A DNA stretch of 33,114 nucleotides from Paludibacteraceae bacterium (GTDB lineage: Bacteria; Bacteroidota; Bacteroidia; Bacteroidales; Paludibacteraceae): positions 1 through 33,114 of the forward strand of contig JAFUUZ010000047.1 of NCBI GenBank assembly GCA_017471285.1. Reading direction: 5' to 3'. Below the pieces are notes generated by a model. The model was not told where the DNA came from, searched no databases, and saw nothing but the letters and a program-made list of their open reading frames with translations. The position numbers were made by a program, and so were the translations under genes. This document shows positions 1-33,114 of the stretch, piece by piece; position 1 is the first letter of the stretch; each line of letters opens with the position of its first letter.

Positions 1-40
1 ATAATTGTCAGTTTTGTATTGTCATTTTGCGTTTGCGACG

Positions 41-72
41 CAAAAGTACAACTTTTTTCTGACATGTGCAAG
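41..72 (-). promoter_or_regulatory. Bacteroidota-type promoter, leftward
   Basis: On the minus strand a CTTG (-33 element, 72-69) is followed after exactly 20 bp by TACTTTTG (-7 element, 48-41), matching TTTG-N20-TAnnTTTG. It would start transcription near position 36 and drive a gene left of the window. Confidence 0.6.
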
Positions 73-397
73 TAATCGGACAAAAAAATCACTTTTGCCT
101 TCATTTTTCCACTAAATAAGTCTTTTTGAACTTATTCTCAGTATGTCAAAGATCTTTTCAATCGTTTTTTGAGTGCTGATTGTGGGCACTACCTTTCGTG
201 TCCTGTTCCCGGGAGGAATGAAGAACACAAAAAGGAAAGAGATAAGACCATGGAATACGGTCCTATCTCCTATCAAACACACCCGACCTTACGGCACTGC
301 CGGTAAAAGCATTGCAGAATGTCGAGTCGTATACTGTAGCGTTGTTCATGCAAAAGTAGTGTCTTAACCGTTGGTACTTTTGTTTGTTATCAAATAC
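73..397 (-). ncRNA. Hairpin-rich untranslated transcript; possible rRNA-operon leader
   Basis: This stretch lies downstream of the leftward promoter at 402-433 and has no convincing protein gene. The minus-strand RNA can form at least three hairpins: 289-306 (CGGC/GCCG core), 239-269 (11-bp stem around GAGATAGGACC) and 192-235 (about 12 bp with one bulge). In the last two, the imperfect positions are G-U pairs only on the minus strand, which supports minus-strand RNA. Around 145-157 the minus strand reads TCTTTGACATAC, resembling the boxA antitermination element in front of 16S rRNA genes (TGCTCTTTAACA in E. coli, TTCTTTGAAAAC in Bacillus). A 16S gene would lie left of the window. A free-standing structured RNA or an attenuator is also possible. 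Confidence 0.3.
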
Positions 398-401
398 GGC
401 G

Positions 402-433
402 CAAAGGTACAACATTTTTACGAAATATGCAAA
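402..433 (-). promoter_or_regulatory. Bacteroidota-type promoter, leftward
   Basis: Minus-strand TTTG (433-430), a 20-bp gap and TACCTTTG (409-402), followed by GC as in the other promoters here. It would start an RNA near 396 running left through the hairpin-rich region. Positions 434-540, between this promoter and the end of the next gene, show nothing recognisable. Confidence 0.7.
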
Positions 434-540
434 TAAATTTGTATATTTTAGACATAATTTTACGCAGAATTAAAAAATAGCATTCCAATTCGTCAATTTG
501 TTTACATTTCCACTATATCCGTCAATTATTCCACATCCCG

Positions 541-2493
541 TTACAGTTTCGCACGGAGCAGAAAATGCACATCTGTGCGGGTCATGGACCGGTCGTGCGC
601 TGCCGCCCAAGCACGAGCATAGACGGTCTCGCTGACGCGCAGATACAGCGCTATCTGCGGGATGATCTGCCACCGCAAACAGGCATACGCCCTGCCGCCT
701 AATCCATATACTGCAGGGATAGAAAAAGCATACAGCACATCGTGCTCGTACATATAGATTCTGTTTGTCCACTCGCGGGCGTCGAATCCCTGCACCCTTA
801 ACTTTAAAGTTAAGGGAAGTTTCGTATTGAGAGCAGTGAGTTGAGAGAAATCGAGGGAGAAATCCTGCGCTATGCTGATTCCATAAGTCAGTTGAGAGTT
901 CAGAGAATTAGTGTTTAGTGAATTAGAGTTTAGGGAATTTGGTGCCAGGTTCGCGTCCGCGGTAGTACGCAAACTCCATCCGCAGGAAGACCAGTCGAAC
1001 TGTGCGCGGGCAGAGTAGAGTGCATCGCCTTTCTGCCGGGCGCGGAGCCGAAGACCGATCCGCCAATCTTGGCGGATATACCGGACTTCCGCCATGGCGT
1101 CGTAGCCAAGCGTTTTGCTTTCCGGGAGACCGTATTTGGGTCCGGAGAAATAGAACACATCTCCGTAACCGGTCAGCCTCCAGTTCCGCCATCGCGTAAT
1201 GTCAAAACCGACATAACCGCCGTTCTCGTCGCCTATGCGCGAGGTCTCCGAAAAAGCATACCCCTGCGCGTTGTCAAACCACGGCGAGTAGTACCTGTAG
1301 AGAGCTACCAGCGACACGCCCGAAGCAGGGTAGAAACGGCTTCCGACAATCGTACCGAAGCCCCAATGCGCTACGCGCAATGGATGATTGATAATTGATG
1401 ATTGATGATTTTGACTTGTGGCTACTTCGCCGAAGACATCAAACCAACCGTGGTTATACCGCGCGGAAACACCGATCACGGCTTGGTTCCTGCCCCTGAA
1501 ATAATGCTGATTGTAGGCGGAGTTGCGATACGGACGGATGCTGTCGCTCCATATGTTCTCTATTGCCGTCAGAGCTACCTGCAACCGGTCATGCCGAACC
1601 GTCAGATTGGCTCCTATCAAGTGATGCCAGGTGCTGTCATTCGCCCGTTTCATCGAGTACAGAACACTGGCATCCAGCCTTGTCTTCTTGCTCCATTCCC
1701 CCCGCAAAGTGGCTCCTGCTCCATGCAGCCCTTCGCCGTCCGCCGAACTGTAATACCGCAGTCCTTCACGACTCTGTCCGGCAGACTGGACATACACGGA
1801 TTTGCCGGCATGGAAAACCGGCGCCAGCACTAAACCCTGACCAAAAGAAGCCTGGAAATTACCGCCTACTATTGTATGCAAATGTCCTATGTCGCGCAGT
1901 TGCAGATAAGCTCCGTATTGCAAATCCCCTGCCATTCCTCCAGCCGGTCTGCGCAACTGCGCTCCGAAGGTTACACGACGTTGAAAATCAAAACGATAGC
2001 GCGCCTGCACAAACATAGGATCGCTGCCTTCATAAGATTCTATATTGCGTGCGTCCAGACGGGTCGTGATCTCATGCGTAGCATAAGCGAACACCTCACG
2101 CGCGTAATATTTCTGTTCGCCCGCGCTCGCGCCTATACGCACGAACGGAAGCAGGTCCCGTATCTCATAATCCGCCAGACTCTGAATCATTCGCAACTCA
2201 TACAGAGACTCAAACGGATGTTTGTCCGCATACATCAGAATCTCGTCTATCTGCTGCGCTGAAAGAAAATAGAGCTGCTGCAACTCTTCGTCCGAGGTGT
2301 TGTTCAGGTTGATCGGCTCTTCGTGAAGCGCATACAGATCGGTCTGCAGCTGTTCGTAGTCCACCTCGCCGATCTCCGTTGCCGCATTGTATATGTCCAG
2401 AATGATGTCGTCCAGACTCTGCCCGGAGGCAGGCAATGTACAAAGCGACAGAATGCAAAGTACTAAAGATATGGATCTAATAGCGTTTTTCAC
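541..2493 (-). CDS. Outer-membrane helix-hairpin-helix/beta-barrel protein, function unknown
   Basis: A 650-residue protein with a GTG start and a signal peptide (hydrophobic SLVLCILSLCTLPA, cleavage near ASGQ, residue 25). Residues about 60-121 form ComEA-like helix-hairpin-helix repeats (INLNNTSDEELQQL and ESLYELRMIQSL). The remaining roughly 500 residues alternate aromatic and polar strands, as in an outer-membrane barrel. This architecture is widespread in Bacteroidota under the name helix-hairpin-helix domain-containing protein; its job is not known and DNA uptake should not be assumed. The start is forced: the signal peptide needs it and no ATG lies upstream. The GTG is only four bases past the -7 box, so the mRNA is probably leaderless. 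Three low-complexity DNA phrases fall inside the gene (890-941, 1382-1413, 2433-2469), one of them coding for the signal peptide core. Confidence 0.8.
   Translation of the reverse strand: MKNAIRSISLVLCILSLCTLPASGQSLDDIILDIYNAATEIGEVDYEQLQTDLYALHEEPINLNNTSDEELQQLYFLSAQQIDEILMYADKHPFESLYELRMIQSLADYEIRDLLPFVRIGASAGEQKYYAREVFAYATHEITTRLDARNIESYEGSDPMFVQARYRFDFQRRVTFGAQLRRPAGGMAGDLQYGAYLQLRDIGHLHTIVGGNFQASFGQGLVLAPVFHAGKSVYVQSAGQSREGLRYYSSADGEGLHGAGATLRGEWSKKTRLDASVLYSMKRANDSTWHHLIGANLTVRHDRLQVALTAIENIWSDSIRPYRNSAYNQHYFRGRNQAVIGVSARYNHGWFDVFGEVATSQNHQSSIINHPLRVAHWGFGTIVGSRFYPASGVSLVALYRYYSPWFDNAQGYAFSETSRIGDENGGYVGFDITRWRNWRLTGYGDVFYFSGPKYGLPESKTLGYDAMAEVRYIRQDWRIGLRLRARQKGDALYSARAQFDWSSCGWSLRTTADANLAPNSLNSNSLNTNSLNSQLTYGISIAQDFSLDFSQLTALNTKLPLTLKLRVQGFDAREWTNRIYMYEHDVLYAFSIPAVYGLGGRAYACLRWQIIPQIALYLRVSETVYARAWAAAHDRSMTRTDVHFLLRAKL
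795..816. repeat. 22-nt perfect palindrome inside a coding region
   Basis: The left half CCCTTAACTTT is followed at once by its exact reverse complement AAAGTTAAGGG. It encodes barrel residues (PLTLKLR) of the helix-hairpin-helix protein. Confidence 0.85.
890..941. repeat. Phrase repeat within CDS (agttt/agaatta words)
   Basis: Imperfect reiteration of words such as GTTCAGAGAATTAG, GTTTAGTGAATTAG and GTTTAGGGAATT. In the host gene it encodes NSLN-SNSLN-TNSLNS, a low-complexity loop in an otherwise barrel-like protein. Confidence 0.75.
1382..1413. repeat. Heptamer phrase repeat within CDS (attgatg)
   Basis: Imperfect 7-bp period (ATTGATG ATTGATG ATT, preceded by ATTGATA). On the minus strand it encodes the NHQSSIINH stretch of the helix-hairpin-helix protein. 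Confidence 0.75.
2435..2450. repeat. Dispersed 16-mer AATGTACAAAGCGACA, copy 1
   Basis: Exact copy of the word at 2772-2787 and one mismatch from 8971-8986. Read antisense it supplies the LSLCTL core of a signal peptide. Confidence 0.85.
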
Positions 2494-2497
2494 GGTG

Positions 2498-2529
2498 CAA
2501 AATTAGTAAAAATCTTGCATATGTGCAAA
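2498..2529 (-). promoter_or_regulatory. Promoter for the helix-hairpin-helix protein (interleaved pair)
   Basis: Minus-strand TTTG (2529-2526), 20 bp, TAATTTTG (2505-2498). The GTG start at 2493 follows after only four bases, so the expected transcription start falls on or next to the start codon. It shares DNA with the rightward promoter 2514-2545. Confidence 0.75.
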
Positions 2530-2545
2530 AAAAGCAGTAATTTTG
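2514..2545 (+). promoter_or_regulatory. Promoter for the flippase-like gene (interleaved pair)
   Basis: CTTG (2514-2517), 20 bp, TAATTTTG (2538-2545); ATG at 2556 follows after 10 bases, leaving a leader of only a few bases. The palindrome-like centre TTGCATATGTGCAA carries the -33 elements of both directions. Confidence 0.75.
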
Positions 2546-2555
2546 CCGCGGATTT

Positions 2556-3488
2556 ATGGATCGGAAGACGCTCTATCATATTGTCGAATGGTCGGTAGCC
2601 CTCGCCGCATGTGCGTTTCTGCTGTATAAGATTGCCACTTACGACAACTATGCCGCGCTCGGTGAGGCGCTGCGCAATATGTCATGGCAGCAATGGACGG
2701 CAATGGGCCTGTGCGTGGCTCTCATGCCGCTGAATATGGCGCTCGAAGCATGGCGGTGGCGCACCCTATGGAATGTACAAAGCGACAATGTACAAAGTAC
2801 AAAGGAGCTGTCTTTTGGGGAAGCGCAGAGGCAGGTGTATTACAGCAAGTTAGCCGGGCTGATCACTCCCTGGCGGCTGGGTGAATACCCGGCAAGAGGG
2901 ATGTTATTGGTAGAGAGTTTAAAGTTGAACGATGAAAGAAGTTCGAATGTCGAGAACGGGAAATTGATGACGCGTGTACTCTCGATGGGGGCTGTAGGAA
3001 GCGCTACCATGACTGCGGCAATCGTCCTGGCAGGTATCATTGGACTGGCTTTTTCGCCGGAGGTTCTCTCGCTTCTCGGAGGCAGTTATCTCTATGCTCT
3101 GGCAGTAGCAGTGGCGCTCCTGGCGATGGCTTTCGCGTTAATGCCCAGACTGCTCCGCCGTTTTGCCGAAGTGGACCAATATCTGCTTCTGCGCAGTCTG
3201 GGACAGAGTCTCGTACGGCTGCTCTGCTGGTGTGTCCAACTGGCGCTGGTGTTATGGGCGTTGGGAGCCTTCAGCCTTCAGCCTTCAGCCATCAGTTTGC
3301 TGTTTGTCTATTACCTCCTTGTGACAATCACGCCGAACGTGCCTGTCGCGGAGGCAGGAGTACGCGGCGCATGGGCGATTCTGCTCTTCGGTACCATGAA
3401 TGCAGCGCTGGCTGGGGTGCTGCTATGGCTGATAAATACCTTGCTACCGTGTCTAATTTGGCCTTTTTTGCGCAAAAAAACAAAATAA
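2556..3488 (+). CDS. Flippase-like (lysylphosphatidylglycerol synthase TM region family) membrane protein
   Basis: A 310-residue integral membrane protein with about eight hydrophobic segments (for example residues 12-26, 46-65, 148-171, 180-202, 225-265). It resembles the lysylphosphatidylglycerol synthase TM/YbhN-type flippase-like family: ALEAWRWRTLW early on, and NVPVAEAGVRGAWAILLFG near the C-terminus, a motif typical of Bacteroidota members. The substrate is unknown; lipid or lipid-linked sugar translocation is the family-level guess. Two DNA phrases interrupt it: 2772-2805 encodes the polar insert NVQSDNVQSTK after the second membrane segment, and 3267-3295 encodes FSLQPSAIS between later segments. 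The stop is followed at once by the malQ promoter. Confidence 0.75.
   Translation: MDRKTLYHIVEWSVALAACAFLLYKIATYDNYAALGEALRNMSWQQWTAMGLCVALMPLNMALEAWRWRTLWNVQSDNVQSTKELSFGEAQRQVYYSKLAGLITPWRLGEYPARGMLLVESLKLNDERSSNVENGKLMTRVLSMGAVGSATMTAAIVLAGIIGLAFSPEVLSLLGGSYLYALAVAVALLAMAFALMPRLLRRFAEVDQYLLLRSLGQSLVRLLCWCVQLALVLWALGAFSLQPSAISLLFVYYLLVTITPNVPVAEAGVRGAWAILLFGTMNAALAGVLLWLINTLLPCLIWPFLRKKTK
2772..2805. repeat. Dispersed phrase copy 2 (gtacaaag words)
   Basis: AATGTACAAAGCGACA (2772-2787) followed by AATGTACAAAGTACAAAGG, so the word is reiterated. It is the same 16-mer as at 2435-2450 but read here in the opposite coding sense. Confidence 0.85.
3267..3295. repeat. Heptamer tandem repeat (CCTTCAG x3) within CDS
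   Basis: Three direct copies of CCTTCAG and a degenerate fourth. The 7-bp period is not a codon multiple, so each copy is read in a different frame, giving FSLQPSAIS. Confidence 0.85.
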
Positions 3489-3520
3489 TTTGCACGGTTG
3501 CAAAAAAAGTAGTAACTTTG
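3489..3520 (+). promoter_or_regulatory. malQ promoter
   Basis: TTTG (3489-3492) starts directly after the stop codon of the upstream gene; after 20 bp comes TAACTTTG (3513-3520). The malQ ATG is 40 bases further. Confidence 0.75.
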
Positions 3521-3560
3521 TGGCGAAATTAACGAAATACCGTAACAAAACAATAATATC

Positions 3561-6173
3561 ATGAACATTAATTTTCAAATTCATTACCGTGCCGAGTACG
3601 GCCAGAGTCTGTGCGTGATCGAGACGCAGGAGTCAATCTTGGGATGGACGGAGAAGGAACCGCTGGTGCTGAATTGCCAGGGAATGGATTTCTGGCAGGC
3701 GAACGTGCCGATCAGCGATTTCGCCGGAAATATCCAGTATAAATACGCCATCCGTCTTCAGGACGGCGGCTATATCTACGAAGCCGGCGAACCCCGTACC
3801 CTGACGCTCAAGACGGCTGACAAACGTATCGTGGTACGCGACGCATGGCAGGCGAGCACCTATGAGGATAGTTTCTATACTACCGCCTTTCTGAAAGCGC
3901 TTTTTAGTAGAAAGTCGAAAGCAGAAAGTAGAAAGTCGAAAGCTCCGAAAGGTAACATCCGTTTCTCGATCGACCTGCCGCAGATACTGCCCTCGCAGGG
4001 AGTGGCTGTTATCGGTAACTGCGAGGCATTGGGCAACTGGAGCGCGGACGACAAACTCATCATGAGTGACGCCGAGTTCCCCCTCTGGAAAGCGGACATC
4101 GAGGTCAAAGGGCAGGATATCGTAGAATACAAATACGTCGTTTATGACCTCAAGACCGGTGCTGTGGTAGATACCGAGTGGGGCGAGAACCGCCAGATAT
4201 GGGGAATTGAGAAAGGTCAGGTGATCTATCAGAACGACCGCGGTTTCCGCCGCACGCAGCCCAGATGGAAAGGATCCGGCGTGGCTGTTCCGGTCTTCTC
4301 GCTCCGTAGCGAAGCGGGATTCGGTATCGGTGAATTCCAAGATCTCAAACTGCTGGCGGAATGGGCGGCTGCTACGGGTCAGCAGATGATTCAGACACTG
4401 CCGATCAACGATACGACACTCCGTCATAACAACCGCGACAGTTATCCTTACAACGCCGTTTCGGTCTTTGCGCTCCATCCGATATATATCAATATCGAGG
4501 CTATGGGACGTCTGACGCCGGCAATGAAGAAGAAATACGAGGCGCAGAAAGCGGAGTTTAACGCAAAATCCTTCTCGGATTACCAGAACGTGTATGACGC
4601 GAAGATGGTCTTCTTCAAAGCCCTCTATAAACAGGACAAGGACGCACTCTTCGGCAGCGCGGAATACAAAGCTTTCGAGAAGAAAAACCATGCATGGCTC
4701 GAGCAGTATGCCGAGTTTCTGAGCAAACGCGACAAACAGCCGAAAGATTTCTATAAGTTCCTCCAGTTCCATGCCGACAAACAGTTGGCGGACGCGGTGG
4801 CATATGCCCATTCGTTAGGCGTTGCCATGAAGGGAGATATACCAATCGGTATATCGCCGGACTCCGTAGATGCGGCTTATTATCCCGATCTGTTCAATCT
4901 GGATGCTTCTGCCGGAGCTCCGCCTGATGATTTCGATGCACGCGGCCAGAACTGGGGCTTCCCTACCTATAACTGGGATGAAATGGCGAAGGATAACTTC
5001 GGCTGGTGGCGCGCACGGTTCCAGAAGATGCAGGATTATTTCGATGCTTACCGCGTAGATCATATCCTCGGCTTCTTCCGTATCTGGCAGATGCGCAAAC
5101 AGGATGAGTGGGGACTTTGCGGTCATTTCGTACCGGCGCTGCCATATACCTACGACGATCTATGCGCACAGGGTGTTTGCCTCGACTGGGATAGAATGAC
5201 CAAACCGTATATCCGCTCCAATTTCTTGGGAGACGTGCTGGGATATGATACCGAATGGGCTAAACAACATGCCCTCCAGACACGCGATAACTATATCTAT
5301 TGGTTCCGTCCGGAGTTTGATACCCAGGCGAAGGTGCAGGCTTGGTACGACCGCCTGATGAGCGATGAGAAACAACTCAAAGCCAGCGGACTGAGTGCCG
5401 CTGCGGCGAAGAATATATGCAACGGACTGATTTATCTTCATTGCGAGGTGCTCTTCGTGGAAGACCAGCGCAGGCCGGGATGGCTGCATCCGCGTATCTC
5501 GATCTATCAGAGCCATTCGTTCAACGAACTCTATTCGGACCAGAAAGAGATACTGATGCGCATCTACAACGATTATTTCTATCGCCGTCACACCCAGTTC
5601 TGGCGTGACTCGGCGATGCGCAAACTGCCTACGCTCATAGGTGCTACCCATATGCTCTGCTGCGGCGAAGACTTGGGTATGGTGCCGGCTTGCGTGCCGG
5701 ACGTGATGCATGAGTTGCAGATCCTGTCGCTCGAGATACAGCGTATGCCGAAAGATCCGACGGTTAAGTTCGCGCATCCGGCTGACGCACCGTATCAGAG
5801 CGTTTGTACAACCGGTACACACGATATGAACCCGCTCCGCGCTTGGTGGGAGGAAGACCGCGCTGTGACACAGCGGTTCTATAACGAACAGATGGGATGG
5901 TGGGGCGAAGCTCCGAAAGAGATGACGCCGGAGATAGCTGAGTTCATCATCAACCAGCATATGTACAGCCCCGCTATGTGGACGATACTCCCTCTACAGG
6001 ACTGGCTCGCTATCGATGCTGACGTACGGATAAAAGACCAGTTCGCAGACCGTATCAACCTGCCGTCCGATCCGCGCCATTTCTGGAACTACAGGATGCA
6101 TCTTCCTCTGGAGAAACTGAAAGAGTGCGATGCGTTGAACGCAAAGATCAAGAAACTGACAAGCGTCAGGTAA
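3561..6173 (+). CDS. malQ: 4-alpha-glucanotransferase (amylomaltase) with two CBM20 domains
   Basis: An 870-residue GH77 enzyme that transfers alpha-1,4-glucan segments between maltodextrins in the cytoplasm (no signal peptide). Residues about 1-105 and 131-225 are two starch-binding CBM20 modules (GNCEALGNWSADDK in the second). The GH77 domain fills about 240-860. Visible catalytic motifs are DAYRVDHILGFFRIW (nucleophile Asp), CGEDLGMVP (acid/base Glu) and TGTHDMNPLRAWW (third acidic residue). The double CBM20 layout is normal for Bacteroidota MalQ and plant DPE2. The linker between the modules consists of a duplicated 7-residue unit SRKSKA(E/P), coded by a 21-bp direct repeat (3908-3943). 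It has its own promoter and ends 32 bases from the convergent ispH. Confidence 0.95.
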   Translation: MNINFQIHYRAEYGQSLCVIETQESILGWTEKEPLVLNCQGMDFWQANVPISDFAGNIQYKYAIRLQDGGYIYEAGEPRTLTLKTADKRIVVRDAWQASTYEDSFYTTAFLKALFSRKSKAESRKSKAPKGNIRFSIDLPQILPSQGVAVIGNCEALGNWSADDKLIMSDAEFPLWKADIEVKGQDIVEYKYVVYDLKTGAVVDTEWGENRQIWGIEKGQVIYQNDRGFRRTQPRWKGSGVAVPVFSLRSEAGFGIGEFQDLKLLAEWAAATGQQMIQTLPINDTTLRHNNRDSYPYNAVSVFALHPIYINIEAMGRLTPAMKKKYEAQKAEFNAKSFSDYQNVYDAKMVFFKALYKQDKDALFGSAEYKAFEKKNHAWLEQYAEFLSKRDKQPKDFYKFLQFHADKQLADAVAYAHSLGVAMKGDIPIGISPDSVDAAYYPDLFNLDASAGAPPDDFDARGQNWGFPTYNWDEMAKDNFGWWRARFQKMQDYFDAYRVDHILGFFRIWQMRKQDEWGLCGHFVPALPYTYDDLCAQGVCLDWDRMTKPYIRSNFLGDVLGYDTEWAKQHALQTRDNYIYWFRPEFDTQAKVQAWYDRLMSDEKQLKASGLSAAAAKNICNGLIYLHCEVLFVEDQRRPGWLHPRISIYQSHSFNELYSDQKEILMRIYNDYFYRRHTQFWRDSAMRKLPTLIGATHMLCCGEDLGMVPACVPDVMHELQILSLEIQRMPKDPTVKFAHPADAPYQSVCTTGTHDMNPLRAWWEEDRAVTQRFYNEQMGWWGEAPKEMTPEIAEFIINQHMYSPAMWTILPLQDWLAIDADVRIKDQFADRINLPSDPRHFWNYRMHLPLEKLKECDALNAKIKKLTSVR
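3908..3943. repeat. Phrase repeat in malQ linker (15-nt direct repeat, 21-bp period)
   Basis: TAGAAAGTCGAAAGC occurs at 3908-3922 and exactly again at 3929-3943, with CAGAAAG between. It encodes the linker between the CBM20 modules. Confidence 0.85.
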
Positions 6174-6208
6174 AGTACGAAGGAAATATGTACGATGTAC
6201 GAAGGTTA
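6174..6208. repeat. Phrase repeat between convergent malQ and ispH
   Basis: Reiterated GTACGAAGG/TGTACGA words fill the whole gap between the two stop codons. I see no hairpin-plus-T-run terminator here. Confidence 0.65.
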
Positions 6209-7135
6209 AGGGATGAGCGAGAGCTTGTCCCTTACTTTTTGCATGAGCCAGAGAGGAGTGCTGGTCGCTCCGCAGATACCTACTTTGAGGTCGGTTTTGC
6301 CTGCAAGACCGCTTTGTTCCAGTGCTTCTTCAAGCTCGTCTGGGGAGGAGATGAAAAGAGTGTTTGGGTTCGCCTCTACGCATTTTTGGAACAGCACTTT
6401 GGCGTTGGACGACTTGGCGCCGCCAACAAAAAGAACGATGTCGTTCTCGCGTGAGAAAGCTTGCAGCTCCGCTACGCGGTTGGCTACATTGCGGCAGATA
6501 GTGTCATGGTACTCGAAAGACCGCTCTGCTGTAGGACCGGCTTCGTCTGTAAGACCGCTTGCGCTGTAAGACCGCTTGCGCTGTAAGATTGTTTCGACGA
6601 GGTGGTTGAATCCCTCGACGGACTTGGTGGTCTGGGAGAATAGGTATATCGGCCGCGAGAAATCAAGGCGGTCGAGTTGCGTTTCGTTCTCAATGACGAC
6701 AGCGGTATTGTTGGTCTGTCCTTGCAGACCGATCACTTCGGCATGACCGGGTTTGCCGTAGATAACTATTTGAGGCGGCTGCGGCTCGTCGTTCTTATGC
6801 GTCTCGTAGCAGGCGCGGATGCGGTCCTGCAGTTTCTTTACCACAGGACAGGTGGCGTCGATGATCTCTATCCCCCGTTGCTGCGCAATCCAGTATGTGC
6901 TAGGCGGTTCGCCGTGCGCACGGAGAAGCACACGCGAATGGGAGGGTAATGTGCGGAGGTCGTCATAGTCGATCGTCTGAAGACCCTTGTTCTCCAGACG
7001 CGCTACTTCCTGGCCGTTATGCACGATGTCGCCCAGACAATAAAGCGGACCGTTCGCCAGTTCGCTTTCTGCCGCTTCGATAGCGCGCGTCACTCCGAAA
7101 CAGAAACCGCTATGTTGATCAATGGAAATCTGCAT
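6206..7135 (-). CDS. ispH: 4-hydroxy-3-methylbut-2-enyl diphosphate reductase
   Basis: A 309-residue [4Fe-4S] enzyme making IPP and DMAPP in the last step of the MEP isoprenoid pathway. Cluster cysteines are in SGFCFGVTRA (Cys12), DATCPVVKKL and GICGATSTPLW; HAEVIG and EYHDTICRNVANR are conserved family segments. I start at the ATG at 7135 (MQISIDQHSGFCFG), because the longer reading begins with TTG inside a CTAGT phrase repeat. An insert of about 20 residues just before FEYHDTIC (RKRSYSASGLTDEAG region) is coded by a 17-bp phrase repeat and is not expected in the family. It follows cmk by 32 bases and is probably co-transcribed with it. Confidence 0.95.
   Translation of the reverse strand: MQISIDQHSGFCFGVTRAIEAAESELANGPLYCLGDIVHNGQEVARLENKGLQTIDYDDLRTLPSHSRVLLRAHGEPPSTYWIAQQRGIEIIDATCPVVKKLQDRIRACYETHKNDEPQPPQIVIYGKPGHAEVIGLQGQTNNTAVVIENETQLDRLDFSRPIYLFSQTTKSVEGFNHLVETILQRKRSYSASGLTDEAGPTAERSFEYHDTICRNVANRVAELQAFSRENDIVLFVGGAKSSNAKVLFQKCVEANPNTLFISSPDELEEALEQSGLAGKTDLKVGICGATSTPLWLMQKVRDKLSLIP
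6517..6590. repeat. 17-bp tandem phrase inside ispH
   Basis: CTGTAAGACCGCTTGCG at 6547-6563 is repeated exactly at 6564-6580, followed by a partial third copy. Degenerate AAGACCG/AGGACCG words extend to the left to about 6517. The period is not a multiple of three, so consecutive copies encode LQRKRS and YSASGL in different frames. Confidence 0.9.
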
Positions 7136-7139
7136 TATA

Positions 7140-7190
7140 GTCGAACTAATCAAACTAGTTTATCTAGTCAATCCAGTTTGTCTAGTGTTT
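7140..7190. repeat. CTAGT phrase repeat at the cmk-ispH junction
   Basis: Several spaced CTAGT/CTAGA words (read AACTAGT, ACTAGA, ACTAGATA on the coding strand) cover the end of cmk, the gap and the region before the ispH start. The same word is amplified in the polA linker (31242-31297). Confidence 0.7.
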
Positions 7191-7890
7191 TGTTGAATAA
7201 GTCAATAATCAGTTCCATTTGTTCTTCGCGGGTCATGAAACTGTTGTCCACTACGACGGCGTCATCCGCCTGACGGAGCGGAGACTCCGCACGGTGCGTG
7301 TCGCGGTAGTCGCGGTCATTCACATCGGCTAAAACAGCCTCCATGTCCGGGTGTCCGCCTTTAGAAACCAACTCGTCATAGCGCCTCTGCGCACGTACTT
7401 CCGGACTGGCGGTAAGGAAGAGTTTCAGTTCCGCCTTCGGGAAGACCACGGTACCTATGTCACGGCCGTCCATGACGATGCCTTTCGCTTCTCCCATCTT
7501 CTGCTGCTGCGCTACGAGGAACGCCCGCACTTCTTTGATGGCGGAGATCCGGCTGGCGGCATTACCCACTTCCAGCGTACGGATAAACGGCTCCACGTCC
7601 TCCCCGTTCAGGGTCACATGTTGAACAACCCCCTCCGGCTCCCCCTCAAGGGGAGTGACAGGAACTCGTTTGAAACCCACTTGGATCTTTTCCAAGGCGG
7701 CGATGATGTCTTCGTTGGAGTCCAGATGGTTGCGGAGCGTGTATAAGGCTATCGCGCGGTACATAGCGCCTGTGTCCACATACGTATAGCCGGCATAGGA
7801 TGCCAGCGCTTTGGCTATCGTCGATTTGCCGCAGGACGAATAGCCGTCTATGGCTACAATAATCTTATTTGCTATTTCGTCATTTACCAT
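7168..7890 (-). CDS. cmk: Cytidylate kinase
   Basis: A 240-residue CMP/dCMP kinase of nucleotide metabolism in the cytoplasm. The P-loop is GYSSCGKST (residues about 16-24), followed by YVDTGAMYRA and MDGRDIGTVVFP with KLFLTASPEVRAQRRYDEL in the LID region. Its first residues MVND come from the phrase ATGGTAAATGAC, also found at polA; the family core starts around IIVAIDGYSSCGKST. A second oddity is TPLEGEPEGVV (residues about 79-89), coded by a GC-rich palindrome-like element at 7629-7656. The gene lies between porQ (38 bases upstream) and ispH. No promoter is visible in front of it, so it is probably read from the porQ promoter. Confidence 0.93.
   Translation of the reverse strand: MVNDEIANKIIVAIDGYSSCGKSTIAKALASYAGYTYVDTGAMYRAIALYTLRNHLDSNEDIIAALEKIQVGFKRVPVTPLEGEPEGVVQHVTLNGEDVEPFIRTLEVGNAASRISAIKEVRAFLVAQQQKMGEAKGIVMDGRDIGTVVFPKAELKLFLTASPEVRAQRRYDELVSKGGHPDMEAVLADVNDRDYRDTHRAESPLRQADDAVVVDNSFMTREEQMELIIDLFNKTLDKLD
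7629..7656. repeat. GC-rich REP-like palindrome inside cmk
   Basis: CCCCCTCC-GGCT-CCCCCTC-AAGGGGAGT contains CTCCCCTT facing AGGGGAG-type arms, like the GC-rich palindromic elements seen between Bacteroidota genes. Here it is read in frame as TPLEGEPEGVV. Confidence 0.55.
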
Positions 7891-7928
7891 TTATTTATCG
7901 ATTATATTTCTTAGCCGCAAGGGCACGA

Positions 7929-9029
7929 TTACTTCATCATAGAATGGATATCCAGTGTCAGTCCTACCTGGTAGGAGAAATTGGATTTGGTTAACTGGCT
8001 GATTGCGAAACCCAGCCGGACTTGTTTGATCTTTACTCCGGCGCCGAGCGCAAAACCTGCCAGCGATTTCTGGTCCGTCAACTGCAATTCCGCGCGCCGG
8101 CGGTGGTTGTAACTGAGGGCGATATAGAATTTCTCGCTCTTGGGAACAACCTCGATACACCATATCGTATGGCGGAACATCATGTCGTACCATTTGACGT
8201 CATGGGGTATGATGTCGCCGGTCGTCGGACTCTTGTCCAGACTTGTCCATTCGTAGTTGAGATGCCATGTCTGCATGTTATGTATCTGCAGGTGGAACCG
8301 CAAAGGCGCGTGCTTGACGCGGTAGGTCAGACCCAACTGCAGGTTCAGAGGCAGCATCTCATGTCCGGTGCCGTCTTCGGAGGAGTAGAAACTCTTGATC
8401 TGCCATCCGATGTTCTGCAACACCAGGCCCATCTGGAAGGTTGAATCTCTTGTCTGGAAATGTGCTCCTACGTCTGCGCCGATGGCGAACGAATTATAGC
8501 TCTCGTAAATCGAATAAACGGGTTTGAGCGTCACGCCGATCTTCCAGCATGGATGCAACTGGCGCGCGTACATCACGTCTATCAGTATGTCCCGCGCACC
8601 GAAACTGCCGCCGCTTAAGTTACCGTTCTCGTCCGCATATTTCATCCGTCCGTAGTCCAGATAATGGATACCTACGGCGAAATAGTTCGGTTTCTCCGGC
8701 GCACCGTCACCGCTGCTCCGCAATCCCTTTGCTTCGCCGAAATTATGTCCGTATAGTGCGGAACCGAACATCGTTCCGGGCAGATAATAGGAGTAGTTGA
8801 GCTGCAGCGTCATGTGGCTGTTCGCGTGCAGCAGGGCAGGGTTGCACATACCCATGGATATATCGCCGTCGCTGACGCTCACGTTGCTTCCGCCCAAAGC
8901 ATTCAGACGCGACGAAGTAGGCAAGCTCATAAAAGAGAACACCGATCTGCCTGCGCTCGACACCTGTCCAAATGTACAAAGAGACAAGGAACAAAGGAGA
9001 AGCGTTACTATTTTTCTTCTTATAGCCAC
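7929..9029 (-). CDS. porQ: Type IX secretion system protein PorQ
   Basis: A 366-residue outer-membrane protein matching PorQ, a part of the attachment complex that anchors type IX cargo at the cell surface. It has a signal peptide (hydrophobic TLLLCSLSLCTFG, cleavage near GQVSSA). Then comes the characteristic start FSFMSLPTSSRLNALGGSNVSVSDGD and barrel strands ending in SNFSYQVGLTLDIHSM. The start is GTG at 9029; ATGs nearby are out of frame and stop at once. The leader from the promoter box is 24 bases. As I recall, porQ is also followed by cmk and ispH in Porphyromonas gingivalis. The signal peptide is coded by a phrase one mismatch from those at 2435 and 2772. Confidence 0.9.
   Translation of the reverse strand: MAIRRKIVTLLLCSLSLCTFGQVSSAGRSVFSFMSLPTSSRLNALGGSNVSVSDGDISMGMCNPALLHANSHMTLQLNYSYYLPGTMFGSALYGHNFGEAKGLRSSGDGAPEKPNYFAVGIHYLDYGRMKYADENGNLSGGSFGARDILIDVMYARQLHPCWKIGVTLKPVYSIYESYNSFAIGADVGAHFQTRDSTFQMGLVLQNIGWQIKSFYSSEDGTGHEMLPLNLQLGLTYRVKHAPLRFHLQIHNMQTWHLNYEWTSLDKSPTTGDIIPHDVKWYDMMFRHTIWCIEVVPKSEKFYIALSYNHRRRAELQLTDQKSLAGFALGAGVKIKQVRLGFAISQLTKSNFSYQVGLTLDIHSMMK
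8971..8986. repeat. Dispersed 16-mer, copy 3 (AATGTACAAAGAGACA)
   Basis: One mismatch from the copies at 2435-2450 and 2772-2787, continued by ACAAAGGAG. On the coding strand it encodes SLSLCTF of the PorQ signal peptide. Confidence 0.8.
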
Positions 9030-9053
9030 ATTACCGCATTATAAAATCGGGTG

Positions 9054-9085
9054 CAAAGGTACAACTTTTTTTTGAATTGTGCAAA
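9054..9085 (-). promoter_or_regulatory. porQ-cmk-ispH promoter
   Basis: Minus-strand TTTG (9085-9082), 20 bp, TACCTTTG (9061-9054). It stands back to back with the frdC promoter; the two -33 elements are 4 bp apart within GCAAAT-TT-ATTTGC. Confidence 0.8.
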
Positions 9086-9089
9086 TTTA

Positions 9090-9121
9090 TTTGCATATGT
9101 CATTTTTTTTTAGTAATTTTG
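9090..9121 (+). promoter_or_regulatory. Fumarate reductase operon promoter
   Basis: TTTG (9090-9093), 20 bp, TAATTTTG (9114-9121). It leaves a leader of about 55 bases before the ATG at 9183. Confidence 0.8.
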
Positions 9122-9182
9122 CAGCGCAAAATGCAGAATACACAAAATAACTAAAATAATTCACTAAAAACAAACAATCTTT

Positions 9183-9875
9183 ATGTGGTTAAAAGATTCA
9201 TCTGTCGGCCGTAAATTCGTAATGGCCCTCAGTGGAGCGGCGCTTGTGCTGTTCCTGCTTTTTCATGGTTGTATGAACCTGGCGCTGGTGTTCAGCGAGG
9301 AGGCGTACAACGCGATCTGCCGTTTCCTCGGCGCTAACTGGTACGCCGTCATCGGATCGCTGGGTATTGCTTTCCTGGTGCTGGTACATTTCTGCTACGG
9401 TCTGTATCTGACCATCCAGAACCGTGCTGCGCGTGGCAATGACCGTTATGAGGTTCGCGCGAAGAAAGAAGGTGTGACCTGGGAGTCGGAGAACATGCTC
9501 GTTCTCGGATTTATCATCCTCGGTTTCCTCTGCTTGCACCTCTACAACTTCTGGTTCAAGATGCAGTTTGCCGAGCTGACCGGCATCCATACGGGTGCGT
9601 TTGACCCGCAGAACGGTGCCGCTTATGTCAAAGAGTTGTTCACCACTCCTGTCTGGGGTCAAGTGTATTGTGTGCTCTATCTGCTCTGGTTCGTTGTGCT
9701 CTGGCTACACCTCAATCACGGTGTGGGTTCGGCTATGACCTCTATGGGACTCAACAACCTCAAATGGCAGAAACGCGTAGAAGTGATCAGTACGGTAGTG
9801 GCTACAATCGTTGTACTGCCGTTCACTATTGTTGTGCTGTATTATCTGGGCATGGGAATAGGCATGCTTTGCTAA
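9183..9875 (+). CDS. frdC: Fumarate reductase/succinate dehydrogenase cytochrome b subunit
   Basis: A 230-residue membrane anchor with five hydrophobic segments (about residues 12-36, 54-78, 105-125, 160-180, 203-228). It is the single-subunit dihaem type found in Bacteroidota and Wolinella. Histidines in FLLFHGCMN, VLVHFCYG, LGFLCLHLYNFW and VLWLHLNHG are the candidate haem ligands. It passes electrons between menaquinone and the FrdA/FrdB catalytic subunits. First gene of the operon frdC-frdA-frdB, with its own promoter. Family annotators often name it sdhC; in an anaerobe the fumarate-reducing direction is more likely. Confidence 0.93.
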   Translation: MWLKDSSVGRKFVMALSGAALVLFLLFHGCMNLALVFSEEAYNAICRFLGANWYAVIGSLGIAFLVLVHFCYGLYLTIQNRAARGNDRYEVRAKKEGVTWESENMLVLGFIILGFLCLHLYNFWFKMQFAELTGIHTGAFDPQNGAAYVKELFTTPVWGQVYCVLYLLWFVVLWLHLNHGVGSAMTSMGLNNLKWQKRVEVISTVVATIVVLPFTIVVLYYLGMGIGMLC

Positions 9876-9908
9876 AGTGAAAGGTGAAAACTGAAAACTG
9901 AAAGGAAA
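9875..9908. repeat. Heptamer phrase repeat between frdC and frdA
   Basis: Starting at the frdC stop: GTGAAAG, GTGAAAA, CTGAAAA, CTGAAAG. It fills the 38-base gap and ends in the purine-rich GGAAAG just before the frdA start. Confidence 0.8.
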
Positions 9909-9913
9909 GAATT

Positions 9914-12016
9914 ATGGCAAAGAAAGAAGAAATAATTGATGCAGCTAAGAAGACAGTTAAGAAAGTAGCTGTTAGGGCTGCGAAGAAAGCTGTAGAGGCT
10001 GCAGAGGCAGCGGCTACTGCCGCAGCGGAGGCAATCAAGGAGGCGCAGACTCCGGTTATCACTCCGAAGGACGCTAAGATTCCCGAGGGACCGCTGGAGT
10101 TGAAGTGGACGAACTACAAGAACCATCAGAAATTGGTGAACCCGGCTAACAAGCGCCGTCTGGACATTATTGTCGTAGGAACGGGTCTTGCCGGTGCTTC
10201 GGCTGCCGCGTCTCTCGCAGAGATGGGATTCAACGTACTGAACTTCTGTATTCAGGACAGTCCGCGCCGTGCGCACTCCATCGCTGCGCAGGGCGGTATC
10301 AACGCAGCGAAGAACTACCAGAACGATGGTGACTCCGTTTATCGTCTCTATTACGATACCATCAAGGGTGGTGACTACCGTGCACGTGAGGCAAACGTAT
10401 ATCGTCTGGCGGAAGTCAGCAATAACATCATCGACCAGTGCGTGGCACAGGGTGTTCCTTTTGCACGCGAGTACGGAGGTCTGCTGGACAACCGTTCTTT
10501 CGGTGGTGCACAGGTAAGCCGTACCTTCTACGCAAAAGGTCAGACCGGTCAGCAGTTGCTGCTCGGCGCATACAGCGCACTGAGCCGCCAGATCGGCAAA
10601 GGCAAAGTAAAGATGTACACCCGCTATGAGATGCTCGACATCGTGCTCATCGCGGATGAGAACGGCGAGAAGCGTGCGCGTGGTATCATCGCCCGTAACC
10701 TCGTTACCGGCCGCATCGAGCGTTTCTTTGCCCACGCGGTAGTAGTAGGTTCCGGTGGTTACGGCAACACCTTCTTCCTCTCCACCAACGCCATGGCTTC
10801 CAACGGTTCGGCTGCTATGCAGATGTACCGCCATGGAGCTTATTTCGCTAACCCCTGCTACGCACAGATTCACCCGACCTGTATTCCGAAGCATGGAGAC
10901 TTCCAGTCCAAACTGACCCTGATGAGTGAGTCGCTCCGTAACGACGGACGTATCTGGGTACCGAAGAAACTGGAGGACGCCAAACTGCTGCAGGCAGGCA
11001 AGATCAAAGGACGCGACATCCCTGAAGAGGATCGCGATTACTACTTGGAGCGCCGCTATCCGGCATTCGGAAACCTCGTCCCGCGTGACGTGGCTTCGCG
11101 TGCCGCCAAAGAGCGTTGCGACAAGGGCTACGGCGTGAACAACACCGGTCTGGCTGTGTTCCTTGATTTCAGCGAGGCTATCCAGCGTCTGGGTAAGGAT
11201 GTCGTTGCTCAAAAGTATGGAAACCTCTTCCAGATGTATGAGAAGATTGTCGATGAGAACCCGTACGAGAACCCGATGATGATCTTCCCGGCTATTCACT
11301 ATACGATGGGCGGTATCTGGGTGGACTACGAGCTGCAGACATCCGTCAAGGGTCTGTTCTGTATCGGTGAGGCGAACTTCTCCGACCACGGAGCAAACCG
11401 TCTGGGTGCTTCCGCCCTCATGCAAGGTCTCGCTGACGGCTATTTCGTACTGCCTTATACCATTCAGAACTACCTCGCAGACCAGATCGGCGTACCGCGT
11501 ATGAGTACCGACCTGCCGGAGTTTGCAGAGGCGGAGAAAGCCGTACAGGACAAGATTGACAAACTGATGGCTATACAAGGCAAGCGTTCGGTTGACAGCA
11601 TCCACAAAGAGCTGGGTCTCGTGATGTGGGACTTCGTCGGCATGGGACGTACCGCAGAAGGCTTGAAAGAAGGTATCAAGAAGATTGACGCCATCAAGAA
11701 AGAGTTCTGGACCAACGTCTATATCCCGGGTGAGGCTAACAGCCTGAATAACGAACTGGAGAAAGCGCTCCGTCTGGCGGACTTCATTGAGATAGGCCGT
11801 CTGATGGCTGTCGATGCTCTCCATCGTGAGGAGTCCTGCGGTGGTCACTTCCGCGAGGAATACCAGACACCGGAAGGCGAGGCTCTCCGTCAGGACGACA
11901 AGTTCTCATACGTAGGCTGCTGGAAATATATGGGTGAGGACCAAGAGCCGCAACTCATCAAAGAGCCGCTTGACTACGAATTCACGGAACGTAAAACGCG
12001 TAATTACAAAAACTAA
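9914..12016 (+). CDS. frdA: Fumarate reductase/succinate dehydrogenase flavoprotein with unusual N-terminal extension
   Basis: A 700-residue FAD subunit interconverting fumarate and succinate on the cytoplasmic face. FAD-binding VVGTGLAGA lies at about residues 87-95. The covalent-FAD histidine is in [11 protein letters not shown] (His121), the substrate-binding region is QIHPTCIP, and [12 protein letters not shown] is the C-terminal FAD/active-site motif. Typical Bacteroidota homologues begin directly with a short lead into [23 protein letters not shown]. Here about 52 extra residues, Ala/Lys/Glu-rich and histone-tail-like ([20 protein letters not shown]), precede that point and probably form an amphipathic helix. 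The start at 9914 is the only ATG before the conserved part. It is followed two bases later by frdB. Confidence 0.95.
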
Positions 12017-12018
12017 TC

Positions 12019-12774
12019 ATGGATAGTTATATAGATATTAAGGTTCGTGTTTGGAGACAAGCAGGACCCAAGGCTCAGGGACATTTCGAGACCTACGAGC
12101 TGAAACATGTATTCCAAGGCGCATCGTTCCTGGAGATGATTGATATCCTGAACGAGCAGCTTATTGCAGAGCACAAAGACCCTGTGACCTACGATCACGA
12201 TTGCCGCGAGGGAATTTGCGGTATGTGCTCGATGTACGTCAACGGTCACCCGCACGGACCAGACTCTGCTATCACCACCTGTCAGCTGCATATGCGTAAG
12301 TTCAAAGACGGCGAGACCATCACCGTAGAGCCGTGGCGCAGCCGTGCGTTCCCTGTTATCAAAGACCTGATGGTGGACCGCGGTGCGTATGACAAGATTA
12401 TGCAAGCAGGCGGTTTCGTTTCCGTCAACACCGGCGGTGTACCTGACGCAAACGCCATTCCTATTCCGAAGCCCGTAGCAGACGAGGCGATGGATGCAGC
12501 TTCCTGTATCGGTTGCGGCGCATGCGCTGCGGCTTGCAAGAATGGTTCGGCAATGCTGTTCGTGGCGGCTAAGGTTTCGCAACTCGCTCTTCTGCCGCAA
12601 GGCAAGATCGAGGCGGCTGCACGTGCCAAAGCGATGGTAGCTAAGATGGACGAACTCGGTTTCGGTAACTGTACCAACACAGGTGCTTGTGCTGCCGAGT
12701 GCCCGAAGAGCGTCAGCCTCGCTAATATAGCAAGACTGAACCGCGAGTTCCTCAAGGCGAAGTTCAAAGACTAA
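12019..12774 (+). CDS. frdB: Fumarate reductase/succinate dehydrogenase iron-sulfur subunit
   Basis: A 251-residue electron-transfer subunit. Cysteine motifs appear in the canonical order: [2Fe-2S] CREGICGMC with a later Cys, [4Fe-4S] [14 protein letters not shown], and the [3Fe-4S] region [15 protein letters not shown]. It links FAD in FrdA to the haems of FrdC. It starts two bases after the frdA stop, so translation is probably coupled. It ends in front of a strong hairpin terminator at 12810. Confidence 0.96.
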
Positions 12775-12778
12775 GTAG

Positions 12779-12794
12779 CAGCCATGTATGGCTG
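12779..12794 (+). other. Small perfect hairpin after frdB
   Basis: CAGCCA-TGTA-TGGCTG gives a 6-bp perfect stem with a 4-base loop just after the stop codon and upstream of the terminator. It may protect the mRNA 3' end (inference). Confidence 0.5.
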
Positions 12795-12809
12795 GTCTGC
12801 ACAAAAAAT

Positions 12810-12835
12810 GGCGACTCGTATGAGCCGCCGTTTTT
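12810..12835. terminator. Bidirectional intrinsic terminator
   Basis: GGCGACTC-GTAT-GAGCCGCC forms an 8-bp stem with one A/C mismatch, followed by GTTTTTATT on the plus strand. It is preceded by ACAAAAAAT, which is a T-run on the minus strand. It serves the convergent frdB and pectate lyase genes. Confidence 0.85.
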
Positions 12836-12862
12836 ATTGTTGCATGTTTTGAGGCAAATGAG

Positions 12863-14545
12863 TTATTCTATTCTTCTTCCCATTGCGTCATAGACGTTCT
12901 CGCCTCGGAGGATGAGCAGTTGTCCGTTGCGGAATAGTTTGTACGCTTTGTTTTCTTCGTTCGCGGAGGGCTCTATATTTTCTGTAGTGCCGTCATTCGC
13001 TTTGATGTTAAAACATACCTGCGAAATCCTTGTGCCGGTGCCGGCGGAGCGCTGGATCGTGAATGACTTGGCGTTAGCCGGAGCTGTCAGTAAGACGGTC
13101 TCTTTTGTTGCGCCGGAAATGTTATAAGTCGTGTTGTTGGCATTCCCCCAATGATAGGCGATTGTGTTTTTGTCCTCCGCCCAGTTGGGGATAGTGACAT
13201 CAAAGGAAACAGAAGTGATTGTGGCGTTGTATGCCGAGAAATCGAAGGTGATGTAGTCGCTGTTGGCTCCCATATGTAGAAATCCCTGATCCCATTTGGA
13301 ACCTTTGCCGGCGTTGAGTGATGCCACTATCGATAGTTGGCTGAATTCCGCGGGAATACCTCCGTTGGCGACTGATGGTTCTTCACCTAAACTCAGATCG
13401 ACGCAGCAGTCTCCGCTGACCACAGCAGTTCCGCCTTGTTCTCCTCCTTGCTCTCCGCCTTGTTCTCCTCCTTGTTCTCCGCCCGGATTCTCGCTCCCGC
13501 TATCGCATGAAGATGAGACTTCTGCGGTATTGGAGACGGTGAGTGTAGCTCCTGCACCGCAACTGCTGTTCGTCACGTAGTTCTTTGCCTCTGCGGCGCT
13601 CAAAGCGTCATATGCGTAACTCGGAGCCGACACGCTACCGCTGTTACTCGGCAGGTTTCCTGTGCAGTTGACGAACTTGCAGGCATTACTGCTTCCTCCA
13701 TAAACACTCCAGATCTTAGAGGCACTATTCGCTTTACCTGCAAAAGTACAGCCCTCGAAATAGCACTTGGCATTCTCCGGCCCCACGTAGTAATCCGCTA
13801 CGGACGAGTTCCAGTAGCAGTTCAGATAGTGAATCAAGGCATTGCGGCAGCGGGTCATGCGTTGTTTGCAGCCCTCGTCCCACCAGCAGAAGCCGTATGT
13901 GATATTGTATGTTCCGTCAGCGGGTTTGTCGGAAGAGCCGGAGCCGACCAGATTGGAGAAACGGTGGTCGTCTGATCCGCCAGAACCGCCTGCTTTTGGT
14001 GCTTTGAGGTAGCGGAAACGGCACCAGGTGACGCTGATGTTGTCGCTCTTGCCTTTGATATCGAAGTTACCGTCACAGCCGTCCTGGAAATCGCAATGGT
14101 CCACCCACACGTTCTTTGCACCGTCGAGGCACAAGTTGTCCCATCCGTCGCAGTCATACGCTCCGGGACCTTCGAACGTCAGGTTGCGAAGGAGTAGGTT
14201 ACTGCCCTTCAGATACAGGATGCCTGAGTTGTCTTTGTTCTGCTGGTTGGAAATCAGTTTCTTTCCCGGCAGAGCCATGATGGTCAGGTTGTCCTTGTCG
14301 GTGCTGATATGGTTCGTGACAGTAATATTTTGCGTGATGATAATAACACGGTTGCTTTTGCTCAAAGCACTGCTCAGTTCGCTTGCGCTGGTCACGAGAA
14401 TAGGCGTAGCGTTTCCGCCGCCCGTCACAGAACCTGCATAGCCCCATGAGGACTCCGCACAGTAGTTAACGGCATGAAGAGAAGTTATTGACGGTCCGAG
14501 GATCAGGAACAGACTAATACTAATAAGAGAGATGATTTTCTTCAT
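12863..14545 (-). CDS. Secreted pectate lyase (PL1 family) with C-terminal secretion tail
   Basis: A 560-residue secreted protein. The signal peptide is residues 1-25 (IISLISISLFLILG, cleavage near LHA). A parallel beta-helix pectate lyase domain spans about 28-340, with the PL1 hallmark WVDHCDFQDGCDGNFDIKG. A Gly/Glu/Gln linker (GGEQ repeated four times, residues about 356-372) leads to a beta-rich module of about 380-525 (DYITFDFSAYN, AKSFTIQRSAGTGTRISQVCF), perhaps carbohydrate-binding. The tail KLFRNGQLLILRGENVYDAM ends the protein. It resembles the short C-terminal segment (LRNGQL-type) on exported Bacteroidales proteins, so type IX export is likely but not proven. Predicted role: cleavage of polygalacturonate outside the cell. 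It has its own promoter with a 21-base leader. Confidence 0.88.
   Translation of the reverse strand: MKKIISLISISLFLILGPSITSLHAVNYCAESSWGYAGSVTGGGNATPILVTSASELSSALSKSNRVIIITQNITVTNHISTDKDNLTIMALPGKKLISNQQNKDNSGILYLKGSNLLLRNLTFEGPGAYDCDGWDNLCLDGAKNVWVDHCDFQDGCDGNFDIKGKSDNISVTWCRFRYLKAPKAGGSGGSDDHRFSNLVGSGSSDKPADGTYNITYGFCWWDEGCKQRMTRCRNALIHYLNCYWNSSVADYYVGPENAKCYFEGCTFAGKANSASKIWSVYGGSSNACKFVNCTGNLPSNSGSVSAPSYAYDALSAAEAKNYVTNSSCGAGATLTVSNTAEVSSSCDSGSENPGGEQGGEQGGEQGGEQGGTAVVSGDCCVDLSLGEEPSVANGGIPAEFSQLSIVASLNAGKGSKWDQGFLHMGANSDYITFDFSAYNATITSVSFDVTIPNWAEDKNTIAYHWGNANNTTYNISGATKETVLLTAPANAKSFTIQRSAGTGTRISQVCFNIKANDGTTENIEPSANEENKAYKLFRNGQLLILRGENVYDAMGRRIE
13431..13493. repeat. 12-bp tandem repeat encoding the GGEQ linker
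   Basis: Four to five imperfect copies of CCTTGTTCTCCT/G on the plus strand (GGxGGxGAxCAA on the coding strand) encode GGEQ repeats in the pectate lyase linker. Confidence 0.9.
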
Positions 14546-14566
14546 ATTTGTAAGTTAATTTGCTCG

Positions 14567-14598
14567 CAAAGGTACAAAAAAATATCTTTCGCTCCAAA
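14567..14598 (-). promoter_or_regulatory. Pectate lyase promoter
   Basis: Minus-strand TTTG (14598-14595), 20 bp, TACCTTTG (14574-14567). The -33 element lies in the loop of the terminator hairpin of the preceding VWA gene, and the -7 element follows directly on its T-run. Confidence 0.75.
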
Positions 14599-14614
14599 TA
14601 AAAGAAGCGAAAGA
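14575..14614 (-). terminator. Terminator of the VWA gene, overlapping a promoter
   Basis: Minus-strand TCTTTCGCT ... AGCGAAAGA (9 bp with the outer T-A pair, 12-base loop) followed by TATTTTTTT. It lies about 60 bases after the VWA stop codon. Confidence 0.7.
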
Positions 14615-14672
14615 CACAAAAAACGTCAATTTGTTGCATGTTTTTGCTAAAAATGCATCGTTAGCAGCGCAT

Positions 14673-16199
14673 TTATTTTATTTCCTGAGCTATCTTAATC
14701 AGCCGTAGCAGTTGTGCGCGGTAGCCGTTCGGATCGAAACTGCTGTTCTGTTCAACGAGCGTGGCAGCCATGTTATAATCTGCCGAGCCGGAGTAGGGCG
14801 ATTGGCGCAATAACATTCCGTAGGCGGCTACTCCGGCGGCAAAGTTCAGATTCTCGGAGCTATTTCCGACCCACTCGTTCACCTTCAGGTGAAGCGGAAT
14901 ACTCTCTTCGCCTAACATCCGTTTGTAACGGAAATCGAATCTGGCAACTTCTGCATTGCTGTCCCAACCCTCGGGAAGCGTCTCAACGTTGCGGGGGACA
15001 ATTTCATACAGGGCGGTAATGGTCTGGTCTGCACCGATCTCACCGGCATCTTTGCTGTCATCCTGGAAATCCTCGTTGCTCATGAGGCGGTTCTCGTAGC
15101 CGATGAGGCGGTATTGGGCGACGAGACTAGAGTCAAAAGTGATTTGTACCTTGGCGTCCGAAGCGACTGAGAGCATGTTCGCACGCTCGTGGCAGAACAC
15201 CTTCATCATCTCATCCTCGCTGTCGATATACGTATAGGTTCCGTTGCCAGCGTTGGAGATTTTTTCCATCATTGCATCGTTCAGGTTGCCCCAACCGAAA
15301 CCGCAAACGGACATGTAAATACCGTCTTTGGCATGGCTCTCTACGATCTCAAGAAGTCCCTCTCTGGAGGTCACTCCTACGTTCCAGTCGCCGTCTGTGC
15401 CGATGATAATCCGGTTGTTGCCGCCCTCGATATAGTTCTCCTGAGCCTCCTTGTAAGCCATTTCTAAGGCGCTTGATCCTGAGGTCGCACCTTCCGCTTT
15501 CAGGCTTCGGATCTTGGCAATGATCGTTTGCGCCTCACTGCACGGAGTGGAGGGTAAGAGCAACTCTTCCCCGCTCGCATAGGTGATCAGGGAAATGCGG
15601 TCCTCGGCGCGCATGTGACTCACCAGTTCCACCAGACCCGATTTGAGCAGATCCAGCTTGTCCTTGGAACTCATCGAACCCGACACATCGATCATGAAGA
15701 CGAAGTTCGCTACCGGCATATCCGCTTCCTCTATATGTCTGCCTTTGATTCCTAATCGCATCAGCCGGTGTTCGGCATTCCACGGGCATGCACCGATCTC
15801 ACCGTTGATTGCTACGTCGTCACTACCCGTTGGAGCTGCGTAGTCAAACGTGAAATAGTTCAGAAACTCCTCGATCCGTACAGCAGACCGGGAGGGTAAG
15901 CCGGCGTTCGAAGATGTCAGGCACCGACGCATGTATGCATAAGATGCGCCGTCTGCATCGATTGAGAAGGTGGACAGGGGCGACTCGCTGGTGTTGATGA
16001 AAGGATTGTCCGTGAATTCCAGGAACCGGTCACCGCCTTCTTCGCTACCCGGGACAGGCTCTTCCCCGTCAAAATAATAGTAATTGTCGCTCGATCCGGA
16101 AGGCTCGTAGCCTCCGTCCTTGGAACAACCGGTTAGCAGCAAGCCACCGGACAATAACAGACTGATAGCTGTCAAAGCAAAATGGAAGTCTTTTTTCAT
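14673..16199 (-). CDS. VWA-domain lipoprotein (YfbK-like)
   Basis: A 508-residue predicted lipoprotein: signal peptide with lipobox LLTGC (Cys25). The YfbK-type N-terminal segment follows (NPFINTSESPLSTFSIDADGASYAYMRR, residues about 66-93, then RIEEFLNYF). A von Willebrand factor A domain covers about 165-345 with the metal-site motif DVSGSMSS, and the DUF3520-like C-terminal part runs to residue 508 (WDSNAEVARFDFRYKR, AAYGMLLRQS). Homologues are common in Bacteroidota; the function is unknown, with protein binding or scaffolding at the cell envelope inferred from the VWA fold. It has its own promoter (16245-16276), a 45-base leader and a downstream terminator, so it is probably monocistronic. 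Confidence 0.88.
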   Translation of the reverse strand: MKKDFHFALTAISLLLSGGLLLTGCSKDGGYEPSGSSDNYYYFDGEEPVPGSEEGGDRFLEFTDNPFINTSESPLSTFSIDADGASYAYMRRCLTSSNAGLPSRSAVRIEEFLNYFTFDYAAPTGSDDVAINGEIGACPWNAEHRLMRLGIKGRHIEEADMPVANFVFMIDVSGSMSSKDKLDLLKSGLVELVSHMRAEDRISLITYASGEELLLPSTPCSEAQTIIAKIRSLKAEGATSGSSALEMAYKEAQENYIEGGNNRIIIGTDGDWNVGVTSREGLLEIVESHAKDGIYMSVCGFGWGNLNDAMMEKISNAGNGTYTYIDSEDEMMKVFCHERANMLSVASDAKVQITFDSSLVAQYRLIGYENRLMSNEDFQDDSKDAGEIGADQTITALYEIVPRNVETLPEGWDSNAEVARFDFRYKRMLGEESIPLHLKVNEWVGNSSENLNFAAGVAAYGMLLRQSPYSGSADYNMAATLVEQNSSFDPNGYRAQLLRLIKIAQEIK

Positions 16200-16244
16200 A
16201 ACGTGTACGGTTTTTAATGAAACATAAGATTTTCAAATCGACAG

Positions 16245-16276
16245 CAAAAGTACTGCTTTTGAGCGGAATATGCAAA
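16245..16276 (-). promoter_or_regulatory. VWA lipoprotein promoter
   Basis: Minus-strand TTTG (16276-16273), 20 bp, TACTTTTG (16252-16245); the -33 element continues as TTTGCATAT, the extended form seen at several promoters here. Confidence 0.8.
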
Positions 16277-16335
16277 TAAACAGGTTGGGAAAATACTTGG
16301 GAAAATCCTTCCGGGACGGTTTAGGGATATAGTGC

Positions 16336-16749
16336 TCACGCCCATTTGGCGAGAGCTTTCTCTTCTTTTTCGGTCATTTGGGCTTTGGTTTCTGGCGTCT
16401 TGTCGCCTTGACCGGTGAGATGCAGGACGCCGTGAATGAGAATGCGGAGCAGTTCGTTGTCAAAAGACGTACCGACCAATTCCGCATTGGAGCGGACGGT
16501 GTCCAGCGAAATAAAGATATCGCCGTTCAGCGTGGAGGGAGTGGAGTAGTCAAAGGTAATGACATCGGTGTAGTAGTCATGTCCCAGAAATCGGCGGTTC
16601 ACCTCCAGTTCGCGCTCGTCGGAGCAGAAGATATAGTTGATATTGCCTACGGAAAAACCATAATCAGCCGCCACCGACCGTATCCAGCGGCTTACTTTGC
16701 GCTCATCCAGCGCAGGCATTTCTATGCTATCTGTATTAAATGTGATCAT
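16336..16749 (-). CDS. ybeY: Endoribonuclease YbeY (rRNA maturation factor)
   Basis: A 137-residue UPF0054/YbeY protein involved in 16S rRNA 3'-end maturation and ribosome quality control. NYIFCSDERELEVNRRFLGHDYYTDVITFDY is split over the central part, and HGVLHLTGQGD carries the metal site. In most bacteria this motif is HGxLHLxGYDH with three histidines; here the third position is Asp. I believe other Bacteroidota also deviate at this site, so this is probably a lineage feature rather than inactivation. No Bacteroidota-type promoter is seen in front. It may be read from the SpmA/SpmB-type gene 190 bases upstream, across a repeat-bearing gap. Confidence 0.9.
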   Translation of the reverse strand: MITFNTDSIEMPALDERKVSRWIRSVAADYGFSVGNINYIFCSDERELEVNRRFLGHDYYTDVITFDYSTPSTLNGDIFISLDTVRSNAELVGTSFDNELLRILIHGVLHLTGQGDKTPETKAQMTEKEEKALAKWA

Positions 16750-16799
16750 ACTATGTTTAGATTGACCAATAATCTACCGGTTACCTGCCAATAATTTAC

Positions 16800-16872
16800 C
16801 AGTTACTTATCCCTATTATATCGCACTTATCTCCCACTTATCTCCCACTTATCACGCACTTATCACGCACTA
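16800..16872. repeat. CACTTATC phrase repeat
   Basis: CGCACTTATCTCC, CACTTATCTCC, CACTTATCAC, GCACTTATCAC, GCACTAA follow one another with a period of about 11 bp, preceded by degenerate ACTTATCCC words. It occupies the gap between the SpmA/SpmB-type gene and ybeY. Confidence 0.85.
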
Positions 16873-16896
16873 ATTGCAGTTCTTTCATTCGTTCGG

Positions 16897-16919
16897 TATT
16901 ATATACATAGTATATAATA
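16897..16919. other. AT-rich perfect inverted repeat
   Basis: TATTATATAC-ATA-GTATATAATA has 10-bp perfect arms and lies 20 bases after the stop of the SpmA/SpmB-type gene. It lacks the G+C stem and T-run of a classical terminator. A weak terminator or a protein-binding site are both possible. Confidence 0.5.
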
Positions 16920-16938
16920 CTATTGTGTTGGTGCGTTT

Positions 16939-18171
16939 TCATCCAAAAAAGACAGGTGCAATCGCAAAAGCGGTGATTACGCCCGCCAAATCCGCCAGCA
17001 GGCAGCAAGCCACAGCATGGCGTGTGTCCTTGATATTCACACTCCCGAAATAGACCGCCAGCACATAGAAAGTGGTGTCCGTTGTGCCTTGGAGAATGCA
17101 GCAGAGTCTTCCGACGAGGCTGTCTGCTCCGTGCGTGGTCATCGCTTCAAGCATCAGACCTCTTGCGCCACTGCCGGAGAGCGGTTTCATAAGTGCGGTC
17201 GGAACAGCTCCTGCCAGATCCGGATTGATACCGCATGCAGCAAAACACCATGCTATTCCCTGTTCCAGCAGATCCATAGCACCGGACGCGCGGAACATAC
17301 CTACCGCCACTAAAATGGCGATCAGGAAAGGAATAATTCCAATAGCGGTTTGGAATCCGCCTTTAGCACCGTCGATAAAAGCATCGTAGACGTTGATTTT
17401 CTTAGTCATGGCCTGGATGATGAACCAGCAGATAACGCTCAGAAGCAGTATAGCCGCAACGGCTGCGGAAACAACCGAAAGGGTTTGCGGCTCCAACACC
17501 GATGCACCCCATACAAGCAGTCCTACAAGCGCAGTGAGACCAATGAGCGTACCCAGTACAACCGGATCTTTCAGCCGTATCTTTTGCGCGATGCAGACAG
17601 AAATCAGTCCCACAAGCGTAGCCATATAGGTTGCGATAAGAATCGGCAGAAATACATCCGCAGGGTTGGCTGCTCCGAGTTGCGCACGGTAAGCCATGAT
17701 GGTTGTAGGAATAAGTGTCAAACCGCTGGCGCCCAGCACTACAAACATGATCATGGCATTGGAAGCCTTCGTTTTGTCGGTATTCAGTTCCTGCAGTTCA
17801 CCCATCGCTTTGAGGCCCATAGGCGTAGCCGCATTATCCAGACCCAGCATGTTAGCGGCTATATTCATGAGCATGGAGCCGAAAACGGGATGACCCTTAG
17901 GTATCTCCGGGAAAATACGGCTGAAGAACGGATTGATGGCTTTTCCCAGCGTGTTTACCGCTCCGGCTTGTTCTCCGATCTTCATTATTCCCATCCATAA
18001 CGAAAGCACTCCTGTCAGACCGATTGAGAGTTCAAAACCCGTTTTGGCACTGTCAAATGTCGAATTGAGAATAGCAGAAAAAATATCTACGTTCCCGTAG
18101 CAGATTGCTTGCACAAGTCCCATCAAGACCGCAAGCAGAATAAGCGAAATCCAAATATAATTCAAAATCAT
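16939..18171 (-). CDS. SpmA/SpmB-type nucleoside-recognition (Gate) membrane protein
   Basis: A 410-residue membrane protein with about ten hydrophobic segments and two Gate domains. The N-terminal half (about 1-200) resembles spore maturation protein A (LWMGIMKIGEQAGAVNTLGKAINPFFSRIFPEIPKG is its core region, with LGLDNAATPMGLKAM). The C-terminal half resembles SpmB (SGSGARGLMLEAM, GTTDTTFYVLAVYFG). Bacillus has these as two neighbouring genes; the fused form is usual in Bacteroidota, which do not sporulate, so the cargo is unknown. The ATG at 18171 is only four bases past the -7 box, so the mRNA is predicted to be leaderless. Confidence 0.85.
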   Translation of the reverse strand: MILNYIWISLILLAVLMGLVQAICYGNVDIFSAILNSTFDSAKTGFELSIGLTGVLSLWMGIMKIGEQAGAVNTLGKAINPFFSRIFPEIPKGHPVFGSMLMNIAANMLGLDNAATPMGLKAMGELQELNTDKTKASNAMIMFVVLGASGLTLIPTTIMAYRAQLGAANPADVFLPILIATYMATLVGLISVCIAQKIRLKDPVVLGTLIGLTALVGLLVWGASVLEPQTLSVVSAAVAAILLLSVICWFIIQAMTKKINVYDAFIDGAKGGFQTAIGIIPFLIAILVAVGMFRASGAMDLLEQGIAWCFAACGINPDLAGAVPTALMKPLSGSGARGLMLEAMTTHGADSLVGRLCCILQGTTDTTFYVLAVYFGSVNIKDTRHAVACCLLADLAGVITAFAIAPVFFG

Positions 18172-18175
18172 GCGA

Positions 18176-18207
18176 CAAAATTACAAAAAGTTTTGGAAAT
18201 ATGCAAA
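18176..18207 (-). promoter_or_regulatory. Promoter of the SpmA/SpmB-type gene (interleaved pair)
   Basis: Minus-strand TTTG (18207-18204), 20 bp, TAATTTTG (18183-18176), then four bases to the ATG. Overlaps the rightward promoter in the same geometry as at 2498-2545. Confidence 0.8.
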
Positions 18208-18223
18208 AAAAATAGTAATTTTG
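18192..18223 (+). promoter_or_regulatory. Methyltransferase promoter (interleaved pair)
   Basis: TTTG (18192-18195), 20 bp, TAATTTTG (18216-18223), then eight bases to the ATG at 18232. Confidence 0.8.
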
Positions 18224-18231
18224 CGCGATAA

Positions 18232-19044
18232 ATGGCGAAAAGTAGTAAAATCCATAGAGTTTTGACGTATCTGAAGCACTATTTGAGTGCGTGGAATACG
18301 ACCGGTGAAGGCATTCATTCACCGTACTTGTTCCATCTGGTGCATTTCGTACTCCGTGACAGGAACGCATTCTATTGTTTTGCAGAAATAGAGCGTAGAA
18401 GAGCTCAGTTGGAGGCCTGTCCGGATGTGCTGGATGTTGTGGATTATGGTTCGCGCGGCAGCAAGGATGGTACACGCGTACAACGCCGAGTGTGCGATAT
18501 AGCCAGAGGACAGTTGGAAAGTCCGCGAGTAGGACAGCTCCTGTTCCGGCTGGTGCATTTTATGAACGGGCAAGAGAAAAGACCGCTGGAAATACTGGAG
18601 TTAGGCACTTCGTTAGGTGTAACAACCGCTTATCTGTCAAGCGTGGACAGCAGAAACAAGGTCATGACATTAGAAGGAAGCGAAGCGGTTTTGACTGTGG
18701 CACAAGGCATATGGCGTGCGCTGAAACTGGAGAACATTGAATGGAAACAAGGCAATATAGACGATACCTTATTAAAATGCGCGCGCGCGAAGCTGGATAT
18801 CGTCTATGTGGATGCAAACCATACCTACGAGGCTACAATGAGATACGTGGACTATTTGCTGCCGCGGTTAACGGAGAGAGGGATGGTTGTCATCGACGAT
18901 ATCCATTATTCGGAGGAGATGGAAAACGCATGGCAGGAACTGAAACAGGATGAAAGAATAACAACCAGTATGGACCTGTACCATGTCGGAATATTATTTG
19001 TTAGTCCGTGCTACCTCAAGCGTCATTATCGGATCCGATTATGA
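18232..19044 (+). CDS. Class I SAM-dependent methyltransferase
   Basis: A 270-residue protein of the Methyltransf_24/O-methyltransferase-like type. The SAM-binding motif I is EILELGTSLGVTTAYLS (about residues 122-138), the acidic motif II region is KVMTLEGSE, and LDIVYVDANHTYEATMRYVDYLLPRL with GGMVVIDD-like RGMVVIDDIHYSEEM completes the Rossmann fold. The N-terminal 100 residues (HYLSAWNTTGEGIHSPYLFHLVHFV) are typical of the Bacteroidota family. The methyl acceptor cannot be inferred. The predicted leader is only a few bases. The stop codon lies within the first unit of the repeat at 19042. Confidence 0.85.
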   Translation: MAKSSKIHRVLTYLKHYLSAWNTTGEGIHSPYLFHLVHFVLRDRNAFYCFAEIERRRAQLEACPDVLDVVDYGSRGSKDGTRVQRRVCDIARGQLESPRVGQLLFRLVHFMNGQEKRPLEILELGTSLGVTTAYLSSVDSRNKVMTLEGSEAVLTVAQGIWRALKLENIEWKQGNIDDTLLKCARAKLDIVYVDANHTYEATMRYVDYLLPRLTERGMVVIDDIHYSEEMENAWQELKQDERITTSMDLYHVGILFVSPCYLKRHYRIRL

Positions 19045-19073
19045 GTGCTAAATGAGTGCTAAATGAGTGCTAA
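19042..19073. repeat. 11-bp tandem repeat at a stop codon
   Basis: TGAGTGCTAAA is present three times (the last one as TGAGTGCTAAG). The first TGA is the methyltransferase stop, and every unit contains TGA and TAA. Confidence 0.9.
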
Positions 19074-19102
19074 GCGACCCGTAAGTAAATTATATCAGAG
19101 AT

Positions 19103-19645
19103 ATGGCAATTTATACCAAAACAGGAGACAAAGGCGAGACCTCACTGGCGAACGGTACTCGCGTATCCAAGACGGATGTACGCGTGGAAGCGTACGGGAC
19201 CGTTGACGAACTGAATAGCTGGATAGGGCTGTTGGCCAGTATGACAGAGTCCTCCTCAGAACCCGCGATGCAACAAGTGTCCGGCCATTTGCTATGGATA
19301 CAGAACAAACTATTCAACATGGGAGCAGAACTAAGTGCCGCTCCCGGGGAATGGATAGCGGATGCTGATATCAAGCAACTGGAGGTTTGGATTGATACGA
19401 TGCAAACCATGGTGCCGAAGCAAAAGGGATTCCTGCTACCGACGGGAAGCGAGACTGTATGCAGATGCCATGTATGCCGTACTGTCTGCCGCCGTGCAGA
19501 ACGCCGTATGATCGATGCGCAAGCCCATGAAACGAGTCTGAGATTTATCAATCGGCTGAGTGACTTCTTTTTTGTTTTAGCGCGGTATCTGGCGTTCTTG
19601 CAAAACGAAGCGGAAAAGGAATGGAAAAAGGATATTTCTGTGTAA
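19103..19645 (+). CDS. Cob(I)alamin adenosyltransferase, PduO type
   Basis: A 180-residue corrinoid adenosyltransferase making adenosylcobalamin from cob(I)alamin and ATP. The ATP-binding N-terminal motif is IYTKTGDKGETSLANGTRVSK, and VEAYGTVDELNSWIG and RAERRMI...INRLSDFFFVLARY are the conserved helices. In an organism with fumarate reductase, the likely client is methylmalonyl-CoA mutase of the succinate-to-propionate route (inference). It lies 58 bases after the methyltransferase, across a phrase repeat, and may share its transcript. No cobalamin riboswitch is visible. Confidence 0.92.
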   Translation: MAIYTKTGDKGETSLANGTRVSKTDVRVEAYGTVDELNSWIGLLASMTESSSEPAMQQVSGHLLWIQNKLFNMGAELSAAPGEWIADADIKQLEVWIDTMQTMVPKQKGFLLPTGSETVCRCHVCRTVCRRAERRMIDAQAHETSLRFINRLSDFFFVLARYLAFLQNEAEKEWKKDISV

Positions 19646-19710
19646 AAATTGACGGATTTGTATCATAATGTGTAAAAAATGCCGAAAATTGTAAATATTT
19701 GCATAAAATA

Positions 19711-19742
19711 TTTGCATGTATCGCAGTTTTTTTGTACTTTTG
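19711..19742 (+). promoter_or_regulatory. Promoter of the sprF-gld-ftsX-uppP array
   Basis: TTTG (19711-19714, continuing as TTTGCATGTAT), 20 bp, TACTTTTG (19735-19742). It is the only such promoter I see before polA, so it may drive the whole downstream array. Confidence 0.8.
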
Positions 19743-19763
19743 CACGTTTTTTGAAAAAAATGT

Positions 19764-19780
19764 GCCCGTATATAGCGGGC
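19764..19780 (+). promoter_or_regulatory. 5'-leader hairpin
   Basis: GCCCG-TATATAG-CGGGC forms a GC stem of 5 bp in the 67-base leader. No T-run follows, so it is not a terminator; it may affect mRNA stability or translation. Confidence 0.5.
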
Positions 19781-19809
19781 GATTAATAAGAAAAAGCGCA
19801 ATTAGAGGT

Positions 19810-20037
19810 ATGTATTGGACACTTGAATTAGCAGCGAAATTGGATGATGCGCCATGGCCGGCGACGAAGGATGAACTACTGGACTATGCCAACCGTATCG
19901 GAGCTCCGGCAGAAGTTATCGAAAACCTTCAGGAATTAGAGGGTGACGACGAGGAGCAGTACGAAAGCATCCTTGATATTTGGCCGGATTTTCCGACGAA
20001 TGACGACGATTACATGTACAACGAAGAGGAGTACTGA
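19810..20037 (+). CDS. Small acidic protein, DUF2795-like
   Basis: A 75-residue soluble protein with the start at the ATG before YWTLELAAKLDDAPWPATKDEL. Upstream in-frame codons overlap the promoter and were discarded. The N-terminal 50 residues resemble the short DUF2795-type fold (DELLDYANRIGAPAEVIENLQEL). The C-terminal 25 are strongly acidic (EGDDEEQYES, TNDDDYMYNEEEY). Similar small genes are frequent in Bacteroidota; function unknown. It is the first gene behind the promoter at 19711 and precedes sprF by 32 bases. Confidence 0.75.
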   Translation: MYWTLELAAKLDDAPWPATKDELLDYANRIGAPAEVIENLQELEGDDEEQYESILDIWPDFPTNDDDYMYNEEEY

Positions 20038-20041
20038 TAGG

Positions 20042-20075
20042 ATTAAAAATTGAAAATTGAAATTGAATATTGAAA
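20042..20075. repeat. TTGAAA phrase repeat carrying the sprF start codon
   Basis: AATTGAAAATTGAAATTGAATATTGAAA is written here in pieces: ATTGAAA, ATTGAA, ATTGAAT, ATTGAAA. The last TTGAAA is read as the first two codons of sprF. Confidence 0.8.
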
Positions 20076-21035
20076 CGATATATTGCAATTCTGTTGGGGC
20101 TGATGGCCGTTATGACTGCGAGTGCGCAGTTTGACCCGCAGATAGGGCAGTATATGTATTTGCCGACAGCCTATAATCCTGCAGCGGCAGGAGAAGGAGA
20201 CTTGATGAAAGTGGCAGGAGCCCACCGCATGCAGTATGTGGATATTTCCAATGCCCCGATGAGTACTTGGTTCAGCTTCAGTTCTCCCTTTGTGATAGGC
20301 AAGACGAGTCACGGCGCAGGAGTGCGGTTCTTGAATGACCGATACGGCCTTTTTACCACACAGTCGCTATATGCCCAGTATGCATACCGGCAGAAATTAG
20401 GGAAAGGATATTTGAGTATAGGAGTGGATCTGGGTTTTGTGAATGTGGGATTCAAAGGAGACTCGGTTAATTTGAGCAAGATGGGGGATGACTACCATGA
20501 GGCGAACGATGAAGCGATACCAACGGGAAGCAAGTCGGGCATGAAATTTGACATGGGATTAGGGTTGTACTACTGCACTCCGGTATGGTGGGTCGGCGCA
20601 AGTTACAGTCATGTGACCCGTCCTAAGATAGACTGGAGCGACGGAACGAGCGGAGTAGAGCAGAAAGTGACACTGGTGGGAACGATGTATGTGGCAGGCG
20701 GATATCATTTCCGGCTTAAGAATTACAGGGAGTGGGTGTTGACGCCGAGTGCTATGGTGATGAGCGATTTTGTCAGCTGGGACGTGAACCTGACGCTGAT
20801 GTGCGACTACAAAGACCGCTACCGGTGGGGACTCGGCTACCGGATCGCCGGAAGTGTTAACATATTATTAGGAGTAGATATTATCTCCGGCCTGCAGTTA
20901 GGTTACAGTTGCGAACTGCCGACAAACAAACTGCTGTTGGAGAGTTACGGAAGTCATGAGATATATCTGGCGTACGGATTTGACATCCTGAAGCCCAAGA
21001 GAACGAATAAATATAAATCAATACGATACTTGTAA
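20070..21035 (+). CDS. sprF: Type IX secretion outer-membrane protein, PorP/SprF family
   Basis: A 321-residue outer-membrane beta-barrel protein with signal peptide (YIAILLGLMAVMTASA, cleavage before QFDPQIGQYMY). DPQIGQYMYLPTAYNPAAAGEGD is the typical PorP/SprF opening, followed by GVRFLNDRYGLFTTQSLYAQYAYR and SYSHVTRPK. PorP-type proteins interact with the GldK ring at the periplasmic face of the outer membrane. The start is TTG (20070); a later ATG would remove half of the signal peptide. The TTG lies inside a phrase repeat. It ends two bases before gldK, as in the porPKLMN order of Porphyromonas. Confidence 0.92.
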   Translation: MKRYIAILLGLMAVMTASAQFDPQIGQYMYLPTAYNPAAAGEGDLMKVAGAHRMQYVDISNAPMSTWFSFSSPFVIGKTSHGAGVRFLNDRYGLFTTQSLYAQYAYRQKLGKGYLSIGVDLGFVNVGFKGDSVNLSKMGDDYHEANDEAIPTGSKSGMKFDMGLGLYYCTPVWWVGASYSHVTRPKIDWSDGTSGVEQKVTLVGTMYVAGGYHFRLKNYREWVLTPSAMVMSDFVSWDVNLTLMCDYKDRYRWGLGYRIAGSVNILLGVDIISGLQLGYSCELPTNKLLLESYGSHEIYLAYGFDILKPKRTNKYKSIRYL

Positions 21036-21037
21036 GT

Positions 21038-22387
21038 ATGAAAGTAACTAAGATTATGCCATTGATCGCGTTAGTAGCGATGGTAATGGCGGGTTGTAAC
21101 AAGCCTGCGGGAGAACTCGTCGGCGCGTACAAGTCAACCACTTTTAAGGAGGCGAATCCTTATGGCATGCTGTTCATTAAGAAGGGTTCCTTCATGATGG
21201 GAGCAAACACACAGTCCGCTGTTTTTGAGCAGCCGGATAATGTTGTGATGGTAACAGTGGATGCGTTCTGGATGGACGAGACCGAGATTACCAACAACGA
21301 GTATCATCTGTTTGTAAATTGGGTGCGTGACTCGATTGCGTTGACCAACCTGATTGCCGCAGGAATGACGGATTATGCCATTCAGCCGAAGGATGAAGAC
21401 TTCGACGAGGAGAATTTCCACATTAACTGGAGCAAGAAAGTGCCTTGGAAGAGCAAAGAGGAAGACGTAGTAGATGCTTTGTCATCGATGTTTTACTCGG
21501 ATGGCCGCATCAATACCAATAACCTGCACTACCGTTATAGTTGGGTGAATATGGACGAGGCGCTGCCGCAACGTAATAAATTCGATGTGGCTACGAGTAC
21601 TTATCCTCCCGGAGCAACGGCACGTGTAGATACGTTTTGGGTAAACGAGAACAACGAGATCAAGGACTCGACGATTTATCGTCCTTTGCGTGAGCCGAAA
21701 GACTTGTTGACGGAGAAGATCATCTGTATCTATCCGGATACATTGGTATGGGCTCGTGATTTCCAGTTCTCGTACAATGACCCGCTGCTGCACATGTATT
21801 TCAAGCATCCGGGATATGCAGAGTATCCTGTAGTAGGTGTGACATGGGAGCAGGCTCATGCGTTCTGCAACTGGCGTACGAAATTATTTAACATGCACTC
21901 GACACTCGGCGCAAACGACTACCGTCTCCCGACGGAGGCTCAATGGGAGTATGCAGCCCGCGGAGGTCGTAAAATGGCAATGTATCCGTGGGGAAGCAAT
22001 TATGCCCGTGACGGAAAAGGTTGCTTCTTTGCTAACTTCAAGCCATACCGTGGCGCATACAACGATGATACCGGTACTACCACTATGAAGGTTGCTCAGT
22101 TCCGTCCGAATGATTTCGGACTGTTCGACATGGCAGGAAACGTATCCGAGTGGACCAACTCGGCCTACCAGACCGCAGCTAACACCCATATCCACGATCT
22201 GAATCCTGATTTCAGCTACATGGCCCGTAAGGAGGATCCGGATATTTTAAAACGCAAAGTGGTAAAGGGAGGCAGCTGGAAGGATATCAGTTACTTCATG
22301 CAGTGCGGCGTACGTACATATGAGTATCAATATGAGAGCCGTCCGTACATCGGTTTCCGCTGCGTTCGCGCGTATATAGGCGATTAA
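21038..22387 (+). CDS. gldK: Type IX secretion/gliding lipoprotein GldK (PorK)
   Basis: A 449-residue lipoprotein (lipobox VMAGC, Cys19) with a formylglycine-generating-enzyme-like fold: FIKKGSFMMGANTQ, DETEITNNEYHLFVNWVRD, YRLPTEAQWEYAARGG, MAGNVSEWTN, KGGSWKD and GFRCVRAY. Family knowledge: it lacks catalysis and forms, with GldN, the large periplasmic ring under the outer membrane. Length fits PorK/GldK. Directly follows sprF and precedes gldL by 36 bases. Confidence 0.97.
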   Translation: MKVTKIMPLIALVAMVMAGCNKPAGELVGAYKSTTFKEANPYGMLFIKKGSFMMGANTQSAVFEQPDNVVMVTVDAFWMDETEITNNEYHLFVNWVRDSIALTNLIAAGMTDYAIQPKDEDFDEENFHINWSKKVPWKSKEEDVVDALSSMFYSDGRINTNNLHYRYSWVNMDEALPQRNKFDVATSTYPPGATARVDTFWVNENNEIKDSTIYRPLREPKDLLTEKIICIYPDTLVWARDFQFSYNDPLLHMYFKHPGYAEYPVVGVTWEQAHAFCNWRTKLFNMHSTLGANDYRLPTEAQWEYAARGGRKMAMYPWGSNYARDGKGCFFANFKPYRGAYNDDTGTTTMKVAQFRPNDFGLFDMAGNVSEWTNSAYQTAANTHIHDLNPDFSYMARKEDPDILKRKVVKGGSWKDISYFMQCGVRTYEYQYESRPYIGFRCVRAYIGD

Positions 22388-22423
22388 TTATATAAGGTAT
22401 ATAAAAATTAAAATATTATAATT

Positions 22424-23377
22424 ATGGCTACAGAAAAGCAAGGTTTTGGCGCAAAGTTCATGCATTGGTACGGATCGTACCAGGGAAAGAACGTTGTTAA
22501 CATCGTTTATTCCGCGGGTGCATCCGTGGTTATTGTAGGTGCATTGTTTAAAATTCTGCACTGGCCGGGTGCAAGTCAAGTGCTGATGATTGGTATGTTT
22601 ACCGAGGCATTCTTGTTCCTCATCGGAACCCTTGAGCATCCGCATCCCGAGTTCCACTGGGAGAATGTATTTCCGCAATTGCTGGAATACGGAACAAAGC
22701 CTGAATTACTGGAAGAGAAATCGAAACAACCGCGTCCTACACTGTTAGGTGCCGGTGTGGCAGAAGGCCAGCAAGCAGCGAATCTGAATCTGGGTGTGGC
22801 AGCCGCGGGTGAACCGGCAGGTTCCGCAAAAGCTCCGGGCTTGAAGGACGAAGATTATAAGTCGTTGAAGGATGGTATTGCAGATTTGGCAAAGACCGCA
22901 TCTCAGTTGTCCGAATTGGGCAAAGTAGCACAGACCAGTGTCAAACTTGGTGAAAAACTCGCTGCTGCTGAAGCTGCAACAGAAGCATATTCGACCAAGA
23001 TGACCGCCGCCGCAGATACTTATGTATCCAAACTGGCAGCAGCCGGCGTGGCAACGGATTCGTTCACTTCTGCAACCAGTACCTTGGCACAAACATACGC
23101 CCAAGTAAGCGGTGACATGCAGAATATCGCAGAAGAGACCAAGGCTTACAAAGCCGGTGTTGAGCAGGTAGGCAAGAGTATCGCAACCCTGAATACCGTT
23201 TATGAGTTGCAATTGCAAGCAGTTAATGCCCAGACTGAAGCTCAGAAAGCGGCTGCAACAGCTGCTAAAGAGGCCGCAGAGGCTCAGACTGCGTTTGCAG
23301 CGGGAGCAAAGCAACTTCAGAAGCAAGTGGCAAGTCTCAACGATATCTATGGCAACATGCTCAATGCATTGGCATAA
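22424..23377 (+). CDS. gldL: Type IX secretion inner-membrane motor subunit GldL (PorL)
   Basis: A 317-residue protein with two N-terminal membrane helices (about residues 25-43 and 52-70). GALFKILHWPGAS lies between them and a membrane-embedded Glu (Glu61 in MFTEAFLFLIG) is the candidate proton-path residue. GldL forms the stator ring around GldM. The cytoplasmic remainder (about 75-317) is Ala/Gln/Glu/Lys-rich and predicted coiled coil, ending in KQVASLNDIYGNMLNAL, the conserved C-terminal patch. Confidence 0.96.
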   Translation: MATEKQGFGAKFMHWYGSYQGKNVVNIVYSAGASVVIVGALFKILHWPGASQVLMIGMFTEAFLFLIGTLEHPHPEFHWENVFPQLLEYGTKPELLEEKSKQPRPTLLGAGVAEGQQAANLNLGVAAAGEPAGSAKAPGLKDEDYKSLKDGIADLAKTASQLSELGKVAQTSVKLGEKLAAAEAATEAYSTKMTAAADTYVSKLAAAGVATDSFTSATSTLAQTYAQVSGDMQNIAEETKAYKAGVEQVGKSIATLNTVYELQLQAVNAQTEAQKAAATAAKEAAEAQTAFAAGAKQLQKQVASLNDIYGNMLNALA

Positions 23378-23428
23378 ATTAATTTAATTAAGTAGTAATT
23401 GAAATACAACCGATAAAACACTTCAGCA

Positions 23429-25006
23429 ATGAGTGGAGCAAAAAACTGTCCGGAAACCCCGAGACAAAAAATGATAGGTATGATGTACTTGGTGCTCACC
23501 GCCATGTTGGCGTTGAACGTAAGTACGGATATCCTCAATGGTTTCACATTGGTGGACGATAGCCTGCACTCCTCTATCGAAGCATCGAACAAGCGTAACG
23601 CGCAACTCTATAACGATTTCCAGGCTGCAAATGCAGACAACCCTGAGAAAACGCAAGAGTGGTATGATAAAGCCGTGGAGGTGCAGAAACGTGCGGACTC
23701 TCTCTACAACTATATCCAAGATTTTAAGGAGCATATAGCTATATTGGCGGATGGTCAGAAGGCCGTTAACGAGCGTAGAGGTGAGGATGGAAAAGGTGAT
23801 CCGACACGCCGTATAGAAGGAAACTCCAACTTGGATGTAACAGCGCAGTACGCCATCAACGAGAAGCATGGTGCAGAACTGAAAGAAATAGTGGCTTATT
23901 ATCGCGACTATGCTGCCGGTTTGGCAGATCAAGATGCGGAGCTGCGTAATTCTATCTTGCAGAATCTGGCTACAGAGCGCGGATGGAATGCACACGAGAA
24001 GGACTCATGCGACTGGGAGGTGGCGATCTTCGAGGGTATGCCTGTAGGAGCCTCTATCACGATTCTGACCAAGATGCAGAATGATGTCCGTTCGACAGAG
24101 AGCCAGTTGATTCAGTACCTGATGGACCGTACGGATGCGGGCGACCTGCGTGTAAACAAACTGAACGCGTACGTGATCCCGAACTCGAACTACGTGATTC
24201 GTGGTGGTCGTTATTCAGCTCAAATTATTCTGGCGGCTGTTGACTCGACGCAGCGTCCCGAGTATTATATCGAAGGACAGCGTATCAATGATCAAGGTCT
24301 CTATGAGGTAACCGCTTCCGGTCTGGGACTCAAGAAATATTCCGGTTGGATTGCATACCAGAACCCGGCAACAGGAGAGATGGAGAACCTTCCTTTCTCC
24401 AGTGAATATAGCGTCGGCGAGCCGGCTGTTACAATCTCCAATACGGACTTGAACATTATGTACCGCGGGTATGACAACAAGTTCTCTATTTCCGTACCTG
24501 GAGTAGCCAATGACAAAGTGAAAGTCAGTGTAAGCGGTGCAGCGGTACGCCAGCAAGGCGGTTTATGGATTATCAAACCGGGCGATGGCGCCAAGAGTGT
24601 CTCCATCTCTGTCTCGGCAGAATTGGATGGCCGGATGCAACCGATGGGAAGCAGGGAGTACCGCGTGAAAGCACTGCCGAAGCCGGGTGCATACTTCAGA
24701 TCCGGTGAAAACGAGTACAATGGCGAGAAAGCCATTCCTCGTAGCGCATTGTTGAACCCGGGTGCTTCTGTGATCGCTTCTTACGGACCTGACGGTCTGC
24801 TTGATCTGCCGTTCCAGATCTCCGGATTCCGCGCCAACATCAATGGTGTGTACTTAGAGTCAAGGGGTAATAAGTTCACCCGTGAGCAGTTGGACCGTCT
24901 TGGCAAACTCAAACCGGGCAACTCTGTAATTATTACGGATATCCGTGCAAAAGGTCCGGACGGCAAAGAGATCCGCTTGTCCCCAATTCCTCTAACTCTG
25001 AACTAA
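23429..25006 (+). CDS. gldM: Type IX secretion motor protein GldM (PorM)
   Basis: A 525-residue protein with one membrane helix near the N-terminus (PRQKMIGMMYLVLTAML, residues about 11-35) and a long periplasmic part. Residues about 45-220 are helical; the rest are Ig-like beta domains (NSNYVIRGGRYSAQIILA, VGEPAVTISNTDLNIMYRGYDN). GldM dimers rotate in the GldL pentamer and carry proton-driven torque to the GldK/GldN ring. Starts 51 bases after gldL. Confidence 0.97.
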   Translation: MSGAKNCPETPRQKMIGMMYLVLTAMLALNVSTDILNGFTLVDDSLHSSIEASNKRNAQLYNDFQAANADNPEKTQEWYDKAVEVQKRADSLYNYIQDFKEHIAILADGQKAVNERRGEDGKGDPTRRIEGNSNLDVTAQYAINEKHGAELKEIVAYYRDYAAGLADQDAELRNSILQNLATERGWNAHEKDSCDWEVAIFEGMPVGASITILTKMQNDVRSTESQLIQYLMDRTDAGDLRVNKLNAYVIPNSNYVIRGGRYSAQIILAAVDSTQRPEYYIEGQRINDQGLYEVTASGLGLKKYSGWIAYQNPATGEMENLPFSSEYSVGEPAVTISNTDLNIMYRGYDNKFSISVPGVANDKVKVSVSGAAVRQQGGLWIIKPGDGAKSVSISVSAELDGRMQPMGSREYRVKALPKPGAYFRSGENEYNGEKAIPRSALLNPGASVIASYGPDGLLDLPFQISGFRANINGVYLESRGNKFTREQLDRLGKLKPGNSVIITDIRAKGPDGKEIRLSPIPLTLN

Positions 25007-25018
25007 TAGCTTAACAAT

Positions 25019-25966
25019 ATGATAAAGAAAATTAGTATTATTGCTTGCTTAATGCTTGGCGTACTGACGGCGCAAGCGCAGCATAAAGTGATCTCGTTCT
25101 TTGACGAGATGGGAAGTGCGCGAATCCAGACAGAGGAGTTCTCACAAGCACATGACACTATTGTGATGGTAGATCACCGTATTGACGATGTCATTTGGGC
25201 TCGTTATGTATACCGTGTCATAGATATGCGTTACAAGCAGAACTACCAACTCTATTTCCCTACTAAATCGGATGATGCCGACTACCGCAACCTCTTCAAA
25301 GTAATAGCAGATGCAGTGGTGGACGGTCTTCCTATTTACGAGAAGAACATGGAGACGATCAAACCGGATTTCAAGCAGGCCCCCTTGGCTAAGGAAATGA
25401 TTCCGATGATGTTTATGGCAGATGATCCGACGGCAGACTATTCGGATGATCCGACGCACTATGACATCGAGTCTTCGGATGCTATGTTGATCCACTACGA
25501 CAGTATCGCAGATGAGTTGTCCGGACATTTCTATCGTTTTGAGCCGATTGTCAGGAACCAGCTGAAATATCTGATACAGGAGGTTGTGTTCTTCGACAAG
25601 CATACGTCCCGTCTGCATACCAAGATCATGGCAATAGCACCGCTGCAGTCAGACCTGATAACGACCCGTGATTCATCGAATGTCATGGCTTCTCTGCGTG
25701 AGTCTATCATGTTCTGGATTCCTTTTGACAAACTGCGTCCGTATATGGCTTTGCAGTATGCTATTCCTAACCGCAACGAGGTGAAGCGCGTGACATATGA
25801 CGAGTTCTTCCAGAAACGTATGTTCACTTCTTATATAGTAGGTGAAGGAAACATGTACAACCGCTGGATCCCGGACTATGCCGTAACAGAAGAGCAAGTT
25901 AAGAAAGAACAAGAGCGTATAGCAACGGAATTGCTGAACTTTGAACAAGATCTTTGGGAGTATTAA
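25019..25966 (+). CDS. gldN: Type IX secretion/gliding protein GldN (PorN)
   Basis: A 315-residue periplasmic protein with signal peptide (IIACLMLGVLTAQA, cleavage near AQAQ). DDVIWARYVYRVIDMRYKQNYQLYFPT, FDKHTSRLHTKIMAIAPL and ESIMFWIPFDKLRPYMA are typical GldN segments. It pairs with GldK in the outer-membrane-associated ring. Its TAA stop overlaps the ATG of ftsX by one base, which ties the secretion genes to the downstream housekeeping genes. Confidence 0.96.
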   Translation: MIKKISIIACLMLGVLTAQAQHKVISFFDEMGSARIQTEEFSQAHDTIVMVDHRIDDVIWARYVYRVIDMRYKQNYQLYFPTKSDDADYRNLFKVIADAVVDGLPIYEKNMETIKPDFKQAPLAKEMIPMMFMADDPTADYSDDPTHYDIESSDAMLIHYDSIADELSGHFYRFEPIVRNQLKYLIQEVVFFDKHTSRLHTKIMAIAPLQSDLITTRDSSNVMASLRESIMFWIPFDKLRPYMALQYAIPNRNEVKRVTYDEFFQKRMFTSYIVGEGNMYNRWIPDYAVTEEQVKKEQERIATELLNFEQDLWEY

Positions 25967-26826
25967 TGCGCAAGCATCGGTTTCGTAATTCCTATGTGAC
26001 GTCGGCTATCAGTGTATCGCTGGTGCTGTGTCTAATCGGGTTGGAGGGCATCTTACTGCTCTCCGCCGATTCTCTTATTACGCGCATGCGTGAGAACATC
26101 ACCATGACGGCGGTGTTGACCAATGAAGCGGACAGCGCGCAATGTGCGCAATTGGAGGCGAAGTTGAATGCCGGCAATCATTGCAGCAGTTACACGTACG
26201 TCTCTGCGTCGGATGCCTTGGACGAACATATCCGTTCTTTAGGCGAGGATCCCTCCGCTTTCCTTGGTTTTAATCCTCTTTCTGCCAGTTACGAGATACA
26301 TCCGACGGATGCCTATAGCAATCCTGACAGTCTGGCCCTGATGGCGCAGGAACTGGAAGCTCTACCTTATGTGTCAGAAGTGATCTATCCGCGAGATTTA
26401 GCGGATCTGATGAGCAGTAACGTACATGAGTTCTCGCTGATTTTATTAGTAGTGGCGCTGGCGTTATTGCTGGTATCCATGGTCCTGATAGTCAATACCA
26501 TACGGTTGCAGATTTATTCCCAGCGCTTTTTAATCAACACAATGACTCTTGTCGGAGCTACTTCCTGGGTAACCCGTCGTCCGTTTGTGATGAGGAATAT
26601 GCTAATGGGCTTTATTGCAGGCTTGGTCGCTTTGGCGATATTGAGCGGAGTGGTGTACTATGTGGAATTCAGAATGGGTCTGATGCTGTTTGCCCTGACT
26701 TGGCAGAATATAGCTTTTGTATCCGCTATCGTACTGTGTTCCGGTTTGCTTATCACGCTTTTCGCTTCGTTAATAGCCACAGGACGCTATATCCGCATGG
26801 ACAATAATTCATTATACGAGATATGA
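25966..26826 (+). CDS. ftsX: Cell division protein FtsX
   Basis: A 286-residue membrane protein with the FtsX topology: one N-terminal helix (about residues 13-34), a periplasmic domain of about 120 residues (including DALDEHIRSLGEDPSAFLGFNPL), then three C-terminal helices in the FtsX permease fold (about 155-180, 208-232, 245-272). With the ATPase FtsE (not in this window) it controls peptidoglycan hydrolases at the septum. I use the ATG overlapping the gldN stop; a TTG 12 bases earlier is less likely. Confidence 0.92.
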   Translation: MRKHRFRNSYVTSAISVSLVLCLIGLEGILLLSADSLITRMRENITMTAVLTNEADSAQCAQLEAKLNAGNHCSSYTYVSASDALDEHIRSLGEDPSAFLGFNPLSASYEIHPTDAYSNPDSLALMAQELEALPYVSEVIYPRDLADLMSSNVHEFSLILLVVALALLLVSMVLIVNTIRLQIYSQRFLINTMTLVGATSWVTRRPFVMRNMLMGFIAGLVALAILSGVVYYVEFRMGLMLFALTWQNIAFVSAIVLCSGLLITLFASLIATGRYIRMDNNSLYEI

Positions 26827-27035
26827 AAACATTACCGAAACTCAACCTCATTCTGATAGCTGTATCTTTTGTGATTATAGTTATCGGTTTCGCCCTCATG
26901 GTGGGCGAGCCTTCCGGTGAGGTGTATAACCCAGATATTTTCTCTTTCCGCCGAATCACCGTGGGACCAATGATCTCATTGTTCGGCTTTGTCTTCATGC
27001 TTTTCGCTATCCTTTTCCGCCCTAAAAAGAAATGA
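26823..27035 (+). CDS. DUF3098 small membrane protein
   Basis: A 70-residue protein with two hydrophobic helices (about residues 8-28 and 45-64) joined by [22 protein letters not shown], the conserved DUF3098 loop. It overlaps ftsX by 4 bases (ATGA) and uppP by 4 bases, so translation is coupled. In Bacteroidota it typically sits between ftsX and uppP; function unknown. Confidence 0.9.
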
Positions 27036-27838
27036 ATTGGCTTGAGGCACTGATATTAGGGATAGTACAGGGACTGACAGAATTTCTGCCGGTCTCTTCT
27101 TCCGGTCATTTGGAGATAGGCCAGGCACTGCTGGGTACGTCAGGTGAAGAGAATCTGACGTTCGCAATCATCGTCCATACAGCCACAGTACTGTCAACTC
27201 TGGTCATTCTGTGGCGCGAGGTGGCGCAGTTGTTCAAAGGCACGTTTACCACGCTCCGGTGGAACAGCGAGAAGGACTATGTGGCGAAAATACTGGTGTC
27301 TATGATTCCGGTATTCATAGTAGGTATGTTTTTCAAGGAACAGGTGGAGGCTTTTTTCGGCAACGGTCTTTTGTTAGTAGGCGTATGCCTCTTGGTCACA
27401 GCGTTGCTGTTGGCTTTAAGCGAGTGGCTTCAGAAGAAGCGTCAGGGCGAAGGACATGAGGTGACATACAAAGATGCCATCATCATCGGTATAGCCCAGG
27501 CATGTGCCGTCTTGCCCGGTTTGAGCCGTTCGGGTTCGACTATCGCGACCGGTCTGCTCTGCGGCGTTAAGAAAGAGAGCATAGCTCAGTTCTCTTTTCT
27601 GATGGTCCTCATCCCTATTTTAGGCGAAGCTTTTCTGGATCTGCTCAAACTGCTGCAGGGAGAGCTGACCAGTGATCTGGGCTTAGTGCCCGCCATAGTC
27701 GGTTTTGCGGCTGCGTTTGTCACCGGATGTTTCGCTTGCCGGTTTATGATAGAGATCGTCCGCCGCCAGCGTCTGATTTGGTTCGCTCTCTACTGCGCTG
27801 TTGTGGGAACGGTAGCTATTGTCTCTACGGTCTGCTGA
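27032..27838 (+). CDS. uppP: Undecaprenyl-diphosphatase (BacA/UppP)
   Basis: A 268-residue integral membrane phosphatase recycling undecaprenyl pyrophosphate, the lipid carrier for cell-wall and surface sugars. The two signature regions are [21 protein letters not shown] (residues about 10-30) and [18 protein letters not shown] (about 160-177). It has about eight membrane segments. It overlaps DUF3098 by 4 bases and ends one base before the truB start. Confidence 0.96.
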
Positions 27839-27839
27839 T

Positions 27840-28535
27840 ATGTGGGATTTTGAGGCAGGAGAAATACTGGCGTTTGACAAACCGTTACGCTGGACCTCTT
27901 TTGATCTGGTAGCAAAGTTGCGGTATAACCTTTGCCGCAAGTTAGGGAAGAAGAAACTGAAGGTGGGACATTCCGGTACTCTGGATCCTTTGGCAACAGG
28001 TGTCGTGATCGTCTGCACCGGCAAGAAGACCAAAATGATCGAGAGTCTGCAATATGATGTGAAAGAATATATTGCAACACTGCAGTTAGGCGCCACCACA
28101 CCCTCCTACGATATGGAGAAAGAGGTAGATGCAACATATCCGACCGCTCATATCACCAGAGAACTGATTGACCGGACCATACCGCTCTTTATAGGTGAAC
28201 AATGGCAAGTGCCGCCTATGTTCTCCGCGGTACAGATCAACGGAAAACGGGCCTATGAACTGGCGCGCAAAGGAGAGCAGGTAGAGCTCAAACCCAAGCT
28301 GCTTCTGATCGACGAGATAGAAGTGCTGGCGTTTGACGAAGAGAAAATGCAGTTGACCATTCGAGTGGTATGCTCCAAGGGGACGTATATCCGCGCTTTG
28401 GCACGTGATATAGGCGAGAAACTGCAATCGGGAGCCTATCTGACCGCTTTACGGCGGACGAGAGTAGGTGACACCCGGGTAGAAGACTGTATGACCATAG
28501 AACAATTTTTGGCACAACTAAACGAAGATAAATAA
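27840..28535 (+). CDS. truB: tRNA pseudouridine(55) synthase
   Basis: A 231-residue pseudouridine synthase making the T-loop pseudouridine 55 of tRNA. The start is the ATG at 27840 (WDFEAGEILAFDKPLRWTSFDLV); the upstream extension overlaps uppP. The catalytic motif is GHSGTLDPLATGV (Asp near residue 47); KEYIATLQLGATTPSYD and CSKGTYIRALARDIG are conserved. It is the short Bacteroidota form without a C-terminal PUA domain. Confidence 0.96.
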   Translation: MWDFEAGEILAFDKPLRWTSFDLVAKLRYNLCRKLGKKKLKVGHSGTLDPLATGVVIVCTGKKTKMIESLQYDVKEYIATLQLGATTPSYDMEKEVDATYPTAHITRELIDRTIPLFIGEQWQVPPMFSAVQINGKRAYELARKGEQVELKPKLLLIDEIEVLAFDEEKMQLTIRVVCSKGTYIRALARDIGEKLQSGAYLTALRRTRVGDTRVEDCMTIEQFLAQLNEDK

Positions 28536-28538
28536 GAT

Positions 28539-29660
28539 ATGTATAAATCCAATGATATGAGACTCTGTCAGTTTAAGTTCAAACTGCCAGAAGAACTGAT
28601 TGCACAATATCCGGCGGCATACCGCGACGAAGCGCGCCTGATGGTGCTCCACCGTAAATCAGGGGAGATCGAGCACAAGAGTCTGCCTGAATTAGTGGAG
28701 TTTTTCGATGAGGGTGATCTGTTTGTGTTCAACGACACCAAAGTGTTTCCGGCACGTTTATGGGGCCACAAGGAGAAAACAAACGCACTTATCGAGGTGT
28801 TCCTGCTACGTGAGTTAAACCACAGGATGCGGTATTGGGATGTGCTGGTAGAGCCGGCACGTAAGATCCGTATAGGAAACAAACTGACGTTTGAGGATGA
28901 TCCGGCTATTGTAGCAGAAGTGATTGACAATACGACCAGCCGTGGCCGTACGTTCCGTTTCCTGACGGACTATGACAATGAGGAGTTTGTGCCCCGTCTG
29001 TACGCATTAGGCAGCGCTCCGTTGCCCAAGTATATCCGTAGGCCTATGGACCCCGAGGTGTATGAGAAATACCAGGAGGTTTTCCGTGACCAGCCGGTGC
29101 GCGAGATGGATACAGAACGCTATCAGACGATCTTTGCAGACAAAGTAGGTGCCGTTGCAGCACCGGCTTCCGGTTTGCATTTCTCCAAGCAGCTGCTAAA
29201 ACGCATGGAGATCCGCGGTATCGAGTCCACCTTTATGACCAGCCATGTCTCGCTGGGCATCTTCAAGGATATAGACGTGGAGGATCTGACGAAGAACAAG
29301 ATGGAGTCGGAGCAGATCATCTTACCGGAGGCGATGGTTAATGCGGTCAACAAGGCGCATGAGGAGCAGCATCGTATATGTGCTGTAGGTACGGAGATCA
29401 TGCGCGCTATGGAGCATGTTGCAGGGGCCAACGGGCAATTGAAGGCCTATGACGGCTGGACGAACAAATTTATCTTCCCGCCATATACTTTTGCTACTGC
29501 GAACAGTTTCTTTGTTAACTTCTATTTGCCGTGTTCCAGCCAGCAGATCATGGTGGCTGCTTTCGCCGGATACGAAAACCTGATGCACGCGTATGAAGTG
29601 GCGGTGCAGGAAGAATACCGTTTCGGCGACTACGGCGATGCTATGTTGATAGTGGATTAG
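28539..29660 (+). CDS. queA: S-adenosylmethionine:tRNA ribosyltransferase-isomerase
   Basis: A 373-residue enzyme of queuosine synthesis, transferring the ribosyl part of SAM to preQ1 in tRNA to give epoxyqueuosine. Motifs: KFKLPEELIAQYPA at the N-terminus, FNDTKVFPARLWG, APASGLHFSKQLL and TSHVSLGIFK, and PPYTFATANSFFVNFYLP near the end. The start may be the ATG at 28557 (MRLCQFKF, the usual family start) instead of 28539; the 6 extra residues look dispensable. Three bases after truB. Confidence 0.95.
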   Translation: MYKSNDMRLCQFKFKLPEELIAQYPAAYRDEARLMVLHRKSGEIEHKSLPELVEFFDEGDLFVFNDTKVFPARLWGHKEKTNALIEVFLLRELNHRMRYWDVLVEPARKIRIGNKLTFEDDPAIVAEVIDNTTSRGRTFRFLTDYDNEEFVPRLYALGSAPLPKYIRRPMDPEVYEKYQEVFRDQPVREMDTERYQTIFADKVGAVAAPASGLHFSKQLLKRMEIRGIESTFMTSHVSLGIFKDIDVEDLTKNKMESEQIILPEAMVNAVNKAHEEQHRICAVGTEIMRAMEHVAGANGQLKAYDGWTNKFIFPPYTFATANSFFVNFYLPCSSQQIMVAAFAGYENLMHAYEVAVQEEYRFGDYGDAMLIVD

Positions 29661-29675
29661 AACGAAGATTCGTTT

Positions 29676-30338
29676 ATGAAAGTGCGTATAGAGGAGTCGT
29701 GGCAACGGGTGTTGCAACCGGAGTTTGACAAGCCTTATTTCGAACTCCTGACTTCTTACGTGCGCCAGCAATACCAGACCCGTCGGTGTTTTCCACCGGC
29801 AGGTCTTATTTTTAATGCATTCGATTCCTGTCCTTTTGACCGGGTACGGGTGGTGATCATCGGTCAGGACCCTTACCACGAGCCGGGACAGGCTATGGGG
29901 CTGAGTTTCTCGGTGCCGGAGGGCGTACAGATCCCTCCTTCACTGATGAATATCTACAAGGAGATCCACCGTGATCTGGGCACACCTATTCCGGCGAGCG
30001 GCGATCTGCACCGCTGGGCGGAGCAGGGGGTGTTGCTGCTTAACGCCACCCTGACTGTCGAGGCCCACAAAGCCGGAAGCCATCAGGGCAAAGGGTGGGA
30101 GGAACTGACGGATGCAGCTATTGACGCGCTGAATAAAGGCCGAGAACATCTGGTGTTCATGCTCTGGGGATCCTATGCGCAGCGCAAAGGCCAGTTTATC
30201 GACCGCCGCAAACATCTGGTGCTCCAGACATCCCACCCGTCTCCGCTGTCGGTATATAGAGGTTTTGACGGCTGCGGACATTTCTCCGCGGCTAATAACT
30301 ATCTGACCAAACATGGCGAAAAACCCATTGAATGGTAA
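29676..30338 (+). CDS. ung: Uracil-DNA glycosylase (family 1)
   Basis: A 220-residue base-excision repair enzyme. The water-activating motif GQDPYHEPGQAMGLSFSV, the LLLNATLTVEAHKAGSH segment and the DNA-intercalating motif HPSPLSVYRGF are intact. Starts 15 bases after queA and ends 36 bases before the preferred polA start, with a phrase repeat between them. Placement next to polA joins two steps of base-excision repair (inference). Confidence 0.96.
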   Translation: MKVRIEESWQRVLQPEFDKPYFELLTSYVRQQYQTRRCFPPAGLIFNAFDSCPFDRVRVVIIGQDPYHEPGQAMGLSFSVPEGVQIPPSLMNIYKEIHRDLGTPIPASGDLHRWAEQGVLLLNATLTVEAHKAGSHQGKGWEELTDAAIDALNKGREHLVFMLWGSYAQRKGQFIDRRKHLVLQTSHPSPLSVYRGFDGCGHFSAANNYLTKHGEKPIEW

Positions 30339-30378
30339 AATGGCTAAATAAATGACTAAATGGTAAATGAGCAAATGA
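30334..30378. repeat. TGGTAAATGA phrase repeat at the polA start
   Basis: ATGGTAAA, ATGGCTAAATA, AATGACTAA, ATGGTAAATGAG, CAAATGAG follow one another, giving several ATG and TAA/TGA codons. 30350-30370 is the exact reverse complement of 32782-32802 downstream of polA. Confidence 0.85.
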
Positions 30379-32780
30379 GAAAATTACTATTGGTTGATGC
30401 ATATGCCATGATTTTCCGGGCATATTATGCGTTTATCCGCGCCCCGCGTATGAATAGCAAAGGGGAGAACACCTCTGCTATCTTCGGTTTTGCCGTTACC
30501 TTGGAAGACCTGTTGAAGAAGATCAATCCCACCCATGTGGGAGTGGCTTTTGACCCTGCCGGTGGCACTTTCCGTCACGAAGCATACGAGCAATACAAGG
30601 CGCAGCGTCCGGAGACTCCGGAGGATATTAAGAAAGCGGTGCCGGTAATCAAGCAGCTTCTGGAGGCGATGAACATACCGGTTCTTGAGGTACCCGGTTT
30701 TGAGGCGGATGACGTGATCGGCACGCTGTCCAAGAGAGGCGAGGAGGCAGGTTTTGAGGTCTATATGGCTACTCCGGACAAGGACTACGGCCAGCTGGTG
30801 ACCGACCATGTGTTCATGTACCGTCCGCGGCATACCGGCGGTTTTGAGTTGATGGGCCCCAAAGAGGTATGCGACAAATACGGACTGCAGCACCAAGACC
30901 AAGTGATCGATCTGCTGGGGCTGATGGGAGATGCCAGCGACAATATACCCGGGTGCAAGGGAGTAGGAGAGAAGACGGCTGTGGCTTTGCTGCAGCAGTT
31001 CGGGTCTATTGACAACATGCTGGCTCATACAGACCAGATCAAAGGCGCCCTCCGCACCAAAGTGGAGAGCCAGACGGAAGAGATCAAGTTCTCCCGTTTT
31101 CTGGCTACTATCCGCACGGATGTACCCATTGCGCTGGACGAAGCGCTTCTGGCGAAGAAAGAGCCGGATACAGAAGCACTGGCGTCGCTCTATCGCGAAC
31201 TGGAGTTCAACTCCCTCTTACGCAAACTCGGCACCTCCGGCTCTACTAGTCCTACTAGTCCTTCTAGTTCTACTAGTTCTACTAGTTCGACTAGTTCCCC
31301 TATTTCCCCCGCTAAGCCTGCCAAGGCTCCCAAACCCGCCGACCCGAACCAGTTGGATCTCTTTGCAGCGGAGGCTTCCCCCGTCACCGGTAACCCGTCA
31401 CCCGTAACCGGTCACCCGTCCCCCGTCACCGGTAACCCGTCACCCGTAACCGATACAATAGAAGCCCGTCTGTGTCAGTATCTGCTCAACCCCGAGGTGG
31501 CATTCAACCCGTATAAAGAGCCGGACTGGGAGGCGTTGAAGGCGGATGCGGATCTATGGAATCTATATAATGAAGTGGAGCTTCCGCTGGTGCCTGTACT
31601 GCGTGAGATGGAGGCCGCCGGAGTGCGAATTGACGTCGCGCAACTGAAGCAGGCGGAGACAACCTTGACAGAAGAACTGAACGGTCTGGAGCAACGGATT
31701 TACGACCTGGCAGGCGAGACATTCAATATCAACAGTCCCAAGCAAGTGGGAGAGTTGCTGTTCGACAAACTCAAACTGGACTCCAAGGCGAAGAAATCCA
31801 AGACAGGACAGTATTCTACTTCGGAAGAAGTGCTGGCAGGACTGAAGGAAAAACATGAGATCGTGTCCCTTATTCTGGAACAGCGCGAGCTGAAGAAACT
31901 GATCTCTACCTATATCGCTGCGCTTCCGGGGTATATTGACCCGAAGGACGGCAAGATCCACACGACCTATAACCAGACAGTGACGGCAACGGGTCGTTTG
32001 AGCAGCAGCAATCCGAACCTGCAGAACCTTCCTATCCGGTCGGAGCGCGGACGGTTTATCCGCGAAGCGGTCATTCCCGACGAGGGCTGTCTGTTCCTGA
32101 GCGCCGACTATAGCCAGATAGAGCTGCGTCTCATGGCGCATTTCAGCCAGGACGAGCATATGTTAGCGGCATTCCGGACGGGGCAGGACATCCATGCCGC
32201 TACGGCTGCGAAGATTTACGGTCTGCCCATCGAGCAGGTCTCCAAGGACCAGCGCCGGAAAGCCAAGACCGCCAATTTCGGTATTATTTACGGTATCTCG
32301 GCTTTTGGCCTGGCGCAGCAGCTGGATTGCAGCCGGTCGGAGGCGAAGCAGTTGATAGACGACTATTTCGCCGCTTTCCCGCGCGTGATCAGTTATATAG
32401 AGAGCCAGAAAGAACTGGCGCGTTCACGCGGCTATGCCGAGACGCTCTTCGGACGCAAACGCTACCTGCCGGACATACATTCCCATAACGCAACCGTCCG
32501 TTCTTTCGCGGAACGGAATGCGGTCAATGCGCCTATACAGGGTACTGCTGCCGACATCATCAAGATGGCAATGGTCTCTATCCACCGGCGGCTGAAAGAA
32601 GAGGGTCTGCAGGCGCAGATGATCATGCAGGTGCATGACGAACTGAATTTCAACGTACCGGAGCCAGAAGTGGACCGCGTGCGCGAGATAGTGGTCTCCG
32701 AGATGCAGAACGCAGTCCATCTGTCCATCCCGTTAATAGCCGAATGCGGCGTAGGAAAGAACTGGCTCGAAGCACACTAA
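30375..32780 (+). CDS. polA: DNA polymerase I lacking most of the 3'-5' exonuclease domain
   Basis: An 801-residue Pol I; family members with all three domains have about 930-950. Residues about 1-285 are the 5' nuclease (VAFDPAGGTFRHE, FEADDVIGTL, TPDKDYGQLV, LMGDASDNIPGCKGVGEKTA). Residues about 289-360 are low complexity: TSP/TSS repeats, Pro/Ala/Lys, the clamp-binding-like QLDLF (326-330) and SPVTGNP repeats. Only about 36 residues then precede LYNEVELPLVPVLREME, the start of the polymerase domain (about 396-801). The DxE and YxxxD-type exonuclease motifs are absent. Polymerase motifs are intact: A DYSQIELRLMAHFS, B RRKAKTANFGIIYGIS, C QVHDELNF. I prefer the ATG at 30375 (MRKLLLVDAYAMIF) over 30360, which lies in a phrase repeat. 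Confidence 0.93.
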   Translation: MRKLLLVDAYAMIFRAYYAFIRAPRMNSKGENTSAIFGFAVTLEDLLKKINPTHVGVAFDPAGGTFRHEAYEQYKAQRPETPEDIKKAVPVIKQLLEAMNIPVLEVPGFEADDVIGTLSKRGEEAGFEVYMATPDKDYGQLVTDHVFMYRPRHTGGFELMGPKEVCDKYGLQHQDQVIDLLGLMGDASDNIPGCKGVGEKTAVALLQQFGSIDNMLAHTDQIKGALRTKVESQTEEIKFSRFLATIRTDVPIALDEALLAKKEPDTEALASLYRELEFNSLLRKLGTSGSTSPTSPSSSTSSTSSTSSPISPAKPAKAPKPADPNQLDLFAAEASPVTGNPSPVTGHPSPVTGNPSPVTDTIEARLCQYLLNPEVAFNPYKEPDWEALKADADLWNLYNEVELPLVPVLREMEAAGVRIDVAQLKQAETTLTEELNGLEQRIYDLAGETFNINSPKQVGELLFDKLKLDSKAKKSKTGQYSTSEEVLAGLKEKHEIVSLILEQRELKKLISTYIAALPGYIDPKDGKIHTTYNQTVTATGRLSSSNPNLQNLPIRSERGRFIREAVIPDEGCLFLSADYSQIELRLMAHFSQDEHMLAAFRTGQDIHAATAAKIYGLPIEQVSKDQRRKAKTANFGIIYGISAFGLAQQLDCSRSEAKQLIDDYFAAFPRVISYIESQKELARSRGYAETLFGRKRYLPDIHSHNATVRSFAERNAVNAPIQGTAADIIKMAMVSIHRRLKEEGLQAQMIMQVHDELNFNVPEPEVDRVREIVVSEMQNAVHLSIPLIAECGVGKNWLEAH
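31242..31297. repeat. 9-bp CTAGT tandem repeat in polA linker
   Basis: Six units of ACTAGTCCT/TCTAGTTCT/ACTAGTTCT/ACTAGTTCG type encode TSP and TSS triplets. Confidence 0.92.
31378..31452. repeat. 21/42-bp tandem repeat in polA linker
   Basis: CCCGTCACCGGTAACCCGTC-type units with a 21-bp period, almost identical at 42 bp (31378-31410 and 31420-31452), encode SPVTGNP, SPVTGHP, SPVTGNP, SPVTDT. Confidence 0.92.
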
Positions 32781-32866
32781 GTCATTTACCATTTAGTCAT
32801 TTACCATTTAGTCATTTACCTTTTAGTCATTTACCATTTAGTCATTTACAATTTGGTCATTTACCA
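32781..32866. repeat. 15-bp tandem repeat after polA
   Basis: GTCATTTACCATTTA is repeated five to six times with single substitutions (CTTTTA, CAATTTG). It begins directly after the polA TAA and is the reverse complement of the phrase in front of polA. Confidence 0.93.
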
Positions 32867-33114
32867 AAACTTCTTTAAACTTTAAACTCCAAAACTTCTT
32901 TCAACTTTAAACTTTAAAACTTCTTTCAACTTTCAACTATCAACTTTCAACTATCAACTTTAAACTCCCATGCTTCTTTCAACTTTCCATACGGCTTCAG
33001 CCGATCGTTCGAGGCTTAGCCGAGATAAGAACTTTCAACTTTCAACTATCAACTATCAACTTTAAACTCCCATGCTTCTTTCAACTTTCCATACGGCTTT
33101 AGCCGATCGTTCGA
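32867..33114. repeat. TCAACTT heptamer tract with a duplicated 62-bp unit; no gene
   Basis: Tandem TCAACTT/TCAACTA/TTAAACT words alternate with CTTCTTTC. A 62-bp unit (32951-33012) recurs at 33053-33114 with one change (C/T at 32998/33100), a 102-bp period. Each unit ends in CGGCT-TC-AGCCG (or TT), which can form a small hairpin, then CGATCG. The window stops inside the array, so its full length is unknown. No coding potential is seen. Confidence 0.9.

Follow-up and report, generated by a model that had tools for sequence, protein, structure and literature searches.

Short tandem phrases in gaps and in-frame gene slots of a rumen Paludibacteraceae-like genus: a possible interplay of slippage and short-patch copying

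The tandem repeats of bacteria are usually accounted for by slippage and usually discussed in the context of phase variation. The cyanobacterial STRRs are related short tandem repeats. The REP/BIME palindromes, which go with RAYT transposases, place a short hairpin at many positions in one genome, and the Rickettsia palindromic elements are in-frame repeats inside ordinary genes. Heptanucleotide long simple sequence repeats (LSSRs; Mrazek 2007) are quoted in passages of PMC4679880 and PMC4692102. Passages of PMC4679880 also describe TAACTGA direct repeats in Beggiatoaceae, Cyanobacteria and some Bacteroidetes, with two sets in Paludibacter propionicigenes.

The window analysed here is a stretch of 33,114 nt, a single draft-genome contig of an uncultured bacterium close to rumen Paludibacteraceae. 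A sequence-only reading had claimed about 20 imperfect-tandem sites in it, and TRF (score of at least 30, periods 5–30) overlapped 18 of the 20; the two that it missed, at 2433 and 8971, both carry an imperfect AATGTACAAAG phrase. Merged TRF loci numbered 27 at score 30, 19 at score 40 and 16 at score 50, against means of 4.90, 0.62 and 0.28 in 40 dinucleotide shuffles of the window and of 5.53, 0.82 and 0.17 in 40 triplet shuffles. About one-fifth of the score-30 loci could thus be made by chance. A second tract detector found 17 tracts, where 20 shuffles averaged 0.05. Shuffled sequence did not yield equally many tracts with either detector, and given this excess the strong tracts lie far beyond chance. 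The phrases had been placed all along 890–33114; they are real, but their spread is uneven, since the second detector left the stretch from 20.1 to 31.2 kb empty. The features are listed below with their state, where compared, in the sister genome G041 (96.4% identity).

895–939, within ORF 541–2493 (minus strand): 15-mer AGAGTTTAGGGAATT phrase; TRF score 62; G041 of equal length with one mismatch.
1379–1410, within ORF 541–2493 (minus strand): heptamer ATTGATG/ATTGATA phrase; both detectors; unchanged in G041.
2433–2480, start region of ORF 541–2493 (minus strand): AATGTACAAAGCGACA phrase; replaced in G041, with 0/60 flank mismatches on each side.
2770–2806, in-frame slot of the LPG-synthase-TM-like gene 2556–3488 (plus strand): AATGTACAAAG phrase; identical in G041.
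3266–3295, second in-frame slot of the same gene (plus strand): heptamer CAGCCTT phrase; both detectors.
3906–3943, in-frame slot of the 4-alpha-glucanotransferase gene 3561–6173 (plus strand): AGTCGAAAGC phrase; both detectors.
6174–6205, between two convergent genes: 11-mer/7-mer GTACGAAG phrase; G041 22 nt longer.
6517–6588, interdomain linker of ispH 6206–7153 (minus strand): 17-mer AAGACCGCTTGCGCTGT; TRF; compared with relatives.
7146–7186, cmk/ispH junction (minus-strand genes): CTAGTTTAT phrase; TRF; compared with the sister.
8971–9010, start region of ORF 7929–9029 (minus strand): AATGTACAAAGAGACA phrase; word search; compared with the sister.
9874–9913, between ORFs 9183–9875 and 9914–12016 (plus strand): heptamer GGTGAAA/ACTGAAA phrase; both detectors.
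13430–13483, linker of a pectate-lyase-like gene (minus strand): codon-periodic 12/24-mer array; TRF.
16766–16871, upstream of ybeY (minus strand): 22-mer and 11-mer phrases; both detectors; G041 44 nt longer.
19041–19073, end of ORF 18232–19044 (plus strand): three copies of 11-mer ATGAGTGCTAA; TRF; one unit fewer in G041.
20042–20075, before and into ORF 20070–21035 (plus strand): heptamer ATTGAAA phrase; TRF; compared with the sister.
30334–30389, filling the ung-polA junction: AAATGGT/AAATGAC phrase; TRF.
31242–31309, first part of the polA linker: 9-mer TCTACTAGT array; TRF; compared with sister and relatives.
31380–31452, second part of the polA linker: 7/14/21-mer CCCGTCACCGGTAAC array; TRF; compared with relatives.
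32780–32864, directly after the polA stop codon: 15-mer AGTCATTTACCATTT array; both detectors; different words there in G041.
32864–33114, reaching the contig end: TCAACTT/TCAACTA/TTTAAACT arrays; TRF and pattern search.
32988–33029 (plus strand): 42-bp hairpin core (CATACGG...GATAAG) inside a heptamer array; a second copy, at 33090–33114, is cut by the contig end.

Far-apart recurrence of words, also claimed, holds for AATGTACAAAG (at 2435, 2772, 2787 and 8971) and TGGTAAATGA (near 30355, with its reverse complement within the 32780 array), but CTAGT, which occurs within 9- or 18-mer arrays at 7146–7186 and 31242–31309, is too short to be informative by itself. Periods that are not codon multiples were rightly noted inside genes, with 7 and 17 both occurring in genes of the window. 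Taken as a whole, the sequence-only interpretation is partly supported.

In G041, 9 of 19 sites were altered by whole units or whole words, with size changes of +22, +44, −11 and +9 nt or complete replacement, and the other 10 were unchanged. The same phrases thus stand at the same places at just over half of the sites in this close relative, but this breaks down at those gene slots that were traced through the genus. At the ung-polA junction, where 71 rows were compared, G041 is ~317 nt longer, mostly N. The 60-nt flanks of the sites at 2433, 3266, 6174, 28524 and 30337 differ from G041 at 0–2 positions per side, which makes the import of divergent alleles unlikely at these five. Flanks were less clean at 19041 (3 and 0 mismatches on the two sides), 16773 (0 and 6), 31242 (0 and 5) and 31378 (3 and 4), and the sites at 12027 (16 and 10) and 12774 were excluded from the flank argument as part of a block of raised divergence. 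Two gaps hold the hairpin core in G000, the window's own genome, and a different cassette in G041, with collinear flanks.

Across the genus, 24 of the 36 loci compared carried a tandem signal in the IspH interdomain-linker slot. Outside it 2 of 27 did, the 27 including L234, from another genus of the same family. The loci are best matches only, from 30 of 57 matching genomes, and include close sisters, so the 24 cannot be counted as independent. Read by eye, this slot holds at least 15 different words, which differ even between near neighbours on the IspH tree. The LPG-synthase-like slot gave a tandem signal in 17 of 32 loci. At 2770–2806 relatives carry other words or 6 nt, and at 3266–3295 other words again. 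The 4-alpha-glucanotransferase slot at 3906–3943 is non-repeat in three relatives and holds CAGCCGT words in a fourth. Slots stay in frame despite unrelated words in related species, and protein-level selection could account for their constant length. We found no report of such slots in this bacterial group in the literature searched, which lay mostly outside subscription journals.

The spread had been suspected to be genome-wide, and tracts do occur throughout the genome samples read and also in relatives: they are dense in the window genome and its sister, common in relatives and sparser in other families, a comparison whose outside-genus loci again include L234. Among the 243 tracts of relatives in L009–L088, the heptamer was the commonest unit (75 tracts), and period 11 accounted for 42. 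By a simple ORF rule, 90 tracts lay in gaps, 103 well inside ORFs and 50 at edges, and tract density was 82.9 per 100 kb in gaps versus 7.1 in ORFs. The unit was divisible by three in 53 of the 103 in-ORF tracts and not divisible in 50; given these non-triplet units and the unrelated words at the same slots in related species, a force acting on DNA, as originally proposed, is favoured.

The 170 heptamer tracts contain 71 words, built mostly on a TCA core (read as TGA from the opposite strand), and TAACTGA is absent from the 71 listed. These counts omit the G000 stretches, whose word counts are biased because their contigs were largely found through a TCAACTW search. Identical heptamers were shared by 238 of 11,634 non-orthologous site pairs, against 10.8 with flank-seeded and 27.1 with letter-shuffled controls, while identical pairs numbered 0 for 8-mers, which are private, and 6 for 11-mers, which are nearly so. 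Clustering out orthologues left 165 of the 170 tracts together in a single cluster (with 4 identical pairs versus 0.7 and 2.1), and the pairwise test was used instead. Inside a genome, the sharing of words is modest. At 10 letters, 17 of 262 site pairs have a word in common, where permutation gives a mean of 5.9, none of 500 permutations reaches 17, and shuffled tracts give 8; at shorter lengths, shuffled tracts gave 38 versus 21 observed at 8 letters and 18 versus 19 at 9 letters. Three-frame stop codons were rejected as the purpose of the heptamers, since by eye stop-free words follow stop codons in L047, L023, L042 and L077.

The words had been judged unlike MITE or REP, which fits most tracts but not the last array, with its hairpin core. 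Near-identical cores, in a variant particular to each genome, number 19 in G000 and 12 in G056, and the core is present in only 3 of 61 genomes. The copies read lie within arrays or next to them, and the words of these arrays differ. The core folds at −13.9 kcal/mol, a value matched by 11 of 200 shuffles. Rfam gave no match to 32700–33114 and IMG/VR no exact match to the core; the TCAACTW array was seen in 18 stretches of viral contigs in IMG/VR. Mobilisation by a RAYT is not supported, given one strong REP-type Y1 transposase match (G049) in 37 genus genomes, with 11 weak partial matches over the cut-off; G000, 55% complete, had a weak one (23.9 bits, cut-off 23), and G056, with its 12 cores, had none. 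Loss of mismatch repair was rejected: mutS1 exceeded the cut-off in 35 of the 37 genomes (the misses being G053 and the 55%-complete G000) and MutL was found in 33 (misses G012, G016, G020 and G053).

We consider it about an even chance that, in this rumen Paludibacteraceae-like genus, local slippage acts together with the copying of short heptamer patches, drawn from a common lexicon, into slots that tolerate change. Tolerant stretches (gaps, gene ends, interdomain linkers, the membrane-protein slot and start regions) would be repeatedly overwritten by tandem words. Local replication slippage may make the private words (8-, 11- and 17-mers), in many cases out of stop- or start-codon letters, and would also alter copy number by whole units; the unit changes are observed between genome states, and slippage would be their source. 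Heptamers would arrive as whole short patches replacing other sequence: their sharing and the replacements are observed, and we infer that gene conversion or template switching copies the patches out of other arrays. Selection would retain only stop-free, in-frame patches of tolerable length. Slippage and copying had both been offered as causes; from the shared heptamers and the private 8- and 11-mers, slippage and some copying or bias both seem needed, and the shared vocabulary could also be a sequence preference of slippage itself. The 10 sites unchanged in G041, the modest sharing inside a genome and the possible protein-level cause of constant slot length speak against this reading. More tentatively, a short-patch writer, either dedicated or a side activity of a replication or repair enzyme, may draw heptamers and hairpin cassettes from a lexicon common to the genus and copy them into any tolerant chromosomal slot, rewriting whole linkers of essential proteins in one step, so that these differ between close relatives, and leaving both flanks intact.

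Plain slippage with a sequence bias is a possible but weaker contender: arrays would be seeded locally, often at stop or start codons, and change in unit steps, shared words would be those heptamers that slip best, and selection would spare tolerant sites. This agrees with the unit-length changes against G041, with junction arrays made, by eye, of junction letters, with the privacy of 8- and 11-mers and with an existing model for heptamers quoted in passages of PMC4679880 and PMC4692102. It accounts poorly for heptamer sharing between non-orthologous sites far above both controls, for the hairpin core within arrays and for in-ORF heptamer arrays that match the length of the repeat-free slot, as gain or loss of one 7-nt unit at a time would disrupt the reading frame. 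A selfish short element, in which the core and its heptamer arms are mobile and the heptamers stay behind after loss, appears unlikely; the multiplied, genome-specific cores and the mostly matching words on their two sides suit it, whereas the arrays are far more widespread than the core and a strong transposase match is confined to one genome.

Selection of words for the encoded peptide or for regulation (translation or mRNA end signals) is very improbable. Many arrays adjoin start or stop codons, and translational regulation is proposed for the TAACTGA repeats in PMC4679880; against this, words are freely exchanged at one slot, where they encode unrelated peptides, units in ORFs are often non-triplet, and identical words occur on both strands, in genes and gaps alike. 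We give hardly any credence to an assembly artefact of draft genomes: the window does end within a repeat and one G041 array contains a run of N, but flanks are collinear on both sides, slots keep their frame and many separately named assemblies behave alike.

Words that differ at shared sites of related species suggest a DNA-writing process merely tolerated by selection. Within a single genus, the IspH, PolA and membrane-protein slots hold many words that are unrelated and often non-triplet, and this slot series is natural material on the birth and replacement of tandem repeats and on linker change in essential proteins. It also becomes possible to test why bacteria favour a unit of seven nucleotides, a long-standing question, and caution is advisable in that such linkers may arise by DNA events, not by residue-by-residue evolution.

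Among known systems, REP/BIME resemble these phrases in having a hairpin at many places of one genome, but here the core sits in heptamer arrays and a strong RAYT-type match is rare in the genus. As with the Rickettsia palindromic elements, repeats lie in frame within ordinary genes; unlike them, most words are non-palindromic, with palindromes in few slots (L131, L132 and L207). The likeness to LSSRs and STRRs, as far as the quoted descriptions go, lies in tandem units of 5–11 nt, most often 7, that are found chiefly in gaps and vary among relatives, and LSSRs also shift in copy number by whole units; the differences are conserved-gene slots with species-specific words, a shared TCA-cored vocabulary and a hairpin core in arrays. 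The TAACTGA repeats, in the passages of PMC4679880 that concern them, similarly form heptamer arrays near start and stop codons and in some cases within ORFs, but there a single word dominates, with few related heptamers in the main genome, in contrast to the many words found here. Borg tandem repeats, from the relevant passages of PMC9879509, are also fast-evolving, lie in gaps and protein linkers and are independent in relatives; their in-ORF units are all divisible by three, whereas nearly half of those counted here are not, and their words are virtually all unique within a genome, whereas here the heptamers are shared.

The window belongs to a 1.55-Mb draft genome (87 contigs, 55% complete), and the named records closest to it come from uncultured Bacteroidales and Paludibacteraceae, many of them rumen-derived; the nearest is the sister genome UBA3653, with a PolA 98% identical. 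TRF overlapped 18 of the 20 repeat sites listed in the sequence-only reading and left the other two uncovered; the excess of tracts over chance was borne out, with 19 loci at a TRF score of 40 versus 0.62 in dinucleotide and 0.82 in triplet shuffles, and 17 tracts by a second detector versus 0.05 in its control. Between 20100 and 31200 no tract attained the second detector's score, the remaining window being dense; the ORFs at 20070–25966 resemble PorP/GldK–N, which we take to be type IX secretion system components.

Tract density was 51 per 100 kb in the window and 53 in contig 1 of UBA3653. It was 30 (26 in 87.5 kb) in other stretches of the same draft genome, all three source contigs of which were found via the TCAACTW pattern, 15.6 in the polA loci of 80 relatives and 4.6 (9 in 195 kb) in samples of 16 other families. 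Under a simple ORF rule for calling genes, 30 of 66 gaps of 20–300 nt in the window and UBA3653 carried a tandem signal, compared with 96 of 554 at the 80 loci and 7 of 104 outside the genus (the rumen Paludibacteraceae-like group holding the window). An exact three-word array of TCAACTW, the heptamer at the window's end, was detected in 13 of 25 genus genomes and in none of 16 from other families. Viral contigs of IMG/VR also contain TCAACTW arrays, in 18 stretches (L263–L280). Among tracts of the 80 loci, period 7 was commonest (75/243), followed by 11 (42), while 10 (two) and 12 (one) were rare. The 11-mer words of the family loci are nearly all private, several with a GC-rich core (CGACGGTC, TCGCGACC), and a five-copy 22-mer array, CGCAGAAATCCTGCATGACTCC, lies just downstream in the sister genome (L009:14198–14306).

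Several tracts fill in-frame slots of conserved genes or surround a hairpin core:

2556–3488, + strand: LPG-synthase-like gene, slots at 2772 and 3266
6206–7153, − strand: ispH, one slot
31242–31452: linker of polA
32988–33029, + strand: 42-bp hairpin core inside the last (TCAACTW) array

At orthologous gene positions, related species carry different in-frame words. Only the best matches, from 30 of the 57 matching genomes, supplied the slot loci, and some of these are close sisters. The IspH slot lies between residues 8–189 and 216–312, stretches that align to a solved IspH, and gave a tandem signal (p < 0.02, 300 shuffles) in 24 of 36 genus loci and in 2 of 27 outside the genus (2 of 29 unreadable). 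By reading, the 24 positive loci hold at least 15 different words; the slot measures exactly 45 nt in 10 of them and in 3 of the 12 negatives. Loci that are near neighbours on an IspH tree made with the slot excluded carry unlike words, as in L228 (AAATCTC, 45 nt) versus L135/L136 (ACGTAATT, 75 nt). At slot 3266, 4 of 36 loci were unreadable and 17 of the other 32 were positive, carrying ACAATTT, AAATTAC, CAGCCTT, TCAACTT, TTTCACC and other words; the slot measured 36–39 nt in 10 of the 17 positives and 13 of the 15 negatives. Slot 2772 was positive in 5 of 34 loci and shorter than 20 nt in 23. In the polA linker, six loci have AAATGACCAAATGGT in tandem (NDQMVNDQMVN-like) and two have one copy; this phrase is also seen in gaps, and several other loci have CCCGTCACCGGTAAC-type repeats. 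Of the in-ORF tracts, 53 of 103 in the 80 loci have a unit divisible by three. LPG-synthase-like or ispH frames at loci of G020, G021, G057 and G072 and at places in G010 were each flagged with one internal stop.

The ung–polA gap is 5 nt or less in 26 of 71 rows (one genome, L011 and L133, counted twice); in many others it contains phrases that, judged by eye, are built from letters of the junction itself and often differ between species. Downstream of polA the next gene abuts directly in many species; in others, arrays of words such as ACCGTAC, CCAATAT, AAATCAT or TGATAGT begin at the stop codon and extend toward the following start codon.

The window and UBA3653 are 96.4% identical across 32.6 aligned kb. 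Of 19 listed sites within the alignment, 10 kept their length and 9 changed. Whole-unit changes occurred at 6174 (+22), 16773 (+44), 19041 (−11) and 31241 (+9); site 30337 differs by about 317 nt, mostly a run of N, words at 31378 are reshuffled, and 2433, 3266 and 32780 are replaced. Gap columns number 494 of 1,405 within sites versus 118 of 29,755 elsewhere (12770–15000 omitted). Since the 60-nt flanks of 2433, 3266, 6174, 28524 and 30337 differ at 0–2 positions per side, these look like short patches and not imported alleles; flanks of 16773, 19041, 31242 and 31378 show 0–6 differences. Changes near sdhB (12027, 12774) were set aside, as they sit in a raised-divergence block. Across 12500–15500, a stretch with a pectate-lyase-like gene and part of a VWA/YfbK-like one, divergence is about 7–16%, versus roughly 1–5% across most of the window.

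The heptamers form a shared vocabulary. The 170 heptamer tracts (143 loci) comprise 71 words, giving 314 identical pairs versus 14 for flank-drawn and 34 for letter-shuffled words. Because relatives inherit arrays, the test was redone on pairs without shared 1-kb surroundings: 238 of 11,634 were identical, versus 10.8 (maximum 20) flank-drawn and 27.1 (maximum 50) letter-shuffled. The same test gave 0 of 399 for 8-mers and 6 of 1,537 for 11-mers, the six agreeing with one 11-mer word found four times. Within genomes, 17 of 262 site pairs had a 10-mer in common, against a mean of 5.9 over 500 permutations, none of which reached 17, and 8 in shuffled tracts; at 8 letters shuffled tracts (38) exceeded real ones (21).

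A 29-nt piece of the hairpin core occurs at 19 places in the draft genome (16 exact, 3 with one mismatch), at 12 in G056 in variant form, and at one in G001; it was absent from the other 58 genomes searched. Copies read lie within or beside arrays whose words vary by site and genome. At two orthologous gaps the place of the core is taken in UBA3653 by a cassette of roughly 150 bp that is mostly alike at both. Fold stability of the core exceeds that of shuffles by only a modest margin, an Rfam search of the core region gave no match, and RAYT-type transposase matches in the genus were weak except one. In the ispH linker of L218, an AAATCAC array includes a hairpin-like insert, bearing ATCGTTCGA and GAGAAAAGAA, that resembles the core; similar inserts ending in TAAGAA were seen in L160, L027 and UBA3653 (at window 28524).

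Slippage explains the unit-length changes and the private words, but does not alone account for heptamer sharing, for replacement that leaves length constant or for arrays containing a hairpin core; biased slippage alone is possible but rather doubtful. Most genomes of the genus carry mismatch repair genes. Single 7-nt steps give no in-frame route to an in-ORF heptamer array at unchanged length, and from this frame constraint, our main argument, we infer that slots are replaced in one step. Slippage combined with putative short-patch copying, whose donor and enzyme are hypothetical, is the reading we favour, at about even odds.

Heptanucleotide repeats are an already known bacterial class. Among the papers that a literature search listed, none describes shared gene slots refilled, from species to species of a genus, with differing non-triplet words, nor such arrays enclosing a hairpin core. 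Alignment of our heptamers gives a TCA core (4.45 bits versus 3.78–4.08 in 12 letter shuffles), on which the published TAACTGA (5.9) and GTGATTA (6.1) score higher than 95% of random heptamers (<5.7), while GGGAATC and GATAGAA do not fit; we regard this as a pointer rather than a rule. In the TAACTGA paper, heptamers are reported within ORFs and close to start and stop codons (PMC4679880). The nearest case found of fast repeats in proteins is that of Borgs, in which every in-ORF unit is a multiple of three nucleotides and almost no word recurs within a genome (PMC9879509), unlike the tracts of the relatives described here.
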